The notes under the pieces are model-generated. The model ran no database searches. It was given only the letters and a program-made list of their open reading frames with translations, and had not been told where the DNA came from. DNA of 64,000 bases, taken from IMG/VR virus record IMGVR_UViG_3300044684_000361, positions 1 to 64,000 of that record; one strand, given 5' to 3'. A program made the position numbers and the translations under genes. How positions within the stretch are numbered: position 1 is the first letter of the stretch; the number at the start of each line of letters is the position of its first letter. The stretch comes from a virus. Positions 1-64,000 of this stretch are shown here, piece by piece.

Positions 1-1
1 G

Positions 2-1192
2 CTCCTAACCAAGTATGGCCATCCTTCTACGCTGGTGCGCGAGATGCGCAACGGGCAGCTAGGTAAGCAGATATATGAGGATGTTAGAGACGGCAAGATA
101 CCGAAGGATGAGGCAGTAGCCGCAGTCTCGGTCGCCGATACTCCTCCTCAGCAGCAGGAAGAAACAACGCCTGCGCAGACAGTTTCCAGCGAATCGCCTC
201 CCGCGATGCCTTCAGAAATCAATATTAACCCTCCTCAATCGGAGCAAGCCGTGTCTGCAATGCCACATCAGGAAGTCTTAGGCGCAGCTAATCAAATGGT
301 TGATATTCTCGAGCAACTAATGGCGAGCGCGGCTAGCGCGGGATCTAAGGCAGTGCTAGACGCTGATACCGTTCGTTCTATCGTTAAGGACGTTCTAAAG
401 ACTGAAGCGGTCGGAATTCACACGGTAGAGATTAAGACGGGTGATAGCGTCATTGGCAAGGTAGAAGGTAAGACACATATAAAGTTTGAGCATGTGCTCA
501 AGACCGTCTCAACAAGAGTTCAGGGACGTAGGCTACATGTCTGGGCTGTAGGCCCGAGCGGCTCCGGTAAATCGTATTTGGCTTCTCAAGTCGCCAAAGC
601 ACTGAGCTTGAACTATTACAGTACCTCGGCCATCCAGTCGAAATATGATCTTATCGGCTTTGTATCTCCGACCGGAGCGGAAGCCACGCTCAGAACTCCA
701 TTCCGCAATGCTTTCGAGAATGGCGGATTGTTCGCTTGGGATGATATCGATGCTAGCGACCCTCGTGCGTTTGTGGCGTTCAATGAGGCTTTGTCTAACG
801 GTCGCTTTGCTTTTCCCGACAAGGTAATAGAGCAACATACTGATTTTGTCTGTATGGCTAGTGCTAATACGTGGGGTAGTGGTGCCACGGCTGATTATGT
901 TGGCCGCAACAAGATTGATTCAGCTACTCTCTCGCGATTCGTACGCATCGAGATTGGATACGATGAGCAGCTAGAGCGCGAGATAGTAGGAAATCACGAG
1001 TGGGCTACATTCATTCAGCAGATACGTGCAAAGGTACAAAAGGAGGGGGTTAAGATTCTGGTAACTCCGCGCCATACGCTGCAGGGAGTAGCTCTGCTAG
1101 AAGCTGGCATGTCACGCACTGATGTAGAGAGTTACACAGTCTTTGCCGGGCTGGACAGTGACACTGTAGCTCGTCTACGCCGTTCTGTCTAA
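2..1192 (+). CDS. CobS/MoxR-type AAA+ ATPase, 5' end outside window
   Basis: The reading frame is open to the left edge, so the N-terminus is missing; the GTG at 35 is probably internal. After a Pro/Gln-rich linker comes a AAA+ core: Walker A GPSGSGKS encoded at about 551-574, a Walker B-like stretch FAWDDIDASD near 735-765, and a sensor-1 candidate ASANTWG near 860-880. This arrangement resembles the CobS/MoxR (AAA_5) group, which remodels partner proteins using ATP. The gene directly downstream is its likely partner. The family level is fairly sure, the substrate unknown. Confidence 0.8.
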   Translation, partial: LLTKYGHPSTLVREMRNGQLGKQIYEDVRDGKIPKDEAVAAVSVADTPPQQQEETTPAQTVSSESPPAMPSEININPPQSEQAVSAMPHQEVLGAANQMVDILEQLMASAASAGSKAVLDADTVRSIVKDVLKTEAVGIHTVEIKTGDSVIGKVEGKTHIKFEHVLKTVSTRVQGRRLHVWAVGPSGSGKSYLASQVAKALSLNYYSTSAIQSKYDLIGFVSPTGAEATLRTPFRNAFENGGLFAWDDIDASDPRAFVAFNEALSNGRFAFPDKVIEQHTDFVCMASANTWGSGATADYVGRNKIDSATLSRFVRIEIGYDEQLEREIVGNHEWATFIQQIRAKVQKEGVKILVTPRHTLQGVALLEAGMSRTDVESYTVFAGLDSDTVARLRRSV

Positions 1193-1202
1193 GACATGAT
1201 GG

Positions 1203-2057
1203 ATGGGCACTAACATGCAGAACGTCATTAATCTAGGACTACATACCTGGCATGATTTTGTCGATACTGCTGCTAAGCGTTTGAGAGAGCCGCAAATATC
1301 CGGGTATGGAGCTAGCACTGCAGTACACAGGGGTTATGAATGGGATCTTGGAATTGATCTTGCTAAAGCTGTCAAAATGGCCAAAGAGGGTTGGCCAGAA
1401 GGGGTTAAAAACATCTCGGCTCAATTAGACAAGTTACCTCCGGAATCTGAGGTTTTGCCGGAATGGGAAATGTCCGTAGCGGGTGCAATCTGTAATGTAC
1501 CGGCATTTATTGCTGGTGAACCGGAATGCATGTTCGCTCTTAATGATTGTCGCCGTCACGCTAGACGCATTGCATTAGCGTTGGATGGTGTGTTTGCAGC
1601 TGCAGTTAATGCCACGGCGGTTAGGAACTACGCGACAGCTGTAGCTGCTACCGCTAGATATTTGGAAGCTAGCGGCATAGATGTAGCCCTTTACAACGTT
1701 AATACAGCAGACATAGTTGCGCCGACCATTTATGGAATCATAATAAAAGACTTAGGGGAGCCGTTGGATGTAGCCAAGGTAGCCTTTGGATTCCATCCTG
1801 CATTTTTTAGGCGAATCGGTTTCGCTTGGCGCGAGATCACTCCTGCCGCATGCAGCGCCAAAATATGCGGGCAGAGTGGCGCCCGCTACGGACATTCACT
1901 TAAATTGACCAACGAGCTGCTGCAGCCGTTGATTCAAGCTGATACGCCGATTGTTCCACTACGTGGGTTTTACGACAACATTCCGCAGCGTGGATCAGTA
2001 AAGCAATACGTGGAAGTAATAAAACAAGATATTGCCGGGGCTATCGCTGCGATGTGA
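1203..2057 (+). CDS. Phage protein paired with the AAA+ ATPase (DUF7192-like)
   Basis: This 284-residue protein starts 10 bases after the ATPase gene; an in-frame ATG at 1215 is an alternative start. Its N-terminal part contains RLREP and, further on, a GWPEG motif within residues 50-70, a combination I recall from phage proteins encoded beside CobS-like ATPases (DUF7192-like). Such ATPases usually act with a dedicated, often vWA-like, partner, so a two-protein complex is inferred. No signal peptide or membrane segment is evident. A strong terminator follows, so the pair ends a transcription unit. Confidence 0.65.
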   Translation: MGTNMQNVINLGLHTWHDFVDTAAKRLREPQISGYGASTAVHRGYEWDLGIDLAKAVKMAKEGWPEGVKNISAQLDKLPPESEVLPEWEMSVAGAICNVPAFIAGEPECMFALNDCRRHARRIALALDGVFAAAVNATAVRNYATAVAATARYLEASGIDVALYNVNTADIVAPTIYGIIIKDLGEPLDVAKVAFGFHPAFFRRIGFAWREITPAACSAKICGQSGARYGHSLKLTNELLQPLIQADTPIVPLRGFYDNIPQRGSVKQYVEVIKQDIAGAIAAM

Positions 2058-2084
2058 TCGCACATATCGAGTGTGACACGAGGG

Positions 2085-2115
2085 GGGCGGCTTAGTGCCG
2101 CCCTTTTTGTTTCTT
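2085..2115 (+). terminator. Rho-independent terminator
   Basis: A 7-bp GC stem (GGGCGGC/GCCGCCC, 2085-2091 with 2097-2103) encloses a 5-base loop and is followed by a T-rich tract (TTTTTGTTTCTT). It lies 28 bases after the stop of the ATPase partner gene and ends that unit. Confidence 0.9.
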
Positions 2116-2190
2116 ACATTGGTCTAGCCTTTCGTGTTGCTTTCAACTTTGTAGATGCCGCTATAGCTCTGAATTTCCTTCAATTATTTA

Positions 2191-2221
2191 GGTGTACGTT
2201 TTAGCTATTTTGTGGATACTA
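2191..2221 (+). promoter_or_regulatory. Promoter-like element, copy 1 (GGTGTA-N18-GATACTA)
   Basis: This 31-base element has GGTGTA, an internal TAGCTAT, and GATACTA. The same words in the same order and total length recur at 4318-4348. Both copies lie about 52-55 bases before a start codon. The element does not match the host sigma-70 consensus well and may be read by the phage sigma-like factor encoded at 3688-4293; that link is inference. Confidence 0.45.
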
Positions 2222-2275
2222 CAGCTATACGGCATAGCAATATCGCTATTAACCGGAAACAGGAGCTTCCCAAAA

Positions 2276-2743
2276 ATGCTATTACGGAAATTCGATTACA
2301 CCGTCGATCCGACTGCTCATGTAGTCAGCGCAGGTACGGCTGCGGATACCTTTCTGGCAAAGCAATGTCCTGTACTCGTCGGCGCGTTACGGGAACAGGC
2401 GGAACGCACCAGCAGTGCAAAGCTGTACAGCATGAACACGCGTGCGAGGAATGACGCTAAAGCTGGCATCTTGCTGGCGGCGCTGTTCGGATTCAAGAAG
2501 GTTTCCGACATTCCCGACGAGTCCGTGCGGCAGCATGTTGCTGAAGCTGGACTGATTATGGCGGTCACTACATCTGAGATTGCTCGCCGCTACCTGAACA
2601 ACACTCTGGAACCGGAGCTGCACGCTGGCGATGAGGCGTCGAATGAATGGGCGGCAGCCCATGAGGAAGAGAATGGCGGCGACATAGGACCTACGGAGTC
2701 ACAGCCTGCCGTGGTCAATGGCGCTTCTGACGGGATCGTTTGA
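2276..2743 (+). CDS. Hypothetical phage protein
   Basis: The protein has 155 residues. The ATG at 2276 is chosen because CAGGAG lies about 10 bases upstream; an earlier GTG at 2192 would put the start inside the promoter-like element. The body is Ala-rich and helical (residues 30-110), and the last 40 residues are acidic and probably disordered. It contains no motif I recognise. It is the first gene after promoter-like copy 1, and the membrane-protein gene follows 6 bases later. Confidence 0.65.
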   Translation: MLLRKFDYTVDPTAHVVSAGTAADTFLAKQCPVLVGALREQAERTSSAKLYSMNTRARNDAKAGILLAALFGFKKVSDIPDESVRQHVAEAGLIMAVTTSEIARRYLNNTLEPELHAGDEASNEWAAAHEEENGGDIGPTESQPAVVNGASDGIV

Positions 2744-2749
2744 GCCGCC

Positions 2750-3247
2750 ATGTTGCTCAGGGAGGCATTTTGCGGAGGGATGGGTAGCACAGATGCTGCC
2801 TCCCTCCTGGCTCGTCTAACACTTGGGACGTTCTACTTGCTGGCTCGCTTCCGCAGTTTCTACGATCCAAGCAAGCCTCCTGGCTGCCGTCTCTTTAATC
2901 CAGACAGATTCGGTAGCCTGTCTAAAAAGCTCTGCAGCTGCGGATTCTCAAGCAATCTGCGGCTGTGGACTTGGGTAACTGCCTCTGTCGAGGTTTTTGG
3001 CGGGCTAGCCCTGATCACTGGATTGCTCACGACAGCTGCCGCTGTCGGTCTACTGATTCTGACGCTACGTGCAACGGTATGCACGGCATGGGCAAAGATC
3101 AGCGAACAGAATCCGGTAGACGGGATTGATTGCGTAGCCTGCTACTTGTGGCGAGTCGAGGGAGTCTACATAGCACTGGCCCTTGTAATTCTGATGTTAG
3201 GGCCAGGTAGATTCTCAATTGATTGGTTGCTGTGGGGAGTGCCTTAG
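2750..3247 (+). CDS. DoxX-like integral membrane protein
   Basis: The 165-residue protein has about four hydrophobic segments: near the N-terminus (SLLARLTLGTFYLLARF), around residues 80-105 (VFGGLALITGLLTTAAAVGL), and at the C-terminus (YIALALVILMLGPG). Several cysteines lie between the segments. Arrangement and size resemble the small DoxX family of four-helix inner-membrane proteins. A start at ATG 2780 is also possible. Its role in the phage is unknown. Confidence 0.55.
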   Translation: MLLREAFCGGMGSTDAASLLARLTLGTFYLLARFRSFYDPSKPPGCRLFNPDRFGSLSKKLCSCGFSSNLRLWTWVTASVEVFGGLALITGLLTTAAAVGLLILTLRATVCTAWAKISEQNPVDGIDCVACYLWRVEGVYIALALVILMLGPGRFSIDWLLWGVP

Positions 3248-3270
3248 GGGAAGGGAAGAGAAGAGGGAAC

Positions 3271-3318
3271 AGGGGGCTAGGGTAGAGACTACGTGCAGGA
3301 TCTTAACCTTAGCCCCCT
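3271..3318. terminator. Hairpin between convergent genes
   Basis: A perfect 9-bp inverted repeat (AGGGGGCTA at 3271-3279, TAGCCCCCT at 3310-3318) lies between the rightward membrane-protein gene and a leftward gene. The 30-base loop and lack of a T-run make it a weak or bidirectional terminator candidate. Confidence 0.4.
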
Positions 3319-3326
3319 ATGGAACA

Positions 3327-3653
3327 TCACGCAGATCCTTTCATGATGTATTCACGGAAAATCCATAGGGCTATTTCCTTCTTCTCATCCTCTGAGAGCT
3401 GCATACCACCGCTTGTAAATCTAGTCATAGCTATAGGCGTACTCAAGTTGCCTCCCGCAGGAGCGCTGTTATCTACCTTATCGACCATGTATTGCCCAAT
3501 CCACGCATACAGCTGGTATGGCTGTATTTCGAGCTCGCGTTTAATACGTTCGTATGCCTCCCGTCGATCTTTAGCCGACAGTATTTCTTCAGCCTTAGCC
3601 AATTTGGTTTTGTCATCCCATGACTTTCTCCTATCCTGAGACGCATTAGCCAT
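3327..3653 (-). CDS. Hypothetical protein, lone minus-strand gene in the replication block
   Basis: This 108-residue, charged, mostly helical protein has many Lys/Glu/Asp residues in its first half (SWDDKTKLAKAEEILSAK). The ATG at 3653 is preceded by GAGG at a spacing of about 8; a longer frame to 3737 has no better start. It is the only minus-strand gene among the first 12 kb and is divergent from the sigma-factor gene, with overlapping 5' ends. A regulatory role such as control of the sigma factor is possible but unsupported by any motif. Confidence 0.6.
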   Translation of the reverse strand: MANASQDRRKSWDDKTKLAKAEEILSAKDRREAYERIKRELEIQPYQLYAWIGQYMVDKVDNSAPAGGNLSTPIAMTRFTSGGMQLSEDEKKEIALWIFREYIMKGSA

Positions 3654-3687
3654 GCATAGTACCTCGTTGTCGCCCTCTGGCGACGCT

Positions 3688-4293
3688 ATGTTAAATAGCT
3701 CTGAAAAGACCGTAGCCGATATTATTGCTATTGTCAACTACGCGATCGGCAAGCTACGTAGATCCTGGAATATTACAGATTTAGAGAGAGATGATCTACA
3801 GCAAGACGGATACATAGCCGCAATAGCCGCTAATAAGACCTATGATCCACGACTATCGGCCTGGAGCACGTGGATACTCAAAAGGGTAAATGGGCAGCTC
3901 AAAACCTCTCTAGCTCGGTTACGCAGTTGCGGCATTACGGGCAGTCGCTTACGGACGTTACAAATGAACGAGATCCGTCAGCCGCGCATTGACTCTATTT
4001 CTTCTTCTTACATGACTTGGGACAGGGATGACGAGGAGTCTGATCACGAATTTGAAATAGCGGACGAGAGCCAAGTAACAGACGAGGCTGCTGACACTAC
4101 CTCGATTATGGAAGCACTGGGTAACTGTGTATCTGAGCGTAGCCGCCAGGTACTAACCCTCTACTACGGACTAGACGGAAGTCCGTCCCTGACGACTGTA
4201 CAGCTAGCCGAACGTCTGGGGTTTTCCAAAAAACATGCCTTTGCTCTGCTGCAGCGTGCCCAGAACGAGGCGCGTGCCTGCCTGGCTCATTAG
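3688..4293 (+). CDS. Phage RNA polymerase sigma-70-family factor
   Basis: The protein has 201 residues. The N-terminal half has a region-2-like helix (LERDDLQQDGYIAAIAA, then DPRLSAWSTWILKRV). The C-terminal half has a region-4-like segment (SERSRQVLTLYYGLDG, then LAERLGFSKKHAFALLQRAQ), the usual HTH that contacts the -35 box. Regions 1 and 3 are reduced, as in small alternative sigma factors. A start at 3652 is possible. The two shared promoter-like elements at 2191 and 4318 flank the gene and are its obvious candidate targets. Confidence 0.75.
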   Translation: MLNSSEKTVADIIAIVNYAIGKLRRSWNITDLERDDLQQDGYIAAIAANKTYDPRLSAWSTWILKRVNGQLKTSLARLRSCGITGSRLRTLQMNEIRQPRIDSISSSYMTWDRDDEESDHEFEIADESQVTDEAADTTSIMEALGNCVSERSRQVLTLYYGLDGSPSLTTVQLAERLGFSKKHAFALLQRAQNEARACLAH

Positions 4294-4317
4294 AGCCGGG
4301 CGAGCTAGCTACTGGTA

Positions 4318-4348
4318 GGTGTATAAAAATAGCTATCTACAGATACTA
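4318..4348 (+). promoter_or_regulatory. Promoter-like element, copy 2 (GGTGTA-N18-GATACTA)
   Basis: This is the second copy of the element at 2191-2221: GGTGTA, TAGCTAT at 4330-4336, and GATACTA at 4342-4348. It lies in the 106-base gap after the sigma-factor gene and upstream of the primase-helicase operon. A CATAGCAAT word follows both copies (2233 and 4369). Confidence 0.45.
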
Positions 4349-4399
4349 ACAATAGGAGACCTGAAAAACATAGCAATCAAACCCTGTTAGGAGATGTCC

Positions 4400-4660
4400 A
4401 TGGCCACTGCCAAGCGTATCAAGTCCGATCCTCTGCCTCCCCCGCCCGATAAAATACAACTAACTCTGAGCTTGCCAGAAGCCAATACGCTTAAGGCACT
4501 GACAGGGAGTGTCATCGGCGGCATGGATACACCACGCAAGCATACGGATGCAATTTACGATGCCCTACATCAGGCTGGCGTTGACGAATTGTTCCATCTC
4601 GTTGTGCGCAACATAGAATTTGTGCCTAACGCTTTGGATAAAGTCGAGTCTAATGATTGA
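4400..4660 (+). CDS. Hypothetical protein, first gene of the replication operon
   Basis: The protein has 86 residues. TTAGGAGA ends at 4394, which favours the ATG at 4400 over the one at 4394. The middle part (KIQLTLSLPEANTLKALTG) suggests a small beta/alpha fold, but I recognise no family. It overlaps the next gene by 8 bases and leads the operon that encodes the TOPRIM protein and helicase. Confidence 0.65.
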   Translation: MATAKRIKSDPLPPPPDKIQLTLSLPEANTLKALTGSVIGGMDTPRKHTDAIYDALHQAGVDELFHLVVRNIEFVPNALDKVESND

Positions 4661-4925
4661 GAGGCATGAGCTTTGGGATGAGCTCGAAGCGTTTGATCCC
4701 AAATGGCAGCAGCACTATGCCACCACGGAAACAGCAGCAGCAGCAGCTGGCGTATGTGCTCAATGGCATGACTACTGCCGTACACGTAGGCAGACAATGG
4801 CCTGCAATCCTAGACAAGTCGCTGATGTAGCCGGAACGATTCGACGAGAGCAGGAAGCAGCTGCCTCCAGCAGTCTCCCCTATCGACTAGACACAATCGG
4901 GACAGTGAAGGAGATAGCGGAATGA
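4653..4925 (+). CDS. Hypothetical protein upstream of the TOPRIM gene
   Basis: This 90-residue protein overlaps its upstream neighbour by 8 bases and the TOPRIM gene by 4 bases (ATGA). It is helical, with an Ala-rich run and two cysteines. It contains no known motif; a replication-accessory role is suggested only by position. Confidence 0.6.
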   Translation: MIERHELWDELEAFDPKWQQHYATTETAAAAAGVCAQWHDYCRTRRQTMACNPRQVADVAGTIRREQEAAASSSLPYRLDTIGTVKEIAE

Positions 4926-5569
4926 GTCAGAAATGGGAACCAACGCCTAGAGCTAGCAAGACTCCTACTCTGCGGCCATTCGACGGCGAGATAGTCGAGT
5001 TGCCTGATGCAGACGTAGAGTTTTTCCGGGCTGTCTACGAAATATATACTCCATTCTCTACTCGGTACATAAAGCTCAACCCTCATTCTCAACGGTATGT
5101 GCTGCCTATTCTGTCGCCCGAGGGAAAGCTGAGAGGACATGTGCTTAGACAGCCATGGAAGGGAGCGCCGCAGAAACGTCTGCTGTTCTACCCGAAGGCA
5201 GACACGTACATGTCTACTTTCGAGCCGGTGCAGAGCTTCTACGGAGGATGGGATGCGCCGCTCATAATGGTTGAGGATCAGCTGTCTGCAATAAAGCTAT
5301 ACGCCCTTGGCTATCGGTCCGTTGCTGTTCTAGGAACTCCCTACGCTAATGATCCTTTCGGATTCCAGCAGGGAGACAGAGTTGCAGAGCTCGCCAGAGA
5401 GGCAGGTGACAAGGGGCTGATAGTTGCATTAGACAGCGATGCCACTGAATCGGCTTTCATGTTCGCCAAGAAATGGGGCTATGCCTTCAAGAAGATCCGC
5501 GTAGCCATCCTGGACAAGGATTTGAAGGATACGCCGGCCGGCGAGTTTGGGAGGGTGCTCAATGTTTGA
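4922..5569 (+). CDS. TOPRIM-domain protein, primase-like
   Basis: The protein has 215 residues. After an N-terminal region with a zone typical of phage primase-like proteins, IMVEDQLSAIKLYALG (about 115-130) supplies the TOPRIM glutamate strand, and IVALDSDATESAFMFAKKWG (about 165-184) supplies the Asp-x-Asp motif that binds metal. There is no N-terminal zinc finger, so priming may need another protein. Position directly upstream of the DnaB-like helicase supports a role in DNA replication initiation or priming. Confidence 0.72.
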   Translation: MSQKWEPTPRASKTPTLRPFDGEIVELPDADVEFFRAVYEIYTPFSTRYIKLNPHSQRYVLPILSPEGKLRGHVLRQPWKGAPQKRLLFYPKADTYMSTFEPVQSFYGGWDAPLIMVEDQLSAIKLYALGYRSVAVLGTPYANDPFGFQQGDRVAELAREAGDKGLIVALDSDATESAFMFAKKWGYAFKKIRVAILDKDLKDTPAGEFGRVLNV

Positions 5570-5717
5570 GGTTAGGTCGCAATGTATACACGAGCCGCAA
5601 AGCCCCGGCTGCTATTACGTAGAAACCAAGCGGACGGAGCGTAAAGACGCTGAGCAGGACGCAGACCTACTCAAGCTGTTCGGCAAGAAAGCTTGGATTA
5701 CCGAAGTAGATGAATGA
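5562..5717 (+). CDS. Small hypothetical protein between primase and helicase genes
   Basis: This 51-residue gene overlaps the TOPRIM gene by 8 bases and the helicase gene by 8 bases, filling the gap between them. The product starts MFEVRSQCIHEPQSPG and ends in an acidic tail. Its fit into the overlap chain is the main support; the function is unknown. Confidence 0.6.
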   Translation: MFEVRSQCIHEPQSPGCYYVETKRTERKDAEQDADLLKLFGKKAWITEVDE

Positions 5718-6924
5718 TGCAAAGCTTATAGCTTCTGCCATTGCTAGCAGAGAGGCATACGAGACGGTAGCGCCGCATCTGGCAGAAACAGAGTTCAGCC
5801 CGCCTGCACAATTCTGGTGGAAGCTGATAGGGGAATACTATGCGAGAGATAGGAATACTAATAGGGTCGATCTGGATGCTCTCCATACTTTGGGGAGCAC
5901 TCGCGTGGCTAACAACCCCAAGACACGCGAGTTGGTCAACGGTTTTATTCGTGACCTTCCTAATGGTGTCAGCCCTGCTAATGTTGCCCAAGTGGCACTC
6001 GAGCAAAAGCGTCACTCGATCGGAATGGAGCTCGCAGCAGCCATTGCCGCAGGAGACCAAAAGAAGCAAGCAAAGCTCCTGCCTGTCTACCACGAGCTTG
6101 CACAGGCAACCTCATTAACCTCACGGAGGCAGGTAAAGTATGAAAGAGCTACTAGCGTGGATGATTTGTTTAGCAAGGTGGGGGCTGGAAATAGGATTCC
6201 CCTTGCGCCTAGTCGGCTCAATTCCCGCATTAACGGAGGAGCGCTCCCTGGTCACCATATCCTCGTCTTCGGTAGACCGGAGGTAGGTAAGTCCGCTTTC
6301 GCTATCAACTTCGCGGCTGGCATGGCTGTAGCTCAGAACCAGCGGACATTGGTAGTTGAGAACGAGGACCAGATAGACATCACCAAAGCGAGAGGTGTTT
6401 CGAGAGTTACGGGCCTAACAGCGGAGGAGATTGAGGCTGATGTCGCAAAGGCAATTGCCTTATACAAGGACCGCGGAGGGGAGGAACGCCTACAATTTGT
6501 GCAGATGTATCACGGCGGTCCTGATGATCTCATCCCTGTCATTGAGGAGTTTGAGCCGGCAGCTATTGTGCTTAATCAGATTCGTAATCTGGCAGGTGCG
6601 GCTGATGGCATGGTGCAGAGGCTTGAAGAGAACGGGCAAAGGTTTCGAGAGCTGCTGATTAAGTACAGGCTAGTAGGGCTGTCTGTTACGCAGGCTGGCG
6701 GATCTGCTCATAACAAGGCTTGGCTAGACGAGATGGACTTAGACAGCAGCAAGACCGGTCTAACGGGTACTACTGATTTGCAGCTAGGTCTAGGGGCTGA
6801 CGCTGCCATGCTGAGTAAGGGGCAGCGCGCGCTGTCTATCATCAAGAACAAGCTTTCATCAGCTCCTAACTCGAAAGAGGGGCTGTTACTAGAAATCGAC
6901 CCAAGTAGGAGCAAGTTGACATGA
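5710..6924 (+). CDS. DnaB-like replicative helicase
   Basis: The protein has 404 residues. The first 130 residues form a helical DnaB-N-like region. A RecA-fold ATPase follows, with Walker A GRPEVGKSAFA (about 191-201), a Walker B-like strand near AAIVLNQIRNLAG and a C-terminal segment LSVTQAGGSA consistent with motifs of the hexameric 5'-3' helicases. It would unwind the phage replication fork. The preceding TOPRIM protein probably works with it. Confidence 0.82.
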   Translation: MNDAKLIASAIASREAYETVAPHLAETEFSPPAQFWWKLIGEYYARDRNTNRVDLDALHTLGSTRVANNPKTRELVNGFIRDLPNGVSPANVAQVALEQKRHSIGMELAAAIAAGDQKKQAKLLPVYHELAQATSLTSRRQVKYERATSVDDLFSKVGAGNRIPLAPSRLNSRINGGALPGHHILVFGRPEVGKSAFAINFAAGMAVAQNQRTLVVENEDQIDITKARGVSRVTGLTAEEIEADVAKAIALYKDRGGEERLQFVQMYHGGPDDLIPVIEEFEPAAIVLNQIRNLAGAADGMVQRLEENGQRFRELLIKYRLVGLSVTQAGGSAHNKAWLDEMDLDSSKTGLTGTTDLQLGLGADAAMLSKGQRALSIIKNKLSSAPNSKEGLLLEIDPSRSKLT

Positions 6925-7148
6925 ATGCTACAAAGCAATGTGCTGCAGAGACATTCGATATCACTGGTTTGACCAGGGATCAGTTCCTAGCTATTTCCCA
7001 TGCGTTAGGATCAGCATACGGAAACATCGCTTTCGATCTGTATTCGAAGATATGGCCACAGCTGGCGTCTAGCCACTCAGACTACCTTGAAGAAGTGCGC
7101 AAGCGATTTCCTATTGAGCGTGACGGCAAGCAAGTGGAGCTGACTTGA
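6921..7148 (+). CDS. Hypothetical protein
   Basis: The 75-residue protein overlaps the helicase gene by 4 bases (ATGA) and the next gene by 1 base. Its sequence (LTRDQFLAISHALGSAYG) suggests helices; no family is recognised. Confidence 0.6.
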   Translation: MNATKQCAAETFDITGLTRDQFLAISHALGSAYGNIAFDLYSKIWPQLASSHSDYLEEVRKRFPIERDGKQVELT

Positions 7149-7408
7149 TGACTCTTGACAAAGCGAAGCAAATCATTCTGGAGATAGCTGCAGCCCGCAG
7201 GAAGTGGGGTAAGCAGGCGAATCCTCCATACAAGTTGGATGTAATTATGGATGCGCTCGTAGCCATCTCTCCGGAGCTGTCTAAGAGCTGTCCGGAGCAG
7301 CTTATTTCGGCTGAGGAGCTCACCAAGCTGCGAAGGCAGTACGCTGCCTGCCAGAACCGTGAGAAGGCCCGAAACGGTAACGGAGCTGGCTCTATGGGAG
7401 ACCAGTAA
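7148..7408 (+). CDS. Hypothetical protein
   Basis: The 86-residue protein is a single helical domain with two cysteines (SKSCPEQL, YAACQN) and a Gly-rich tail. The ATG at 7148 overlaps the stop of the upstream gene, fixing the start. No motif is recognised. Confidence 0.6.
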   Translation: MTLDKAKQIILEIAAARRKWGKQANPPYKLDVIMDALVAISPELSKSCPEQLISAEELTKLRRQYAACQNREKARNGNGAGSMGDQ

Positions 7409-7834
7409 ATGGTCTGGCTTCGATTCTTTGCCATACAGCTCATAATGCTGACGGCTACTGTGTTGGGCTGGCTGATCCTGATTCCGTTCTGCCTGGCACA
7501 TGCATGGACCGGCTCGTGGGCCGACGAATCTATTAAGGACAAGCGGCCTATAGACCGGTGGGCGTGGCCACCGCTGAACTACGTCTACGGCAATCCAGAG
7601 GACGGAGTATCCGGACAGCAAGCCCTAATCCATGGAGATCAGCCGTACATGCCTAACGCCTGGGCTCCCTGGAGAGCCTACCTGTGGAGCGGCTGGCGTA
7701 ACTCTGCCGATAACCTGAAGTACGTCTTTGCCTGCTCAAGCTGTCCGCTCAAGACGTTCACGCTGTTTGGTAGGCCAGGGAAGATAGGCTGGCAGGAAGA
7801 GAACGGCTACAAAGTTCCGGTTATTGGAAGCTGA
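7409..7834 (+). CDS. Phage membrane-anchored protein
   Basis: The 141-residue protein has one strong hydrophobic segment at residues 5-30 (FFAIQLIMLTATVLGWLILI), then a soluble part with YVYGNPEDG and WSGWRNSADNLKYVF. This Gly-Asn-Pro-Glu-Asp plus Arg-Asn-x-x-x-Asn-Leu signature recurs in phage proteins of unknown function that I recall as a DUF7338-like group. It is the last gene of the less GC-rich left block. Confidence 0.6.
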   Translation: MVWLRFFAIQLIMLTATVLGWLILIPFCLAHAWTGSWADESIKDKRPIDRWAWPPLNYVYGNPEDGVSGQQALIHGDQPYMPNAWAPWRAYLWSGWRNSADNLKYVFACSSCPLKTFTLFGRPGKIGWQEENGYKVPVIGS

Positions 7835-7838
7835 AGTC

Positions 7839-8519
7839 ATGACCAAGGAACAGAAAACCTGTCGCGGACACATGAGCGAACTGCATCGCCTTGCTTGTCC
7901 TATCTGCAACCCAGAGAAATCGACATGTACAACGCCCCTACCGACCGACACGACCCAAGATACTGGCCGAGTCAAGACTACACCTGAAGCGCTCACCTCA
8001 AATGAGCAGGTCTATCGCGACGCGCTTGTCGCCATCCGGGATAGACTCCAATTGCGGCGTAAAAGTCACGAAGACACTCAACGCGACAATGACTACGCAT
8101 ACCAGAACGCGAATGAAGCGCTGTTCGCAACAGGGGCGGGATTCGCCCGAGTCTCTGACGAGACGGCATGTCGTCATGATTGGGTATGCCTGGTCGGTGG
8201 TATCCGCTGTACCCAGTGCGGCGAGCAGATAGCTGCGCGAGAAGTGGAAACGGCGGAATCTAGGGACTATGCGGCCGTTCGGGACGCCCACGACAAGACC
8301 ACCCTAGAGTTGGGGCGCTACAAGAAGGCGCTCTACACCGCTAACGGCTTTCTGATCCAGCTCGGCCGGGAACCGGTCAAGCTCGACTACTCATCCGTGG
8401 AAACGACTGCACCACCAGTGAGCGCACCTGAGAAAGCCTGTGACCACTACTGGCACACAGACGGCTACTGCGTGAAGTGCGAAATGCCACAACAGAAAGC
8501 CTCTGGAGAGCAGAAATGA
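7839..8519 (+). CDS. Protein with several Cys-x2-Cys zinc-binding sites
   Basis: The protein has 226 residues. The ATG at 7839 follows the previous stop by 4 bases; a TTG at 7824 is less likely. Paired cysteine/histidine sites occur near the N-terminus (CRGHMSELHRLACPIC), in the middle (CRHDWVCLVGG then CTQCG) and at the C-terminus (CDHYWHTDGYCVKCE). These look like repeated treble-clef or zinc-ribbon knuckles. From this gene on, the sequence is clearly richer in GC. The function is unknown. Confidence 0.6.
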   Translation: MTKEQKTCRGHMSELHRLACPICNPEKSTCTTPLPTDTTQDTGRVKTTPEALTSNEQVYRDALVAIRDRLQLRRKSHEDTQRDNDYAYQNANEALFATGAGFARVSDETACRHDWVCLVGGIRCTQCGEQIAAREVETAESRDYAAVRDAHDKTTLELGRYKKALYTANGFLIQLGREPVKLDYSSVETTAPPVSAPEKACDHYWHTDGYCVKCEMPQQKASGEQK

Positions 8520-8561
8520 TCTACTACAAAGCGGGGATCTGTTACCGCTGGAGACCAGAGA

Positions 8562-8867
8562 ATGACGACCGAAGCACAGATCGAACAAGAGATCCAAGCC
8601 AAGGGCCTGAACGCCCCTCGCCTCACGCCTGCCCTGATCGACGCCGCCATCGCCAAAGAGCAGTACCACGTTTTCGAGGGCTCCTGCCTCACCGTGTGCT
8701 GCCTGACGCTGCAGAACGGTTTCACGGTTGTGGGTGAGTCGGCCTGCGCGAGCCCGGCGAACTTCAACGCCGAGCTTGGCCAGAAGATCGCCCGCGAGAA
8801 GGCGCGGGACAAGATCTGGGCGCTGGAGGGTTATCTGCTCAAAGAGAGGCTGTCTGGCCGTGTCTGA
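8562..8867 (+). CDS. N4 gp49 / Sf6 gp66-family protein
   Basis: The protein has 101 residues and matches the small phage family typified by N4 gp49 and Sf6 gp66: an N-terminal LTPALIDAAI helix, YHVFEGSCLTVCCLTLQNGF, then FTVVGESACASPANFNAELG and a C-terminal KIWALEGYLLKERL. GGAG lies 8 bases before the ATG. An ATG at 8516, overlapping the previous stop, opens another frame but would bury this gene, so it was not adopted. The biochemical role of the family is not established. Confidence 0.85.
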   Translation: MTTEAQIEQEIQAKGLNAPRLTPALIDAAIAKEQYHVFEGSCLTVCCLTLQNGFTVVGESACASPANFNAELGQKIAREKARDKIWALEGYLLKERLSGRV

Positions 8868-9036
8868 AACGCTGTCATCGGAGGAGAGCCTCGAAGTGGC
8901 CGACTTGATTGCAAGAATCGATCGCCAACACCCAGACCGGCCGATGGTCGATCTCTATTCGTTGGGCGACGAGATGACTCTGACGATCGAGGAGGCTCGC
9001 GGCCTCCGTGATTGGCTCAACAAGGTGTTGCCATGA
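8860..9036 (+). CDS. Small hypothetical protein
   Basis: The 58-residue acidic protein starts at a GTG that overlaps the upstream gene by 8 bases and ends over the start of the next gene. It contains LTIEEARGLRDWLNKVLP, a helix common in small phage proteins, and no catalytic motif. Confidence 0.55.
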   Translation: MSETLSSEESLEVADLIARIDRQHPDRPMVDLYSLGDEMTLTIEEARGLRDWLNKVLP

Positions 9037-9302
9037 CAGACACTCACCCGACCGAGAATCTGCACCGCTGTCCAGACTGCAAGAATCAGTTTGTCCAGCC
9101 ATTCGTCTGCACCACCTGCGGCGCGCAGAAGCTGTACGACGAGACTGTGAGGCAACAGGCCCTAGAGATCGAACGCCTGCGCAATCACATCTTCAACGGC
9201 CAAGGGCTCATGCAGTACTACCTCGATCACTACGGTTCGACAGACGCGCAGTCGCACGAGGCACGGGTCTGGCTTGCAACCAAGATTGGAGATGCGACGT
9301 GA
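9033..9302 (+). CDS. Zinc-ribbon protein with C-terminal helix
   Basis: The 89-residue protein has an N-terminal zinc-ribbon-like arrangement: CPDCKNQ, then CTTCGAQ. A long helix follows (ALEIERLRNHIFNG). The ATG at 9033 overlaps the previous stop. It belongs to a run of at least twelve small zinc-binding proteins in the window. The function is unknown; DNA or RNA contact is a guess. Confidence 0.6.
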   Translation: MTDTHPTENLHRCPDCKNQFVQPFVCTTCGAQKLYDETVRQQALEIERLRNHIFNGQGLMQYYLDHYGSTDAQSHEARVWLATKIGDAT

Positions 9303-9793
9303 CCAAGGAAAACCGCCTCACTCTCGACACTGACAGTCGGGTGTTCTTTTACGAGCAAGACCATTACTACCTGTCGAACTTCTCGGCGTTCTGTATCCAT
9401 TGGCGCGGGTACGCGTTTTTTACCTCGGAGCATGCCTATCACTGGGCTCGCTTTGATCTGCCGGAGGGGCGCGGTCTGCTGCTGCAGGATTGCGTGCAGC
9501 GCGCACCCTCCGCTCACGCGGCGTTCCAATTCGCCCAAGCCGAGAAGCATAAGCAGCGTTCCGACTGGGATCTGATCAAGGTCCCGACGATGAAAGAGAT
9601 TCTGCTCGCGAAGGTCGAACAGCACGAGTATGTGAAGCGAAAGCTTCTCCAGTCGGCCGGGCGCGAGTTGGTTGAGAACTCCTGGCGCGACGCCTTCTGG
9701 GGTTGGGGTCCGAATCGGGACGGAAGGAACGAGTTGGGCAAGCTCTGGATGGAGATTCGCACAGAGCTTCTAAACAGGAGCGATGCACAGTGA
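9299..9793 (+). CDS. NADAR-family protein (YbiA-like)
   Basis: The protein has 164 residues with a GTG start that overlaps the upstream stop. It has the NADAR fold pattern: YLSNFSAFCI (about 20-30), SEHAYHWARF, RSDWDLIKVPTMKEIL, and the C-terminal LLQSAGRELVENSWRDAFWG with ELGKLWMEIR. NADAR proteins act on ADP-ribose-type adducts or N-glycosidic bonds, and some reverse guanine ADP-ribosylation made by DarT toxins. In a phage, defence evasion or nucleotide metabolism is plausible; neither is shown by the sequence. Confidence 0.8.
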   Translation: MTKENRLTLDTDSRVFFYEQDHYYLSNFSAFCIHWRGYAFFTSEHAYHWARFDLPEGRGLLLQDCVQRAPSAHAAFQFAQAEKHKQRSDWDLIKVPTMKEILLAKVEQHEYVKRKLLQSAGRELVENSWRDAFWGWGPNRDGRNELGKLWMEIRTELLNRSDAQ

Positions 9794-10920
9794 CCTCAAA
9801 CCAGCAGTTATCCGAAAGGCTGAACGCATTCGTTCGCAACATATGGTTCAGCCTCAGCCAATCGGAAAGGGAACTCCTGCAGGAGGCAGTGGCAGCCCTC
9901 AAGCGTTCTAATGGTGAAGCGTGTCCCACGTGCGCAAAGCTACGCGCCGAACTGGCTGATCCTCCTCCCGATGTGCAGGAGTTGGTCTTGCGTAAGCAAG
10001 GACTCTGGCCGCCAGCATCACCTGTCGAGACGAAAACACGTCACCTGCCACAGCACGAACAGTATTCGGTGCCGACAGTCGAGCGCATTCGGGAGGCGCA
10101 CAGTCAGGTCCCCACCGGCTGGTGGCAGTCACCCGGCAAAGTCAGCCCGGGACATCCGGTCTACGCCCAAGGCAACGACCCCTGCTATCTCTGTGTGCTT
10201 CTCGCGGAAATTGATCGGCTGCGTGCTGACTTGGAACGGCTCTCTATCGGTAGTCGTGGCAACGTCTGGGAAGAGGTTCGGGCGCTGCGATCAGCCCTGG
10301 ACCGCATCCGGGGGTTTCGTTGCTCGTCGTTCCGAAGTTACAAGGAGGACTTAGACGATATACGGGCGATCGCCCGAGAAGCGCTGTCAGATGTACGACA
10401 AGGCGAGACGTCCGGCGAGGAAGACGCGACGAAGCTACGTAGGCTCCTGGCCTTCTGCTACAGCAGCCACCGCCTGTATCTCGATGACGGGGAGATGCAG
10501 GACAACAGCGTACAGCCGTTCATTGACTGGAAACGGGACTCCGTGGATGAGATCGTTCGCAAGATTCATGAACGCGGGCTCGCGCAGATCATGCGATCTG
10601 TGGAAACGACTTCGGTTCCTGCCGCGCATCGCGCCGGGACTGAACCGCTGTCACGTTTGGCTGGCGATATCGAGTGGTGCCTTACCAAGATAAATCCCGA
10701 TACAGATGTCTATGCCACGCTACATCGGGTACAGACGGCGTTGAGAGGCGCAGTAGTGGAAACGACTGCGACTGTGGAGGATCGGGTTACCACCGAGGAT
10801 ATCAAAGTGGGCGCAACTGTCTTCAAGGCTGGCTGCCAGGTGCAAACCGTGCTCTCGCGTATCTACAGGGGGCTCAATCCGATGGAGAGAGCCGCTGAGA
10901 AAGCCAGAGGTGACGAATGA
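9790..10920 (+). CDS. Large hypothetical accessory protein with Cys pairs
   Basis: The protein has 376 residues with a GTG start overlapping the NADAR stop. It has helical segments with CPTCAKLRAEL (about 41-51) and CYLCVLLAEIDRLRADL (about 133-149). Each is a C-x2-C knuckle leading into a heptad-like helix, as if a short module had been duplicated. VETT words recur in the C-terminal third (SVETTSVPA, VVETTATVE). It seems to be assembled from linked modules; the function is unknown. Confidence 0.55.
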   Translation: MTSNQQLSERLNAFVRNIWFSLSQSERELLQEAVAALKRSNGEACPTCAKLRAELADPPPDVQELVLRKQGLWPPASPVETKTRHLPQHEQYSVPTVERIREAHSQVPTGWWQSPGKVSPGHPVYAQGNDPCYLCVLLAEIDRLRADLERLSIGSRGNVWEEVRALRSALDRIRGFRCSSFRSYKEDLDDIRAIAREALSDVRQGETSGEEDATKLRRLLAFCYSSHRLYLDDGEMQDNSVQPFIDWKRDSVDEIVRKIHERGLAQIMRSVETTSVPAAHRAGTEPLSRLAGDIEWCLTKINPDTDVYATLHRVQTALRGAVVETTATVEDRVTTEDIKVGATVFKAGCQVQTVLSRIYRGLNPMERAAEKARGDE

Positions 10921-11102
10921 TCCTCGCAAAGCTCGGCGATGTCGTGAAGGTGAACGTCACACAACCGATTCCGCAGACATACGCGCTGACACTCGCTACA
11001 CCCGAGTCCGTCGCCTACGCCAACGAGCTATTGAACGATCCGGACAAAAGTGGCTGGTGGCTCGATAGCGGATCAGAGAACGGGAGAGATGAGCATGGCT
11101 GA
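10917..11102 (+). CDS. Small hypothetical protein
   Basis: The 61-residue protein overlaps its neighbours by 4 and 14 bases. It is beta-rich at the N-terminus (VVKVNVTQPIPQTYALTL). No family is recognised. Confidence 0.5.
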   Translation: MILAKLGDVVKVNVTQPIPQTYALTLATPESVAYANELLNDPDKSGWWLDSGSENGRDEHG

Positions 11103-11328
11103 TTTGCCACTGATCGCAGCCATCAAAGCCGAAGGCATCCGCAAGGAGCTGTTTGACCGTTGTCGTCAGTCTCTCTATGGCGCGCAACGTGCCTCGGAAG
11201 AGGCAGCCAAGGATTCCTTTAAGAAGTTCACCTTGGAGTTGGCGAAGGCGCGGGCATTTCTGGACGAGGCTGACCTGATCCACGCCGAACTGCAGAAATG
11301 CTCATCCGAGAGCGAGTCAGCGCTATGA
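11089..11328 (+). CDS. Hypothetical helical protein
   Basis: The 79-residue all-helical, Ala/Glu/Lys-rich protein starts at ATG 11089 or 11095; GGGAGAG just upstream suits either. No motif is recognised. Confidence 0.55.
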   Translation: MSMADLPLIAAIKAEGIRKELFDRCRQSLYGAQRASEEAAKDSFKKFTLELAKARAFLDEADLIHAELQKCSSESESAL

Positions 11329-11537
11329 ATTTCAGACTCGTTTGCCAGGCGCGTGAAAACCATCCGCACGGTGTCTACAGCGGCACGGATCGAAAGTACG
11401 TGCTGCAGTGCCGTCAGTCCGATCAAGAGCGCTGGCAGACAGTGCCGATCGCGGACTGGGATGAACTGCCAAGGCAGGAACAAGACGACATAGCGAGTGA
11501 CCTGAGAAGCGCACTGGGCAAGGCAGGTGACGTATGA
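11325..11537 (+). CDS. Hypothetical protein
   Basis: The 70-residue protein has an ATG overlapping the previous stop. It contains GVYSGTDRKYVLQCRQ and WQTVPIADWDELP, suggesting a small beta sheet with one helix. It ends 3 bases before the tRNA-like gene. Confidence 0.55.
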   Translation: MNFRLVCQARENHPHGVYSGTDRKYVLQCRQSDQERWQTVPIADWDELPRQEQDDIASDLRSALGKAGDV

Positions 11538-11540
11538 AAC

Positions 11541-11612
11541 GGGCCCGTAGCTCAAAGGCAGAGCAGAGGAACTTCAAGTCCAAAGACGTGGGTTCGAATC
11601 CCACCGGGCTCT
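11541..11612 (+). tRNA. tRNA-like gene with abnormal anticodon arm
   Basis: The acceptor stem (11541-11547 with 11605-11611, one G-U pair), D arm (GCTC/GAGC at 11550-11553 and 11561-11564) and T arm (GTGGG TTCGAAT CCCAC, 11588-11604) are intact. The anticodon region breaks the rules: only GGA/TCC (11568-11570 with 11579-11581) pairs, around ACTTCAAG. If one base is bulged, a 7-base loop CTTCAAG gives anticodon UCA, which would read UGA; without a bulge UUC (Glu) lacks U33. No CCA is encoded (CCG follows). It may be a decayed tRNA, a non-canonical one or an attachment-site relic. Confidence 0.6.
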
Positions 11613-11928
11613 CCGAATTCGAGGCCGTGGTGGTGCTGCGGGTCCGTCAACTTGGAGCCGATGCGAGCGATGCAGCAAACAGAATAGAGGCAAGCCTCAA
11701 AAGTGCGTTATGTGGAAAGCTTTTATTCCCGTCGAGGGAATCCCGTTCCGGTTTTTGGACCGATGCCTGCGCGACTCGCGTTCAGGCTCAGGGTCATACT
11801 GGCCAGGTGACCACGGTGTTGATGACAAAGGAGATCAGGGAAATGAGGTGAATTCCATGCTAGAGACCCTCCTGACAACCCTGAAGCGGATCGTGTTGTT
11901 TCCTTTCGTTCCTACTCAAGAGGTTGTC
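11613..11928. other. 316-base stretch without a confident gene
   Basis: No frame here looks like a normal gene. It holds two small perfect hairpins (ATTCCC/GGGAAT around 11724-11740, and GAGGC/GCCTC near 11690) and a possible early start at ATG 11857 for the next gene. It follows the tRNA-like gene and may carry the promoter of the downstream gene. Confidence 0.5.
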
Positions 11929-12363
11929 ATGAACAAATGTCTGTTTTTGAAGGTCAAGTTGAAATCGCTCATGGCCGAGGCGCGGATTATCCGCAAGGAG
12001 GAGCGGAAGCTCCTGCCCCCTCCGTTACCAAGGCCGCCAAAACAGGGATGTCCATCCGAGGAGTTGGTCCAGTATCACCTTGATAAGGCAACGGCCCGGG
12101 CCAGGCGAGCGGCCTGGAAGTACGATCATGAAAAGCGCGAAGCGCTCTACTTCCACCGCATCCGTGATGTCCGGGATGAGGCGCGGGCCACTCTCCTGGC
12201 CTATGGCTTCCTACGAGGACGTAAGTACCGCCAGATGGAAGCGCGCACGCGGGGCTTGGGCGAACCGACCTGGGGCCGGGTGATGAAGATGGTGGAGAAG
12301 TACGGTGGGAAGAGCCCGGAAGAAGCCTTCAAGGCGATCGAGGCCTGGAAGAAGGTCAAGTAA
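11929..12363 (+). CDS. Conserved phage protein, Arg/Lys-rich
   Basis: The 144-residue basic protein begins MNKCLFLKVKLKSLMAEAR. AAGAGG precedes the ATG; an alternative start at 11857 adds 24 hydrophobic residues. The C-terminal half (DEARATLLAYGFLRGRKY, then MKMVEKYGG) matches a short protein I recall from many phages of enteric and other Gram-negative hosts, where its role is unknown. The strong positive charge suggests nucleic-acid contact. It ends before a large hairpin. Confidence 0.65.
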   Translation: MNKCLFLKVKLKSLMAEARIIRKEERKLLPPPLPRPPKQGCPSEELVQYHLDKATARARRAAWKYDHEKREALYFHRIRDVRDEARATLLAYGFLRGRKYRQMEARTRGLGEPTWGRVMKMVEKYGGKSPEEAFKAIEAWKKVK

Positions 12364-12371
12364 AGCCGGAG

Positions 12372-12402
12372 ATATCTCACGGCCAGGAAGGCCGTGAGAT
12401 AT
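12372..12402. terminator. 13-bp perfect inverted repeat between convergent genes
   Basis: Thirteen bases at 12372-12384 pair perfectly with 12390-12402 around an AGGAA loop. It lies between the end of a rightward gene and the end of the leftward repressor operon, so a bidirectional terminator is likely. A second GC hairpin (GCGGGGG/CCCCCGC, 12409-12424) follows directly. Neither has a long T-run. Confidence 0.6.
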
Positions 12403-12472
12403 GGTGGTTGCGGGGGCACCCCCGCCAGACGGACGGTCCGGGTACTTGTCCGATGTCAGTCTACCGCAGACT

Positions 12473-12742
12473 TTACCCGGCGCAAGAGGGCGCCTTCTCC
12501 TCTTTCTCGGCTCCCACGAGGACCTCCCGTTCGATCTCGGCATCGATCTCGGCCACGAGCTGGCGGATCATCTTTCTGGGCGGGATAGTCCACAGGCCCA
12601 CCACCAGTAGGCTCCTGGCTTTGAACAATAGCTCTCGCTTCTTGTCCTTCGACAGCTCTCCCAGGATCTCTATCTTGCTTTTCACCGGGACTGGGGGTTT
12701 CTCCGTTTCCCCCGCTGCCCGAAAGCGTTTGGGCCGTCCCAA
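12473..12742 (-). CDS. Small basic protein downstream of the Cro-like gene
   Basis: This 89-residue protein has an apparent TTG start at 12742, 6 bases after the Cro-like gene. The core (LSKDKKRELLFKARSLLV and a helix ending EIDAEIEREVLV) is helical and charged. Position suggests co-transcription with the repressor; no domain is recognised. The start is uncertain. Confidence 0.5.
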   Translation of the reverse strand: MGRPKRFRAAGETEKPPVPVKSKIEILGELSKDKKRELLFKARSLLVVGLWTIPPRKMIRQLVAEIDAEIEREVLVGAEKEEKAPSCAG

Positions 12743-12748
12743 GGCTCG

Positions 12749-13006
12749 CTAATGCTTGCCGTGCCGGATCGCCCGAGCGCGTTCCAGCTGTCGCAGCCGC
12801 TTGCGCTCCTGGCGTTCGTAATGGTCCATGTTCAGCTCCTTGCCGGCCTTCCTCGCGAGGATCAAGGCGGCCCCCAGAGGAACCAGCCTGTCTTCGTCCC
12901 ATTGATAGACTGCCGAGCGATGTCGCGCCCCTTCTAATGCCTTGATGACCCCGGGGCGCCCATTGAAGATCTTCAAGGCTTCTCGCATATACATATGGAT
13001 CACCAT
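12749..13006 (-). CDS. Cro-like transcriptional repressor
   Basis: The 85-residue protein is an HTH protein of the lambda-Cro type: EALKIFNGRPGVIKALEG, then a recognition-helix zone HRSAVYQWDEDRLVPLGAAL. It matches the Cro arrangement in which an N-terminal strand is followed by helix-turn-helix and a W/D-E-x-VP segment. It is transcribed leftward, away from promoter 13040, the classic position for a switch gene. The conserved TGTACAG-N4-CTGTACA sites are its likely operators. ATG 12994 or 12988 are alternative starts. Confidence 0.72.
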   Translation of the reverse strand: MVIHMYMREALKIFNGRPGVIKALEGARHRSAVYQWDEDRLVPLGAALILARKAGKELNMDHYERQERKRLRQLERARAIRHGKH

Positions 13007-13039
13007 CTTACCTGATCTAGAAATTTTGCAAACTGACGT

Positions 13040-13068
13040 TTGACATGTTGTCTATGTATCTGTACATT
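13040..13068 (+). promoter_or_regulatory. Rightward promoter with overlapping operator, site 1
   Basis: A consensus -35 TTGACA (13040-13045) and -10 TACATT (13063-13068) are 17 bases apart. The right half-site CTGTACA (13060-13066) of the shared operator overlaps the -10 box; the left half at 13049-13055 is degenerate (TGTCTAT). Repressor binding here would block the rightward operon that starts with the gene at 13316. Confidence 0.7.
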
Positions 13069-13315
13069 CTCACCAACGCGGCTGAGTCGGAAAGGTTCCC
13101 CTTTAGGCCTCATGGCCTACCGGAAACCAACTTCAGTTAGCCCCTGCGAAGCGCTTTCGACCCCAATCCTAGGCACACCGAAGTCGGCTTGGAGTTACGC
13201 TCCAGCCGAACCAGAGGTGAGCTGGCTCTTGTGGGAGGACCAGTAGCAGATGGAGGGACTAGGAGTCCTCCCAGCCGCGTCCTTTGAGTGGTCATCATTT
13301 TTTAGGAGGGTCAAG
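13069..13315 (+). other. Structured untranslated leader of the rightward operon
   Basis: About 250 bases separate the promoter from the first well-supported start codon. They can form several hairpins: CGGC-TGGAG/CTCCA-GCCG (13185-13208, one bulged T) and GGGAGGAC/GTCCTCCC (13233-13240 with 13265-13272), with a nested GGACT/AGTCC (13256-13268). A 68-codon frame through it lacks a ribosome-binding site. It may act in antitermination or as a regulatory RNA leader. Confidence 0.45.
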
Positions 13316-13759
13316 ATGTCAACTGAGTCGGCGGCCGTGCAGTTGGTGGATTCCGCCTTCGCCCATGAGCAGGGGCCCGCAAAAGCCTATTCCTGCCTGT
13401 ATGAGTGCGGGGCCTTGGTCGCACAGCCGGGCTATGCCTGCGAGGCCTGCGCTGAAGCTGCGCTGCCCTTTGAGCTGCAAAAGCGCGAAGGGGATCACGT
13501 CTTTCTCAGCCGAGAACGCCTGGTCAAGGCGGGGTCTTATAAGGGGCAAGAACGTCGAATTCTTCTACGGCCCAGGAATCAGGAAGAAAAGAACGATCTC
13601 AAGAAAGCCTCCATCGCGCTCCTGGCGGCAGCCAAACATATCAACGCCAATTTTTCCTTCGCTACCTCCGCCGAGGGTCGGGATTTTTGGGAAGCCATAG
13701 TTCATATGCTCTGGGAGAAGGCTGGCGAGATGGAAGAGGCCCTGAAGAAGAAACCATAG
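13316..13759 (+). CDS. Zinc-binding protein, paralogue A
   Basis: The 147-residue protein has AGGAGGG seven bases before its ATG. Cysteines form a ribbon-like cluster (CLYECG, CEACAEAA at about 27-53). The C-terminal half (FATSAEGRDFWEAIVHMLW) resembles the C-terminus of the next protein (WVSTKQGTYYWGEVFSHLM), so the two genes look like a tandem duplication. It leads the early rightward operon. The function is unknown. Confidence 0.6.
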   Translation: MSTESAAVQLVDSAFAHEQGPAKAYSCLYECGALVAQPGYACEACAEAALPFELQKREGDHVFLSRERLVKAGSYKGQERRILLRPRNQEEKNDLKKASIALLAAAKHINANFSFATSAEGRDFWEAIVHMLWEKAGEMEEALKKKP

Positions 13760-13761
13760 CC

Positions 13762-14040
13762 ATGCCGCAGCTCTATCCTTGTGTGACCTGCGGTCAGCAG
13801 TTGAACCTCCTTGAGGGACTCAACTGCCAACGTTGTGCCGCCCAAGAAAATACCCAGCAGGCTGCGAATATACCACTGGGGGATGAGTCTTTGGCGGCGC
13901 TCCGGAAGAAGAGGGCCCTGGCTTTGGCAACTGATCTCGCCACGGCGTTTCCTTGGGTCAGTACGAAGCAAGGCACTTACTATTGGGGGGAAGTTTTTTC
14001 CCATTTGATGTCGTTGTCGCAAGGGGAGGGATGGGAATGA
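13762..14040 (+). CDS. Zinc-binding protein, paralogue B
   Basis: The 92-residue protein begins MPQLYPCVTCGQQLN and has a second CQRC pair at about 26-29, forming a four-cysteine ribbon. Its C-terminal segment (STKQGTYYWGEVFSHLM) parallels that of paralogue A upstream. It overlaps the next gene by 4 bases. The role is unknown. Confidence 0.6.
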   Translation: MPQLYPCVTCGQQLNLLEGLNCQRCAAQENTQQAANIPLGDESLAALRKKRALALATDLATAFPWVSTKQGTYYWGEVFSHLMSLSQGEGWE

Positions 14041-14546
14041 CCGCTGCAGAAGAGGCCCTGAGAAAAGGGGTGTTGGACAAACTTGAGATCTTACGTCACG
14101 CCATGGAACGCCAAGGCTATCTGCACCCCATGGCGATCGTAGAGAACTGCGATGGTCAAACAGCTCTAATGGTATTCCCCGATGGGCCACCCCGGACGGA
14201 AGCACTCATTGCCTTGTGCCGGAGCCATCAATGCTCCCGCCTTTATGTGGCCGGAGAGATGTGGAAAGTGCGTCGTGCTGGCCTCAAGGAGGCCCTCAAG
14301 GCGGTTCCCTCCAAGTGCGAGGATCGTGAGGAAATCATCGGCGTACAGGCGATCGATCGACATTCGTCCATTGTGGTATGCGCCTCCTTGACCATTGACC
14401 GCCGTGGAGATGGCTCCCCGTTTTTCCCAAGGGAGCCGGAACTTTTGTTTTCCCCGAAAGGGGCTTTTTTTGGCTCCATGCCAACGCATGAGCAGCTCTG
14501 GGGTGATGAAAAAGTCCATTCAATACCAAAAGCGAGGGTTAATTGA
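14037..14546 (+). CDS. Hypothetical protein
   Basis: The 169-residue protein has AGGGGAGGG about 7 bases before ATG 14037, which favours that start over 14031. It has a mixed alpha/beta pattern with MAIVENCDGQTALMVFPDG near residues 32-50 and a Pro/Phe-rich C-terminus. No family is recognised. It shares its last base with the first base of the next gene. Confidence 0.6.
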   Translation: MTAAEEALRKGVLDKLEILRHAMERQGYLHPMAIVENCDGQTALMVFPDGPPRTEALIALCRSHQCSRLYVAGEMWKVRRAGLKEALKAVPSKCEDREEIIGVQAIDRHSSIVVCASLTIDRRGDGSPFFPREPELLFSPKGAFFGSMPTHEQLWGDEKVHSIPKARVN

Positions 14547-14797
14547 TGAGCATAAGCAATTATATCTGCGCAGTGGAGCGCTGTGGCAACAAGCTCTCTG
14601 GTCGCGCTCGAACCAACATCTGCCCGAGGTGCCAGGCCGTGGCCCGCTACTGGCGCAATCCCGAGCGCGGGCTCGATGCCATCCTGACACGCCAGATCAA
14701 GTTGGATCTGTGGCAAGCCCGTATGATTTATCTAGGAGGTGTAGACAAGTCCTATGCAAAAGCCCGAAAAGTCATTAGTGCCTCTCGGTCCGCGTGA
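14546..14797 (+). CDS. Small zinc-ribbon protein
   Basis: The 83-residue protein has CAVERCG and CPRCQ (about 8-32), a four-cysteine ribbon. A helix containing ILTRQIKLDLWQARMIYLGG follows. It overlaps the next gene by 44 bases. It could bind DNA, but this is not shown. Confidence 0.6.
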   Translation: MSISNYICAVERCGNKLSGRARTNICPRCQAVARYWRNPERGLDAILTRQIKLDLWQARMIYLGGVDKSYAKARKVISASRSA

Positions 14798-15284
14798 AAA
14801 AGAGATTCTCGCGCATATCAAGGCTGGCAAGAACGTGAAGGAGATCGCCGAGGCCATGGGGATCATGACCAAGAGCGTGCCGGCATATGCTTCCATGCTC
14901 CGCGCAAAGGGATACTTGCCGCCTATTCCGCCGAAGGACGGAAGGCGCAGGCGTACGGAACCTCCGGTGACTCGTGAGGAGGTGGAGAAAGAGAAACTTG
15001 AAAAGGTGCGGGCGAAGGAATCCACGGGGCTTGCGATCCAGCAGGTGGAATCGCGAATGCCCGCTGAGCCGCCTCCGGCCGCTATCGCGGATGTGGAAAC
15101 CCATAATCGCCGCAGGCGGCGTGGCAGTGGCGACGGCGACTATCGCTCGTCGAAGGTATCCATCACGACGCGTGTATTGGCAGAAGAATTGGATAAGTCA
15201 ATCCAACAGTACATTGCTGAAGGGGGGCGCCTGGAAAAGTGGCACCGCTGGGCGATCGTGCTGTGCGGATCGATCCTTGAGTGA
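14754..15284 (+). CDS. LuxR-type HTH DNA-binding protein
   Basis: The protein has 176 residues. TAGGAGG lies upstream of the ATG. The N-terminus (LGPREKEILAHIKAG, KEIAEAMGIMTKSVPAYASM) is a LuxR/GerE-like helix-turn-helix. A basic, Pro-rich linker (residues 60-130) leads to a C-terminal helix with ITTRVLAEELDKSIQQYI. It likely regulates transcription within the phage programme; the target is unknown. Operator site 2 follows directly after the gene. Confidence 0.65.
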   Translation: MQKPEKSLVPLGPREKEILAHIKAGKNVKEIAEAMGIMTKSVPAYASMLRAKGYLPPIPPKDGRRRRTEPPVTREEVEKEKLEKVRAKESTGLAIQQVESRMPAEPPPAAIADVETHNRRRRRGSGDGDYRSSKVSITTRVLAEELDKSIQQYIAEGGRLEKWHRWAIVLCGSILE

Positions 15285-15290
15285 AAGCAG

Positions 15291-15320
15291 TTGAACTTAT
15301 TGTACAGCCCGCTGTACTCT
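15291..15320 (+). promoter_or_regulatory. Rightward promoter with overlapping operator, site 2
   Basis: TTGAAC (15291-15296) and TACTCT (15315-15320) are 18 bases apart. The palindrome TGTACAG-CCCG-CTGTACT (15301-15318) fills the spacer and overlaps the -10 box exactly as at sites 1 and 3. It drives the gene at 15343 and those after it. Confidence 0.65.
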
Positions 15321-15342
15321 AACATTGTAGGAAGGAGGAGAT

Positions 15343-15588
15343 ATGGCTCTCACACGAGCCCAGATCGATGTATTACGGTATGCCCTGGCTGACTCAGTCT
15401 ACGAAGCCGATGGCATCACCTTACATGCCTGGATGCCTTTCAAGGGCGCGCCGGGCCGTGCTGTTATCAAGGCGCTGAAACGAAAGGGATTCCTGGGGGA
15501 GAATGGTCGCGCCACTGAGGCCGGGCGGGGGGCGCTGCTTACCTCTCCCGAGGCCTCCTCAGAGAGGAGGTCCGATGATGCGCTTTGA
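15343..15588 (+). CDS. Small hypothetical protein, winged-helix-like
   Basis: The 81-residue protein has AAGGAGGAG before its ATG. Sequence such as AQIDVLRYALADSVYE and RAVIKALKRKGFLGENG suggests a small HTH or winged-helix fold, common in phage proteins that modify transcription. It is the first gene after operator site 2 and overlaps the ParB-like gene by 14 bases. Confidence 0.55.
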   Translation: MALTRAQIDVLRYALADSVYEADGITLHAWMPFKGAPGRAVIKALKRKGFLGENGRATEAGRGALLTSPEASSERRSDDAL

Positions 15589-16399
15589 GGTGCAAAAGGT
15601 TACTCCTGAGCAGGCTGAGAAGTGGCTGACCCGCAATGAGGGTAATCGAAAGCTACGCGAGGCGCGAGCCGCTGGGCTATCCAGAGCGATCCTGGCCGGC
15701 AAATGGAGTCTGACCCATCAGGCTATTGCCTTTTCCAAACGGGGCCGGCTTCTGGATGGGCAGCATCGCCTGCGTGCCATCGTGCTCGCCAGACAGCCCG
15801 TTGAGGTGGTGGTGGCCTATGACGTGCCTGATGAGGCCTTCGCCTATATGGATGCGGGTCTCCCCCGGCAAATGTATGAGCGTTTGCGCAAAGACAAACG
15901 GCATACCGCCATCTGCTCCACGGTCTTTCGCCTCCTACAGAGCAACCGCGTACCCCAGGAGCACGAAGCGGAGCTGCTCATGGAAACCTTTGGCCCCGCG
16001 ATGCTGAAGATGGACCAGATCACGCGTCCCACGACGGCTCGCAATGTGATCAAGGCGGCCCCCTATGAAGGGGCGATCATGCTGCGGATCAAGGAAGCGA
16101 TGATGGACAGCGATGAGGACCGGGTCCAGAAAATCAACTTCCACATGGAAAAGCTGCGCAAGGGAGAGATTTCGCTCCTGCCGCCGATCCTACAATCCTT
16201 TTACCGCCAGACCGCTGAAGGGGTGAAGAATCCTGAGATCGGCGTCTCACCCGTGACAGACAAATTTGTGCGTACATGGATCGCTTTTGATCCAGCCAAG
16301 GAGGATACTTCGCGCCTTCAGGTGAGCGACCATCGTACCGCCACACTGGAAGCGCAGGCCGTATTTCACGAAGCCACCCAGGGGATCTTTGATGACTGA
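15575..16399 (+). CDS. ParB/DGQHR-like protein
   Basis: The 274-residue protein has GAGGAGG before its ATG. DGQHRLRAIVLARQPVEVVV (about 61-80) is the ParB/DGQHR nucleotide-binding signature, preceded by an N-terminal strand and by LAGKWSLTHQAIAF. The motif occurs in ParB N-terminal domains and in phage or DNA-modification proteins of varied role. Here no parA or centromere-like array was seen, so partition is unlikely. CTP/NTP binding is likely; the function is unknown. Confidence 0.7.
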   Translation: MMRFEVQKVTPEQAEKWLTRNEGNRKLREARAAGLSRAILAGKWSLTHQAIAFSKRGRLLDGQHRLRAIVLARQPVEVVVAYDVPDEAFAYMDAGLPRQMYERLRKDKRHTAICSTVFRLLQSNRVPQEHEAELLMETFGPAMLKMDQITRPTTARNVIKAAPYEGAIMLRIKEAMMDSDEDRVQKINFHMEKLRKGEISLLPPILQSFYRQTAEGVKNPEIGVSPVTDKFVRTWIAFDPAKEDTSRLQVSDHRTATLEAQAVFHEATQGIFDD

Positions 16400-16850
16400 T
16401 TACGAAGGTATCTTCATGAAGGCAGCCGAGCAGGCCCGTGAGGGACTGGGGAAGGTGGAGCTGTTGATCCCTTTTCTCGCGATGTCGATGCTGCAGGCGG
16501 TAGCTCACTTCCAGAAAACCGGTGATCCGGTGGGGGAGCAGTTGTTAGGTGGGCTCTACCATATCCTCCAAAAGGAAGTTATACAGCCTGGGAGCCTATG
16601 CTTGGAATGTACCACTCGACGGATGAAGGGGAGGCAGAGCGCTGCGTTCGAGATCACGGTCACAGCGATCGCGATCGCGATCGGTAACTACTTCGGTCAT
16701 TCTGGCGACTGTCAGAAAGCCTTCCGGCAAATGCAGGATCGGATGGATCGAGAGGCGGTAGATCCAGCAAAAACGCGCGATGCGGCACAGCGCTTTGGAC
16801 AACAGCTGTGCGCGCTCATGAGTAGTAAGTTCGGCATGCAGCAGGGTTGA
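16392..16850 (+). CDS. Hypothetical protein
   Basis: The 152-residue protein overlaps the ParB-like gene by 8 bases. It is helical with one cysteine pair (CLECTT, about 67-72) and a hydrophobic stretch ITVTAIAIAIGNYF. The coding DNA at 16664-16683 carries CGATCGCGATCGCGATCG, a short GCGATC repeat. No family is recognised. Confidence 0.55.
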   Translation: MTDYEGIFMKAAEQAREGLGKVELLIPFLAMSMLQAVAHFQKTGDPVGEQLLGGLYHILQKEVIQPGSLCLECTTRRMKGRQSAAFEITVTAIAIAIGNYFGHSGDCQKAFRQMQDRMDREAVDPAKTRDAAQRFGQQLCALMSSKFGMQQG

Positions 16851-16857
16851 AAAAACA

Positions 16858-17412
16858 ATGGCGGATGTAACCGTTTCAGAAGGCGTAGTGGAAGAATTCG
16901 GCGAGTCGCAAAAGAGGAAGCCGAAAGTCAAGATCGGGGGGCAGTGGTATTTCCTGGGAAACACCCGCCTGGACGGGGTGGCGACCGGCGATAAGCTTTC
17001 GTTCGAATGGTCCACCTTCAAGACCGACGATATGCGCTATCCCATCAAGGTGCTGGAGGGGTGGGGGTTTGTCGCCAAGCAGGAAGCCAGATCCGCGCCG
17101 CCGCCCCCTCCTCCCAGTTATCCCCCACAGCAGGGAGGAGGGGGAAATTGGCAAGCGGGCTACCCGCAGGCGCCCCCACCACCGGGCTATCCACAGCAGC
17201 AGCCAGCATACGTCCCGGCATCCCCACCAGCGCAGCCACCCCCGACTCCTGCGTATGACAGTGATCAGCTGCGGCTGATCAGTAACTTCATGGCGGCGGT
17301 CGCGCCCAAGCTCGATAGGCCCGCCCAGGTCGGGGAGTGGTTCCGCGCCATCTCCTGCGCGGTGCGTGGACAGGAATATTTTGAGGAAAGGGTGCCTTAC
17401 TCATCACGATGA
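16858..17412 (+). CDS. Possible ssDNA-binding-like protein with Pro-rich linker
   Basis: The 184-residue protein has an N-terminal part with strands (KVKIGGQWYFLGN, GDKLSFEWSTFK) consistent with an OB-like fold. A long Pro/Gln/Gly/Tyr-rich linker (residues 75-135) and a C-terminal helical part with EWFRAISCAVRGQEYF follow. A single OB-like domain, a flexible linker and position in an early operon fit a single-strand DNA-binding or recombination accessory role, but this is inference. Confidence 0.5.
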   Translation: MADVTVSEGVVEEFGESQKRKPKVKIGGQWYFLGNTRLDGVATGDKLSFEWSTFKTDDMRYPIKVLEGWGFVAKQEARSAPPPPPPSYPPQQGGGGNWQAGYPQAPPPPGYPQQQPAYVPASPPAQPPPTPAYDSDQLRLISNFMAAVAPKLDRPAQVGEWFRAISCAVRGQEYFEERVPYSSR

Positions 17413-17756
17413 TCGTCCTTCCGGGGGAGCAAGGGGTGATCGATTTTCTCTTTGTGTGTAGCCAGAACTACCAGCGTAGCCCCACGGCCGAGCACGTGGC
17501 GCGTGCGCTTGGCTACCTGGCGGATAGCGCAGGCTCGGATCGCCCCTGTGCAGGGCGGCCACTGACGCCAGCGGCAATAGCGCGAGCCGATCGGATTGTA
17601 TGCATGGAGGAATGCCATGCGCAGGCTGTCGCAAGAATGGTTCCTGCCCGCGCTCAGGATATCGAGGTGTGGCACATCTCAGATGAGTACGAATACTGCG
17701 CGCCGGAACTGATCCGGCTCATCCAAGAGCGTCTAGGAGCAAAAGATGTGGGTTGA
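17409..17756 (+). CDS. Low-molecular-weight protein-tyrosine-phosphatase-like protein
   Basis: The 115-residue protein has FLFVCSQNYQRSPTAE (about 13-28), the phosphate-binding loop C-x5-R-S of the LMW-PTP family. Its C-terminal HISDEYEY (about 92-99) is the acid-loop variant of a compact subgroup of the family. Both catalytic Cys17 and Arg23 are present. It would dephosphorylate tyrosine or aryl phosphates; the phage target is unknown. It overlaps its neighbours on both sides. Confidence 0.78.
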   Translation: MIVLPGEQGVIDFLFVCSQNYQRSPTAEHVARALGYLADSAGSDRPCAGRPLTPAAIARADRIVCMEECHAQAVARMVPARAQDIEVWHISDEYEYCAPELIRLIQERLGAKDVG

Positions 17757-18339
17757 AAGAAGTCCGCGCCGGTTTGATTTCTGTGGCTGCCCTCCGTGTG
17801 GCCTGTGCTATGTCTGGGTGGATGAGGCCCCGCCTGATGCCGTGACCACGAAAAAACCGACCTTCGAGGAGCAGATGATCGCGCTCTATGGCGCGGACAA
17901 GCCCCGCCCTGCCACTCCCGAGGAGTATGAATTGGCTCATGCGTATCGAGCCAAGGCGCGCAAGGAGTTCGATGACAAGATCGATGCCATGATGCGCAAG
18001 CAGGATGAGGAACAAGGGTGGCAACGCTTCCTCGCCCAGAAGCCAAGGAAGGTTACGGTGTACAAACCTCTGAATGCGGTCACGTTGGATTCCATCGGAG
18101 GCGAGGAGTTGGAGCGACGGATCGCAGCCGAGCAGGGAAAGAAGCAAGAACAGAAAGTTGAGCAGCAGCAAGCATCCAGGCCTTTTCCTGCCCAGCAGAC
18201 TATGCAGAGACAAATGCAGAGCGTCGCGATCGGAGTCTTGGGTGGCGGGGCTTCCCCTGCCTGTGGAACGACGCGCTATGACTATCAGAGCGACAGGATG
18301 CAGGTGTGGGATGGATACCGGTGGGTCCCGCAGTACTGA
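17746..18339 (+). CDS. Hypothetical protein with Cys-rich N-terminus
   Basis: The 197-residue protein has DFCGCPPCGLCYVW near residues 11-24. A helical middle, a Gln-rich linker and a C-terminal YDYQSDRMQVWDGYRWVPQY follow, resembling a small WW-like or SPOR-like peptide. The short motifs suggest an adaptor. It lies between the phosphatase and operator site 3. Confidence 0.5.
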   Translation: MWVERSPRRFDFCGCPPCGLCYVWVDEAPPDAVTTKKPTFEEQMIALYGADKPRPATPEEYELAHAYRAKARKEFDDKIDAMMRKQDEEQGWQRFLAQKPRKVTVYKPLNAVTLDSIGGEELERRIAAEQGKKQEQKVEQQQASRPFPAQQTMQRQMQSVAIGVLGGGASPACGTTRYDYQSDRMQVWDGYRWVPQY

Positions 18340-18345
18340 AATAAG

Positions 18346-18373
18346 TTGATTCGTGTACAGATACCTGTACACT
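18346..18373 (+). promoter_or_regulatory. Rightward promoter with perfect operator palindrome, site 3
   Basis: TTGATT (18346-18351) and TACACT (18368-18373) lie 16 bases apart. A perfect palindrome GTGTACAG-ATAC-CTGTACAC (18353-18372) fills the spacer and covers the -10 box. It is the best match among four such sites. It controls the AAA+ ATPase gene that starts at 18416. Confidence 0.78.
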
Positions 18374-18415
18374 TTGCGCGCGCGGATTGTTATTTCTTTA
18401 TAGGAGGAAATGCAC

Positions 18416-19876
18416 TTGTCAGAAACACTACAGAACGTCGGCCGCAAGCTGGTGGCGGACGTGGAGCGTACTGGCGATAAGATCATCATCCCAAGCGGGG
18501 TGACAATCGATCAGGTCATCGACCTGCTCAATCGCCGCAAGAAGTTCGAGGAAGAAGAGACCGTCATCCGCCGCACTTTTCCGGTGTTCCCGCTGGATGG
18601 TGCCGTGGCGCTCGATCGCGCGCTGAACTCTCTTTACGGCTGGGCCCCGGCGATCGCAACGCCCGGCTTCTTCACCAGTAACCCACCGCAGCTCATTCAG
18701 GTGAACGTGGGTCCCAATGAGGTGAAGTCTGTCCCCTGGGGACGCTTCAAGCTGCCCAATGTCGAGGGCCACGTGGATACCTCGATCGATCGCGGCGACA
18801 GCGGCTGCCTCGTATTTCAGGTCGTGGCGACCGTGAAGCGCAAGAATGAGCCCGAGATCAACAAGCTCTTCGAGGTGATCGGCCAGGAGATCAAGGCGCA
18901 CAGCATCTACCGGGGGAAGGCGATCAAGATCCGCTTCCGCGACGATGAGGGTGAGCCGCTGCCCATGCCGAAGCCTGTCTTCTTGGATACTTCGTACATC
19001 AGAGAGGACCAGCTGGTGTATTCCCGCCATGTGATGGATGCGGTGAACACCAATCTCTTTACGCCGATCCGGCGTGCCGCCGACTGCATCCGCAATAAGA
19101 TCCAGTTGAAACGCGGTGTGATCCTGGGTGGTGTGTATGGCACCGGCAAGACCCTCGCGGCAGCAGTCGCGAGTAAGATCGCGGTCGAGACCGGCATCAC
19201 GTACGTCTATGCGGAACGCGCCGATGAACTCAAGGACGCCTTGGAATTTGCCAAACAGTATCAGTCGCCGGCTTCCGTGGTGTTCGTTGAGGATATCGAC
19301 CGGGACATCACTGGCGAGCGCACCCATGAGATGGATGCCGTCCTCAATACCATCGATGGGGTGGACGGCAAGCACCATAACATCATCGTGGTGCTCACCA
19401 CGAACGCCCTGGATAAGGTCCACAAGGCCATGCTTCGCCCTGGGCGCTTGGATGCGGTGATCAATATCACTCCTCCGGATGCAGAGGCCGTTGCTCGCCT
19501 CATCGTCAATTACGGTGGTGGCTTGATCCGCAAGGATGCCAACCTGACTGAGGTGGGTAAGGTTCTGGATGGCCAGATCCCTGCCGTGATCGCGGAAGTG
19601 GTGAAACGAGCCAAGCTCTCGCAGTTGGCGATCCAGCCAGAGGGCACCGAACTGAACGAGATTACCCCAACGGCCCTTCTGGAGGCGGCGCACACCATGG
19701 CGATGCAGATCGATCTGCTGCGCGGTGAGCAGCCTCGCAAGGATCACTCCTCGCTGGAGGAACGCATCATCAAGGTCATTCAGGATGGGCTGTCGGAGAC
19801 GGGCACGGTCACCGAGGAGACCCAGGGTCGTTTGCGCAAGCTCGACAAGGACATTCGCCAACGGCTGGAGATGTAA
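18416..19876 (+). CDS. CDC48/FtsH-type AAA+ ATPase
   Basis: The protein has 486 residues. AGGAGG sits 8 bases before TTG 18416 but only 2 bases before ATG 18410, which favours TTG. The AAA+ core has Walker A GVYGTGKT (about 238-246), a Walker B-like VFVEDID (about 288-295), sensor-1 TTNA (about 327) and the second region of homology RPGRLD (about 340-345). The preceding 230 residues form a substrate domain. No protease zinc motif is seen. It would unfold or remodel a protein or complex. Confidence 0.8.
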   Translation: MSETLQNVGRKLVADVERTGDKIIIPSGVTIDQVIDLLNRRKKFEEEETVIRRTFPVFPLDGAVALDRALNSLYGWAPAIATPGFFTSNPPQLIQVNVGPNEVKSVPWGRFKLPNVEGHVDTSIDRGDSGCLVFQVVATVKRKNEPEINKLFEVIGQEIKAHSIYRGKAIKIRFRDDEGEPLPMPKPVFLDTSYIREDQLVYSRHVMDAVNTNLFTPIRRAADCIRNKIQLKRGVILGGVYGTGKTLAAAVASKIAVETGITYVYAERADELKDALEFAKQYQSPASVVFVEDIDRDITGERTHEMDAVLNTIDGVDGKHHNIIVVLTTNALDKVHKAMLRPGRLDAVINITPPDAEAVARLIVNYGGGLIRKDANLTEVGKVLDGQIPAVIAEVVKRAKLSQLAIQPEGTELNEITPTALLEAAHTMAMQIDLLRGEQPRKDHSSLEERIIKVIQDGLSETGTVTEETQGRLRKLDKDIRQRLEM

Positions 19877-19920
19877 AGACACTCCTGGGGATTAGCTTTA
19901 TTCGAGTGTCGCACTGGACC

Positions 19921-19946
19921 GCCCGGAGGAGGCCCCAGCTCCGGGC
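19921..19946 (+). terminator. GC-rich hairpin after the AAA+ gene
   Basis: GCCCGGAG (19921-19928) pairs with CTCCGGGC (19939-19946) around a 10-base loop. There is no T-run, so it could be an attenuator or processing site as well as a terminator. Confidence 0.4.
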
Positions 19947-19971
19947 CGTTCCAAGAGAGAGGACAACAACC

Positions 19972-20151
19972 TTGTCATTGTCTGAGGAACTGGTTCATTT
20001 TCGATATCCACTCCCTGTCTGGGCAGCCATGCGGGATCGGGAGATGACTGCCGCCTTGATCAAGGCCGAAGAAGAACATCTGGCCTATCGGCGATTTCGT
20101 ATCGGATTGGCTCATATCTTCGCGATGCCTCAAAGATTGGAGAAACGCTGA
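19972..20151 (+). CDS. Small hypothetical protein, TTG start
   Basis: The 59-residue protein appears to start at TTG 19972, since AGAGAGG lies upstream; a GTG at 19906 would include the hairpin. It contains MTAALIKAEEEHLAYRRF. No domain is recognised. Confidence 0.5.
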   Translation: MSLSEELVHFRYPLPVWAAMRDREMTAALIKAEEEHLAYRRFRIGLAHIFAMPQRLEKR

Positions 20152-20484
20152 ATGCCTGCTTACCTTGTCACGAATCGTGAAACCGGCTCCCGCGATCTGG
20201 TGGTGGCTGATACGCCCGCACAGGCTCTTCGTTTTATCTCGGAACGGGTGTTGACCGTGTCTACCCTGAAGGGTGAGGACGTGGCTATCCTTGTTGCGGA
20301 GGGGCTTGCTCCTCAGAACGCCAGGAAGGCACAAAAGGAGATGGACTTGACGCCGCCTCCTGCTGGGCCCACGACGTACCTGCCGATGTACACGCATAAG
20401 ACGGGCTGCGCGGCCGATCCCTGGACCCCGATAGGCCAGAAAGATTGCCGCTGTATGAAGCTCGATATCCCTACGGTGATGTAA
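20152..20484 (+). CDS. Hypothetical protein
   Basis: The 110-residue protein follows its neighbour with no gap. The N-terminus (AYLVTNRETGSRDLVVADTP) has a beta-alpha-beta look seen in small phage proteins. It has a Cys pair near the C-terminus (DCRCMKL). The function is unknown. Confidence 0.6.
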   Translation: MPAYLVTNRETGSRDLVVADTPAQALRFISERVLTVSTLKGEDVAILVAEGLAPQNARKAQKEMDLTPPPAGPTTYLPMYTHKTGCAADPWTPIGQKDCRCMKLDIPTVM

Positions 20485-20532
20485 GCCCCGTCAGGGGCGC
20501 AAGAAGAATTTCTTTATAGGAGGACGCAACCG

Positions 20533-20634
20533 ATGAAGTATGACCTGCACACAAGGGGCGGGAAGCCATGGGCGAAAGTTCTCCAGAGACCGAGGCCATT
20601 CAACACGGGATACGCAGCACGTATGTCAATCTGA
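20533..20634 (+). CDS. Possible leader peptide overlapping the next gene
   Basis: A 33-residue frame has TATAGGAGG well placed before its ATG. It overlaps the gene at 20568 in another frame by 67 bases. It may be translated to deliver ribosomes to the downstream start (translational coupling) or may be a chance open frame. Its basic product is not recognised. Confidence 0.4.
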   Translation: MKYDLHTRGGKPWAKVLQRPRPFNTGYAARMSI

Positions 20635-20765
20635 AGTGTCGCTGCGCGACCTGTAAGAAGGCCAATTGTGACTACATGCGCCCCTACATGAACGAGTGGA
20701 AGCACAAGCGTTCACCACGGGGGTATCCACAGAAACGTAACCGCAAGGGGAATAATGATGGATGA
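20568..20765 (+). CDS. Cys-rich DNA-binding-like small protein
   Basis: The 65-residue protein has CRCATCKKANCDYMRPY (about 24-40). HGIRSTYVNLKCRCATCKK matches a widespread small phage protein that I recall mainly from actinophages and whose cysteines probably bind zinc. Its basic C-terminus suggests nucleic-acid contact. Confidence 0.65.
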   Translation: MGESSPETEAIQHGIRSTYVNLKCRCATCKKANCDYMRPYMNEWKHKRSPRGYPQKRNRKGNNDG

Positions 20766-20804
20766 ACTTCAACTTCTGCAGACCGCATGATTCGGGAGAC
20801 GTTG

Positions 20805-21098
20805 ATGGCTGACGACAAGAATCTCCGGCCTCTCTATTCGCATCTGTACTTCGTGCAAAATGAGACCGATAGTCGAATGGAGATGCGGATCATGATCCCG
20901 GAGGTCTTCGGCAAGGATGCCGAAGATTATCGCGTGATGTGTTCCATTCCCATCTCTCTCTATGAGATCCCTGGCGTTCCGCAGCTCTTTGCCGAGGCCG
21001 GCGCCAAGATCGCCCAACAGTATTTGGCGGTGGCCTGCAATATTCAGTTCGAGGGCGGGCTACAGACCGTTGTTGTAGACAAAAATCCCTCCAACTGA
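20805..21098 (+). CDS. Hypothetical protein
   Basis: The 97-residue protein has GGGAG before ATG 20805. Its Ala/Val-rich helix (FAEAGAKIAQQYLAVA) and beta strands suggest a compact alpha/beta domain. No family is recognised. Confidence 0.6.
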   Translation: MADDKNLRPLYSHLYFVQNETDSRMEMRIMIPEVFGKDAEDYRVMCSIPISLYEIPGVPQLFAEAGAKIAQQYLAVACNIQFEGGLQTVVVDKNPSN

Positions 21099-21113
21099 CG
21101 AGGAGACAGTCCA

Positions 21114-21503
21114 TTGTATTTTGCATTGGGTGTGTTGAGTTTTGTAGTGGCGTTTCTCTTCGGGGTGGCGCTGGGGCAGGGGATGCATCGCAAGGAGGTG
21201 ATGGATCTGAAGCTGGAGATAAGCCGTCTTGAAAAGTACCGAGGGGCCTGGATTGATCAGGCCATGAAGTACCGCCTGGAGTTGCGTAAACTTCAGGTGG
21301 CTCTGGAACGGCGACAGAGAAAGATTGAGCGGTTGAAGGTCAGGATCGGGCAGACGGTGACGGACTTGTCCTGGCTGAATCGAAAGATTCAGGAAGATCT
21401 AGCCCCAACTCTACCGCCTCCTCCTGAGACAGCCTCGACCGCAAGCGGTCAATTGCCCCTTGAGCAATCCGCCGATGCAGCTCACAGCAGGGGCATTGGG
21501 TAG
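21114..21503 (+). CDS. Membrane-anchored coiled-coil protein, TTG start
   Basis: The 129-residue protein starts at TTG 21114, with AGGAGAC upstream. A single hydrophobic helix (residues 2-22, ALGVLSFVVAFLFGVALGQG) precedes a long coiled coil (residues 28-90, KLEISRLEKYRGAW onward). It is the last gene of the rightward operon and faces the leftward lysis block. It could be a membrane-associated regulator or a lysis accessory protein. Confidence 0.6.
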   Translation: MYFALGVLSFVVAFLFGVALGQGMHRKEVMDLKLEISRLEKYRGAWIDQAMKYRLELRKLQVALERRQRKIERLKVRIGQTVTDLSWLNRKIQEDLAPTLPPPPETASTASGQLPLEQSADAAHSRGIG

Positions 21504-21515
21504 CGCAGGAGGCGA

Positions 21516-21533
21516 TCCCGCGCAGCGCGAGGA
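21516..21533. terminator. Small hairpin at the convergence point
   Basis: TCC-CGCG-CAG-CGCG-A-GGA (21516-21533) can fold with one bulged base. It lies between the ends of the rightward and leftward operons, so it may stop either. Confidence 0.35.
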
Positions 21534-21542
21534 ATAGCTCCC

Positions 21543-21674
21543 TCACACCTTGGGCATCACCTTCTGGATCTCTTCTTTGAGGCTCCTTTCGATGTCGGCC
21601 AATTTGCCGGCCAGCTTCTGATCCGCAAGCCACCCGGCCGCGAAGCCGATCACGAAGATGATCACTGATGTCAT
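21543..21674 (-). CDS. Small membrane protein of the lysis block
   Basis: The 43-residue protein starts at 21674, overlapping the Rz-like gene by 4 bases. Its N-terminal half is one hydrophobic helix (SVIIFVIGFAAGWLADQ) and the C-terminus is an amphipathic helix. It is the last gene of the leftward operon. A small holin or pinholin-like role is possible. Confidence 0.55.
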   Translation of the reverse strand: MTSVIIFVIGFAAGWLADQKLAGKLADIERSLKEEIQKVMPKV

Positions 21675-22180
21675 GGGTAATGCCTCTGATATTCGCGAAG
21701 TTGGCTGCTTACTTGGTCGGCGCTCGCTCCAAGAGCTTGGAGCATTGCGAGTCGATCGAGGGAGACTGTAGGATCTCCCGCAGGCACTGACTGAAGAGGT
21801 TGGGCGGGGGTGCCGGGAGGCGCATCTCCGGGCTGGGCGGGGTGGGCCTCGGGCAGATCGGCGCTCCCACCGTGTGTATCGTGGCACAGCTCGCGAGCAG
21901 TGGTAATAGGATGCTGGCCTTGATAAGCGATGCTGTCTGCACGTTCTTTCGCATAAGCCGCTTCCGCTGCCTCCGCCCGCTGCTTCAATTGCTCGGTCAC
22001 CTGCGTGGCCGCGTCCTTCAGCTGCTGGAGGGCCTGATCATCGCGATGCTGCTGCTCGCTGACTCCTTCATCGATCAGGTGATGCTCCCACAGATGTACC
22101 GCAAGGGCCACCAAACCGATCATGATCACCTCCAAGATCCACCCCGGGATGCCGGTCTTCCCGATAAGCCATGCGATCAT
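21671..22180 (-). CDS. Rz-like inner-membrane spanin
   Basis: The 169-residue protein has one N-terminal membrane helix (about 12-31, GWILEVIMIGLVALAVHLW). A long helical, Gln/Ala/Glu-rich periplasmic part and a C-terminal Pro-rich portion follow. This is the architecture of i-spanins, which with an outer-membrane partner fuse inner and outer membranes in the last lysis step. A second gene with a lipobox is nested in another frame, as in lambda Rz/Rz1. It shows a Gram-negative host. Confidence 0.8.
   Translation of the reverse strand: MIAWLIGKTGIPGWILEVIMIGLVALAVHLWEHHLIDEGVSEQQHRDDQALQQLKDAATQVTEQLKQRAEAAEAAYAKERADSIAYQGQHPITTARELCHDTHGGSADLPEAHPAQPGDAPPGTPAQPLQSVPAGDPTVSLDRLAMLQALGASADQVSSQLREYQRHYP
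21709..21954 (-). CDS. Rz1-like outer-membrane spanin lipoprotein, nested in Rz
   Basis: The 81-residue protein is embedded completely in the Rz-like gene in a different frame. A basic start and hydrophobic stretch end in the lipobox LLASC (Cys at about 23). The mature part is Pro-rich (CPRPTPPSPEMRLPAPPP). These are the classic traits of o-spanins: lipidated, sorted to the outer membrane and bound to Rz across the periplasm. Confidence 0.78.
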   Translation of the reverse strand: MRKNVQTASLIKASILLPLLASCATIHTVGAPICPRPTPPSPEMRLPAPPPNLFSQCLREILQSPSIDSQCSKLLERAPTK

Positions 22181-22190
22181 ACTCTATCCC

Positions 22191-22385
22191 TCACTTCTGG
22201 GTGGCACGCCAAAAGATCGCTGCCGCCCCGACGAGGCGCAGGACCGCATGCCAGTGTGGCCAAGGCAGGAGATCCTTGAAATCCTGTTCATAAGGGGTGA
22301 GATCCACGACCGCGAGCGCCCCCAGGATGGTGGCGACAGTTTTCTGTCCGTGAGCGGCCCAGTAAGCCTTGATCGTCTCGATCAT
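22191..22385 (-). CDS. Small membrane protein, holin candidate
   Basis: The 64-residue protein has two hydrophobic segments (TVATILGALAVV at about 16-27, and VLRLVGAAAIFW near the C-terminus). It overlaps the muramidase gene by 4 bases. Size and place, between endolysin and spanins, fit a holin, but no family signature is seen. Confidence 0.55.
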   Translation of the reverse strand: MIETIKAYWAAHGQKTVATILGALAVVDLTPYEQDFKDLLPWPHWHAVLRLVGAAAIFWRATQK

Positions 22386-22810
22386 GAGGGTGCCTTCAAG
22401 GAGAGGTTAAAGATCTTCAGGAGCCGCCTGGACCAGCCTCTGGCATTGTGGGCCCAGTTCGGAAGGCTGGCCAGATATTGGATATGCTCGGCCTGGAAGC
22501 CGACTGCGAACTCCAGCGCAGGCAGGCCCGAATACATCTGAAGCCATCGCTGGGGATTGCCTCCATTGATGGCGCTGTCAAACACGAGGAGCGCCTCTGT
22601 CCAGGGAAGCTTCTCACAGCCATGGGTAGCCCAGTAGTCCCGCTGGTAGAGAAACTTCGCGCGCTCCAAGGTGAGATTCGCGATGTCCTCATTCGGGTAG
22701 CGTCGCTTGGATATCCCGTACTTGGTCTCGCCTCCGGGGTCTTGTGGATCGTTGACATAGCCGCCCTCGATCCCCACGACCATGGCGAAGGCGGCATCAA
22801 AGTAACTCAT
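22382..22810 (-). CDS. Endolysin, glycosyl hydrolase family 108 (N-acetylmuramidase-like)
   Basis: The 142-residue protein has EGGYVNDPQDPGGETKYG (about 15-32), the GH108 signature with the catalytic Glu15. LLVFDSAINGGNPQRWLQM (about 94-112) follows at the position expected for the second conserved block. No signal peptide is present, so export should need a holin. The C-terminal peptidoglycan-binding part seen in some relatives is short here. Confidence 0.85.
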   Translation of the reverse strand: MSYFDAAFAMVVGIEGGYVNDPQDPGGETKYGISKRRYPNEDIANLTLERAKFLYQRDYWATHGCEKLPWTEALLVFDSAINGGNPQRWLQMYSGLPALEFAVGFQAEHIQYLASLPNWAHNARGWSRRLLKIFNLSLKAPS

Positions 22811-22980
22811 GGCCTTTGCCTTTGTAGGTTATTTCGTTCCAGCGTTTTCCTTCGACTAGCCACTCCTGCCTGATGATGACATTTCATGCAAACGTGGCTT
22901 ACTTTGTTCTCTTCCGGTTTGAACCGGAAAAAAGCCGCTATATCTTTCTCTTTCCAACATTTGCGACAGATCAGCCTCAT
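22807..22980 (-). CDS. Tiny zinc-ribbon protein, overlooked small gene
   Basis: A 57-residue frame fills the gap between the muramidase gene and the membrane-protein gene, overlapping each by 4 bases. It has CRKCWKEKDIAAFFRFKPEE followed by CMKCHH: two C-x2-C pairs of a treble-clef or HNH-like zinc knuckle. Gene-chain overlap and the four cysteines support it. The role is unknown. Confidence 0.72.
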   Translation of the reverse strand: MRLICRKCWKEKDIAAFFRFKPEENKVSHVCMKCHHQAGVASRRKTLERNNLQRQRP

Positions 22981-23153
22981 TTCTTGGTGTTACTCGTGTA
23001 ATAGCGATAACTCGCCCGAGCCACAATCAGACCCGCCACGGACAGCGCAATCCGCAGGATCATGTCAACCGCAGGTAACCAACTCACAATCGCTGCTGCC
23101 CCCGTGAATGTCAATCCAATTGCTGCGAGCCAGTGGCGGATGTGGTCCATCAT
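22977..23153 (-). CDS. Two-helix membrane protein
   Basis: The 58-residue protein starts at 23153 with a 4-base overlap. It has two hydrophobic segments (LAAIGLTFTGAAAIVSWL and MILRIALSVAGLIVA). This is the second holin candidate in the lysis block. Confidence 0.6.
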   Translation of the reverse strand: MMDHIRHWLAAIGLTFTGAAAIVSWLPAVDMILRIALSVAGLIVARASYRYYTSNTKK

Positions 23154-23491
23154 CGCAGCCCTCCGGTCATGGGCTGCTGTTGGCTCACTGGACTCCCTTG
23201 GGGCTTCGCTTGGGGCCCCAATGCCGAGATCTCCTTCTGGAGCCTCATCCACCATGAGCTGGCTGGTCCCCCAGATGCGTATTTCCCAGCGAGCTGTCGC
23301 CGTTTCTCGGACAAGGCGATGGCGATTGCCTGCTTGCGATCCTTGACGATCGGGCCCTTCTTTGACCCGCTGTGCAGTTCGCCATGTTTGTACTCGTGCA
23401 TCACCTTCTGCACCTTGCCCCCCACTGCATACTTCCTCTTCAGTCGAGTCAGTTGAGGACTCACCAGCGGACCCAGATTCGTGCTGTTCAC
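23150..23491 (-). CDS. DUF6496-like virion-associated protein
   Basis: The 113-residue protein contains KVMHEYKHGELHSGSKKG followed by QAIAIALSEKRR (about 27-65), a compact domain I recall as DUF6496 from phage genomes. It also carries the small YAVGGKV and YASGGPA motifs shared with several virion proteins here. It overlaps its neighbours by 4 bases. Confidence 0.7.
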   Translation of the reverse strand: MNSTNLGPLVSPQLTRLKRKYAVGGKVQKVMHEYKHGELHSGSKKGPIVKDRKQAIAIALSEKRRQLAGKYASGGPASSWWMRLQKEISALGPQAKPQGSPVSQQQPMTGGLR

Positions 23492-25446
23492 GGTTGCTCA
23501 CCTTGGTCTACCCCATACTTTTGGGCTAGCGCTGCCTGTGTGCCCTTCAGCGCCGCCACCCCAGCCCGTTGGTACCGAGGAGTTTTCGCTAACAAATTCT
23601 CCAGAGTCTGTAGGGCCTGGGCGGCCTGTTCCGGATCGGGAGAAGAAAGAATCCGCCCCGCCTGGGAGGCCACACCTTGATTCCACATCGAGCCACTCAT
23701 CATGCGGATGATCCCGTGGATGGCAGCGCCGGTCCAACTGTGGCGTAGTTGGGAGGCAATGGTGGCCATCTTGCCGATGTCTTCCGGAGTTGAATTCTCA
23801 AAATCCTGCGCCGCCTCCAGACGGCGGAAGGTCTGCGAGCCACTCAGAAGTTGCTGGTTATTCCTAAAGATCTTGCTCTCCAGCTGCAGACCCTTTACGA
23901 AGGTATCGAACTTGGATTGATCGTTGTCGAAGAGCGTGCGCAGGAGCTTCTGCTTTTCTGGGCCACCCAGGATATCGGAAGCGATGTTGGTGTTGCGACC
24001 GCTCATCTGGTATTGAGTGAGGAGCCGCTCAGCCACTCCCTGGCGCAGGGCATTCTTGGCTGACTCTGACAAGCCGGAAACATACTTTTGGGCCTGCCCT
24101 TGCGACATGTTGAAGAAGCTGTCCTTGCCGGTGCCCTTGCCGAACTGGTTTGCATCGATGACCTCTGAGTCATCCCCATAGGTCTCGGAGGCCTTCTTGA
24201 AAGAAGGGCTGATCTCCTTCAGACGATCTACCAGCTCGTTCTTGGCGTTCTTGAGAGCAGCCGCGAGGTCCCCTTCACCACCCTGGGCTCCCTGGCCTGA
24301 CTGAGCCCGGTTATAGAGCTGTCCGATCTTGGTGTTGAGAGCCCGCTGGAGGAAGTCGAGGCTGCGCACGTCGGGAGCGGTCCCGGTACGCACCCATTGC
24401 GGCTCTCCTTGAGGCGGCGGCAGGAGGTTCTCGCCTTGAGCCCCGGGGCGCGGCATGATCGATGGTGATGGAGCATAGATATCCGCCAGTGGCGGAGTGC
24501 TCTTGCCCATCCGGGCGTCCAGTGACCGGACCGAGGCATTCATCTGCTTCGCTTCCTGATAGACCCGTGCGATGTTCGGATCTTCCAGCAGATTCCAGAT
24601 CTTCTCATCCATGACGGGCTGAGGATCATTGCGTACCGCCTCGTAGTTGGCTTTGGCATTGCTGCTGCGGGCCTGGGCGAGAGCATCGCCAAACAAACCG
24701 GCATCGGAATTGGCCCCTAGCGCATCGCGCGTCATCTGCGGGACCCGCGTCTTGGTATCCGCGAGAGTGCCCAAGCGATCGGCTTGGATCGTCGTGGCTG
24801 CCCCGCCTGGCTTATTGGCCAATACCTCACCTGTAGCCCGGATGTTGGGCCCCACATCGGTGAGACGCATGGGGATACCTTCCTCATTCGCCGCCTTCAC
24901 ATCCTGAGTGGCCGCTGACCAAGGCCGATTGTCCTTCTCAAGGCGCGCCTGGATCTTGGCGAGAGCTTTGGCCGTATCCCCACGATTCATTCCGCCTGGA
25001 GCCGCAGCCGGATTGAAGGAAACATCCCCATAACCACCGGGGATCGGCATCTTGGCCCCGGCCAACATGGATTCCACTGCATGAGTTACCTGCTCTGTCG
25101 GAGTCTCCGGATGCGGCAAGACCTTGTTCATGTAGCCTGCGACAGCCTGGGAGGGGAGTTGCTGCTTGTATTTGTCAGGCAGAGCGTAGTTGAGCGTCGC
25201 CATCGCGGCATCGGGGATGATGTTAACCAGCTGATTGGCGGCGTCCGGAACCGCGCGAGCGGCCAATACAGCCTGCCGGCCATAGCCCCCTAAGTACTTC
25301 TGATCGAGATCGCGCAGCTGTTGCAGAAAGCCAGGAGACTGCTGCTGAGGCTGCTGTTGGGGTGCAGCTCCCACGGGTTGGGCCGAGGCGAGATCAAACC
25401 CCCCCTGGGTGACCGGCTGAGCAGAGCTGAGATCAAAGTCACTCAT
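23488..25446 (-). CDS. Large internal virion or ejection protein A
   Basis: The 652-residue protein starts with a duplicated phrase (SDFDLSSAQPV, then GGFDLASAQPV). A long, mostly helical body contains no clear enzymatic motif. The Gln-rich segment at residues 25-45 and the Pro-rich region at about 330-355 are probably disordered. Position next to two further large helical proteins suggests an internal core that leaves the capsid with the DNA, as in podoviruses; this is inference. Confidence 0.55.
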   Translation of the reverse strand: MSDFDLSSAQPVTQGGFDLASAQPVGAAPQQQPQQQSPGFLQQLRDLDQKYLGGYGRQAVLAARAVPDAANQLVNIIPDAAMATLNYALPDKYKQQLPSQAVAGYMNKVLPHPETPTEQVTHAVESMLAGAKMPIPGGYGDVSFNPAAAPGGMNRGDTAKALAKIQARLEKDNRPWSAATQDVKAANEEGIPMRLTDVGPNIRATGEVLANKPGGAATTIQADRLGTLADTKTRVPQMTRDALGANSDAGLFGDALAQARSSNAKANYEAVRNDPQPVMDEKIWNLLEDPNIARVYQEAKQMNASVRSLDARMGKSTPPLADIYAPSPSIMPRPGAQGENLLPPPQGEPQWVRTGTAPDVRSLDFLQRALNTKIGQLYNRAQSGQGAQGGEGDLAAALKNAKNELVDRLKEISPSFKKASETYGDDSEVIDANQFGKGTGKDSFFNMSQGQAQKYVSGLSESAKNALRQGVAERLLTQYQMSGRNTNIASDILGGPEKQKLLRTLFDNDQSKFDTFVKGLQLESKIFRNNQQLLSGSQTFRRLEAAQDFENSTPEDIGKMATIASQLRHSWTGAAIHGIIRMMSGSMWNQGVASQAGRILSSPDPEQAAQALQTLENLLAKTPRYQRAGVAALKGTQAALAQKYGVDQGEQP

Positions 25447-26909
25447 CGCACAGGCTCAAAGCTCTTTCCATCTGGGGCTACATAGGCCATGTTGCCTTTA
25501 GCATCCTTGTGCAGCGCCCAGCCCTCGGCATTGGTCAAAGGCGGGGTGGCATGCTGGCCGCCCAGGACCTTATTGGTGATCGGGTTGTCAGTCACCTGGG
25601 ACATCAGGAGCTTCTCGAAGGGCCCGTAGTGTTTGTCCAGTTCCGCTGACTCGTACTGGTGTTTCAAGCCGCCCAGCTGGCCTGCCAGGAGCTTCTGTTC
25701 GGTATCGATGGCCCCACTCATGACGGCGGGGCTGTTCATGTTGGGGACGTGCTTGGCCGCCTCCACACGATCGGTCACGCCCCCGCTTCGGGCCACGATC
25801 GCATTGATCAACTCATCCTGAACGATCTGCTTGGCGGTATCGAAGTTGGTCGGGGCGGGATTGCCGGTCTCAGCGGCCCACCACTGGCCGACTTGGTTCA
25901 CGCGCTTCATATCGCCATTGTTCAAGGCATCCGACAGCTCACGCAGGGTGTCCAAGTGCGACATCGCAACGTTCATGGAGCGCACCTTGGACCCTGGGCT
26001 ATTCTGTGCCCCGCTGAACCATTCCTTGGCGGCTGACTGGATGGTGGGATATTTCGTGGCCTGGTAGTCCGGATTGATCTCCATCACCCGGCCATTCAAG
26101 GCAAGACCCATCGGGGAGCGGGCAACCATGCCACTGGGAGGGGGCATCTGATAGTGCGCAATCGCCTCGGCCTGCTTCTCCAAGCCTCCCGAGGCATCCA
26201 TCGCTTCCAACTGGGCCTGCAGTTTGCTCTTGGCGACAGCCCCGGCCTCCTGGGCCTTCTCATTGATCAGTGCCTGGTTTGGCGTGGCCTGACCATTGAC
26301 ATTGACTTGTACGGGCTTGTTCTGCGCGGCCATGATAGCGCTCTGCATGGCGGTATCGCGCCCCAGGGCCGCATTCATCGCGGTGGAGGCATTGCCCGAG
26401 AGCTGCTGCCCGCGTTGGATCATGTTCTGGGCGAGTTGGGCTTGCAGCTGATGCGCCATCATGCCGGCCTGGGCCGCATCGATGCCGTACTTCGCCATGA
26501 GTTGCTGCTTCATCAGCTCCCCCTGGCGTTGCTCCTGTAGGTTCTGAGCCGCTGCCTGGCCTGCAGCAGCCCCTACTCCTGCCATCCCCTGGAGAGAGGG
26601 CTTCTCGCCCGCCATGGCGCTCATGACCCGTAGCGCCTGCTCCTTGGGGCCTGGAGAGTACTGCAAGCTTCCCAGGCGCTCCTGGGTCTTAAGCAGCAGG
26701 TCTTTCAACGCGGAATAGTCCGCGCCTTGCTCGTTGTACGCCTTGGTAGCTTGTTCATATCCCTGATTGGCAATGCCTTGCCCCTGCTCCATCCGTTGCC
26801 GCTGCAGCTCATAGCTCTGATTCGCCGCCTGCATCAGCGGCAGAAGGTTGGTGCGGGTATCAGCCGTCGCCTGAAGTGGACTGTAGCCCGGATCGGTTAT
26901 GTCAACCAT
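25443..26909 (-). CDS. Internal virion or ejection protein B
   Basis: The 488-residue protein is rich in Ala and Gln helices in the first half (for example LMKQQLMAKYGIDAAQAG). The C-terminal third is more mixed, ending in a short domain with KDAKGNMAYVAPDGKSFEPV. It overlaps protein A by 4 bases and the repeat protein by 8. No catalytic motif is seen. Confidence 0.55.
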   Translation of the reverse strand: MVDITDPGYSPLQATADTRTNLLPLMQAANQSYELQRQRMEQGQGIANQGYEQATKAYNEQGADYSALKDLLLKTQERLGSLQYSPGPKEQALRVMSAMAGEKPSLQGMAGVGAAAGQAAAQNLQEQRQGELMKQQLMAKYGIDAAQAGMMAHQLQAQLAQNMIQRGQQLSGNASTAMNAALGRDTAMQSAIMAAQNKPVQVNVNGQATPNQALINEKAQEAGAVAKSKLQAQLEAMDASGGLEKQAEAIAHYQMPPPSGMVARSPMGLALNGRVMEINPDYQATKYPTIQSAAKEWFSGAQNSPGSKVRSMNVAMSHLDTLRELSDALNNGDMKRVNQVGQWWAAETGNPAPTNFDTAKQIVQDELINAIVARSGGVTDRVEAAKHVPNMNSPAVMSGAIDTEQKLLAGQLGGLKHQYESAELDKHYGPFEKLLMSQVTDNPITNKVLGGQHATPPLTNAEGWALHKDAKGNMAYVAPDGKSFEPVR

Positions 26910-28398
26910 AGCTGGCCGCCAGTGGCGAGTAGGTGCGCCTGGGGAGTGTCAGGGTCTTGCGGGGCTGGCCACCCCGAGCGGCCGGATAGGGCGCAACGCG
27001 GGTGCCATAGGGGATGACGCCTTGGATGCCCCGCCAGCCAGGCAGATAGGAAGGGCCGCCGCTTGCCATCTTGATATGGCCGCCCTTCTTGGCGCCGCCG
27101 AAGATGTTACCGAGGTTGCCGATGATGCTCCCCAGCTGCTGGCCCGAGACCGCGCCCCCAACGAGGTTCTGGAGGCCGCTGGAGGATTGGGCATAGGGCG
27201 AGTAGTTGTAGTTCGTCACTCCATAGGGAACTTGGATGCCCTGCAAGGCCCCTTGCATGGCCTGGGAAGCGGCCAGCGGGAAGTTCGCCTGCTGTTGGAA
27301 CTGCTGGTAGGGGACGTTGTAGTTCGCCTGGGTCTGAGCCTGCTGTTGCTGGCCCATCTGATTCTGCAGCGTCGCCTGGTTCAGGGTGTTGTTGAGCGCC
27401 GTGGTGCCGAGATTGCCAAGAGTATTCGCTCCAGCCAGTTGAGTCCCCACCCCGGCGTTCTGGAGGTTACCCGCGCCCAGGCCCAGGTTGCCGTAGAGGC
27501 CCGCTCCCGATAGGCCAGTTTGTTGGGCCGCGTTTTGAAGTCCGCCAGCAGTGGACCCCAGCCCCGCCGTAAGACCAGCCCCGTAAAGCCCCGTGCCTTG
27601 AGCTGCATTAGCCGCGTTAGCGGCAGTGCCAGCCAGGCCTGCGAGAGCCTGCTGTTGGGCCTCGGCCCCTCCCAGGGCGGTATTAAAGCCACTAGCCAGG
27701 AGGGAAGAGTTCGCCATCTGCTCATTCAAGTTCTCCGCAGCTCCGAGTTTCTGAGCATACTCACCCTGACGGGTGCTGCCCAACACCTGGCCGGCTTGCG
27801 TGAACTGATCCTGTAGAGCAGGCAGCACGTTTTGATTGAAGTTCTGCGCCGAGAGTTGGTCGGTCGCATTCACCACATCCTTCATGTAAGGGTTCATGAA
27901 CTGCCCCATCTGAGAGGAGATGGGAGCTGCTGCCCCTTGAAGATATGGATTCGCCGCCTGCATGGCATTGGGTTGCCCCAATGCGCTTTGGATACCGCTT
28001 TGTGCCGACTGCAGGTAAGGATTGGCCGCCTGAAGCGCATTCGGCTGACCAAGAGCGCTTCCTGCCGTATTGCTCGCGGCTGACAGAAAAGGGTTCGCGG
28101 CCTGGAGCGGGGACTGCTGCCCCAGCGCATTGGTCGCAATGTTCGCTCCCTGCAGCGCCTGGTTCGTTCCCAGGCCCTGGGCCCCCTGCACTGTCTGATA
28201 GGACTGTTGTTGGTCGCCTGAGAGGGGCGCAACCTGGGGGCCTCCGTAGATCTGCGGACCTTGGTTCGCCCACTGAGCCGCATTCTGGAGGATGCCCTGG
28301 GTGTAATCCGTATACCACTGAGGAAGAGTGGTCGAGGATTGGTTCAGCGTCTGCTGATACTGCATCGGCTGCTGCGAAAGAAATGACGTCAAACTCAC
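26902..28398 (-). CDS. Ala/Gln/Asn-rich repeat virion protein
   Basis: The 498-residue protein has an N-terminal part with tandem units (SPLQAANPFL, NALQAANPYL, NAMQAANPYL, about 27 residues apart, residues 95-155). A Gly/Leu-rich middle with AGLYGNLGLGAGNLQ and AGLG words follows. The C-terminus has KKGGHIKMASGGPSYLPG. The regular repeats suggest a fibrous or tubular part of the ejection apparatus. Overlaps with both neighbours place it in the same operon. Confidence 0.6.
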   Translation of the reverse strand: MSLTSFLSQQPMQYQQTLNQSSTTLPQWYTDYTQGILQNAAQWANQGPQIYGGPQVAPLSGDQQQSYQTVQGAQGLGTNQALQGANIATNALGQQSPLQAANPFLSAASNTAGSALGQPNALQAANPYLQSAQSGIQSALGQPNAMQAANPYLQGAAAPISSQMGQFMNPYMKDVVNATDQLSAQNFNQNVLPALQDQFTQAGQVLGSTRQGEYAQKLGAAENLNEQMANSSLLASGFNTALGGAEAQQQALAGLAGTAANAANAAQGTGLYGAGLTAGLGSTAGGLQNAAQQTGLSGAGLYGNLGLGAGNLQNAGVGTQLAGANTLGNLGTTALNNTLNQATLQNQMGQQQQAQTQANYNVPYQQFQQQANFPLAASQAMQGALQGIQVPYGVTNYNYSPYAQSSSGLQNLVGGAVSGQQLGSIIGNLGNIFGGAKKGGHIKMASGGPSYLPGWRGIQGVIPYGTRVAPYPAARGGQPRKTLTLPRRTYSPLAASYG

Positions 28399-30269
28399 GG
28401 CTTGCCCCCGTTCGCATAGGCCAACGGATCTTTCTTTGCCTTCATGAATTGCTCACCCTTCACCAGCTTCTTGCCCGCATCCATCCGCAGCCGTCTGCGT
28501 AGCTCATCCAGCTTCTTGGCGCCCGCCTCATTCGATCCATTTCCCAAAAGGGCTACGTCCTGAGCTGTCATGACATATTCCCCATTCGACAGCTTGGCAT
28601 CGATGTCATCTGAAGTGCCATCCCCGGGCCCCTGGATGTAGTTGGGGCCGCCTTTACTGGCTGGTGTCAGATGCGGATTCATCGAGGCCGCGAGCGGCCC
28701 TTGCTGATGGATGGCTCCGCCATGAGCCTGCAGCATTGGATGCACGATGGGCCCGGAGGAATTATTCCCCAGGAGAGCGATCAGCTGGCTCAGACTGGGA
28801 GAGGTCGTGCTCTGAGTTTGAGTGGGCGACTGGGCTCCATACTGTTGCATGGGCGAGGATTGAGAGGCAGGTGCGGTAGGGCCTCCCGAGTTGTTCGAGA
28901 AGAATTGGTACGGCGTATGCGCTTGCTCACCCGCATGGGCATAGTCGATTGTCGGACTCAAACGGGTCCTGGGATCGGAGGTAAAGTTGCCGTACATATT
29001 CGAGGCCGAAGGGCCCGATCCTTGGAACATCGGCGGTGGAGTTGGCTTGTAATTGGCCAGCATCTGCTGCTGCCCGTTATTGCTGCCCAGGGCGCCGGCA
29101 AGCCCAACCCCGCCTCCCAGGAGCGCTCCCAGGAGAGAAGGATTGCTGAGAAGGCTACTCAAGGCCCCGGAGAGGCCGCTGCCATTGATCCCAGGGATAT
29201 GGCTCGGGGTCTGCAGGCTTTGCAGAGCCGGAGACCCGGCCTGTAGAAGATTGTCCCCGTAGGGCTTCACGTTCTCGTTGACATTGAACGAGTTGCCGTT
29301 CAGGTCATAGCCCGTGCTCGGCATATTGTTCTGCAAGGCCTGCTGCAGAGACTGCTGGCTGTCGTTGGGCAGCACAAACTGCTGCATGTCCGGGGTGTTT
29401 TGTGAGATCGAGCTGCCCTCGTTCAACCAACCCGGCGAGGTGTAGTAATTGACATACCCACCACCGTCGAAATGCGGGGTTGCTGCCCGCTCCGAGAACA
29501 TCGGGCCATTCAGGATATCTGCCAGGGAGTGCGTCACCGTTCCACCTTTCGCCATATGGCCATGAGGCCTTACGTTGGACATCCCATGCTGACCCAGAGC
29601 CGTGTTGAGTTGCTCGTAGGATATATCATGGAGCGCAGGGGTCATTTGCTGGATACCCAACGCCTTTAACATGCCAGTTTCCGCAGGGTCCCCTGAATTG
29701 CTCGCCTCTCCAACAGCCCCCCAGTAGTTCGCTTCCCGCTGCAGGTCCTGTGGCGTTGCGTTGTAGCTGTGATTCGCGGCCGGTCCCGGACCATTGACCA
29801 ATGACTTGGCCATGTTCTGGTAGTAGCTCGGTTTCAAGACATAGGCCGGGGTCTGCGCATCCATATAGGCAGACAAGGCCATCCCGATAATCGGAGCATA
29901 CTGAGAGACCGCCGAGGCCAGTTGGGCAGCCCCGGTCACTCCCGCCTGGGACGCCGCCTGGGACGCCAACTGCGTGGCGGCCAGGGCCGCCTGCGTGTCC
30001 CCGGCCACACCTCCGCGTTGGATTCCTCCATACACACCGAGGCCAGCTCCGAGATCCCCGCCAAACTGAGAGGCTTCCGGGGAGCCGCTGATATTTCCAT
30101 AGAGTTTCGCCGCGTTAGCGGCAGCTCCGAGATCGCCTTGCAGGTTGCCCTGACTCAGACCCCCATAGATCCCCAGGCCCAGATTCGCGTCTGTGGCGCC
30201 CTGCCCTGCGGCCCCATCCAGGGAGCTGGCGGGGCGTAGGAAGCTTTGAAGTTGCCCTGGATTGATCAT
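28395..30269 (-). CDS. Large internal virion protein C
   Basis: The 624-residue protein has Gly/Ala-rich N-terminal and Pro/Ser/Gln-rich central regions. The last 100 residues contain NYIQGPGDGTSDDIDAKLSN followed by GEYVMTAQDVALLGNG, a conserved C-terminal signature I recall from phage internal or tail proteins. Short Gly-Gly motifs (HMAKGGTV, YANGGKP) also appear in neighbouring virion proteins. Confidence 0.65.
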   Translation of the reverse strand: MINPGQLQSFLRPASSLDGAAGQGATDANLGLGIYGGLSQGNLQGDLGAAANAAKLYGNISGSPEASQFGGDLGAGLGVYGGIQRGGVAGDTQAALAATQLASQAASQAGVTGAAQLASAVSQYAPIIGMALSAYMDAQTPAYVLKPSYYQNMAKSLVNGPGPAANHSYNATPQDLQREANYWGAVGEASNSGDPAETGMLKALGIQQMTPALHDISYEQLNTALGQHGMSNVRPHGHMAKGGTVTHSLADILNGPMFSERAATPHFDGGGYVNYYTSPGWLNEGSSISQNTPDMQQFVLPNDSQQSLQQALQNNMPSTGYDLNGNSFNVNENVKPYGDNLLQAGSPALQSLQTPSHIPGINGSGLSGALSSLLSNPSLLGALLGGGVGLAGALGSNNGQQQMLANYKPTPPPMFQGSGPSASNMYGNFTSDPRTRLSPTIDYAHAGEQAHTPYQFFSNNSGGPTAPASQSSPMQQYGAQSPTQTQSTTSPSLSQLIALLGNNSSGPIVHPMLQAHGGAIHQQGPLAASMNPHLTPASKGGPNYIQGPGDGTSDDIDAKLSNGEYVMTAQDVALLGNGSNEAGAKKLDELRRRLRMDAGKKLVKGEQFMKAKKDPLAYANGGKP

Positions 30270-31813
30270 AGGCGCCTCGCCGTATCCACATCGACGTAGA
30301 GCACGTTGCGACCCGCCTGATAGTTACCCCCCTGGGCATTACTCACGAACTGCAACTTCATCTGCCGCGCACTTGCACGGGTGGGCACGATGGTGGAGAA
30401 CTCCCCCGCCGCCGTTGTCGGCGGCGATGCAGAAATTGTCTGAGAGCTGACGGTAGTGTAGGGACGCTTGGAGTTCGCCCGAGTCAGTATGTTAACCGTC
30501 ATATCCCCCGCCTGGATGAAATCCGGCTCCAGGGAGTCAAGGTGGAGCGTCTTATCCAGAGGTTGCTGGAAGGTCGTGGGCGAGATCACTCCGGTCGTGA
30601 AGGAGCTGTTGATCGCAGAGGTGGTCGCCCCATCGATCTGGTCTGTCCCAACCTCGTGTTGCCAGAGCCGATAGGTGGTGTTGTTGTAAAGATCCACTCC
30701 GGTCATCAGCAACCCCGCCGAGCTGATCTCGTTAAAGACCGCCGCCGAGCGGCCAGAATTCGGCAATGGGGTGTCATACCAGGTATTTTCACGATGGTTA
30801 TAGATGACCGCCCAGTTGCATTCTGTGGCGCCAAAGAGCGGCGCACAGAACCAGATCTCCCCCCAGCGGGTATTGCGCACCGCGAAGGCCTTCTGGGAGT
30901 ACTTTCGATTGAGATTGTCGAAAAAGAAGTTGATATTCCGTGGATTGGCAACTTCTTGGAGCACGCCGTTGTAGGTCAGGAACCGATCCTGACCGATCCA
31001 GAAGAATACCCCCTCCACTTCCACCACCGACTGGTAGGAGAGGATCGAGGAGTTATCCGTCAGTATGTCAAACGAAAATACCGGCGCCCCGCCAACAAAA
31101 TACATCCTGATGACGGAGTCGATGGACCATAGTAATGCGGATGGGGAGAAGCCGCCGCCGCCGCGCAAAGGCATCGCCTTCACAATCTTCTGATCGGTTA
31201 CCCGAGCCGCGCCTGATCCTGCATCCACAAAGTCCAGAGGTTTGTTCGCGACCGACCATTGCACGAGCCCATTGGAGCCGTAGACGAGCGTATAGGGCGG
31301 GATGACCAGCACCCCACCGGTTGCATCAGTGGCAAGCCCCGAGACCGAGGTCAGGGCTGCCGTGGTGTAGATCGGCCCTGCATAGAGGTTCCCGGTAGTA
31401 GCCCCATAGGCGATATCCGCAAGCCCAGGGATCACAAAGGCCAGCACCTGCTGCGTGCTGGAGTTGATGTCGTAATAGGAGGTGATCTGCCAGATGTTAT
31501 TGGCGTTCGATGTGAAGCCTCCCGGCGTTCGGTTCGCCGGTACCGAGGTGTTCCCATTCTGGTCGATCGTGTACAGCTCGATGCCACCCGCGTATCCGGA
31601 ATGGATGTAGGACTGACCGCTCAACGTCTGCGAGTGTAAGCCTCGGGATATTCCCGTCATGCTTTGCGAGAGTGTCTGATAGCCGCCCATCTTCCTGGGC
31701 AGGCCTCTCTGGAACCGCATCCACACGCCATCCGTGTAGGCCTTATGACTCAACTCCGGACCATCGCGCTGGATGGCAGGCTCGAAGATGAGCGGAAAGG
31801 GCTGCGTCGCCAT
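30266..31813 (-). CDS. Tail or packaged-DNA stabilisation protein
   Basis: The 515-residue, beta-rich protein has regular Gly/Asn/Thr turns and WG motifs (TRWGEIWFCAPLFGA, YNHRENTWYDTPL), as in beta-propeller or needle-stopper proteins at the tail end of podovirus-like particles. Family assignment is uncertain. It overlaps the internal-protein gene by 4 bases and the fibre gene by 1. Confidence 0.5.
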   Translation of the reverse strand: MATQPFPLIFEPAIQRDGPELSHKAYTDGVWMRFQRGLPRKMGGYQTLSQSMTGISRGLHSQTLSGQSYIHSGYAGGIELYTIDQNGNTSVPANRTPGGFTSNANNIWQITSYYDINSSTQQVLAFVIPGLADIAYGATTGNLYAGPIYTTAALTSVSGLATDATGGVLVIPPYTLVYGSNGLVQWSVANKPLDFVDAGSGAARVTDQKIVKAMPLRGGGGFSPSALLWSIDSVIRMYFVGGAPVFSFDILTDNSSILSYQSVVEVEGVFFWIGQDRFLTYNGVLQEVANPRNINFFFDNLNRKYSQKAFAVRNTRWGEIWFCAPLFGATECNWAVIYNHRENTWYDTPLPNSGRSAAVFNEISSAGLLMTGVDLYNNTTYRLWQHEVGTDQIDGATTSAINSSFTTGVISPTTFQQPLDKTLHLDSLEPDFIQAGDMTVNILTRANSKRPYTTVSSQTISASPPTTAAGEFSTIVPTRASARQMKLQFVSNAQGGNYQAGRNVLYVDVDTARRL

Positions 31814-33048
31814 CAGAAGATGATCCCCCAGATCGTGGAATCCTCGGACGACAGGACGCCCAAGGCGCTTTGGGCCGCTGCCTGATTGGCGGCAGTGAAG
31901 ACCGCTACGCCAACCGTCGTGCCGCCCAGATTGGTGAGCGCATTACTTGGGGTGGTCGCGCCGGTTCCTCCCTGGGAGACCGCCAGCGGAATACCGATAC
32001 CAGCGGTGGCCGCATTCACAACGTTGGTGCCGTCGCAGTAAAGGATGAACCGGGCGGCGGAGGTGATCGTAAACTGGGTACTCCCACTGATCTGGGCGCT
32101 GGTGCCAATCCCGAGCGTCCCGCCGCTGGTCTGGTTATCGACCCAATACTGCTGTACCGTGGTAGGGACCTGAATGTTGGTGTTCCCCGCCAAAGCCCCC
32201 GTGAATCGATAGGCGACCTTGTTCTGCAGGTTCGAGGGCAGCACGTAGGTCCCGCTTTGCCCTGCGAGATTCACCACTTGGAAGTTGAAGATATTGGTGT
32301 TGATCGATCCCAAGCCGATCGTCCACCAGCCCGTTCCATCCGTGACCAGAAAGCATGAGTCATTGACATTCATCGAAAGGCTATTCGCCCCATTGATGAG
32401 ATCAGACCCGTTAGGGGCAATGGTAAGGGTGCCGGAGCCAGAATTACGGACTTGGATGTAGAAGTTCGACCCCACCGCGAGAGCGGCCGGAAGCGTGATC
32501 GTGCCGGCGCCGCCCACCCAGTTGAGGAGGTTATCCCGATCATTGACGCCCACCGTGTAAGCGGCATTGAGCGTCGTAACGGCCATCACCTGCTGCAGGA
32601 AGGGACCGTTCGCACTCAATCCCGCCCCAGCCAAGGCCGCCGCATTGGCGGCCGAAGTTCCGGCACCAAACTGGAACGTGAGCCACGTCCCATTGGCAGT
32701 GAGATTGTTGGTGAGCGCGAAGTAGATCGCAGCGCCTGGGTTGATGCTGGCAATCGTATTGCCCAGGTTATCGGCCACTGTGAAAGCAGTCGATCCGGAA
32801 TTGAAGACTAGAGCCTTCTCACCCAGCGAAGTATTCGTGGCGGCCGGCATCTGCAGCGTGCAGCCCGTGCCCAGCGGCGTGATATTCATCAGCTCCGCGA
32901 GCACATTCGAGTTGGCCGGGAAGTTATCCGTAGCCCACTGCAATTGCGTGGTGGTCCCTGCGATCAGGGAGTACGCCGTAAAGGTTGTCGGGCTCGGAAG
33001 AATCGTGAGCCCGTTCGTCAGTGGTGAACCATAGCCTTGCCCAGCCAT
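31813..33048 (-). CDS. Tail fibre protein
   Basis: The 411-residue protein has a beta-structured repetitive body (VGGAGTITLPAALAVGSNFY is typical). The C-terminus has AVSQGGTGATTPSNALTNLG, a hinge phrase found near the C-termini of many phage tail fibres. It probably trimerises and binds the host surface. Confidence 0.78.
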   Translation of the reverse strand: MAGQGYGSPLTNGLTILPSPTTFTAYSLIAGTTTQLQWATDNFPANSNVLAELMNITPLGTGCTLQMPAATNTSLGEKALVFNSGSTAFTVADNLGNTIASINPGAAIYFALTNNLTANGTWLTFQFGAGTSAANAAALAGAGLSANGPFLQQVMAVTTLNAAYTVGVNDRDNLLNWVGGAGTITLPAALAVGSNFYIQVRNSGSGTLTIAPNGSDLINGANSLSMNVNDSCFLVTDGTGWWTIGLGSINTNIFNFQVVNLAGQSGTYVLPSNLQNKVAYRFTGALAGNTNIQVPTTVQQYWVDNQTSGGTLGIGTSAQISGSTQFTITSAARFILYCDGTNVVNAATAGIGIPLAVSQGGTGATTPSNALTNLGGTTVGVAVFTAANQAAAQSALGVLSSEDSTIWGIIF

Positions 33049-33729
33049 TTACGGAGGCCCTCCAGTGGATACGCTTTGCCGTGTCTCAGTGGCGCGACCC
33101 ACGAGATCCTGAATGTCTTCATTTGAGAGAGCCTTCATGCCCTCATTGAAGAGGCCCTCCCAGACCGGTATACGCTCATCGTTCTTCAGAAACGGAGCGC
33201 ATTCAAGCAGGCTCGAATACAACAGAACCTCCGGGGCATAGATGCTGATCCAATTCTGCTGGTTCGCATTATCAAGGAGCGCTGGCATCTCCCAGAACAT
33301 CACCTCGAATGGATAGTTCTGATCTGGAGTGGGAGCAATCACCCAGTTGTTGTAATCATAATCAGCGAAGTAAAGCGGCGCGCCAGTCACCGAGTCATCC
33401 GGCCAGTGGCGACGAATGAACTCATATGACCGATTGAACATGGGCGTGCGCCTGGTGTACTGCCCCGTCTTCGGATTGAACCGGCCGAAGTTGAAGGAGA
33501 TGGTCTCACGCCATCGATCAGGCTTTGGCATGAGAGGCGTGCCGGCCGTGAAGTTGTTCGTAAGCGGCCTTTGGAATCCCAGGATCTTGACGCCACGGGA
33601 GATCCGTCGCTCAGCATTGTTGATGAGCTTCGGCAGCTGCTGGTAGACGATGGGGTCAGATACCTGACCGCGCTCCAGATAGTTCCGGATGTCTGCCTGC
33701 AGAGAATTGAATGTCATCCCGTCCGGCAT
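33049..33729 (-). CDS. Phage head-tail adaptor-like protein
   Basis: The 226-residue protein begins with a helical region (LQADIRNYLERGQV) followed by LINNAERRISRGVKILGF and later strand-rich parts. This layout matches the adaptor family that bridges portal and tail, related in spirit to T7 gp11 or P22 gp4. Family level is moderate. Confidence 0.6.
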   Translation of the reverse strand: MPDGMTFNSLQADIRNYLERGQVSDPIVYQQLPKLINNAERRISRGVKILGFQRPLTNNFTAGTPLMPKPDRWRETISFNFGRFNPKTGQYTRRTPMFNRSYEFIRRHWPDDSVTGAPLYFADYDYNNWVIAPTPDQNYPFEVMFWEMPALLDNANQQNWISIYAPEVLLYSSLLECAPFLKNDERIPVWEGLFNEGMKALSNEDIQDLVGRATETRQSVSTGGPP

Positions 33730-33732
33730 GGG

Positions 33733-33894
33733 TTACTCAGGCTTCTTGGCCTGTTCCTCCACCTGTTTGAGGATCGCTCCCTCCACAGGGCCGGCGATTT
33801 TATGAGGCAACTCGCCAAGACCGGTGACGAGAACTTGCAGCTCAAGCCCGGTCACGGCGAGCATGAATTTATCTTCTGGTTTGACTTCAATCAT
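33733..33894 (-). CDS. Small hypothetical protein in the gap before the cupin gene
   Basis: A 53-residue frame with an ATG at 33894 overlaps the cupin gene by 4 bases and ends 4 bases before the adaptor gene. It reads MIEVKPEDKFMLAVTGLELQ and ends with a helix. Its fit to the overlap chain supports it. Confidence 0.65.
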   Translation of the reverse strand: MIEVKPEDKFMLAVTGLELQVLVTGLGELPHKIAGPVEGAILKQVEEQAKKPE

Positions 33895-34214
33895 GGTTGA
33901 ACGTGTACTCCGATATCGTCTTTCACCTGATCGGCCAATTCTGCTGGCGGATCAAGAAGGAAATGGATGACCCTGGTGTGATCCTCCAGGGCCTGGATCT
34001 CATGCATGGCCGTGCCATCGAAATCAAATATCTCGCCGGCCAGGAGGATGTGCCTCAGATCACCGGATTGGACACTGACAGAGCCCTTGAGCACGACGAC
34101 GTTGTGACATAGCTCAGGCGTATGTTTATGAGAGGCAAGCGTGTCACCGGATGCATCAAACTCGTAACGCACCCCAACAAGCTTCCCGGAAACGTAATAT
34201 GAGTAATGAATCAT
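33891..34214 (-). CDS. Cupin-fold protein
   Basis: The 107-residue protein has SHKHTPELCHNVVVLKGSVS (about 28-47), the first cupin motif region with His29, His31 and Glu34. LLAGEIFDFDGTAMHEIQAL (about 57-76) holds the second-motif His71. These residues could bind a metal. The gene sits among tail genes; a role in carbohydrate modification or as a structural decoration is speculative. A second cupin-like gene is at 62356. Confidence 0.65.
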   Translation of the reverse strand: MIHYSYYVSGKLVGVRYEFDASGDTLASHKHTPELCHNVVVLKGSVSVQSGDLRHILLAGEIFDFDGTAMHEIQALEDHTRVIHFLLDPPAELADQVKDDIGVHVQP

Positions 34215-34846
34215 GTATATGAAAAGATGATTCCGCCAGCAGCTCCAACACCAGAGGTTCCAGCGCCAATGCCTGCCCCCGCTCCGCCTGCGCCGTAGGG
34301 ACCTCCATTGACGCCTGAAACAGCAGAGCCGCCATTACCGCCGCCTGATCCGGTGGTTCCTGAAGTGCCGGCCCCTCCCGTGGCATTAGCCGCATTGCCT
34401 CCCGAGGCTGTTCCGCCGCCTCCGCCGCCTCGGCCGTTGTTGTAAGCCTGGCCGCCCGAGCCGCCATTGCCTGTCAGCGTGGTGATGGACTTGGTCCCCG
34501 AGGAGACACTCGATCCATTGCCATTGTTGCCGTTTGCTGTGGCGCCGCTTACTCCTGCAACCTGACCCCCCACGGAATAGTTCAGGGTCAGATTCCAGTC
34601 AGGACCAGCCAGGGAAATAGAGGAGCGTGAGTAGCCTCCTGCGCCTCCGCCACCCCCTCCATTATTCGCGCAGAGGCTGCCTTGCCCGCCGCCACCAGAA
34701 GCCCCGCCACCCCAGACTTCGATCACGACGTTCTTCGCTCCTACCGGGATCGTGTCCGCTCCGGAACCGGAGGTATAAGTACGCTTGACCGGAGAGAAGG
34801 CCACGAACGGGAAAGCCCCCGCCAGGATGTTGAGGATGCCGGTCAT
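34211..34846 (-). CDS. Glycine-rich tail-tip or adhesin-like protein
   Basis: After about 70 residues of beta structure (KNVVIEVWGGGASGGGG), the rest of this 211-residue protein is very glycine-rich with runs such as GGGGGGAGG and ends GIIFSYT. Similar glycine-rich patches pack as polyglycine-II in phage adhesins (compare S16 gp38), and the same pattern occurs in many phage tail proteins. Receptor binding is likely. Confidence 0.68.
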   Translation of the reverse strand: MTGILNILAGAFPFVAFSPVKRTYTSGSGADTIPVGAKNVVIEVWGGGASGGGGQGSLCANNGGGGGGAGGYSRSSISLAGPDWNLTLNYSVGGQVAGVSGATANGNNGNGSSVSSGTKSITTLTGNGGSGGQAYNNGRGGGGGGTASGGNAANATGGAGTSGTTGSGGGNGGSAVSGVNGGPYGAGGAGAGIGAGTSGVGAAGGIIFSYT

Positions 34847-36222
34847 GAGAGGCCGGCTCCTGTGATCAAACAGGCGTTGGTTGATTGGAACTGAATCGTG
34901 GCGATTCCGACGCTAGTTAAAGTCCGGCTGCCGTTTGTCGTGCCATTCCCAGCCCAGTACATTGTCATCCCGCCGCCCGGGGCGATCGTGTAGTTGTTCG
35001 TACTGTTGAGAGCTGTAATGGTCACAACGTCTCCAGCGCTGAAGACGTTGGCGGGCACGGTGATGGTCGATCCAGCTACTCCGACCTGCTGGATTTCCTT
35101 GCCACGATCAGAGAGACCCAGCGTGTAGTTACCAGAAACTTGATTGACAGGAGTTCCGAGCCAGCCCAGGGTCCATGCGCTTCCGCCCGCATCTTGTGCC
35201 TGGACAGTGCCCTTGAAGAGGGACACGTTGGAGCTACTGATGTACAGCGCCTCCGTGCCAGCATTGATTACCAGGGCAAGTCCAGCCTGTCCACGGATCG
35301 CGATATCGCCAATCGTCCCCGATGACAGCGCATTCCGATCTCCTATATAACCAAACGATGTTCCATTGCGCTGGAATGCTATATACGGTGGGGCAGTGGA
35401 GCTGACAGCCAGTGCCTGTCCCTGGTTGCTGTTGATCTGCGTAATCGACGAGGTGATACTCAGTGGAGGATAGGTACCGTTATTGCCAATCCACGTTGAG
35501 CCATCACCAAAGATCCTGAAGAAGGAAATGGTAGCAGCCCGATTGAGAACGTAGAAAGCCGTATCACTTGCAGAGGTGCCAGCTTCAACAAGAAGCCCAA
35601 AAGAAGCAGATCCCGCGTTGGCTCCGCTGACAAAGGTGGTCCAGTTGCCTACTGGACCGTTTGCAGTGATCGGAATTCCGCCCCCTGGATTGAAGGTCCA
35701 AGGGCCATTTACCGATCCAGATCCAGTGCCGAGGAAATTGAAGGTTGGATTGTTGGTGGTATCGCCAAAGGAATATAGCGCGGCGCTCACCACCATCTGG
35801 GCACCACCGGTACCTCCATTTGGGGCGAAAACGATAGACCCATTATCCGATGAGAGATAGATGTTCTGGTCGCGAGAGTCGGCGTCGCCAAGGTATCCAG
35901 TCCGGATGTTGTTCGAATCACGGAAGGCCAGGTAAGCGATATTGGCCGAGCCTGCTGCCGCTCCTTTCAAAGAGACCAGTTCCCCGCCAGAAGGGCCCGT
36001 AACGGCAAGGGTCCGATTGGCAGCAACCAGACCATTGACCGTGACTGTCCCGGTGCCCAGAAAGTTGACCGGCAGGTTGTCGTTGGCATTGCCGAAGGTA
36101 AGCCCGTTTTCGGATGCCACAATCAGTCCCTGGCCTGATACCCGATTCACCAGAGAGAAATTTCCGACCCAGCGAACTACCGGATTGCCCCCGGAAGCCG
36201 GGCCTTGGAATTTCATACTCAT
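34843..36222 (-). CDS. Tail fibre or spike protein
   Basis: The 459-residue beta-rich protein repeats phrases of Gly, Asn and Ser. FGNANDNLPVNFLGTGTVTV (about 46-65) is echoed later by FGDTTNNPTFNFLGTGSGSV (about 148-167), a visible internal duplication. No enzymatic motif is seen. It follows the glycine-rich gene with a 4-base overlap. Confidence 0.62.
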   Translation of the reverse strand: MSMKFQGPASGGNPVVRWVGNFSLVNRVSGQGLIVASENGLTFGNANDNLPVNFLGTGTVTVNGLVAANRTLAVTGPSGGELVSLKGAAAGSANIAYLAFRDSNNIRTGYLGDADSRDQNIYLSSDNGSIVFAPNGGTGGAQMVVSAALYSFGDTTNNPTFNFLGTGSGSVNGPWTFNPGGGIPITANGPVGNWTTFVSGANAGSASFGLLVEAGTSASDTAFYVLNRAATISFFRIFGDGSTWIGNNGTYPPLSITSSITQINSNQGQALAVSSTAPPYIAFQRNGTSFGYIGDRNALSSGTIGDIAIRGQAGLALVINAGTEALYISSSNVSLFKGTVQAQDAGGSAWTLGWLGTPVNQVSGNYTLGLSDRGKEIQQVGVAGSTITVPANVFSAGDVVTITALNSTNNYTIAPGGGMTMYWAGNGTTNGSRTLTSVGIATIQFQSTNACLITGAGLS

Positions 36223-36563
36223 GTGATTTCAGCCACCGACATGGTGATATCCAATGAACTGGCAAGGCTGGAAGCCGCCTGGACAACATTAGTGGCATTC
36301 AATGTGAGCCTATTCCCCTCGTCAGCGAGCGTGAGGGACCCCCCGGGCAAAATTGAGCCTCCACTAACCAGAAAAGTCCCATTCTGAGTATCACTGCCTG
36401 GAGAGATCGATACGCTCACCGTGATGGTAGAACCAGATCGGTTGACGCAAAGCAACCCTGTGATCACAACTCCCGTTGTTACACTTGGGGCCGTGTAGTT
36501 GCCCACATTGACCGTGCTCGTACCAATGGCTGAAGAGCGCAGACTGCGAAGAACAGTTGACAT
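36219..36563 (-). CDS. Small structural protein
   Basis: The 114-residue beta-rich protein overlaps its neighbour by 4 bases. It contains a strand-like run TGVVITGLLCVNRSGSTITV. It is probably a minor tail component. Confidence 0.55.
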   Translation of the reverse strand: MSTVLRSLRSSAIGTSTVNVGNYTAPSVTTGVVITGLLCVNRSGSTITVSVSISPGSDTQNGTFLVSGGSILPGGSLTLADEGNRLTLNATNVVQAASSLASSLDITMSVAEIT

Positions 36564-36564
36564 A

Positions 36565-36885
36565 TCAGGTTCCTGGGATAAAGGTCACGCCATCAGGCGA
36601 TACGGAGTCAGCTGGGGGCCAGCCAGGATTTTCCGGAGCAGTTGTAGGAAGTGGCGTGGCCACGGGGGAGTCGGGGCGCACAAACTCCAGCGTGATGTTG
36701 TCCGGCTCACGAGGTGGCAGACGATAGGGATCGTACTCATCCACATCGTCGTTCTTCATGCAGACCTTGAGGCCTGGATAGTTCGGATCATCCACCAACT
36801 CATCCAGCGGGAACTTGAGCCCGCAGCGGGCACACAGTCCGATGCCGTAAGAAGGATGATTGCGAGGATCGATGAAGCGTGGCAT
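36565..36885 (-). CDS. Conserved phage protein with CxxC site
   Basis: The 106-residue protein has CARCGLKFPLDELVDDPNYP near residues 18-37 and a later Cys near VCMKNDDVDEYDPYRLPPR. I recall the arrangement from a phage protein family near the tail genes. The zinc-knuckle-like site may bind metal. The role is unknown. Confidence 0.68.
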   Translation of the reverse strand: MPRFIDPRNHPSYGIGLCARCGLKFPLDELVDDPNYPGLKVCMKNDDVDEYDPYRLPPREPDNITLEFVRPDSPVATPLPTTAPENPGWPPADSVSPDGVTFIPGT

Positions 36886-36887
36886 GG

Positions 36888-38354
36888 CTACCTCGTATAG
36901 CAGTAGATACGCGGTTGGATGCGCATGGGAGCGTTCTCACGCTCTTCCATTCGGGCGTTATTCAAGCTGCGCTCGGCCTTGGCCTCCAAGATCGGGATGA
37001 GCTGAGGGGAGACTTCCTGAATCACATAGGCCAGGCGCTTGGCGAGGCCATCCACGATCGCCTCCAGCCATCGGTTGGGCACATCCACTCGTTGGGCGAG
37101 ATCCCCGAGATCCATGATCTGGCGGTGCCGCCAGATCACAAGGCAAGCGTTGTTCTGCTCATTGAGTCCTGGGGTGGGCCACAGACGCATGATGGGCCAG
37201 GGCTCCTGGCGGTCCAGCCAATACTGGAATGGGCGGCTCTCGAAGAAGGTATTATTCAGGTTCGCGAAATCATCCCTGGAATAGGGGGCCAATGGAACCT
37301 GAAAGAGGGTCTGATAGAACGCCACATTGGATGTCAACAGCTGACCCGCCGCCAGAGGATTCGGCGGAACGGGATCGGCGACGATTGACCAGCTCAACGC
37401 GGTGGGCGCTCCGTCCAGATCAACCAGGGTTGTCTGACCTGCGGACGCATTGGGTTGGGAGGAAGCTACCAATTGGCCATCCGCCCAGACTTGTATGGGG
37501 ACAGCCGGACCCGCCCAAGTAACCCCCACGGTATTGATCCGGATCGGGGTGGCTGCCGTGTACGTGGTCGCGGCACTCGACTGTAGCGCACTCTGCTGGC
37601 GCAGATTGGCGTTGAGGACATCGATCGTGCCGGCCGGCATGGGCACTGCCGCCAAGTGCGCGGTGAATGGCAATACCTGTATGTCAACCGCAAAGAGCTG
37701 CGGGCCGCGATTGGCAAGCTCTGAGGTGAGGAGCATGAACAGCTCCTCACGGGCAATCCGGATCATCTCTTCGGAGATGATCGACGTACGGATCTTGCAG
37801 CGATTGAAGGCGCGCTCAATCACTTGCGTGAGATTCAACGTCTCCTGGCCGATCACCCCGCTGGTGGTGATCACCTGAGCCTGGGCGTTCCCATCGGCGA
37901 AGAAAGTCGGCGCGGCATACACGCTAGTTGTGCCGCCTGAGAGGATCGTAGGAGGCACAGGGAAGGTGCTATTGGCTCCTATGACATGGAGCGCCCCTGC
38001 CACCCCCGTGGTATCCGTGCCGAAGGTGAAGCCTCCAGAACTCTGGGGCGCGAACAGAACGATCTGGTAGGCCTGGCCAGCAATGACCGGGGTCGCTGTC
38101 ACCCGAAAGGCCGTAAGCCCTGCGTTGGGCTGTACGGTGATTGGAGCGGAATACACCAATAGCTGCTGGACGCCATCATAGAGCGCCATGACAAACTGCT
38201 GAGCAGAGGCAGGATTCAGGTAAGCATAGAGGGTGGAGACCGTCCCCGAGGACGTGGCGATGAACGGGATCGGCGCAAGGTATGCCCCATCAGAGCCGGA
38301 GGGCCCCGTTGAGGTATAGGTGGAGAAGGTTGGGTCGCCGCAGAGTACGGTCAC
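36888..38354 (-). CDS. Large tail or connector structural protein
   Basis: The 488-residue protein starts at GTG 38354. The first 155 residues are beta-rich and fibre-like. After that, VIERAFNRCKIRTSIISEEM starts a helical part with ELFMLLTSELANRG, and the C-terminal third is helix-rich (RWLEAIVDGLAKRLAYVI). This mix fits a connector or baseplate component. It may be two proteins fused. Confidence 0.55.
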   Translation of the reverse strand: MTVLCGDPTFSTYTSTGPSGSDGAYLAPIPFIATSSGTVSTLYAYLNPASAQQFVMALYDGVQQLLVYSAPITVQPNAGLTAFRVTATPVIAGQAYQIVLFAPQSSGGFTFGTDTTGVAGALHVIGANSTFPVPPTILSGGTTSVYAAPTFFADGNAQAQVITTSGVIGQETLNLTQVIERAFNRCKIRTSIISEEMIRIAREELFMLLTSELANRGPQLFAVDIQVLPFTAHLAAVPMPAGTIDVLNANLRQQSALQSSAATTYTAATPIRINTVGVTWAGPAVPIQVWADGQLVASSQPNASAGQTTLVDLDGAPTALSWSIVADPVPPNPLAAGQLLTSNVAFYQTLFQVPLAPYSRDDFANLNNTFFESRPFQYWLDRQEPWPIMRLWPTPGLNEQNNACLVIWRHRQIMDLGDLAQRVDVPNRWLEAIVDGLAKRLAYVIQEVSPQLIPILEAKAERSLNNARMEERENAPMRIQPRIYCYTR

Positions 38355-38427
38355 GAAAGCGCCTCAATGATGGATACACTGAGGCCGCTCAACCCGAGGG
38401 GAACATGCCCGCGAAAGCTAGCGGACT

Positions 38428-39372
38428 TTACCCGATAACATCATCCGGATGCACCCTCCAGGGCTGGTAGCCGATGTTCAACCGGACATCTGTCACAGCC
38501 CGCATGGGCACCAGCGGGATGAATGAGCCACCAATCCCCTGCATCTCAAAGAGGGAGTTGCTGATGGAGAGCCCGGCCAAGGCCCCCACTCCAACAATCG
38601 AGCCATAGACCGTACTGGAAGAGGCCAGGAAGCCCGGGATCGATCCAGCCGGAACGAATTGGAGATTGCCATAGGTCGTTGTGGTGATCGGAGTGAGCCC
38701 GAACAGGGCTCCTGCCCCCACAAGTTGCCCATAGGCTACAGACTGGCTCTGAAGCGTCTGCCCATAGATAAAGGCGACGAGGGCCGACGAATTGCTCGTA
38801 TCTCCCGGAGGAGATACGAACTGATTCATATTGAGCGGAGAGGCAAGTCCAGGCCCTGGAGCCGGGATAAAGCCAACCAACGGGGGGCTCGGAATAAGAG
38901 CCCCTGAGATCAGCGATCCGGAGGCGATGACTCCAGACAGCGGCCCAACCGTGGTAGGAGGCGAATAGGACAGCGGGGGCCCGAAGAACAGGAAATCCCC
39001 GCGAGGCTGGGCGCCTCGACCCGGTGGGTCCGGTATCCATCCATCATTGACCTGCGTGACGTTCTGTCCCTGGGCAGATCGGAACAGAAACAGTAGCGCC
39101 GTGCGATCCGGCTGCCTCGGGAAATCCGGGCTCTCAACCAAAACAACTTGGTTGTACGGCCACAGAGCCTGTCCATTGGGTACCTGAAAGCCAATCAGGT
39201 TGCCCAGGACAGTCGAAGAGGAAACCAGGGTCCCATTGATGGGACCATTCGGCGTCACGGTCTGCCGGAAAGCCTGCAGCGCCTGCGTCGAGTTGTAGCG
39301 GGCATCCGCCCAGCCATCCCCCTGGACCAGCACGGTGCTGGTGACGGGGTACAGCACCATGCCAGAGGCCAT
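38428..39372 (-). CDS. Structural protein
   Basis: The 314-residue protein is rich in Gly, Pro, Ser and Val with no enzymatic motif. Repeated phrases include GQLVGAGALFGL and GSIVGVGALAGL. A beta-structured virion protein is likely. A 73-base gap with two small imperfect hairpins separates it from the connector gene. Confidence 0.55.
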   Translation of the reverse strand: MASGMVLYPVTSTVLVQGDGWADARYNSTQALQAFRQTVTPNGPINGTLVSSSTVLGNLIGFQVPNGQALWPYNQVVLVESPDFPRQPDRTALLFLFRSAQGQNVTQVNDGWIPDPPGRGAQPRGDFLFFGPPLSYSPPTTVGPLSGVIASGSLISGALIPSPPLVGFIPAPGPGLASPLNMNQFVSPPGDTSNSSALVAFIYGQTLQSQSVAYGQLVGAGALFGLTPITTTTYGNLQFVPAGSIPGFLASSSTVYGSIVGVGALAGLSISNSLFEMQGIGGSFIPLVPMRAVTDVRLNIGYQPWRVHPDDVIG

Positions 39373-39392
39373 AAGGGGGCTACCTCAAGGGA

Positions 39393-39869
39393 TCAGATTT
39401 CCTCGAAATAGACTTCTGACGAGGCGCTGTAAGAGGCCCCGGGAGCGGCCACCAGCGTCAGATTCCACCGCGAGCCTCCGGAGATCGGAATTCTCTGATC
39501 CGGAGTAAAGATGCGCTCGTATGGGACGATGATCGAGACCAGATCAGAGCCCCAGGCGTTGCCTGCCGTGCCGGGTGTGGTCACGCCTGAATTGCAGGTC
39601 GTGGCTGCCGCAACCGTGTTACGGCGATTGACAGCCCGAGGGGTCTGGCCCGTACCGCCCGAACCTGTGGTACTGCGTTGCTGCATCTGCAGGCGAATGC
39701 GCACATCCTGCGCAACACCTGAAGTGATCGTGGGGGAGACGGTAAAGCGAACCGAATGGATGAGGATCGAGACGCCCGCTGCGGCCACGAACTCCCAGAT
39801 GTCCTGTACGGCATTGGTGACCGTCAGGTTCTCGAATCCCACTACGTAAAGCAAACCGGAAGCGGCCAT
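39393..39869 (-). CDS. Structural protein, tail or decoration
   Basis: The 158-residue beta-rich protein contains SVRFTVSPTITSG and ends SASSEVYFEEI. Size and beta content suggest a decoration or tail-tube-associated protein; no family is recognised. Confidence 0.5.
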   Translation of the reverse strand: MAASGLLYVVGFENLTVTNAVQDIWEFVAAAGVSILIHSVRFTVSPTITSGVAQDVRIRLQMQQRSTTGSGGTGQTPRAVNRRNTVAAATTCNSGVTTPGTAGNAWGSDLVSIIVPYERIFTPDQRIPISGGSRWNLTLVAAPGASYSASSEVYFEEI

Positions 39870-39877
39870 ACTAACCT

Positions 39878-40501
39878 CTAGGTATAGACAAACCTGTAAG
39901 TTGGAATCGTAATAATTCCAAAAGTATTCGTGGCGACGACCCCAGTTCCTGTGAACTGGGAAAGATACAAACTGTTGTTGTTGAACGGCTCAAATCCACC
40001 CCCGGCTGCCAGGGACGCCTCCCCGGTATAGGTCGTGGTGGTATTCGCGTTGAAGGTGACGGAGGAGCCATTCTGGAGAGCTGTAATGGTCGCGGTGCCG
40101 CCACTGATGGATACCGTGACAGACCAAACGTCATTGTTTGCCCGAGTGATACTGGTAGACGAGCTGATATTCGTCTCCAACCCGGTTGGATCCCAGGTCA
40201 CTACGTGCGAGGTGAAAGCACCAACAACGATCCCAAGTCCAGCCCCGGCATTTACTCCAGAGCGAACCAACGCGCCTAGAACGATGTCATCACCATTGCT
40301 CGCCCCTCCAGAGGCGATGGTGAAGGTAGTCGTGATTGTCGACCCGTAGGTGGCATTGTGGGCAAAGCATGCATACGTGCCTGCCGCACTCGCGCGCCAC
40401 CCGGTCGCATCTGACTTGATCGTGGAAACCGGGATAATCACATTGGCCGGAGTCCAGGGATTATTGGTCGTTCCAGGGGCGTTTAAGGTGAAATCGGCCA
40501 T
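39878..40501 (-). CDS. Structural protein, jelly-roll-like
   Basis: The 207-residue beta-rich protein contains HVVTWDPTGLETNISSSTSI and VWSVTVSISGGTATITALQN. This pattern fits a carbohydrate-binding or jelly-roll module in a tail protein. Its stop overlaps the tailspike-like gene by 1 base. Confidence 0.55.
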   Translation of the reverse strand: MADFTLNAPGTTNNPWTPANVIIPVSTIKSDATGWRASAAGTYACFAHNATYGSTITTTFTIASGGASNGDDIVLGALVRSGVNAGAGLGIVVGAFTSHVVTWDPTGLETNISSSTSITRANNDVWSVTVSISGGTATITALQNGSSVTFNANTTTTYTGEASLAAGGGFEPFNNNSLYLSQFTGTGVVATNTFGIITIPTYRFVYT

Positions 40502-42159
40502 CAGAGCACCTGATGCCCAACAGTTCCAAGCGTGATGCCATGGGCGTTTGCATAGGCCGTCAGGACGTACCCGGTCGAGGGGTCCACCACGTTGCCCCTA
40601 TTGGCATACGAGTCCACGACATCACCACTCACATTCAGCGTGAGGTTGGTAGCGCCATAATGCGTGGCATCGTTCTCAACGCCATGTTCGCTGCAAATGA
40701 CGTTATTGATTGAGAAAAGCGTACATGTCTGCCCTGACGCTCCGCTCGCCCAGCGAGGCCCAACCACCGTGTTCCGATACTCCCATCCGGTCCAACTGGA
40801 GAAGCTCGCATTGCCGTATACCGTGGCAGAAGGGAAGGCTCCATTGTTCGGCCCGATGGTGTTGAACATCATGTTCCAACAGCTCTCGTTCTGATCTGGG
40901 TTGTCGCCCGAGCCGCCGTCATTTCCCTGGTACATCACCATACCACCGGTGCTTATCCCAGCTGCCGGAGATGTGAAGGTGCCTCCTTGTACCCAGGCAT
41001 GATTGGCGCGCACGCTGCCTTTGGAATTGTGGCCTTTGATGAAAATCCCGGACTGGATGTTCTTCGGATTCGAAAATCCAGTTATGGTGTTATTTTCCAC
41101 CACATAGGCACGCATGGAATAGGCAATCAGCCCCCCGCCTGACTGCATATTCTGCATGTTGGAGCAGGTGTTGTTTGTAAAGACAAAGTAGTTGTGCATG
41201 GTGCCCGTGGCGGCAGGGAAAACGCCTTGCCAGTTTGACCAGTTGCCGTTTGTGTTATATCCGTTCAGATTGGTGAACGTGCATTCGTAGTACAGCGCTC
41301 GGTCGCCGTAATGGAAAATGTGAAATTGATCGTGGTTGTTTCCCGAATTGACGGTCGCCCAGTTGGACGGACTGCCGTTGAAGGTGATGTTATGAGTGCA
41401 GCAGCCACCGCTTCCCACGCCACTTGAGCCGTTGAACAAGATCCAAATATCTGTGCCACTCCAGGCACCGGTGTAATCGATCGTGACGGACTCGCCCGGG
41501 TAACCTACCCAGACCTTTGCTCGGCTGGTCAGGTCGAAGATGGCCGAGAACACATTCATGGCATAGGTGCCATTGCGCAGGAATAGCTGCTTCCCTGAGG
41601 TGCTCGCCGCACTGAATCCGGAAAGAGTCTTCCACGGTGAACCGAAGGAGCCATTGTTGGCGTCGTTGCCATTGACGGCATCCAGCCAGACAAACTTGGT
41701 TACATCTGTCTTGTCCGCGACCACCAAGGTCCACGAGACGCTATATTGGCCAATGGGGTCGGCAGAGCCCGCTGTGCGGCCGAAGTCCTGCGTGGTGACC
41801 TGCACCGTGATGGTGTAGGTTCCGACCACCGGATTGGCCCAGCTCAGAATTCCGTAGTCAGGATCTCCGTAGTGCTGTCCGATGGACATCCCGGCAGGGC
41901 CTGAGATGAGCTGATATTGGAAAGGCCATGCTCCGTACCGCATCCGGATCGGAATCCGCCAAGGAACCCCACTGGGGGCCAGACGAGCCCGCTCCCAGGT
42001 ATTGGGGTTGCCACCTGCCAGGCCACCACTATCATTGTCCGGGCGCGGATGAACAATGTCCGGCACAGCAACAGACTGGACGTAATGGCCCGTCTGGAGT
42101 TGCCAGTTTGGCGGAGCGGCAGTGGGGGTGTAGCCCCGATAGGCGCCGAAAAAGCTCAT
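40501..42159 (-). CDS. Tailspike-like protein with parallel beta-helix
   Basis: The 552-residue protein has a first part that looks like an Ig/cadherin-type domain (SWANPVVGTYTITVQVTTQD). From about residue 160, VWLDAVNGNDANNGSFGSPW is a classic pectate-lyase-type lead-in to a right-handed beta-helix, with many Asn/Gly turns afterwards. Such proteins often cleave host polysaccharide. Catalytic residues are not recognisable by eye, so depolymerase activity is only likely. Confidence 0.68.
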   Translation of the reverse strand: MSFFGAYRGYTPTAAPPNWQLQTGHYVQSVAVPDIVHPRPDNDSGGLAGGNPNTWERARLAPSGVPWRIPIRMRYGAWPFQYQLISGPAGMSIGQHYGDPDYGILSWANPVVGTYTITVQVTTQDFGRTAGSADPIGQYSVSWTLVVADKTDVTKFVWLDAVNGNDANNGSFGSPWKTLSGFSAASTSGKQLFLRNGTYAMNVFSAIFDLTSRAKVWVGYPGESVTIDYTGAWSGTDIWILFNGSSGVGSGGCCTHNITFNGSPSNWATVNSGNNHDQFHIFHYGDRALYYECTFTNLNGYNTNGNWSNWQGVFPAATGTMHNYFVFTNNTCSNMQNMQSGGGLIAYSMRAYVVENNTITGFSNPKNIQSGIFIKGHNSKGSVRANHAWVQGGTFTSPAAGISTGGMVMYQGNDGGSGDNPDQNESCWNMMFNTIGPNNGAFPSATVYGNASFSSWTGWEYRNTVVGPRWASGASGQTCTLFSINNVICSEHGVENDATHYGATNLTLNVSGDVVDSYANRGNVVDPSTGYVLTAYANAHGITLGTVGHQVL

Positions 42160-42163
42160 TCGA

Positions 42164-42721
42164 TCAGGTGCAGTATGTCAACGAATACTGCTGACAGGTC
42201 AGGGAGCCGGTGGCCACGGTCTGCGTGAAGAAACAATCGATCACGTTGGAGACGGTGGAATCAAAGCCGGCGCCCACCACCACGCCGCCCGAGACCGGCA
42301 GAGCAAATACGCCGTTCCCACCGGCAGAACTGGCAGGCGAGCCAACCACAGCAGGGGATGTCCATGTGCCCTGGCCAATCATGGTGGCGTTGGTGGAGTT
42401 TCCGATCGAGCGCACGGTCAACTCGATATCCAAAAACCAGGGAACGTTGGTCTGGGCCGTGGTATTGAGGTTCATGGCCTGGGAGTCGAACACGACGGCT
42501 GAACCCACACGCACGTCAAAGCGTGCCGTGCCTGGGGTGGTGACCACACAGGAGATGATCCCAGCTGCGCGGATGTTGAAGCGATCACCGATCTTCAGGT
42601 AGTTAGCCGGGAAGGTGAACCGGGCCGCAGGAGGCAAATAGGAGGCAGCCGAGGCGGCCGTCAGGGCATTGCCCGCCACCTGCGCGGTGATCAGTGTTTG
42701 AGCCCAACTATTGGATGACAT
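42164..42721 (-). CDS. Structural protein
   Basis: The 185-residue beta-rich protein contains FDVRVGSAVVFDSQAMNLNT and ends GSLTCQQYSLTYCT. It is probably a fibre-associated or head-decoration protein. No recognisable family. Confidence 0.5.
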   Translation of the reverse strand: MSSNSWAQTLITAQVAGNALTAASAASYLPPAARFTFPANYLKIGDRFNIRAAGIISCVVTTPGTARFDVRVGSAVVFDSQAMNLNTTAQTNVPWFLDIELTVRSIGNSTNATMIGQGTWTSPAVVGSPASSAGGNGVFALPVSGGVVVGAGFDSTVSNVIDCFFTQTVATGSLTCQQYSLTYCT

Positions 42722-42733
42722 AGAGAGAGTTCC

Positions 42734-43432
42734 TTACCAGAGCTTGGCGACCATCGCGGAGATGGCAAACGAGGGGGTGATGTTGGTGGAAACCACCAGC
42801 GGGGTCTGCAGGATGATCACGCCCGCGCCCACCGAGCTGGTGTTGACGGGCGAGCCGTTGGCGGAAGTGGTCGAAAGGGTAACGGTGGTACCGGAGACCG
42901 TGCCCACAAAGTAGACCGTCCCTTCCGTGAAGCCGGAAGGGAGCGTGCCGGTCGCTGTGGGGTAAACCGAAACGCGGTTATTCACCGCGAAGGAGGAGTT
43001 CGGAACAGTCAGAACGCCTGGGGAGGCGGAAGTACAAGTGAACTCCAACGCGGGACCCGCACCCACTGGGCCTGATGCGAGAAGCGTGCCGGCGCCAGAA
43101 GAGGCCAATCCGATCCCAAAGTGAGTGATCGTGTCGCCTGTGACTCCGCATTGGGGAAAATTGACTGCCGCTGCGTTAGAAACGGTGGCCGGCGAAGTGC
43201 CCGAGACGTTGAACCCACCCGTGGTCCGGGCTACCGCAACCCGTGCATAGTTGGTGTAGGCTGTCTCGTTGGTCGATTGAGTGCCCGCTTCACCCGGATC
43301 AGCATTGTGAAGCGAGATATATAGGCTGGTGGCGGGAGAAGTCGCGGTGTTATCAGCGATATTCGCCCAGTTCACGGCCTGAAACATCAGCTTCAGGACG
43401 TTGGATTGTGTGCCGTTGGCAAAACTCGCCAT
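42734..43432 (-). CDS. Phage tail fibre protein of the Gp80-like family
   Basis: The 232-residue protein contains SLYISLHNADPGEAGTQSTN (about 37-56) and YTNYARVAVARTTGGF (about 60-75), followed by HFGIGLASSGAGTLLASG. This is a recognisable signature of a small phage tail fibre group. The second half has a VSVYPTATGTLPSGFTEGTV block seen in other viral surface proteins. Confidence 0.7.
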   Translation of the reverse strand: MASFANGTQSNVLKLMFQAVNWANIADNTATSPATSLYISLHNADPGEAGTQSTNETAYTNYARVAVARTTGGFNVSGTSPATVSNAAAVNFPQCGVTGDTITHFGIGLASSGAGTLLASGPVGAGPALEFTCTSASPGVLTVPNSSFAVNNRVSVYPTATGTLPSGFTEGTVYFVGTVSGTTVTLSTTSANGSPVNTSSVGAGVIILQTPLVVSTNITPSFAISAMVAKLW

Positions 43433-43493
43433 GCAGGGTGACTCCGTAAGGAACCGAAGTGGCGTAGGCCCTGCATGGGGCAGCCATAAAGAT

Positions 43494-43508
43494 GCGGTAC
43501 TGTACCGC
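43494..43508. other. Perfect palindrome in a structural-gene gap
   Basis: GCGGTAC-T-GTACCGC lies in the only clear gap in this block (43433-43507, 75 bases). It may be a regulatory site or a small hairpin affecting late transcription. Nothing else was seen in the gap. Confidence 0.35.
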
Positions 43509-43825
43509 TATAGCCCGGCGTTCGTCGATAGGGCGTTATTGACGCCAATCGCCCATTCCTGCCAGGTCTTCCCAGTCGGATCAGGGAGATTGAATGGCAG
43601 CAGCTGCGGCTCCTGCATCACCCGTGTGGCCCAGGCATGGAAACCGTCCTCACCGAGGAGAAAAGGCAGCGCTACCGTATGAGAGATGACATAGACGAAG
43701 GCTGCGGCCCAACTCATCAGGTCCATCCCGTTGGGATTGACGATGTCAGCCTGAAAGGTTGCCCCATAGGGGCCGGTAAGCCCGCCGAGGACTGTTGAAC
43801 TAGAAGCGAGTATCCCCGAGGACAC
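43508..43825 (-). CDS. Hypothetical structural-region protein
   Basis: The 105-residue protein has a hydrophobic central segment (MSWAAAFVYVISHTVALPFL, about 35-54) and a Trp-rich C-terminus. It could be membrane associated or a tail assembly protein. No family is recognised. Confidence 0.5.
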   Translation of the reverse strand: MSSGILASSSTVLGGLTGPYGATFQADIVNPNGMDLMSWAAAFVYVISHTVALPFLLGEDGFHAWATRVMQEPQLLPFNLPDPTGKTWQEWAIGVNNALSTNAGL

Positions 43826-44587
43826 TTAACACTTGCCGCCCTTCTTCATCGGCGTGCCAACCATGGAGCCCATCTGACCGCCCATCCCGCGAGGTTTCAT
43901 CGGCTGCTGACCCATTGCGGCCGTGCCAGCCTGGGGTAGCCCAGGAATGCCTGGCTGAGGGCGGCCCATACTCTTGCCTCCCGTCATCCCAGGCGCATGG
44001 CGGATACGCTTCATCCCGAGCACCGGGGCCCGAGGCATCCCCGTTGGCCGGGCAATCCCGCCCACGGCGAAATGCTTATGCCCGTGCTTACCATGAGGCG
44101 GGGCCAGATGGTGATCCTTTCCATGGGCTCCGGACTTGTGACCGTGTTGAGGATGATGGATGCCCATGCCATGGGGATGGCTTTCAATCCGATGCCCGGG
44201 CTTGAAGTGGTTGTGAACCGGGCCACCTTTGGCCTTATGGACCTTGCCGCCTCGGCGAGCCTCCATATGTTCGTGGGCCTCGTGGTCCGAATGAGAATAG
44301 CCAGTCTGGCTCTCATGCGGCTCTGAGTCCTCACTAATGAACCCACCCTTGGCATATGCCAGATGGTTTCCCGCAGCTTTGATGTTGAGGTCAGGACCCT
44401 TGGCACCAACTGTTGGAGTGGGGATCTTGGCGGCCGGGAAAGACCGCCCAGGTGGCTTGACTTCGCCGCCCTTGGCAAACTTCGGCTTGTGGCGACTGTA
44501 ACCGGATACGTGGGTCGTGCCCTTGGATACAGAACCATGGAAGCCATGCTCGGGCAGGAAGTCCCAACCGGATCGCATCTTACCCAT
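43826..44587 (-). CDS. His/Gly/Lys-rich virion protein
   Basis: The 253-residue, very basic protein has dense histidines (for example HPHGMGIHHPQHGHKSGAHG and HGKHGHKHF, about 137-180) and a Met/Gly/Pro-rich C-terminus ending KKGGKC. Short motifs of the form [FY]A-x-GG-x-[IV] (FAKGGEV, YAKGGFI, FAVGGIA) are shared with other virion proteins. The histidines could bind metal or DNA. No known family. Confidence 0.6.
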   Translation of the reverse strand: MGKMRSGWDFLPEHGFHGSVSKGTTHVSGYSRHKPKFAKGGEVKPPGRSFPAAKIPTPTVGAKGPDLNIKAAGNHLAYAKGGFISEDSEPHESQTGYSHSDHEAHEHMEARRGGKVHKAKGGPVHNHFKPGHRIESHPHGMGIHHPQHGHKSGAHGKDHHLAPPHGKHGHKHFAVGGIARPTGMPRAPVLGMKRIRHAPGMTGGKSMGRPQPGIPGLPQAGTAAMGQQPMKPRGMGGQMGSMVGTPMKKGGKC

Positions 44588-44590
44588 ATG

Positions 44591-44911
44591 TCAAACTCCC
44601 AAGGCGCTGCTGGTAACGATTTCCAGGGACAGCGTACCGGTGCCCGAGGAATAGGTCACGTTCAACGCGGTAGCCGGCACGTTGACCAGTGATCCTTGTT
44701 GGCTGGTGGTGGCGGCAGCGAAGTTGCTTCCTACCGCAAAGAAGTTTGTCGGTGCCGAAGCCGCGTATGGATCATCCAATGTCTGCGTGATGGTGTAGGT
44801 GACTGTCCCTGAGACCACCGCATTGATAGCCACGTTGATAGGACCGGCACGCCAATCCAGCGGAACCAGTTGGCTACCTGCCGCCGACAATGTAAAGCGC
44901 ACCGGGCGCAT
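44591..44911 (-). CDS. Small structural protein
   Basis: The 106-residue beta-rich protein contains GPINVAINAVVSGTVTYTIT and a Gly/Ser/Leu-rich end. A virion decoration protein is plausible from position next to the capsid genes. Confidence 0.55.
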   Translation of the reverse strand: MRPVRFTLSAAGSQLVPLDWRAGPINVAINAVVSGTVTYTITQTLDDPYAASAPTNFFAVGSNFAAATTSQQGSLVNVPATALNVTYSSGTGTLSLEIVTSSALGV

Positions 44912-44922
44912 TCAAAGCTCCC

Positions 44923-46251
44923 TTAGAACTGGGTATTACCGAACACCAGATGAGGCGTGAGGTTGGTGGCCTGCGACCAGTTGTACTGCGACGGATTCAC
45001 CGCGATGTAAACGCGCGTGGTGCCATTGGCAGCCGCCTGGAGCGCATAGGTGCCTCGAACATCACCCGTGGTTGCCGTGGTGGGCCAGGTCAGGTCTGCC
45101 TTGGTGAAGCCCGTATTGGCACCCACCTGGGCATCTGCTACTGCCACGTTCAGATACGAAAAGGTATCCGTACGGATGTTCAATCCAACTACCCCGTTGG
45201 AGGTGGCCTGGGTTCCAATGCTCACGTTACCCACCAAGCTGGCCGCGCCCGTAACGGCGGACTTGATGGCCTTGAAGGCCTTCTTGCCCGCCACAGCGGT
45301 AGTGCCGTTCAAGGTGATGGTCTCGGTCATCGGAATGCCGTAGACGTCCCATCCAGAAACCGTCACGGTCACCGTGGTATCACCCGCGTTGGAGCTGACA
45401 TAGGACAGCACACGCGAGATGCCTTGGCGAGGATCGAACAAGAGCGTCGCGCCATCCACCTGATACGGCCAGTACGCGATGCCCACGGCGGGTCCGTAAG
45501 GGTTGGCATTGCCGATACCCCCATTGGTCACAGCCGATTGTGCCGCCGCATTGATGTACAGATAGTGGTTGGCGTAATCGATCGCCAGGATCTGAGCGAT
45601 CAGAGGGGCCGTGCCGCCCGCATTGCCGGCATTCGCGACAATGATGTACTGCCCGGGGACGAACATGGTCTCCGGCTGCACATGGTTGGTGGTCTGTAGC
45701 TGAACGATCTGATTCTTATTGACCGTCTGCCCCGCATACTGGTTCGGCACCACCCCGTAACCCGGACCCGTCGTGGTGGAGAGCGTGACCGTCGAGGAGG
45801 TGAAGGTCGTTCCCGCACACATTCCAAAGTCCAAAGTGAGACCTGCGGTCACCACGTTGGAGGCTAGTATCTGTGGAGGGGTGAAGTATCGATTGCCGTA
45901 GACATCCGTTGTCAACGTCCAAGGCGCGATAGGAACGTTCGAGACAGCCGACTGTACCGTACCAGTCGCCAGGGTAAGGGACGTACCGGCAGCACCTCCC
46001 GCGCCCTGGGCGTTCACGATGTTGTTCGTGGCCGAGGCGGTTGGGAAGCCATCAACCGTGCAGATGAAATCACTCGCGTTCAGCGCGTAGAAGCGATTGG
46101 GGAAAGCGCCCTGGGCGATGACAAAGCGATCATCCACGACAGCCGTGCCGTCATTGAAGGCACTGGGCCCGGACTCGTAGTCACGGTTTTGGATCGGGCT
46201 TTGGTTCCCGATCGCGACCAGCGGGCCGGGAACTACTGTTGGACCTGCCAT
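44923..46251 (-). CDS. Large beta-rich structural protein near the capsid genes
   Basis: The 442-residue protein has AGGAG before its ATG. It is rich in Val, Thr, Gly and Asn, with turns such as YVSSNAGDTTVTVTVSGWDV. It sits between the small proteins and the capsid gene and may be a head fibre, decoration or tail-sheath-like protein. No family is recognised. Confidence 0.55.
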   Translation of the reverse strand: MAGPTVVPGPLVAIGNQSPIQNRDYESGPSAFNDGTAVVDDRFVIAQGAFPNRFYALNASDFICTVDGFPTASATNNIVNAQGAGGAAGTSLTLATGTVQSAVSNVPIAPWTLTTDVYGNRYFTPPQILASNVVTAGLTLDFGMCAGTTFTSSTVTLSTTTGPGYGVVPNQYAGQTVNKNQIVQLQTTNHVQPETMFVPGQYIIVANAGNAGGTAPLIAQILAIDYANHYLYINAAAQSAVTNGGIGNANPYGPAVGIAYWPYQVDGATLLFDPRQGISRVLSYVSSNAGDTTVTVTVSGWDVYGIPMTETITLNGTTAVAGKKAFKAIKSAVTGAASLVGNVSIGTQATSNGVVGLNIRTDTFSYLNVAVADAQVGANTGFTKADLTWPTTATTGDVRGTYALQAAANGTTRVYIAVNPSQYNWSQATNLTPHLVFGNTQF

Positions 46252-46263
46252 TCGGGTCTCCTG

Positions 46264-47193
46264 TTAAAGGCCCGGCGTGCCCCAAAGAGCGCGCGGGTCG
46301 GTCCAAGAGTGAGGAGCATAGCGCTCGCCCAACTTGTACCGGGCGGAATCGGTCTCGAAGTCGCCCTCCATGGAGCGCTCCACACCACGGCGACGAACCA
46401 TCTGAAGGCCCATCTTCACCGTCTCCTTGCTCGCCAGGATGAACCAGGCAGTGTTGGAGGTGAGACGCGCCAGATTGGCTTGGCCGCCCTTGAGCAGACC
46501 CATGGCCGGCACCGGGTTGATGTCATTCACCATTGCGCCGGTACGCAGGACGCTCTTGAGCAGCACCTCACCCTGCAAGAGGTTCGAGGGGCTCAGGACG
46601 AGCTTGTAAGGCTCTACGCGGATTTTGCGGCCCGTGGAGTCCACCGCCGAGCGCATTTGGATCAGTAGCTGTTCCAAGGAGGTCTGGGACAGGGCCGCTG
46701 CCGAGGCCAGCTGGTTGGAGAATGTCAAACCGCCGTAGATCGGGTGCGCGGTATTGATAAGCGAGACGCCGTCGCCGCCGACATACGCGGAGTTGAAGGC
46801 GCGGTTGATCGCGTTCGCTCCCAGCAGCTCTTGAGTCTCGATCAGGGACTGGGTGGCATGCTCGGCGAAGATCTTGCCGATGCGGATATGATCACCGTCC
46901 TCAGCCAGGACTTTGGTGATGGCGAAGGCCATGCCATAGACCTTGTAGACGTATCGCTGAATGAACAGCGTACCGCCTTGCTGGTAGACATACGGCTGGC
47001 CGTCCGGGACTTCCGGAGCTGCCGTGAAGCCAAACAGCATCGGCTCCTCGTGATAGGCGCGGGCGGTGCCCTTCACTTCCGTGAAGACCTCCTCCCACTC
47101 GTTCTTACGCTGGAGCATGACGCCGTCATGGACCTTATTCAGGATCGGCTCGACAACCGCCTTAAGGTCTGAACTCCGAATTGGTGCGGCCAT
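46264..47193 (-). CDS. Major capsid protein
   Basis: The 309-residue protein has CGGAG upstream. Its pattern fits HK97-fold major heads of podovirus-like phages: an N-terminal arm with PILNKVHDGVMLQRKNEWEE, a beta-rich P-domain (QPYVYQQGGTLFIQRYVYKV), a helical spine (SLEQLLIQMRSAVDSTGRK) and a C-terminal domain ending with WTDPRALWGTPGL. Position after a scaffold-like gene and before the decoration genes supports it. Confidence 0.72.
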   Translation of the reverse strand: MAAPIRSSDLKAVVEPILNKVHDGVMLQRKNEWEEVFTEVKGTARAYHEEPMLFGFTAAPEVPDGQPYVYQQGGTLFIQRYVYKVYGMAFAITKVLAEDGDHIRIGKIFAEHATQSLIETQELLGANAINRAFNSAYVGGDGVSLINTAHPIYGGLTFSNQLASAAALSQTSLEQLLIQMRSAVDSTGRKIRVEPYKLVLSPSNLLQGEVLLKSVLRTGAMVNDINPVPAMGLLKGGQANLARLTSNTAWFILASKETVKMGLQMVRRRGVERSMEGDFETDSARYKLGERYAPHSWTDPRALWGTPGL

Positions 47194-47208
47194 TTACAGC
47201 TACTCCGA

Positions 47209-47988
47209 TTAGATAGCAACCATGGATCGGCCAACTTGACTGAAGGCGATCTTGACGTAGAGATCCGGGAAGGCATCCATGACATTGCCTACCGGGCTGG
47301 AGAAGTCCGGCGCCTGGACCACCATGAGCTGGCCCTGGTTACCCGCCGAGTTGAGCAAGCTGATCGCCAGGCGCTGGGCACTTTGGCCAACGGGGACCGC
47401 GTTACCGGCCGGGTTGCCACCAACGCCCAGATCCGCTGCGTTCAGGTTGAACTGCAGGCCCGTGAGGGCCGGGAAGTTGGTCGTGGTCAGGCCCGAAATG
47501 GTACTGACTGCCGCATCCGCCTGGATCTGATACACGTTCTCCGGATCGTCCCAGACATAGGCGATCGTGTAGGTCCCAGGGTAGGTTTGCTGGCCCGAAG
47601 TCCAGAACTTCGAGTATTGCCGGCGACCATTGAGATCGGTGTATTCGACGCCTGCGAAGGAGCCCAGGAGCTTGCAGAAGCCGTTACCAGCGGCCGACCC
47701 CGAGTTGTTACCACCCGAGGTCATCTGGGCGGGCAACAGAACCAGCTGGTTAGTGGCCACCGTGGCACCGACTGCGACCGATACGGCAGTGCCCGCAGTG
47801 CCCGCAGACTGGAAGGTCGGAACGGAGACCGTGGTGGAGTTGGCACCACGCGCCAACAGCACAGGGGAGCCGTAATAGATGGCCGGAGTCTGTCCTGAGA
47901 GCAGGACGTTCTCATATTGGTTGGAACGCGCCTGACCGCTCGGGTGCCACCGCGCCAGCAAGCCATAAGGGGTCTGAGTCGATGCCAT
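47209..47988 (-). CDS. Capsid-associated structural protein
   Basis: The 259-residue protein begins with MASTQTPYGLLARWHPSGQA, a start shared by phage capsid-associated proteins. It then becomes beta-rich, with strands such as VYQIQADAAVSTISG and LMVVQAPDFSSPVGNV. It is probably a decoration or minor capsid protein, next to the major capsid gene. Confidence 0.55.
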   Translation of the reverse strand: MASTQTPYGLLARWHPSGQARSNQYENVLLSGQTPAIYYGSPVLLARGANSTTVSVPTFQSAGTAGTAVSVAVGATVATNQLVLLPAQMTSGGNNSGSAAGNGFCKLLGSFAGVEYTDLNGRRQYSKFWTSGQQTYPGTYTIAYVWDDPENVYQIQADAAVSTISGLTTTNFPALTGLQFNLNAADLGVGGNPAGNAVPVGQSAQRLAISLLNSAGNQGQLMVVQAPDFSSPVGNVMDAFPDLYVKIAFSQVGRSMVAI

Positions 47989-47994
47989 TTGAGG

Positions 47995-48576
47995 TTACTC
48001 GAAGGTTGGTTCGCGGCGCTGCCGCGCGTTGATGAACTCACTCGTACCATCGCCCAGGTAGACAGCTGCCCCGCCTTCGCGGGCTGTCTCTTGGATGTAC
48101 CGGGCCGTCTCGCGTACGCGCTCCTCTTGCTCGTAGGGACGCTCGTGGTGCGCGATCTTCATGTATTCCTGATAGAGATCGATCGGGAGCTTGAACAACA
48201 CCATCTCCTTATGGCCGATGCAGCCAGCGAACTGGCCTGAATCGATGGTGATGTGCTGCATTCCCGGCATCTCCTCCGGAGTCACTCGCTCGTATCCCAT
48301 GGCCTCGCGATGGGCGATCGGGTCGTATTGGTTGGTTGTGGATAACCAGCAACAGTGATAGCCCGGGATCTCCGGAGGTTGCGGAAGAACGTTGTTGAAC
48401 ATCTCGGTGCGAAAGCGCGCAATCATCTCGGCCTTGGAGAGGCCGCGCGCATCGGAATGCGTCTTGCGGGCTTCTGCGGCTTTGGTCTGATCATGACGCT
48501 CGTTGGTTCGCCCGAGCCGCTGGCTCTCGATCAGCCGCTCGCTAGCGTCAGTGGTATCGATGGTGTTCTTGGCCAT
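47995..48576 (-). CDS. Hypothetical head-assembly protein
   Basis: The 193-residue helical, charged protein contains YHCCWLSTTNQYDPIAHREA (about 73-92) and AGCIGHKEMVLFKLPIDLYQ. It lies between the scaffold-like and capsid-associated genes and overlaps the scaffold gene by 1 base. A role in capsid assembly is inferred. Confidence 0.55.
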   Translation of the reverse strand: MAKNTIDTTDASERLIESQRLGRTNERHDQTKAAEARKTHSDARGLSKAEMIARFRTEMFNNVLPQPPEIPGYHCCWLSTTNQYDPIAHREAMGYERVTPEEMPGMQHITIDSGQFAGCIGHKEMVLFKLPIDLYQEYMKIAHHERPYEQEERVRETARYIQETAREGGAAVYLGDGTSEFINARQRREPTFE

Positions 48577-49748
48577 TAGTTGGCTCCATTCGCACGGTTG
48601 TGTTGTCGGAAGTACTTGATCAGCTCATCGCGCTCTTTCTTGTCAGCCGCATTGAGGTTGTTTCCCCATAGGCCCTCTTCTTTCAGATGGGCCACCTGCG
48701 CTGGTAGAAGGTCGTGATGAGCACTTCCACTTGCATTCGCTTGCCGGCCGGAGCCAGCCACAGCAGGACCACGGGCAGTACGCTGGGCCTGCGGGGCCTG
48801 GCGCTGCGGAGGAGCCTGTTTGTGTTGCGTTTGCTGAACCGTTTCCACTTCGTCACCATCGCCCAGATCGACATCGTCTTCACCGAACAGGTGCGGGAGG
48901 GCGGAACGTCCGCGCCTGTCGAGTTCTTGCCAATACTCCGGCTCGTTGGGGGTGAACCGGGCTTCGGCCTGCATCGCCAGATCTATCGCGTGATAGACGG
49001 CGGTTTCTCGGTTTGCGGGCGAGCCATCCTGGCGGAATTGGAGCCAGGGCTTGTTTGCCTTGAACTGAGTTGCGAGTTGATTGATCTCAGCCTGCCCAGG
49101 AAGAGGGCGTTGCTGTGGTCGCTGGGGCTGGGATGCCCGGGCATTGATCGCGGCTTGGACGCGACCTTTTTCCGATTCCAGTACCGTCTTGCGTGACAGC
49201 GCCTGTTCTCGGATCAACCTTGCTTGCCGGAGAGCCTCCTGATCGCCCTGGGTAAGGGCCTGGGTCTCCAGGCTTAGAGCTTGGTCAGCATCATTCTGGT
49301 ATTCGGCAATGCGTCCGTCAATAGTCAGAAGTCGAGTTTCGAGTGCAGTTCCCTCGACAGCGGCCAATCGCTGGAGGATTTCGAAGTTCTGCTCCAGAGC
49401 AAAATCCCGCTCTTCCCGGAGACGCCGGGCAGCTCTACGATATTGATCCTGCCGTTGTTTGCGGGTCTTCTTGCCATCATGACGGTGATGTTCGTCCTTT
49501 CCTTGGCCCTGGGAGCCCTCTCCCTCCTCATCCAGATCTGCCTCGCCGCCTTCAGCCAGCCGCGCCTCGTGGACTTTCTTCGTGGCGCCTTCGCCATCTT
49601 TGGTGGCGCCTTCGTCCTCGTGGGAACCTCCACCATCCTCACCTTGGTGTTGAAGGCTCTCGTTGCCCTCTTCACCTAGAGCCTGATCGAATACCAGATC
49701 CTCGTCATCGCCAGCCCCTTCTTGTGGGGCGGCTCGTGCAGTTGCCAT
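48576..49748 (-). CDS. Scaffolding-like protein
   Basis: The 390-residue protein has an acidic, low-complexity N-terminal third (E/D/G-rich, residues 10-85), a long helical middle (RRAARRLREERDFALEQNFE onward) and a Gln/Pro-rich part before a basic helical C-terminus (KKERDELIKYFRQHNRA). This acid, helix and basic-tail plan fits scaffolding proteins. It lies between capsid and portal genes. Confidence 0.68.
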   Translation of the reverse strand: MATARAAPQEGAGDDEDLVFDQALGEEGNESLQHQGEDGGGSHEDEGATKDGEGATKKVHEARLAEGGEADLDEEGEGSQGQGKDEHHRHDGKKTRKQRQDQYRRAARRLREERDFALEQNFEILQRLAAVEGTALETRLLTIDGRIAEYQNDADQALSLETQALTQGDQEALRQARLIREQALSRKTVLESEKGRVQAAINARASQPQRPQQRPLPGQAEINQLATQFKANKPWLQFRQDGSPANRETAVYHAIDLAMQAEARFTPNEPEYWQELDRRGRSALPHLFGEDDVDLGDGDEVETVQQTQHKQAPPQRQAPQAQRTARGPAVAGSGRQANASGSAHHDLLPAQVAHLKEEGLWGNNLNAADKKERDELIKYFRQHNRANGAN

Positions 49749-49818
49749 GACTCATTCCCGTGGTTGATAATGTTGCCGCGCGAGCAGCTCATCAAACCCC
49801 TGAGATGAGTGAAGCGAG

Positions 49819-49847
49819 AAAGGCGGCCCATCCCCTGGGTCGCCTTT
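49819..49847. terminator. Hairpin terminator in the late operon
   Basis: An 11-base arm at 49819-49829 pairs with 49837-49847 with one internal mismatch (AAAGGCG-x-CCC). On the + strand it is followed by TCTTTT. It lies in the 103-base gap before the scaffold-like gene and may partly separate the portal-side genes from the capsid genes. It could act in either direction. Confidence 0.55.
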
Positions 49848-49851
49848 TCTT

Positions 49852-50289
49852 TTACAAGTAGCTCGTGATGGCGAGCGCCACGTCCGCATCCTCGATCTTG
49901 CAGATCTGTTGCAGGTGATCGAATACGACGAACACGATCTCTTCCTCCTCGTTGAGCTTCACCGAGAAGCGATTGCCGCCAAAACGCGGGATCTGCAGGA
50001 AATCCCCGACCTTGAAAGAAGGGCCTTCCGGCCACGGGCGTCCATCGGCGAAGTGGAAAGCCATCGGGCTGATAGCCACCACTTTCCCTACCGTGCAGAG
50101 CTGCACTTCTGATTCCTTCGCGGACTGGGTAAGCACAATGCCCCCTTTGGACTTTGACATCGCGCGCCTGACTTGCACGATGTAGTTGTTCAGTAGGGGT
50201 ACTCGTCCATGACGAATCTTGGGAAAGGCCTCATCCACACTCCGGTAGTCGTACTCGATCGCATGCGCGAGATTCACACCTGATGGCAT
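49852..50289 (-). CDS. GroES-like co-chaperonin
   Basis: The 145-residue protein starts at ATG 50289. The pattern matches the GroES beta-barrel: NNYIVQVRRAMSKSKGGIVL (about 33-52, mobile-loop region), CTVGKVVAISPMAF, a loop insertion, then VGDFLQIPRFGGNRFSVKLN and a C-terminal EEIVFVVFDHLQQICKI. Phage co-chaperonins such as T4 gp31 replace GroES on host GroEL to fold a capsid protein. Position among head genes supports such a role. Confidence 0.75.
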   Translation of the reverse strand: MPSGVNLAHAIEYDYRSVDEAFPKIRHGRVPLLNNYIVQVRRAMSKSKGGIVLTQSAKESEVQLCTVGKVVAISPMAFHFADGRPWPEGPSFKVGDFLQIPRFGGNRFSVKLNEEEEIVFVVFDHLQQICKIEDADVALAITSYL

Positions 50290-50299
50290 AGCTGCTCCG

Positions 50300-50497
50300 T
50301 TATTTGAACTTGTCCGCTTCCTCGTCGGCCGAGAGGTAGTCGCGGATGATCCCCAGGGCATCGTTCAGCCCCGCGTAGTAACCCTGTACATAGCCGAACA
50401 TGTAGCCCTCTGACTTGGAGCCATCGGGTTTCCAGGCGACCGCTTTCAACTTCGACTGCTCGATCGCCTTATGCATGTTCTCAATCAGTTGCCTCAC
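50300..50497 (-). CDS. Small hypothetical protein
   Basis: The 65-residue protein starts at GTG 50497, overlapping the upstream stop by 4 bases (GTGA). It is helical with a Tyr-rich part (YMFGYVQGYYAGLNDALGII). Position suggests a small head-assembly accessory. Confidence 0.58.
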   Translation of the reverse strand: MRQLIENMHKAIEQSKLKAVAWKPDGSKSEGYMFGYVQGYYAGLNDALGIIRDYLSADEEADKFK

Positions 50498-50778
50498 TGG
50501 AAGAGCTTCTCCAGAGCCTCTGTTTTGGCTGCCTGACCTTTTTGGTATGGCATCCATTCACAGAAGTACCCGCCAGGACGGGCAGCGTCATCCTGAATGA
50601 GCAATACTGAGGTGCGATTGGTCGCAACCCCATTTGCGTCAAAAACGGCGAGATTTACGCAGGTGTCGCTCCATACACAGGTGACGATAGCAGCCAGCGG
50701 CTGTGTTCCATTACGAACGATCGTGTCATCAGCGGATGGTGTGAACCACACCACTCTGCCAACTGTAGGAGAGATCAT
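50494..50778 (-). CDS. Hypothetical protein
   Basis: The 94-residue protein is beta-rich (IVTCVWSDTCVNLAVFDANG) with two cysteines. It matches a small phage protein group I recall by its conserved IVTCVWSDTCVNL core and WMPYQKG ending. It overlaps its neighbours by 4 bases. Confidence 0.58.
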   Translation of the reverse strand: MISPTVGRVVWFTPSADDTIVRNGTQPLAAIVTCVWSDTCVNLAVFDANGVATNRTSVLLIQDDAARPGGYFCEWMPYQKGQAAKTEALEKLFQ

Positions 50779-50924
50779 TTCCCCCTCCCCCGCATGTGGG
50801 GCCGCATGCTCTTGGGAAGCGTTGAGCCTTTGGGTTGCGAATACGGTTTACCCGTAGTCGCATACTTGTAGCGTTGCGGAACCTTCTCGGAAGGGACGTT
50901 CTTTGCTTTGGGGACATCAGCCAT
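50775..50924 (-). CDS. Tiny basic protein next to the portal gene
   Basis: A 49-residue frame with GGAG before its ATG overlaps the portal gene by 8 bases and the next gene by 4. It reads MADVPKAKNVPSEKVPQRYK and is Lys/Arg/Pro-rich. The overlap chain and ribosome-binding site support it. Confidence 0.65.
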   Translation of the reverse strand: MADVPKAKNVPSEKVPQRYKYATTGKPYSQPKGSTLPKSMRPHMRGRGK

Positions 50925-53730
50925 TGGAATCTCCACTTTGTTTGGCCGCCTTCTGGGCGGAAATCTGTTGCTGCTTCAATTCGTTCTGATCCTTGGCCTG
51001 CTGGGCGGAGAGGTCGGCTTTCTTCTCCTCCATGGCCATGGAGTCCTGATGCTCCTGCTGCCGAGCCTGGTGCTCCATCTGCATCGATTGCTGTTCGTGA
51101 GCCATCCTCTGGCCCTCCACCTGCATCTCGTTGCTCATCCGTTGACCCTCTAGATGCATATCCGCCTGGAGCTGTTGCTGGGTCTGGATCTGCTTCGCCT
51201 GCTCCTTCATCTGAGTGCGAGCGGTCTCGGCCTGCTCGTGCTCGCGGGCAATCGCCAACTTGGTCTGCTGGTTGCCCTGGCTGTCTTGCTGTTTGACTGT
51301 GTTCGCCTGCTGACGATCGGCATGCTCCTGCTCGGCCTGCTTTGCTTTCTGCTGCACTGAGGCCATCTGGGCATGCGAGGGGTCCATCATCGGCGGGGGA
51401 AGCATCGCCTGGAGCGCCTGCTGGATCTTGCCCATGGTCTGGATAGCTCTTTGCAGGGTTTGGTCCTGCTGGGCGAGCTGCATGACCTGGGTGGATGTCT
51501 TGGCGAGCATCTGGTCATAGAGTTGGCTCAACTGGGGATCATGCTGGGAGTGTTGCGGCAACTCGCCTATGTCAACCTCACCAGCCTGCGGGTCCATGCT
51601 TTTTGCCACCTGGGTCGCATGCTCAGAGGCAATCTGATGCACCTTGGTGGCGTACCAGAAGATGACATGCTCTTTGAGATTGCCCATGAGCCCCTGCATG
51701 GCCTGGGGGTTGGAGCTGACCACGGCTGAGAAGAAGGGGTTCTCGTAGAAGTCGCAATGCGCCTGGATATGGGCTTCGTGATCCTGCTGCGGGAAGGCGA
51801 CGATCGGGCGGCCGAGGCAGACCGCCACATTCTCGTTGATGGGGTTCATCTGCTGTGGTTCAGGCTTCTGAACCAGAAGATCCTTACCATCGTTGGGGAG
51901 CTTCATCTGCTTGAGAATCAGCTCCTCCACCTTGCGCATGTCGTAGATGCCCGCGCCGCCCGGGGTGACAGCGAGCTGTAGCGCGCGTTGAGCAACTGTC
52001 TGAATCTGGCCGTAGCGCTGAACTTCGCAAAAAATGTTTGGGTCGGAGACCGGAATGACATCATTCGGGCCCTCGAAATCCTTCTGCGTGACCAGCTGTT
52101 CGCCCAGAAGCTCTGTGACGACATGGTCATCCAGCCACGTCTTGTTGATACGGTGAAGGATCTTGAGCAGCCGATCCATGGCGTTGTGCATACGCCCATG
52201 AATGGCTGAGAAGGCCACCATCCCTTGCTCAATGCGGGCGAGGGTCGTGCCCACGGGCACATCACCATTGGCCTGAGCCTCCTCGATCGTGGTCCGGATC
52301 ACATCCTCGGCTTGCTCGCCCAGGAGCCCCAGGAGATTCAGAAGGACCGGGGAAGGCGGCCCGAAGGGCACCGGCATGATGATCTTGCGGATGTCATCCT
52401 GATCGCCCGAGCCCTCGATCTCGGTGACCTCGGTCGGGCCCACCCGGATGTTCTGGCCAGTCCCTGCGGCGGACTTGATCTTGATCATCCCCGCCAGGTT
52501 GTTGATATGAGCACTGTCCAGCAGTGCCCGCAGGGCCCCCGTGGCGGCGATCGACAGGCCCCCAATAATATGGGGCAGCCCGAGTGCATAAGCGCCACGG
52601 AATGGGATAAAAGGGAATTCAGCGGCCCAGTCGAGGCGCTCCCGGTAGTTGTCGGATTCTTCCCAGTTACGATAGACGGCCAGCAACTCCTTGGTCGTTA
52701 CGTCAATCGAGATGAGATACGGCAGCGGACCCACCTCGGTGGCTTCCTCCTCGGCAGTCTCGCCTGACTCATCGGGTCGCACATCCTCCTGCAGGCTTTC
52801 AGTGTGGGAGCCCTTTTTCTTAGAATCGCGAATCTCGAAATAGCAGTCGCACTCGTACACCACGCGCAGGCCATCGGGATTGGAGTTATCACTCTCCTTG
52901 CCCTCTACCTTGGAGATAACCTGCTGTGTCTCGGTCTCTTCCGGCTGGATCGGGGCCCCCATCTCTTCGATGGCGCGGTACATCCCCGTGCGAATACGCC
53001 GCTGGAATTCCTGAGCGGTCATCTTCTGCACGTGGGTGCGTCGCTCAGCGGTGTAATAGTTGGTCGCGGCGTAAGGGAGAATCATGTCATCCACAGGAAT
53101 CCACTCGTGGGTGACGTTGCGGATATCGCCGCCTGCCGGAGGCGGGATCAGCTTCATGTACTCATCCCCATCCATGGGTAGGTTCATGAGCATCTGCTCG
53201 CATTCGGAGCGAAAATTCGGCATCAACTGGGTCAGCTGATAGTTCATCCAGCGGGCCTTGCGGCGCGAACGGTCAAGACGGTCAGTCGTGATCGAACCCG
53301 CCATATATTCACGCACGGGCCCGCCTGGCGGAAACAGCTCTTTGATCGTACGAGCCTCGAAGTCGATCGAGGCTTTGGTATACATGGGGTGCGTGACATG
53401 GGAGGCGCCCGAGAAGTTAGCTCCGCCAATGGTCTCTTTCTCAAGACCCATCCGCTTCTTACCCTCGGCGACCTGCTCATCCCGTCGCTTACGGTCTTGG
53501 ATGTCCTTCTCAATCAACTCCACGAGGGTTGTTGAGATGAGTGCTCGCTCCTCCTCGGTCAGCTCTTTGGCAAGGTTGCGATAGAAGTCTTTCGACTCCT
53601 CAGATTCGCCGCTTTTCTTTTCAACGAGACTCGCGGACCCATCCGGGTTTTCCGTGATCTCATAGTCAGATTCTCCGGTATTGGTCTGATCGACCATGCC
53701 AGAGAGTGTTTGATCATTCTGGTCAGGCAC
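50917..53730 (-). CDS. Portal protein with long C-terminal helical extension
   Basis: The 937-residue protein has portal features in its first two thirds: FYRNLAKELTEEERALISTT, PMYTKASIDFEARTIKELFP, and INNLAGMIKIKSAAGTGQNI. From about residue 760 the sequence is a Gln/His/Met/Glu-rich coiled coil (QADMHLEGQRMSNEMQVEGQ). The long helical barrel-like tail is typical of P22-type portals and agrees with podovirus-like packaging. Position next to the terminase supports the call. Confidence 0.8.
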   Translation of the reverse strand: MPDQNDQTLSGMVDQTNTGESDYEITENPDGSASLVEKKSGESEESKDFYRNLAKELTEEERALISTTLVELIEKDIQDRKRRDEQVAEGKKRMGLEKETIGGANFSGASHVTHPMYTKASIDFEARTIKELFPPGGPVREYMAGSITTDRLDRSRRKARWMNYQLTQLMPNFRSECEQMLMNLPMDGDEYMKLIPPPAGGDIRNVTHEWIPVDDMILPYAATNYYTAERRTHVQKMTAQEFQRRIRTGMYRAIEEMGAPIQPEETETQQVISKVEGKESDNSNPDGLRVVYECDCYFEIRDSKKKGSHTESLQEDVRPDESGETAEEEATEVGPLPYLISIDVTTKELLAVYRNWEESDNYRERLDWAAEFPFIPFRGAYALGLPHIIGGLSIAATGALRALLDSAHINNLAGMIKIKSAAGTGQNIRVGPTEVTEIEGSGDQDDIRKIIMPVPFGPPSPVLLNLLGLLGEQAEDVIRTTIEEAQANGDVPVGTTLARIEQGMVAFSAIHGRMHNAMDRLLKILHRINKTWLDDHVVTELLGEQLVTQKDFEGPNDVIPVSDPNIFCEVQRYGQIQTVAQRALQLAVTPGGAGIYDMRKVEELILKQMKLPNDGKDLLVQKPEPQQMNPINENVAVCLGRPIVAFPQQDHEAHIQAHCDFYENPFFSAVVSSNPQAMQGLMGNLKEHVIFWYATKVHQIASEHATQVAKSMDPQAGEVDIGELPQHSQHDPQLSQLYDQMLAKTSTQVMQLAQQDQTLQRAIQTMGKIQQALQAMLPPPMMDPSHAQMASVQQKAKQAEQEHADRQQANTVKQQDSQGNQQTKLAIAREHEQAETARTQMKEQAKQIQTQQQLQADMHLEGQRMSNEMQVEGQRMAHEQQSMQMEHQARQQEHQDSMAMEEKKADLSAQQAKDQNELKQQQISAQKAAKQSGDSNG

Positions 53731-54130
53731 GCGGGTAGGGCTCCACTTCTGGCTTATAGCCGTTATGCAAACGAAGGTTTTCTTTGGCTCCTACACGCAC
53801 CCTGACCTTAAAAAGGTGCTGCCGGCTTTCCATGCAGTACCCATATTCAACTTGGGGCCATGTCCGGATATAGATATCTTGTGGCAGCTGATCGATGGTG
53901 GATCGCATAGCCGCAAGACAAGCCGACAGGCTTTCTCCGATCCATCCCAGAGTTATGAAATCAATACGGTGAGACTGCCAATCGTCCGGCAAGAAGCCGC
54001 CTTTGCCAGGCATAACCTCTTGTATCACTGCATAGGCAGTAGTAAATCCATCAACACAACGATGAGTCCGATGCATGTATTCCCTCAGCAGCGCCTGAGC
54101 GCGGAACACTGCAAAGCCATTAATAGGCAT
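53723..54130 (-). CDS. Hypothetical protein between portal and terminase
   Basis: The 135-residue protein starts at 54130, overlapping the terminase gene by 11 bases and the portal gene by 8. It is mixed alpha/beta with one Cys near the C-terminal half (VEYGYCMESRQHLFKVRVRV). No family is recognised. Confidence 0.58.
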   Translation of the reverse strand: MPINGFAVFRAQALLREYMHRTHRCVDGFTTAYAVIQEVMPGKGGFLPDDWQSHRIDFITLGWIGESLSACLAAMRSTIDQLPQDIYIRTWPQVEYGYCMESRQHLFKVRVRVGAKENLRLHNGYKPEVEPYPRA

Positions 54131-55757
54131 AGGGATTCGCCGTGGCTGGAGTGGATCTGCGACCCGCATACTTCTCTTGATAGACCGGCATGCGCAGCCA
54201 GTTACGAAAGAGCCACAGGAGCGCCTGAGTGGCAGAGTCCATCAGGTCATCATGGGGAATGGAGTATTCCCCGGCATAGGCGCACATCTGGCCGATCAAG
54301 GGCTCGGCCCAGGCGGAGAAGGTGTTGGCACTACGAGCCTGATCAGCCATGCCCTGGGGAGCACCGCAGGAGGGACAGGTTTCCTCATCTTTGCGGCCGA
54401 TCTGCCATTGCTGGTGACAGCTGCCGCAGGTGCGGATCGCAGTAAGCGGAGCCCAGACGATCTGCTGCACGAACATGGGCGCCACGAGGTTCAACCGCAT
54501 CAACTTGTCAGCCTTACCGGGGTTGTAAGGCATGACAGGAACCCCTTCCCGGCGTAATTGCTGGCGCAGGGAGATCCCGGAATTCTTGTCTTCGATCAGG
54601 ATCAGGTCTGCTTTGCGACCCTGGTTGAACATCCGCTTCGGACCAAAGAGCGGGGTGATCTTGGGCACCAAGGCATCAAGCCCATAACGTTTCTCCTTCT
54701 CCTTCTTCACCCGCGCCACGAGATCAGGGAATCCCAGACGATCCTGCCAGGCATCCAGAAGAAGGATCTGAGGGCGGCCACGCTTCAACTGCTGGATTTC
54801 CTGATAGGAGAGATCCCGCCGCCGATCAAGCGCATCCTGCTCCTCCTTCGGCAGCGGCTCCTTCCAGGCTCCCCAGACAGAGCAGGCGGTGTAGTCGGTC
54901 TTGCGTCCTTCCGGGTCCTTTTTGACATCCACCGCATCCTCGGAGAGGGCGGTATCCAAGGACATCAGCACCACTTCGAAGTCAGGGAGCGGCTCGTTAT
55001 GGGGCCAGCGCTGCCATTGGGAGCGCTTGATGACGCCCAGTTCCTCGGCATCCAGCAGCTCACCGGCCAGCTCCTGGCGGCCCAGGCGCGTGCCTTTGAG
55101 CACGTTCATCTGCTTGAGGAAGTTATCCGAGAGGTTGGCTCGGTTCTCTTCCGTGTTGCCGCCGATCTTCTTGATGGTCTTGTCGGCGAAGAAGGTCTTG
55201 ATCAACTCCTTGGGCTTTGGAGTGGATGTGATGACGCAGGTGGTGCGCTTGCCGAGGCGGTGGCCAAACTTGGCCTGCTCCCAGGCGGAAACATCATCGA
55301 TCCAGGCCGCTACCTCATCACAGGCGAGAAAATGGCACTGCGGGCCGCGTAGGCGCTCCGATTCCTCGGCGGAGAAGCCGCGCAGAACGGAGTCGTTGTA
55401 GAACTGAATGACCGAATCTGTCTTGTTGTAGTATTTGATCAGACAGGAGGGAACCTGGCGAATGATCCCCGATTCCCCTTCGAAATTGACATACCTGATG
55501 TCATTGTGGGTCGGAGCGATGATATGGCCGAAGGCCTTGGGATGCTCACATAGCTCCCAGGCGATCCATTGACTCAGGGTGAGGGACTTGCCGAAACCGC
55601 GTCCCGCATGGATGAAGACCGTGTCATATGTCAATTTGTTGAAATCTATGACCTGCTTGGGCCTCGCCATCTGCAGCCAGCGGGTTCGCCATTCCAACTT
55701 AGCGAGATCCCATAAGGAAAGGGAACCCAGAGTGGCGCGTAGCTCAGCCTCACTCAT
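54120..55757 (-). CDS. terL: Terminase large subunit
   Basis: The 545-residue protein has Walker A AGRGFGKS (51-58) and Walker B HFLACDEVAAW (about 142-152, Asp147/Glu148), the ATPase motor. A nuclease-like C-terminal domain has acidic motifs VVLMSLDTALSEDA and LILIEDKNSG. An extra CGSC and CPSC pair (about 444-465) forms a zinc-ribbon insertion not universal in TerL. It cuts and pumps DNA into the capsid through the portal. Confidence 0.9.
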   Translation of the reverse strand: MSEAELRATLGSLSLWDLAKLEWRTRWLQMARPKQVIDFNKLTYDTVFIHAGRGFGKSLTLSQWIAWELCEHPKAFGHIIAPTHNDIRYVNFEGESGIIRQVPSCLIKYYNKTDSVIQFYNDSVLRGFSAEESERLRGPQCHFLACDEVAAWIDDVSAWEQAKFGHRLGKRTTCVITSTPKPKELIKTFFADKTIKKIGGNTEENRANLSDNFLKQMNVLKGTRLGRQELAGELLDAEELGVIKRSQWQRWPHNEPLPDFEVVLMSLDTALSEDAVDVKKDPEGRKTDYTACSVWGAWKEPLPKEEQDALDRRRDLSYQEIQQLKRGRPQILLLDAWQDRLGFPDLVARVKKEKEKRYGLDALVPKITPLFGPKRMFNQGRKADLILIEDKNSGISLRQQLRREGVPVMPYNPGKADKLMRLNLVAPMFVQQIVWAPLTAIRTCGSCHQQWQIGRKDEETCPSCGAPQGMADQARSANTFSAWAEPLIGQMCAYAGEYSIPHDDLMDSATQALLWLFRNWLRMPVYQEKYAGRRSTPATANPYAY

Positions 55758-55861
55758 GGAAGTGGCATCCCATCATCACTGGCCCGATCCCAGGCCAGGA
55801 TCTCCTGCCGAAGCTCCTCCCACAGGATTTCAATGAACCGGTGAAACTCAAGGAAGTTCAT
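55754..55861 (-). CDS. Tiny protein between terminase subunits
   Basis: A 35-residue frame overlaps both terminase genes by 4 bases (ATGA on both sides). It reads MNFLEFHRFIEILWEELRQE, one amphipathic helix. Overlap on both sides is strong structural evidence, although no function is known. Confidence 0.62.
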   Translation of the reverse strand: MNFLEFHRFIEILWEELRQEILAWDRASDDGMPLP

Positions 55862-56265
55862 GTAGGAACCGTCTCCTTGAGTTTCTCCGCCAGAATCCGC
55901 TCAGTAAGCTGATCAATGAGCTTCTGTTTCTGCTCCTCGGGGAGATCCTTCTGAGTGGTCTCAACAGCGCGGATGTCACGCCAGCCGCCTCGGGCCCGAA
56001 GGACGAAGGAGGCGCACTGGAAGAACTGGGGATGTTTCTTGTCGATCGCGGCGGCGATCACTTCCGAGCCCACCGCCACCACCATCTCGGAGGTGCCCGT
56101 GTCATAGATACGTCGGTAGTAGCGCTCGAAGTCCTCAAGAGTGATCGAGAGGATGGCGCAGCATTGGGCGGGATCGAGCCCGCAAGCGGCCATTTTTCGG
56201 ATGTACTTTCTGAACTCGTCAGTCGGCTCGTGGGGCGGCCGAAGGATGACATCTTGCGAGTTCAT
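55858..56265 (-). CDS. terS: Terminase small subunit
   Basis: The 135-residue protein starts at ATG 56265. An HTH-like N-terminal part (KYIRKMAACGLDPAQCCAIL) precedes helical segments and a charged C-terminus, the plan of TerS proteins that recognise the packaging site and regulate the large subunit. Position directly upstream of terL supports it. Confidence 0.72.
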   Translation of the reverse strand: MNSQDVILRPPHEPTDEFRKYIRKMAACGLDPAQCCAILSITLEDFERYYRRIYDTGTSEMVVAVGSEVIAAAIDKKHPQFFQCASFVLRARGGWRDIRAVETTQKDLPEEQKQKLIDQLTERILAEKLKETVPT

Positions 56266-56359
56266 GCCAACGGCTCCCTGGAGCGGGAGCAAAGGGGCAT
56301 CTGATTGGAACTCGCAAGGCCCGTGAGGGCGCGATGGGGCCGGAGTCTATACTTGCCCT

Positions 56360-56701
56360 ATGTCGCCAAACAAGATGTGCCCTGACTGCGGGAAGTCGAT
56401 GAGGCCTGGGCCGCCTCGGTGTGCAGAGTGTCGGCTGTACCTGAAGTTGTTGCGAAAATCGGCGTGGAAGATCTATCGGGCGATGGGATCACCCGGAGAT
56501 TGGTACTCGTTCTTTGCCAGTTATGCTAACCAGAAGATGCCGAACCGGCCGGAGCATCTCAGAATTCGGGGGCGGGCGGGTAAGGGGCGGGTTCGGCCTG
56601 CCACTCCTCCAGGGTCTTCACAGGGGCCGTCTGAACGTAAAACCACTGACGCACCCAGTGGACCCACTCATCCGGAGTCAGATCATTCAAAGGCAGATTG
56701 A
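56360..56701 (+). CDS. Zinc-ribbon protein on the opposite strand
   Basis: The 113-residue frame is the only well-supported rightward gene among the leftward late genes. CPDCGKSMRPGPPRCAEC (about 7-24) forms a four-cysteine ribbon, followed by a helix (LKLLRKSAWKIYRAM). A TATACT word stands 6 bases before its ATG, with no clear ribosome-binding site, so it could be leaderless. The last 47 residues overlap a leftward gene and may be coincidental. Confidence 0.55.
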   Translation: MSPNKMCPDCGKSMRPGPPRCAECRLYLKLLRKSAWKIYRAMGSPGDWYSFFASYANQKMPNRPEHLRIRGRAGKGRVRPATPPGSSQGPSERKTTDAPSGPTHPESDHSKAD

Positions 56702-56822
56702 CCCAGATCATTTTGCCGGTGTCCTCATCCTGGCGCTGAACCCTGACATAGAGCCCTGCTCCGTATGTCAAACAATATCGGACGAATTCCCATACATCGT
56801 AGGTTTCAGGTCTTTGTGCCAT
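56559..56822 (-). CDS. Hypothetical protein
   Basis: The 87-residue protein starts at ATG 56822 or 56843. Trp/Tyr-rich segments (DEWVHWVRQWFYVQTAPV) suggest a compact domain. No family is recognised. It faces the opposite-strand zinc-ribbon gene and overlaps its 3' end. Confidence 0.55.
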   Translation of the reverse strand: MAQRPETYDVWEFVRYCLTYGAGLYVRVQRQDEDTGKMIWVNLPLNDLTPDEWVHWVRQWFYVQTAPVKTLEEWQAEPAPYPPAPEF

Positions 56823-57006
56823 GGGGTTCTCGCAGATGGGCATAGCACTGCATGACGCAGTTACAGATCGCTTGCTCGGGGCGCCAATCGCTCTTGCTGT
56901 AGAGGTGATTCACGATCGTGATCTCTTCCCCGGCTTTTTCATCTACGCTCGAAACTTCGACGAAATACCCTTCCGGGTAAGTCGTCATCGTCACCTTGAT
57001 CATCAT
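56806..57006 (-). CDS. Hypothetical protein
   Basis: The 66-residue protein has EGYFVEVSSVDEKAGEEITI then Cys-containing ICNCVMQCYAHL near the C-terminus. It shares one base with the glycoside-hydrolase-like gene. No family is recognised. Confidence 0.55.
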   Translation of the reverse strand: MMIKVTMTTYPEGYFVEVSSVDEKAGEEITIVNHLYSKSDWRPEQAICNCVMQCYAHLREPHGTKT

Positions 57007-58682
57007 CAGCCCCGCAGGAGAATGATCCCGTCTCCGTCTCCCAGTGTAACACCGGCAAAGAGAGCCCCTGAGTTGATAGTCGGTTGCTGGCTACCGGTGA
57101 GGAAATGCCACACCCCGGGGAGCATGGAGGTAGTCACAGTCTGGGAGCCATTGCCCCTCGGATTCACGATCGCAACCCCGCCCGTGAACTGGCGTGACCA
57201 GATCCCGAACGTTCCCCCTGCCCAGGTAGCCGTGCTGGGGCGTGTGGTCAGGGGAAAGCCGAGGTAGCCCCTCGGGACATTCACTTGGGTGAGAGAGTCA
57301 TCCCCGTACTCGTCATACCACCTGAGTGTCGCATAGTCGTACGTGCTGATTGTTCCGGGAGCAAAGTAACCATCGTCCATGAGCGCGGTGCAGAGCCCAT
57401 AGCGCAGAGTCTGATACTCCAGGGCGCTGCCGGCCGTGACGTTGGTCGGGGTCCCGTTGACGGGGAAGGAGGAGGGGTGATTGCCATCCGTGGTCGGAAA
57501 CCGGCATCCCAGGCCTACCATCTTGGGCGGCAGGCAGAAATCCATCCCCAGGTAGTAGTTGGCGAGCGTATTGGCCCACCCTGAAGGATCGAGCTTCCCG
57601 GTGCTGAAATTACCCGTCTGGAAAAACTCCCAGGCATTTCCCCCGGCGAACATCGCGCTCTCCAGCAAGCCACCCTGGAGGTTGTCCAGGCCGGAATTGA
57701 GGAGGGCCGTCCGGCCAAACTGATAAGCGTTGGCGTACTGGCCAAAGTTGCCGAATGCATAGGTGACCGCTCCAGGCTGGTAGAGACCCACCATGATCTG
57801 GAACTGGTCGAAGGCGTTTCGATTACCGCGCGCCATGAGCGGCTGCACGGTGTCGAAGTTGGGGAATCCACCGCCTTGCTGGGCGCCAGGAGCCAGAGTG
57901 AGACCATCCAAGGAGGAATTTGGAACCGTCCCTGAGCCATCAAGGGCGGCGAAAACGTTATCGAGGAACATTCCTCCACAGGAGGGGGAGGCCATCTGCG
58001 GATTGAAGCTGAAGCGACTGTCTACCCCGGCAGAGGGTCGAACGACGTATTTGAGCGCAGCATAGTTTCCAAGAGAGCGCGCAGGGCCCTGTGCTCCTGT
58101 AGGTGAGCCGGAGGAAGTCGAACCGTAATTCGACCCACAGATGGATGCCCCCACTCCAGCGTTACCGACTCCGGTAGGCCATGCTGCCGAATAATTGACA
58201 AGATTAGTGCCTCCTCCAGCAGGAGTGATGGTGCCCGTGCCCCCGGTTGATTCATAAAGCCACCAGTTATTGTTTTGGACCAATGTGAAATACTGTTGAT
58301 ACGCCGATCCAGTGGCCACCCCGCTCATCATCATCTGGTAGTAGAAGGGCAGACAGCGGCGTGTCTTGGACTTCTGTACCGTATAGCTGGCGTTCTTCAA
58401 CAGCGCCTGTGTGAGATTCTCGCGGTCGCGATTCCCGTTGGAATCCCAACCTTCCGTACTGCCATTCAGGATGGCAATGTCGTAAGCCCCGATGGCCTGG
58501 ATTGCGTTGTAGGCAGCGGTCCCATTGGCAGCCGTGGTCCAGGCCGGGAATCCAGTCCCAGCGCTTGATCCGTAGCTTTGGTCTCCACCAACGAACACCC
58601 CCATGACACGGGGGAAGGCGAGACCTACTGAAACGACAGTGGTGTAGGCTCTATTTTTTGGCCCGAACCATCTTTGAGTCAT
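57006..58682 (-). CDS. Glycoside-hydrolase-like virion protein (GHL15-like)
   Basis: The 558-residue protein starts at ATG 58682. It has a TIM-barrel-like layout with GMFLDNVFAALDGSG near residues 215-230. The C-terminal VAIVNPRGNGSQTV and GVTLGDGDGIILLRG resemble the GHL15 hypothetical glycoside-hydrolase group. A signal peptide is not evident. It could help the particle cross a polysaccharide layer. The fold call is from memory of motif patterns. Confidence 0.5.
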   Translation of the reverse strand: MTQRWFGPKNRAYTTVVSVGLAFPRVMGVFVGGDQSYGSSAGTGFPAWTTAANGTAAYNAIQAIGAYDIAILNGSTEGWDSNGNRDRENLTQALLKNASYTVQKSKTRRCLPFYYQMMMSGVATGSAYQQYFTLVQNNNWWLYESTGGTGTITPAGGGTNLVNYSAAWPTGVGNAGVGASICGSNYGSTSSGSPTGAQGPARSLGNYAALKYVVRPSAGVDSRFSFNPQMASPSCGGMFLDNVFAALDGSGTVPNSSLDGLTLAPGAQQGGGFPNFDTVQPLMARGNRNAFDQFQIMVGLYQPGAVTYAFGNFGQYANAYQFGRTALLNSGLDNLQGGLLESAMFAGGNAWEFFQTGNFSTGKLDPSGWANTLANYYLGMDFCLPPKMVGLGCRFPTTDGNHPSSFPVNGTPTNVTAGSALEYQTLRYGLCTALMDDGYFAPGTISTYDYATLRWYDEYGDDSLTQVNVPRGYLGFPLTTRPSTATWAGGTFGIWSRQFTGGVAIVNPRGNGSQTVTTSMLPGVWHFLTGSQQPTINSGALFAGVTLGDGDGIILLRG

Positions 58683-58983
58683 GCGAGGCACTCCGACTTT
58701 GGTCTGCCTCAAGAGTCTGGATCTTCTTGCGCGCTCCTTCCAGTTGTTCGAGCAGTTGAGCCTTCTCCTCATCGAGGCCCCGGAGCCGCAAGGCCTGGCG
58801 ACGGATCAAGGCAATGGCGTCGCGGATCTCATCTGCGAGCCATGCCTCGATTTTGTCGCTGTCCTTCACCCGTCGCGGGTGAGTCTTCACCATATCCCCC
58901 ACGAGGCGCCTCTCCAGGCGCTCTGTGATGAGGTTGTAGTCAGCATCCGAGCCCTTTGCAGAGCCAGGAGGGGAGCCAACCAT
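58651..58983 (-). CDS. Coiled-coil protein
   Basis: The 110-residue protein has a helical C-terminal half (LRGLDEEKAQLLEQLEGARK), typical of a coiled coil. It overlaps the glycoside-hydrolase-like gene by 32 bases. The role is unknown. Confidence 0.55.
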   Translation of the reverse strand: MVGSPPGSAKGSDADYNLITERLERRLVGDMVKTHPRRVKDSDKIEAWLADEIRDAIALIRRQALRLRGLDEEKAQLLEQLEGARKKIQTLEADQSRSASHDSKMVRAKK

Positions 58984-59001
58984 GCCGGCAGAGCCAGCCG
59001 A

Positions 59002-59406
59002 TCAGGCCACTACAACCGTTGGAGGGTTCGGCTGAACGCTGGCGGTGAATGAGAACTCCGCGCCCCAGGCGGTAGCCCCAAGAGCGGTGACCGCCTGGGC
59101 GGCTGCCTCGTAATTACCCGCCGTGGTGACGCCGAGCGCCGCCAGGGTCACCGCGAGCGGATTCGCCGTGGCCGGGATCGTGGTCATGAAGGGATAGGTC
59201 CCGGCCGTGCCCGTTGAGGGGCGAACGCCCACATTGTAGGAAATGGCGGGAGCAGCCCCTGGAGGACTGTTGGTCGCGGGGACTACGGTGACGGAGGCCG
59301 ATGCAACATTGACGGTAGGTGAACTCACGAGAATGATTCCTGAGTGAGGCGTTGAAAAGTCAGGGCCCACGGCAAACACGGGCCCCGTATGTGCGAATGG
59401 GGTCAA
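59002..59406 (-). CDS. Ig-like or fibronectin-like virion protein
   Basis: The 134-residue protein is Pro/Thr/Val/Ala-rich with beta-strand alternation (GNYEAAAQAVTALGATAWGAEFSF near the end, shown in two parts). This fits a single Ig-like domain often carried on phage surfaces. The 4-base overlap with its neighbour places it in the same operon. Confidence 0.5.
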   Translation of the reverse strand: MTPFAHTGPVFAVGPDFSTPHSGIILVSSPTVNVASASVTVVPATNSPPGAAPAISYNVGVRPSTGTAGTYPFMTTIPATANPLAVTLAALGVTTAGNYEAAAQAVTALGATAWGAEFSFTASVQPNPPTVVVA

Positions 59407-59657
59407 GAGACAGACTTCGCAGAAGGAGGGCGTAGATTGACTTCTTCTTCCTGAACATGCTTCAAAGCATCCTTCACGCAGAATTCAAAGAATTCTGCAT
59501 CATGGATGTTGGTCAACATGGATGCGTCCGGCTGTTCAGGCACACCAGGCAGGAGCAGGATGTATGGATAGCCTTTTCCGAAGATATCCTCTACGAGTTT
59601 CTGGATCTGCGGAGCCATGATATCGGTGGCCCGAGCCAGGGATTTTTCATCCAGCAC
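59403..59657 (-). CDS. Hypothetical protein
   Basis: The 84-residue protein has ATDIMAPQIQKLVEDIFGKG and a second helical half ending near EEEVNLRPPSAKSV. It overlaps the next gene by 11 bases. No family is recognised. Confidence 0.58.
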   Translation of the reverse strand: MLDEKSLARATDIMAPQIQKLVEDIFGKGYPYILLLPGVPEQPDASMLTNIHDAEFFEFCVKDALKHVQEEEVNLRPPSAKSVS

Positions 59658-59829
59658 TTTGCTTACTCCTCGCGAATTCAGCCAGGACGCGATTGCGAAA
59701 ACGAATGGCCTCGGCCTTGCTCATCGCGGGAGGCAGCTTACCATGGCGTCGATAGTAGTCAGCGGCAAAGAGCGCCATCCTGGCCGCCTGTTTGGCGGCC
59801 TTCACTTTTCTACGAATCCCCTTACGCAT
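59647..59829 (-). CDS. Small basic protein
   Basis: The 60-residue protein starts at ATG 59829 and is strongly basic (RKGIRRKVKAAKQAARMALF, then RRHGKLPPAMSKAEAIRFRN). Its high Arg/Lys content suggests nucleic-acid binding. It overlaps its neighbours by 8 and 11 bases. Confidence 0.6.
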   Translation of the reverse strand: MRKGIRRKVKAAKQAARMALFAADYYRRHGKLPPAMSKAEAIRFRNRVLAEFARSKQSAG

Positions 59830-60136
59830 GAGCCTTGATCCTGCTCGGTGGCACGTAGAAAGGCATGGCGCTCCAGTCCCCCAGAGGCTCCTTCGGTGGC
59901 TTCTTCTTGCGCAGAAAGCACACCGGAATGTAGAGCTTGCCTGCCACCCCGCAATAAGTTCTTTCAATGGGATGAGAGATGCGATGGCACTGTGTGGGAC
60001 CTGCGGTCCGAAAGCTTTCAATATTCGTTCCGCCCTTCATCTCAAGGGGACCCATGATGGTCACTTCATCCCCATGAAACCGGGAGCCAGGATTATGCAC
60101 GATGGCGATCTCGCCCACTTCGAAGTTCTCACACAT
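59822..60136 (-). CDS. Hypothetical protein
   Basis: The 104-residue protein starts at ATG 60136. It is beta-rich (GEIAIVHNPGSRFHGDEVTI), with basic KKKPPKEPLGDW near its C-terminus. The N-terminal part resembles small phage proteins of a KOW/SH3-like shape. The function is unknown. Confidence 0.55.
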   Translation of the reverse strand: MCENFEVGEIAIVHNPGSRFHGDEVTIMGPLEMKGGTNIESFRTAGPTQCHRISHPIERTYCGVAGKLYIPVCFLRKKKPPKEPLGDWSAMPFYVPPSRIKAHA

Positions 60137-60554
60137 ATTCCAACACCTTCTGGCCAGCAACAGCTTTGTTGATATCCGCGATGAGCTTGTCCAACTCATC
60201 AGCACGCGGCTTGGGCTTCTCGTGGCCATGGTACCTTTCCGCGTACTGGCGTAAGGCACGTGCGCAGGCAGCGGCATCATTTTTCCAGTCTGGCTCAAAC
60301 CCGTGGAGCCGGACATAGATCTCATAGGCCGTAAGCCCGAATGCCGTGTAGGCGACACCATCCCACCAATGATATTGGCGAGAGCCAACCTGACGATTCA
60401 GAAAATATCCAATCCAGGCCAATGCACAAGCGGAGCAGAAAGAGTCAGTCGAAGCATCTGACTCAGGGACCGCTCCAGATTCGAAAAAAAAGTCAGCCGG
60501 ATTGCGCTCGATGTGATCAGCCGCTTCCGTGATCGCCGTATAGAGATTGGTCAT
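60129..60554 (-). CDS. Hypothetical protein
   Basis: The 141-residue protein starts at ATG 60554. It is mainly helical with a Trp/Tyr-rich middle (SRQYHWWDGVAYTAFGLTAY). The conserved-looking HGFEPDWKNDAAACARAL follows. No family is recognised. It overlaps its neighbours by 8 and 4 bases. Confidence 0.58.
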   Translation of the reverse strand: MTNLYTAITEAADHIERNPADFFFESGAVPESDASTDSFCSACALAWIGYFLNRQVGSRQYHWWDGVAYTAFGLTAYEIYVRLHGFEPDWKNDAAACARALRQYAERYHGHEKPKPRADELDKLIADINKAVAGQKVLEYV

Positions 60555-60724
60555 GATGCCTCGTCCTCCGCAAAGATGGGATGTTTGCCTAAAGTGGCCC
60601 ACTTCAGATAGTGGGCACGAGTGGAGGGATGGAGCCGCTCCCAAGAAGGGCAATCCGTCCATCCCTTGAACTTCCGATCGTTCTCAAACAGCTTCCTCGC
60701 CTTGGTCTCGATGTCCTCGGTCAT
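60551..60724 (-). CDS. Small hypothetical protein, first gene after operator site 4
   Basis: The 57-residue protein has GGGGAGG six bases before its ATG. It starts TEDIETKARKLFENDRKFKG and ends with an acidic tail. It is the first gene after the operator-like site at 60758, so it probably heads a separate leftward transcription unit. Confidence 0.62.
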   Translation of the reverse strand: MTEDIETKARKLFENDRKFKGWTDCPSWERLHPSTRAHYLKWATLGKHPIFAEDEAS

Positions 60725-60757
60725 CGCGAGCCTCCCCGTGAAGTTGTTAACCGATAA

Positions 60758-60775
60758 TGTACAGCTAACTAGACA
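60758..60775. promoter_or_regulatory. Operator-like palindrome, site 4
   Basis: TGTACAG-CTAA-CTAGACA has one mismatch to the operator consensus. On the minus strand its half-site reads CTGTACATT, the same word as at site 1, where it holds the -10 box TACATT. No good -35 was found. It lies 34 bases before the gene at 60724 and overlaps the 3' end of the Ref-like gene. Confidence 0.58.
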
Positions 60776-61146
60776 CGACGGGGTAGTACTTTCGACCCTG
60801 GCCAGGGGCAAGGAAGTCCCAGACGCGCCTGAAGCTGTTCCCACATCTCCCGCTCCGAGCAGAGCGCCTTGGCGAAGGACTTGCGTCCCCCAGAGATCGA
60901 GACACGGTAGCGCTCGGGGAGGTGGGTGAGCTGATGAGCGTCCCAGTCGCCCTGATGGTGGCCTCGACAGAGGAACATGGTGTGGAAGTGGGAGATTCTA
61001 CGCCCACCATCGAGAAGGTGATGGAGTTCAAGATTTTTAACATTCCGAGTTCCTGTGGCCGCCAGGCACGCACAACATCCCATGGGGCGCATCATGTCAA
61101 TGCGCGCCTGTTCCTCCTCGGTGGGAGGAGGTAGAGCAGTCTTCAT
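60769..61146 (-). CDS. Ref-like RecA-dependent HNH nuclease
   Basis: The 125-residue protein starts at ATG 61146. CCACLAATGT (about 24-33), LELHHLLDGGRRISHFHTMF (about 40-59) and LCRGHHQGDW (about 60-69) match the zinc-binding and HNH-like pattern of phage P1 Ref (recombination enhancement function). Ref cleaves DNA within RecA-made D-loops. Its basic C-terminus suits DNA binding. Function by similarity of motifs only. Confidence 0.78.
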   Translation of the reverse strand: MKTALPPPTEEEQARIDMMRPMGCCACLAATGTRNVKNLELHHLLDGGRRISHFHTMFLCRGHHQGDWDAHQLTHLPERYRVSISGGRKSFAKALCSEREMWEQLQARLGLPCPWPGSKVLPRRV

Positions 61147-61189
61147 GGGGAAGGCAGTGTAGCGCGAAGAGGAGAGCCCCGGTGCCAGC

Positions 61190-61209
61190 AACCCTGCCGG
61201 GGGCAGGTT
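61190..61209. other. Small hairpin in the intergenic gap
   Basis: AAC-C-CTGCC-GGG-GGCAG-GTT folds with one bulged base in the 123-base gap 61147-61269. There is no T-run; an attenuator is possible. No gene is seen in the gap. Confidence 0.35.
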
Positions 61210-61269
61210 TAGGAGGAGCACTGTGTGGGACAGATGCTCGCCCGCTGTGGCTGCGGGACTTCGGAAAGT

Positions 61270-61449
61270 CTAGTGGAAACCTACGATCTGTTTGCGGCTT
61301 TCGATCAGATTATTGGCAGCCTTCAGCGCTTCGCGCATGAGGCCGATGGCCTCTTCCTTGCGCTCCTTGGAGATTTTCTCGGTCAGGAGCGAGAGCGCCA
61401 ATTCCAGCGTGGTCTTGTGATCGGCCAGCAGCTCATCGAGGGTCATCAT
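61270..61449 (-). CDS. Small helical protein
   Basis: The 59-residue protein starts at ATG 61449 (4-base overlap). It contains MMTLDELLADHKTTLELALS and is entirely helical. No family is recognised. Confidence 0.58.
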   Translation of the reverse strand: MMTLDELLADHKTTLELALSLLTEKISKERKEEAIGLMREALKAANNLIESRKQIVGFH

Positions 61450-61649
61450 GACTTTCTTTTCAGATTCGGGACGATGTGGACTTCGAGCTGTGGAACGGGA
61501 TGCCGACATCTTTCGCATATCACGCTTCCATCACTGCGCAGAGCAAAGGTGTGATTCTGACAGCTGCAGGTGGCGCAGCCGCACACCCAGATCGTCTGTC
61601 CGGGGTGAGCCGGTACTTTCCGCAGCTCCGGTCGTGGCCCGCCAATCAT
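61446..61649 (-). CDS. Zinc-ribbon protein
   Basis: The 67-residue protein has CGCATCSCQNHTFALRSDG (about 24-42) and CERCRHP (about 45-51), matching a small phage zinc-ribbon family. The start is uncertain because the 5' end overlaps another gene by 119 bases; a start within the overlap is possible. Confidence 0.6.
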   Translation of the reverse strand: MIGGPRPELRKVPAHPGQTIWVCGCATCSCQNHTFALRSDGSVICERCRHPVPQLEVHIVPNLKRKS

Positions 61650-61749
61650 CCTCGTACTCGTGACAAAAGCCACAGTAACGATACCGGATATCGTTTGGGT
61701 TGTAACTGCTACGCTGGCAGCGCGGACACGTGTACGATGGAGGGCTCAA
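61531..61749 (-). CDS. Zinc-ribbon protein with conserved SYNPND motif
   Basis: The 72-residue protein has YTCPRCQRSSYNPNDIRYRY (about 6-25) and CGFCHEYEDDW (about 26-36), a recognisable phage zinc-ribbon family. The last half overlaps the neighbour in another frame and looks less conserved. Confidence 0.62.
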   Translation of the reverse strand: MSPPSYTCPRCQRSSYNPNDIRYRYCGFCHEYEDDWRATTGAAESTGSPRTDDLGVRLRHLQLSESHLCSAQ

Positions 61750-62030
61750 GTGGGGATATCCTCCCAGCCCGTCACCTCCAGCTCCACGTGCTTATTGGCT
61801 TCTTCGAGGGAGTAGCGCATGGCCTCTTGAATGAGGGCTTTGTAACGCTGGAACAGCTCCGGGCGCTCATGCATGGGACGCGCTATGATCCGGGCGATCT
61901 CGTAACTATCCACCTTCTTACCCTCATCGCCGATCAGAACGAAGCGGGTCACCAGCTCGCTGCCTTCCGAGCTGAACACAATACGCATATCGGCCTGAGT
62001 GCCTATGGGCTTCGTACTCTCTTCAATCAT
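61746..62030 (-). CDS. Hypothetical protein
   Basis: The 94-residue protein starts at ATG 62030 (4-base overlap); 62036 is an alternative. It has a beta-rich first half (RIVFSSEGSELVTRFVLIGD) and a helical second half. No family is recognised. Confidence 0.58.
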   Translation of the reverse strand: MIEESTKPIGTQADMRIVFSSEGSELVTRFVLIGDEGKKVDSYEIARIIARPMHERPELFQRYKALIQEAMRYSLEEANKHVELEVTGWEDIPT

Positions 62031-62359
62031 TGCCATGACTCCTTCGGCTCCAGGCCCACTCCATCCCGATAGATTTCGCGTTGCTCACGGGAGATGTCAG
62101 CCGGGTCCTCACCCGCATCGATGCGGCGACGGATTTCGGCCTGGATACGATGGGCATCCTGCTCCAGATCTTTGGCCATCGCGCGCAGCACCTGGGGAAG
62201 CCATAGGGCATGGGAAGCCTTGCCATCCATGGCTGCCTGGGAGCCATACTTGCCATCCATGACGATGCATAGCACGCCTTTGGCCTCGCACTTGGCCCGA
62301 AACTCCTCCACAAGGCCTCTATAAAAGGCTGTGGCCTCTTCTTCTGTTTTCAACATCAT
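62027..62359 (-). CDS. Hypothetical protein
   Basis: The 110-residue protein starts at ATG 62359 (4-base overlap). LKTEEEATAFYRGLVEEFRA and GVLCIVMDGKYGSQAAM suggest an alpha/beta fold; the C-terminal half is helical. No family is recognised. Confidence 0.58.
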   Translation of the reverse strand: MMLKTEEEATAFYRGLVEEFRAKCEAKGVLCIVMDGKYGSQAAMDGKASHALWLPQVLRAMAKDLEQDAHRIQAEIRRRIDAGEDPADISREQREIYRDGVGLEPKESWQ

Positions 62360-62928
62360 GGGCTCCTTTGGAACATCCAAGGCTCGGTGCGGAAGGTGGG
62401 AACTACCTTGCCATTCTCCCATGGCTCCAGCATCAGGCTCGTACTTTGGAGCTGTGGCCCTTCAAAGAAAAGGACCTGAGCGCCCCGCTCGAACTTGATG
62501 CTGTGGATCTGCTCATGGGTCATGGAGTAAGTATCACCCGCCTTCCAGTTGTCCGTGGTGGGATACCAGAAAGTGGGCGCGTCATCACGGGAATGGACGT
62601 AGTCCAAGAGGCCGTTTTTGCCACACACCTGATTGATGGTGGAGATACACCAGGGCTCACAGAAGTCGCTTCCTCGGCGGAAGATCGTATTGTGTACCTG
62701 GCCTTTCAGAACAAGGCAGGTGAAGTCGAATCGGTGGCTGTGAGGCGTGATGAATTCCATGGTGGTACGTTCGGCGGAAAAGAGACGGACCTTGCCGAAC
62801 TCCCCACCACCTACAAGATGACTCGTCAGCCCGGGAGCGATGTAGTTGCCCAGACGGTTGTGCTTCATGGGCTGGATCGCGGCCAGGATGGCGTCCAGAT
62901 CCGGGTTCTTGATATCACGATCATTCAT
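62356..62928 (-). CDS. Cupin-like protein
   Basis: The 190-residue protein starts at ATG 62928. It has TTMEFITPHSHRFDFTCLVL (about 55-74), with His63 and His65 as candidate metal ligands. TYSMTHEQIHSIKFERGAQV (about 137-156) follows as the second motif zone. It is longer than the cupin at 33891 and not clearly homologous beyond the fold. Function is unknown; binding of a small ligand or sugar is likely. Confidence 0.55.
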   Translation of the reverse strand: MNDRDIKNPDLDAILAAIQPMKHNRLGNYIAPGLTSHLVGGGEFGKVRLFSAERTTMEFITPHSHRFDFTCLVLKGQVHNTIFRRGSDFCEPWCISTINQVCGKNGLLDYVHSRDDAPTFWYPTTDNWKAGDTYSMTHEQIHSIKFERGAQVLFFEGPQLQSTSLMLEPWENGKVVPTFRTEPWMFQRSP

Positions 62929-63133
62929 ATGGAGTTCTCTTGACGCCTTCCTCCACAAACTCAATGGGCCCTCCTGTCAGCTGCCCCTTATCAATCACAG
63001 CCTTGAACGCTTTCCACTCCTCATTACGAAAGACCAGAGTCCCACAGTTCCCCAGGGACAGGGTGCCTTTACCTGCAAAGAGACGTACATGAGTATGGCC
63101 ACCCAGGGTCTCGTAACGGAAACGGAACAACAT
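62921..63133 (-). CDS. Small hypothetical protein
   Basis: The 70-residue protein is beta-rich at its start (GGHTHVRLFAGKGTLSLGNC) then helical (WKAFKAVIDKG). It shares one base with the next gene. A small phage family of this pattern exists; the function is unknown. Confidence 0.58.
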   Translation of the reverse strand: MLFRFRYETLGGHTHVRLFAGKGTLSLGNCGTLVFRNEEWKAFKAVIDKGQLTGGPIEFVEEGVKRTPYE

Positions 63134-63519
63134 TATTGACTCCCTGACTGTGGTACTTCGGGCATTGGCTCGAACCCCATCGCCTTGTCACGGCTGTCGA
63201 TCGCGGCACGGAGCGCTTGGTTCTCGGTCCTCAGCCGCTCCACCTCGTTCGCCTCTGCGCTCGCGGCAGCCATTAGACGCTCGATGTCATGCTTGGCGTT
63301 CTGCAGCTCCTGCTGGTAGTTCGCCAGCCCTTCCTCGGCCAGGGAGAGCTCGCGGCGGAGATGGTGGCACTCATCGAAGAGGGCGCATGCATTGCGCCCT
63401 TGCTCATCTCGCTCAGCCTTCCACTGGCGGGAGCCGAGTGTGTATCCTCGCCACGCGCTGTAGTAGATCAGCCCAACCACTGAGAGCCCCAGCAGTGAAC
63501 TCAGGGCGATCGCGCTCAT
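63133..63519 (-). CDS. Membrane-anchored coiled-coil protein
   Basis: The 128-residue protein starts at ATG 63519. One membrane helix (LSSLLGLSVVGLIYYSAWRG, about 6-25) precedes a long coiled coil (HHLRRELSLAEEGLANYQQE onward). It is architecturally like the protein at 21114-21503 and like i-spanins, but lies far from the lysis genes. Confidence 0.6.
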   Translation of the reverse strand: MSAIALSSLLGLSVVGLIYYSAWRGYTLGSRQWKAERDEQGRNACALFDECHHLRRELSLAEEGLANYQQELQNAKHDIERLMAAASAEANEVERLRTENQALRAAIDSRDKAMGFEPMPEVPQSGSQ

Positions 63520-63701
63520 GGCTTCTCCTGCTGGCCCGTCGTGGGGACAGAAAGTCGCGTATGTTCGGCGGCCAACGCTGCGCACAGAGTAGGGCATTCC
63601 CGCACAGCGGTATTGAAATACCACGCCAAGTCCTTTTCGTCGTCGTACCAGTATTCGACGAACAGCTTCACCAGCTTGTCGCGTTCCTCTAGAGGCGTCA
63701 T
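63516..63701 (-). CDS. Small hypothetical protein
   Basis: The 61-residue protein overlaps its neighbours by 4 bases. It has an aromatic stretch (FVEYWYDDEKDLAWYFNTAV) and two cysteines. No family is recognised. Confidence 0.55.
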   Translation of the reverse strand: MTPLEERDKLVKLFVEYWYDDEKDLAWYFNTAVRECPTLCAALAAEHTRLSVPTTGQQEKP

Positions 63702-63946
63702 GGCTCACCACTCACGGTTAGAGCGCGCATCTTGTCCGCCGCTTCCTTGGCTGCGTTCCAGATCCAATCGACCGGGCACATGCCAGTGTGGCCACGAGGA
63801 GAGCCGTCACACTCGTCAGTCCAGTCCTGAGTGTGGTGATATGACTTGCCCGCGCACGCGACCGCCGAGAGAATCTTGTCGATCTCCGGAACGCCGGTCT
63901 CGCCGAAACCGTAGTAGTAGGCGTTCATTCGTAGCTTTTCAGCCAT
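63698..63946 (-). CDS. Small Cys-containing hypothetical protein
   Basis: The 82-residue protein contains YHHTQDWTDECDGSPRGHTG (about 36-55) and MCPVDWIWNAAKEAAD, giving a cluster of Cys/His/Trp residues that may bind zinc. It overlaps its neighbour by 4 bases. Confidence 0.55.
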   Translation of the reverse strand: MAEKLRMNAYYYGFGETGVPEIDKILSAVACAGKSYHHTQDWTDECDGSPRGHTGMCPVDWIWNAAKEAADKMRALTVSGEP

Positions 63947-63963
63947 GCTGATCTCCTGCGCTG

Positions 63964-64000
63964 TCAGGCTTCTCCTGAGTCGAAGACGACGGGGCAGCGT
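63964..64000 (-). CDS. 3' end of a gene cut by the window edge
   Basis: On the minus strand an open frame enters from the right edge and stops at 63964-63966, in line with the compact leftward gene chain. Only about 11 codons are visible, so nothing can be said of its product. Confidence 0.3.
   Translation of the reverse strand, partial: RCPVVFDSGEA

Follow-up and report, generated by a model that had tools for sequence, protein, structure and literature searches.

Does a phage sigma factor gene with a copy of the same promoter-like element on each side represent a phage sigma with its own promoter class, used by the replication operon? The question came from a sequence-only reading of the 64,000-base window analysed here, which is the first part of an 81,418-base viral record of IMG/VR (IMGVR_UViG_3300044684_000361). 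We found GGTGTA-N18-GATACTA at 2191-2221 and 4318-4348, exactly where it had been placed, and the in-register match extends upstream to TAGGTGTA, for a total of 8+7 bases. Thus extended, both elements read TAGGTGTA-N18-GATACTA: element 1 (2189..2221, +), the proposed promoter of the orf2276-doxX unit, and element 2 (4316..4348, +), the proposed promoter of the orf4400-primase-helicase unit. TAGCTAT, which had been listed as a further shared part, is present in both but out of register by one base (offset 11 vs 12), and it lies outside the in-register match. The distance to the start codon, given earlier as 52-55 bases, was close: 54 bases to ATG 2276 and 51 to ATG 4400 (45 bases from element 2 to the alternative start ATG 4394). 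The whole finding lies within positions 1..7994 (GC about 51%), most likely a fragment of a different phage, named A here, from the rest of the record, phage B. We propose that both elements are promoters of phage A, most likely read by the sigma factor encoded between them, a reading to which we give a little less than even confidence.

The sigma-70-like gene reported between the elements was borne out by Pfam, PHROG, and TIGR02937 matches. It lies at 3688..4293 (+), with 201 aa from ATG 3688 and the frame open from ATG 3652 (213 aa). TIGR02937 (sigma70-ECF superfamily) scored 50.4 bits against a curated cut-off of 42.9 (49.7 on the genome), Pfam Sigma70_r2 was over its cut-off (8.6e-6), PHROG 351 matched at 1.9e-10, and Pfam Sigma70_r4 was slightly under its cut-off (1.5e-4; 21.6 vs 24.1). 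Regions 2 and 4 are present, and no region 3 is recognisable in the protein. The single-sequence structure model was poor overall (pLDDT 52), with about 90 for region 4, which resembles solved region 4 structures. Nearly all the Foldseek matches listed for the model were sigma chains or domains, and none reached E 0.001. Judged by these matches, the window gene is a true sigma-70-family protein.

RpoD residues W434, Q437, and T440 read and melt the -10. Region 2.4 of the phage protein lacks all three and is FliA-like (WSTWILKRVNGQL / FTTYAVQRIRGAM), and its region 4 helix has changed residues at the RpoD -35 contacts. Since both regions differ from RpoD, a non-consensus promoter is expected. 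Between the two E. coli sigmas compared, the protein is closer to FliA than to RpoD (phmmer 4.5e-8 vs 0.48); its score against the FliA/WhiG subfamily (TIGR02479) was 27.9 bits, below the 189.6 required. An arginine in place of RpoD Gln437 would have suited a G at -12, but this argument was dropped because the alignment shows a glycine there, as in FliA.

In fragment A, the gene order is CobS-like ATPase, DUF7192, terminator, element 1, orf2276, doxX, hairpin, HTH (minus strand), sigma, element 2, orf4400, primase-like protein, and helicase. The CobS-like AAA ATPase and DUF7192 genes (35-2057, +) belong to families that also co-occur in Rhizobium, Tunturiibacter, and Mycobacterium phages. The unit preceding element 1 is closed by an intrinsic-terminator hairpin (2078..2113, +; GGGCGGC-TTAGT-GCCGCCC then a T run; fold -25.8 kcal/mol), so a new promoter is needed at that point. 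Downstream of element 1 are orf2276 (2276..2743, +; 155 aa, no usable family match) and a gene of the same unit for a DoxX-like membrane protein (2750..3247, +; Pfam DoxX 5.2e-7). This protein, directly under element 1, also gave a weak HvfX-family match. A long hairpin (3271..3318; -29.5 kcal/mol, without a T run) separates doxX from the convergent gene of a small possible HTH protein (3327..3653, -; weak HTH_Tnp_1, 2.9e-4, below cut-off), which is divergent to the sigma gene. Between the HTH and sigma starts lies a perfect dyad, GTCGCC-CTCT-GGCGAC (3669..3684), a possible operator or hairpin that we would guess to be a putative control site of the sigma gene.

The suggested link to the replication operon holds in that element 2 directly precedes the primase/helicase unit. 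Its first gene, orf4400 (4400..4660, +), obtained no function from Pfam, PHROG, and TIGR-type family searches. It is followed by a primase-like protein (4922..5569, +), whose match in Stenotrophomonas phage StenR_269 (E 3e-5) is annotated as a DNA primase, and a DnaB-like replicative helicase (5710..6924, +; PHROG 19, 3.3e-27), with 34% identity to that of StenR_269 and about 31% to those of Vibrio phages including VpV262.

The geometry of both elements is that of a promoter. The -35-like block of element 1 is at 2189-2196 and its -10-like block at 2215-2220; the -10-like block of element 2 is at 4342-4347, and an 18-base spacer separates the blocks in both. From this spacing, transcription would start near 2227 (element 1) and 4354 (element 2), with predicted leaders of 46-49 bases, and a Shine-Dalgarno-like AGGAG precedes both start codons. 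In the proposed mechanism, TAGGTGTA would act as the -35 and GATACTA as the -10, 18 bases apart. Element 1 would start the orf2276-doxX unit after the terminator, and element 2 the orf4400-primase-helicase unit. The sigma factor encoded between them would bind the host core RNA polymerase and direct the enzyme to both promoters, and the result would be a middle or late gene class including the phage A replication genes. We infer promoter activity, start sites, recognition by the sigma, and timing from these features.

The idea of a phage sigma with its own promoter class was supported in part. The real sigma gene and the promoter geometry (18-base spacer, AGGAG) argue for it, whereas the sigma gene itself has no element copy upstream, and only two copies in the 8 kb of phage A also count against it. 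Early expression of sigma would have to come from a different promoter or via read-through, as proposed for gene 47 of phage 7-11. That this sigma is not close to any described phage sigma, and that it has its own class TAGGTGTA-N18-GATACTA, independent of phiEco32, 7-11, and SPO1, to drive the replication operon, is a tentative proposal that we rate as somewhat less than evenly probable.

The missing upstream copy, together with the possible HTH protein encoded divergently beside sigma, would also fit elements read by the host polymerase, either with its main sigma and a phage activator at TAGGTGTA (compare MotA at T4 middle promoters) or with another host sigma. The phage sigma would then act elsewhere, for example on late genes outside the fragment. 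Replication operons are often early or middle and host-dependent, which also favours this explanation. Two positions of the host sigma-70 -10 hexamer, A2 and T6, are retained in GATACT, and with help the element could therefore be read by the host enzyme. Against it, no activator was found and no -35 is recognisable at the right spacing: a search for TTGACA/TATAAT-like promoters with blocks 16-18 apart found no -35 with at least 4/6 matches in either gap. We regard reading by the host polymerase as unlikely. The same search bears on the earlier contrast with the TTGACA/TATAAT promoters of the other operons. Neither gap holds a sigma-70-like promoter by this measure, but the comparison itself is invalid because it spans two viruses: those operons belong to phage B.

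Could the pair be a chance likeness of two AT-rich leaders? The window holds two matches to GGTGTA-N18-GATACTA vs 0.02 expected from whole-window shuffles. The rest of the 81,418-base record holds no further copy, and matches there with up to three mismatches were fewer than for a reversed-pattern control. Just two sizeable non-coding gaps precede plus-strand genes in fragment A (2058-2275 and 4294-4399), and an element lies in each. Among 5000 dinucleotide shuffles of these gaps, 6 gave two in-register blocks with 15 or more matching bases, and seven 7-mers are common to both gaps vs 1.15 expected (P 0.006). These values argue against chance, as does the same distance to the start codons. In its favour, a plain gapped local alignment of the two gaps fell short of significance (267 of 2000 shuffles did as well; P ~0.13), and the 8-kb fragment contains one other 8+7 pair of equal strength (2943/3210; shuffle mean 0.5). 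That pair is within coding sequence, and what makes the element pair notable is its location in gaps before genes. Its statistical significance is moderate, and it is probably, though not certainly, real beyond chance; we consider pure coincidence improbable.

The gaps share more than the two blocks, and the shared sequences could be operators of a phage regulator around ordinary weak promoters, with ATAGC/GCTAT as the half-site and not GGTGTA/GATACTA. Gap 1 contains six half-sites and gap 2 three, and the palindromes GCTATAGC and ATAGCTAT occur among them. Those around element 1 (n=6, 2160..2249) form a possible operator array, with 6 vs 0.78 in shuffles. Moreover, the 9-base CATAGCAAT, included in the shared 7-mer matches, is common to both leaders (2233..2241 and 4369..4377, +), at a distance from the element that differs between the copies. 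Nevertheless, the half-site is frequent all over fragment A (32 copies), the cluster has a P of 0.03 when any 5-mer is allowed for, and the in-register blocks are the longest fixed-spacing matches. Operators around weak promoters are thus quite improbable, and promoters read by the phage sigma stay as our preferred explanation.

The record itself has a discontinuity. A 127-base sequence at 7995..8121 is an exact copy of the record end (81292-81418), and no other repeat of at least 25 bases occurs in the record. In a commonly used setting of metaSPAdes the k list ends in 127, and a contig that breaks at a shared k-mer carries an end of this length (PMC10914622). The simplest graph would be a self-closing phage B (73,297 bases, 8122-81418) with the tail 1-7994 leading in. 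Composition points to the same division: GC is 0.51 in fragment A vs 0.57-0.61 elsewhere, GC3 is 0.52 vs 0.70, and CTAG occurs 35 times in the 8 kb of A vs 0-6 times per 4 kb elsewhere. In tetranucleotide usage, the first two 4-kb blocks correlate with B at 0.23 and 0.37, and all others at 0.56-0.92. Codon usage correlates at 0.70-0.73 between A and B, and at 0.96 between the early and structural genes of B. The nearest relatives differ as well: the B terminase has its closest matches in Caulobacter phages GB2A/RLK (42%), and the genes of A point to StenR_269, VpV262, and phiM5. From its sequence, the record is most likely a circular phage B of ~73.3 kb with ~8 kb of another phage joined by assembly.

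In a Markov analysis, the change point lies near 7.3 kb and the sequence from there to the join is neutral, which would allow for a short shared module. The join falls within a gene (7824-8519) that is probably a hybrid. A non-chimeric record, a natural recombinant in which B truly carries a recently acquired 8-kb replication region with the elements inside the cassette, would suit a junction that falls in frame within a gene, a composition that is intermediate for ~700 bases before the join, and the limited searches of B proteins, in which no replication genes were recognised, but it is improbable given an end repeat of exactly 127 bases, a phage B that self-closes without the 8 kb, and a codon-usage and CTAG gap that exceeds any within B.

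Thus, the helicase, primase-like protein, CobS-like ATPase, and sigma most likely belong to a virus other than B, and users of the record would otherwise credit B with them. Besides, since the finding lies wholly in fragment A, the lack of further element copies in the record refutes nothing.

Some features of phage B were also observed. A possible transcription regulator (14754-15284, +) weakly matches, in PHROG, both a D5-like regulator (2e-5) and a family of sigma factors (2e-4), and ARAGORN predicted an odd tRNA at 11541-11614 (+) with a two-base anticodon (tc). An ATPase (18410-19876, +), whose relatives are annotated as FtsH-like or as cell-division proteins, shares 52-55% identity with proteins from Pseudomonas phage KPP25 and several enterobacterial phages (Pollock, FSL SP-076, phiEaP8, and Pylas), far closer than the B terminase is to its nearest match.

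Relatives were sought in several collections. The exact TAGGTGTA-N18-GATACTA occurs at at least 118 loci in IMG/VR, approximately the chance level by a rough estimate for 15 fixed bases, and within the stretches examined none of them had a sigma homologue beside the element. At the sensitivity used, no relatives with the sigma were found in IMG/VR, GTDB contigs, INPHARED, and PLSDB; the best sigma match in the collections was that of a Staphylospora phage-plasmid (20%). Single-sequence searches with the sigma, helicase, and CobS proteins gave no relatives. The helicase profile retrieved 80 loci (24-32% identity) and the CobS profile seven, all without a sigma homologue or element. No other contigs were found that share the left end of phage A or the bases before the join, and phages StenR_269, phiM5, Vibrio 1.015.O, and ct52p938 contain no exact element copy.

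Phage sigmas with their own promoters are an already known type, and this pair would be another independent member if shown. Promoters have been mapped for few phage sigmas, and any further sigma/promoter pair is a test of how specificity depends on residues in regions 2 and 4. Here the sigma gene and both candidate promoters fit into 2.2 kb, so the proposal lends itself to tests that use synthetic templates and the core polymerase of E. coli. For phage A, the own-promoter reading is plausible but unproven.

Among the known systems, the late promoters of Bacillus phage SPO1 (CGTTAGA-N18-GATATT) resemble the elements in their 18-base spacer and GATA-type -10, and differ in the upstream block. 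Promoters of FliA/sigma-28, a group 3 sigma, read TAAAGTTT-n11-GCCGATAA (PMC2859248). Their -10 consensus GCCGATAA contains GATA, as GATACTA does, whereas the upstream block and spacing differ and the window protein has no recognisable region 3. In Escherichia phage phiEco32, the sigma gp36 reads tAATGTAtA promoters (PMC8948821). There, as proposed for A, a phage sigma redirects the host RNA polymerase; unlike in A, the promoter is single-element and gp36 lacks region 4, and the window sigma gave no sequence match to gp36 (phmmer 0.41).

Salmonella phage 7-11 offers a parallel that has been tested, and also a reason for caution. A 2015 prediction by pairwise gap comparison gave a TGATGT core (PMC4331800), and primer extension found other promoters (PMC8948821), so pairwise gap comparison has already misled on phage-sigma promoters. 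The 7-11 sigma, SaPh711_gp47, reads bipartite promoters GTAAtg-16-aCTA, and the eight mapped ones serve mostly late genes, with one driving the region of the sigma itself; the authors of that study expected further independent sigma/promoter pairs (PMC8948821). We read GTAA...ACTA at these promoters in the 7-11 genome. Both A elements contain GTA-N21-ACTA, which is weak evidence alone because it is also present at five other places in the record. As in A, the 7-11 sigma is phage-encoded and has region 4, and its promoters combine a GTA-containing upstream block with an ACTA downstream block; the spacing in 7-11 is 2 bases shorter. Homology between the window sigma and gp47 was not detected (phmmer 0.19). 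Since the two sigmas are not detectably related, the likeness would be one of working and not of descent.

Follow-up and report, generated by a model that had tools for sequence, protein, structure and literature searches.

The DNA analysed here, called the window, is a stretch of 64,000 nucleotides (positions 1 to 64,000) of the 81,418-base IMG/VR record IMGVR_UViG_3300044684_000361, which comes from a little-known soil-metagenome phage. The final 127 bases of the record are identical to window positions 7995–8121, and a sibling contig (IMGVR_UViG_3300044765_000198, mostly 94–99% identical) crosses this junction uninterrupted and lacks the 7960–8000 stretch. Because the end of the record repeats 7995–8121 and the sibling contig spans the junction, the phage genome is best read as a circle of approximately 73.3 kb (7995–81291). 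Window positions 1–7994 are best read as a foreign or alternative branch outside this circle. The branch has a lower GC content and encodes a sigma70-like factor (3652–4293), a DnaB-like helicase (5710–6924), and an AAA protein; a DNA-level comparison found no similar phage record for it. The rightward genes of the phage begin at approximately 66.5 kb and continue across the junction as far as 21.5 kb, the leftward genes run from 65.9 to 21.5 kb, and the recognised structural genes are within the leftward part. Searches for a tyrosine integrase (PF00589) and for an S24-type (LexA/CI) repressor domain (PF00717) gave no match in the phage and detected their positive controls, so that these two expected features of a temperate integrating phage with an immunity repressor were not found. 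The scanned proteins of the circle included no recognised DNA polymerase, and a search for the single-subunit RNA polymerase family gave no match in the phage or in its control.

Two related lineages were used for comparison: G001 (IMGVR_UViG_3300009093_000004, a 71.6-kb circle, with a locus numbered as L125) and a third lineage, L141. Part of the record is also numbered as L005, in which 3542–3954 corresponds to record positions 65542–65954. The phage carries two tRNA genes (window 11541–11614 and L005 3204–3277), one without an anticodon call and the other a tRNA-Gln (ttg), and accessory genes (window 8562–9793; L005 12139–12609 and 17405–17956) for N4 gp49-type, NADAR-domain, YspA-like SLOG, and RNA-ligase-like proteins. 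A 588-aa protein (window 57006–58772, minus strand) is 74% conserved in G001, and searches of PHROGs, Pfam, and the PDB returned nothing for it. The features that bear on the control sites are as follows, in record coordinates:

13040–13068, plus strand: predicted promoter TTGACA-17-TACATT with putative operator 13049–13066 (TGTCTATGTATCTGTACA), the right half overlapping the −10 box
14754–15284, plus strand: LuxR/GerE-type helix-turn-helix (HTH) protein, 176 aa, the best candidate regulator (Pfam GerE, 4.4e-8)
15291–15320, plus strand: predicted promoter TTGAAC-18-TACTCT with putative operator 15301–15318 (TGTACAGCCCGCTGTACT)
15343–15588, plus strand: 81-aa winged-helix-like protein, directly downstream of the 15301 site (AlphaFold2 pLDDT 77, weak MarR matches)
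18346–18373, plus strand: predicted promoter TTGATT-16-TACACT with perfect putative operator 18353–18372 (GTGTACAGATACCTGTACAC)
18410–19876, plus strand: gene for an AAA ATPase, following the perfect operator
60551–60724, minus strand: 57-aa gene downstream of the 60758 operator (G001 ortholog 68% identical, with the core at an equal distance)
60756–60775, minus strand: putative operator TGTCTAGTTAGCTGTACATT, leftward, 34 bases before gene 60551–60724, without a −35 box
60769–61095, minus strand: gene for a Ref-like protein (RecA-dependent nuclease), shortly before the 60758 operator (Pfam RecA_dep_nuc, 4.8e-10)
65542–65706, minus strand: 54-aa Cro/CI-type HTH protein, head of the leftward arm
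65703–65954, minus strand: 83-aa HTH_37/HTH_3 protein, head of the leftward arm

The first-pass annotation had proposed one operator palindrome, TGTACAG-N4-CTGTACA, at four places in the window. With up to two mismatches allowed, this consensus occurs three times in the window against 0.03 expected from dinucleotide shuffles, and none of 100 such shuffles reached three occurrences. The site at 15301–15318 has a single mismatch and that at 18353–18372 is perfect with 8-bp arms, both exactly as described, and the half-site CTGTACA is present at 13060–13066, its partner at 13049 being degenerate. The dyad at 60758–60775 is also present, but with two mismatches rather than one. All four places therefore exist, but the tally was too low, as the CTGTACA core occupies at least eight intergenic places in the 73.3-kb phage, before at least eight gene groups, and four of these (66810, 70077, 73015, and 76123) lie in the record outside the window.

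The symmetric palindrome did not hold up as the general form. Exact dyads are a minority, and since the left half is often poor, a symmetric dimer site cannot describe the set; the constant part is CTGTACA, and the motif is directional, with this core usually followed by NT and a variable upstream half. In addition to 73015, a search matrix built from five sites retrieved two more intergenic copies, at 76123 and 70077. The leave-one-out ranks were 1, 3, 6, 6, 7, 7, 19, and 23 among 146,594 positions, with the other training sites counted, and the top ranks obtained when the matrix trained on this phage was applied to G001 were mostly intergenic copies. A matrix for the symmetric dyad was discarded because, unlike the directional motif, it failed to generalise to G001. 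In an alignment of 18 sites from the two phages, in which CTGTACA is fixed by the choice of the set, independent signal is found at −11 to −1 (roughly TGTCT-M-TGTAY) and as a T at +8. By eye, an upstream CTGTAY-like repeat is present in about ten sites, and four sites (15301, 18354, G001 33346, and L141) have a perfect or near-perfect inverted repeat. Several related sites that are intergenic and oriented with transcription are thus present, as in operator/stoperator systems.

The sites are conserved at orthologous places in the related phages. Comparison of orthologous genes between this phage and G001 showed that the core is kept upstream of five of the six genes that have it here and of none of the 61 others (p = 6e-7); the sixth upstream region is within a coding region. 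This comparison reached 130 bp upstream, and the G001 counterpart of the 13049 site (TTGACA...CTGTACAGT, L125 4947) lies beyond that distance. At the orthologous place of the 15301 site, G001 has CTGTACAG. The dyad at 18353–18372 retains 19 of 20 bases in G001, where its surroundings have diverged; the AAA ATPase encoded downstream is 80% identical there and also occurs in N4-like phages, in copies without the operator. The Ref-like nuclease gene is conserved in three lineages, and the gap after it reads TGTCTAGTTAGCTGTACA in this phage, CTGTACAGTAACTATTACA in G001, and TGTACAGTCGCCTGTACT in L141, where the dyad at the 60758 position is near-perfect. The three-way alignment at this position has TGTACA as its invariant hexamer, with the partner half upstream in one lineage and downstream in the other two. 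As related phages keep the motif at the same places, there is little doubt that the CTGTACA element is a genuine control site by which one regulator could act on many phage promoters.

The motif is missing upstream of the ATPase loci of N4-like and other phages and from Caulobacter phage RW, in which other words are enriched, and a search of viral contigs for TTGAC-N8-12-TGTAYCTGTACAYT returned two copies, only in the phage's own sibling contig. Exact dyads in other viral contigs revealed no known operator family: of 126 such dyads, 111 are within ORFs, and two cases with several copies encode repeated peptides. A literature search did not find a phage operator with this sequence.

Most copies of the motif overlap a sigma70-type −10 box. 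A −35 box with at least four of six matches to TTGACA lies 16–18 bp from the TACANT hexamer at nine of 17 sites, compared with 9% of random positions (p = 6e-6). Five of the 17 sites have the hexamer without its final T and none of these has a −35 box, while nine of the remaining 12 do. All six rightward sites of this phage that overlap a −10 box have a TTGA-type −35 box, which in two cases is the consensus TTGACA. The promoter geometry reported earlier is right at 13049, 15301, and 18354, and a −35 box 16–18 bp from a TAnnnT −10 box is found overall, but not at 60758, where the leftward −10 box TACATT has no recognisable −35 box. The core is also kept where it cannot serve as a −10 box, in the spacer of another promoter (66803; G001 10028) or nearby (G001 19356–19384), so the element is not simply a −10 variant; the copy at 66810, for example, reads leftward and lies within the spacer of the rightward promoter TTGACG-16-TAGGAT at 66803. 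Because the copies that cannot be a −10 box also lack a −35 box, the site resembles an operator that can be separated from the promoter. Repression would be its simplest mode of action, since an occupied spacer and −10 box would block RNA polymerase.

A Cro-like repressor gene had been annotated beside the first site. The neighbours of this site are instead the LuxR/GerE-type HTH protein (14754–15284) and the 81-aa winged-helix-like protein, the latter with a 55% identical ortholog in G001; HTH_3 matches are confined to 65.6–65.9 kb. The head of the leftward arm, with its two small Cro/CI-type HTH genes, is a classical place for a lytic switch. Next to the winged-helix-like gene is a gene for a ParB-like (DGQHR) protein (window 15575–16399; phrog_5931), which is 78% identical in G001 and for which no relatives were found in genome contigs. 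The GerE domain of the 14754–15284 protein scores above the Pfam cut-off of 23.5 (33.1 and 39.5 bits), and the protein resembles the DNA-binding domains of DesR, LiaR, and EvgA by sequence and, weakly, by fold. Its G001 ortholog (L125 6395–6871) is 45–51% identical, and nine of 11 recognition helix residues are shared (KSVPAYASMLR vs KSVRAYASNLR), as expected if the protein reads the same operator in both phages. The gene lies between the 13049-type and 15301-type sites in both genomes and was found in none of the other phage loci compared, RW among them, which likewise lack the motif; no further relatives were found in viral contigs or phage records. In the AlphaFold2 model, only the N-terminal HTH and two C-terminal helices are predicted with confidence. 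In place of a receiver or ligand domain, the protein has a linker and, at its C-terminus, a small helical domain that may be a ribbon-helix-helix (Pfam Antitox_RHH, only 0.13).

We tentatively propose that CTGTACA is the operator of a phage regulon on non-structural promoters, acting by repression, with the LuxR/GerE-type HTH protein as its regulator, a combined reading that we place slightly short of probable. CTGTACA would be recognised by a DNA-binding protein, usually as part of an imperfect TGTACAG-N4-CTGTACA dyad or together with a CTGTAY-like repeat upstream. The operators would cover the spacer and −10 box of the sigma70-type promoters that are found in the non-structural gene arms. 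Host RNA polymerase would fire these promoters, and the regulator, made from the same region and most likely the 14754–15284 protein, would then occupy the spacer and −10 box and shut them down, a Cro-like role. Being downstream of the 13049 site, the regulator gene is probably autoregulated. The sites, with their positions and conservation, and the HTH family of the candidate regulator are established from the sequences; that one protein reads all of the sites, which protein this is, repression rather than activation, the timing, and the autoregulation are inferred. The dispersed, promoter-embedded regulon of the first-pass annotation, including the cluster near 60 kb, is upheld by position, orientation, and cross-lineage conservation, while its symmetric palindrome, its adjacent Cro-family regulator, and its obvious promoter at 60758 are not. 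Counting against the proposal are the often poor left half, the absence of a visible promoter at 60758, and the existence of other lineage-specific DNA-binding proteins, namely the 81-aa winged-helix-like protein and the two Cro-type HTH proteins at 65.5–65.95 kb. At the sites that have no −35 box, an activator may also be at work.

That the same sites are read by a Cro/CI-type protein from the head of the leftward arm seems unlikely. Its genes have real HTH_3/HTH_37 matches in a divergent control region, the nearest operator (66810) is less than 1 kb away, and G001 has a counterpart of the 83-aa protein (50%); however, the recognition-helix region of this protein differs after a shared QAEAARRMG turn (IAQPNLWAFLEG vs LRKSNFSSLLSG) while the operator is unchanged, and no counterpart of the 54-aa gene was found in G001. 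An equally doubtful reading is that the motif turns on middle promoters, either as the target of an activator or as a promoter element read by a phage-modified host polymerase, with CTGTACANT as an extended −10 box. The directionality of the motif and its fixed −10 register at most sites fit such an element, as do the sites without a −35 box (60764 and G001 3341), often seen in activator-dependent promoters. Six promoters of this phage, however, have TTGA-type −35 boxes, including the two consensus ones, and should need no help; the register is not fixed at 66803 or G001 10028, and sigma region 2 was not found in the phage circle, its sole match being at 3775–3924 in the foreign branch.

We regard it as improbable that the sites are those of a host regulator, either exploited by the phage or repressing it. 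Host operators can occur in phages, but the motif tracks a single phage lineage and is found neither in RW nor in dozens of other phage loci, a weak argument given that these phages infect other hosts. Promoters of the kind used by the N4 virion RNA polymerase, formed as supercoil-extruded hairpins and suggested by the hairpin-capable dyad at 18353–18372 and by the ATPase and gp49-type genes in common with N4-like phages, are very improbable, as the largest ORF of the record (937 aa) is far below the approximately 3,500 aa of the N4 virion polymerase, most sites are non-palindromic, and sigma70-type −35 boxes accompany them. Chance similarity among unrelated promoters, for which the shortness of the motif and the mostly coincidental coding dyads of other viral contigs might speak, is contradicted by the shuffles, the intergenic placement, and the orthologous conservation, and can be set aside.

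The lambda Cro/CI operators are imperfect inverted repeats over promoter elements, clustered at two promoters. The sites described here similarly overlap promoter elements as imperfect inverted repeats and are probably read by a phage HTH protein, but they are spread over approximately 73 kb, and the gene adjoining the first site is outside the Cro/CI family. The candidate regulator appears to share HTH sequence and predicted fold with the LuxR/GerE/NarL family and differs from it in having a linker and C-terminal helical domain in place of a receiver or ligand domain. A similar arrangement is the operator-stoperator system of mycobacteriophages L5 and D29, with many related sites that are mostly intergenic, oriented with transcription, and conserved between related phages, one of the sites overlapping an early promoter (PMC5712189). 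The present sites share these properties, but they differ in sequence (GGTGGc/aTGTCAAG in L5/D29) and number (about 8 vs about 24), most of them lie on promoters, no integrase was found, and the regulator is a candidate only. The kind of system is already known, and the novelty lies in the sequence, in the lineage of phages that carries it, and in the family of the candidate regulator.

The analysis provides a sequence-only map of a regulatory network, with a short list of candidate regulators, for a lineage of phages in which hardly any genes are annotated. Should the LuxR-HTH protein prove to be the reader, a different family would fill the early-repressor role usually held by Cro/CI-type proteins, and a conserved AAA ATPase and Ref-like nuclease cluster would be tied to one switch. 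A bolder version, which we think rather unlikely, is that in this non-integrating lineage nearly every recognisable sigma70-type promoter is built round the operator of a single small stand-alone protein, which has a LuxR-type HTH and a second DNA-binding domain that may be a ribbon-helix-helix. Each promoter would then be tuned by paired half-sites or by CTGTAY hexamers in tandem, and one regulator would shut off early transcription as a whole. The promoter at 13040 is followed by an untranslated leader of approximately 230 bases (window 13068–13300), with a hairpin-like sequence close to its 3′ end (GGAGGGACT-AGG-AGTCCTCC); G001 has GCAGGGACT-GGG-AGTCCTGC at this place, a possible compensatory change.
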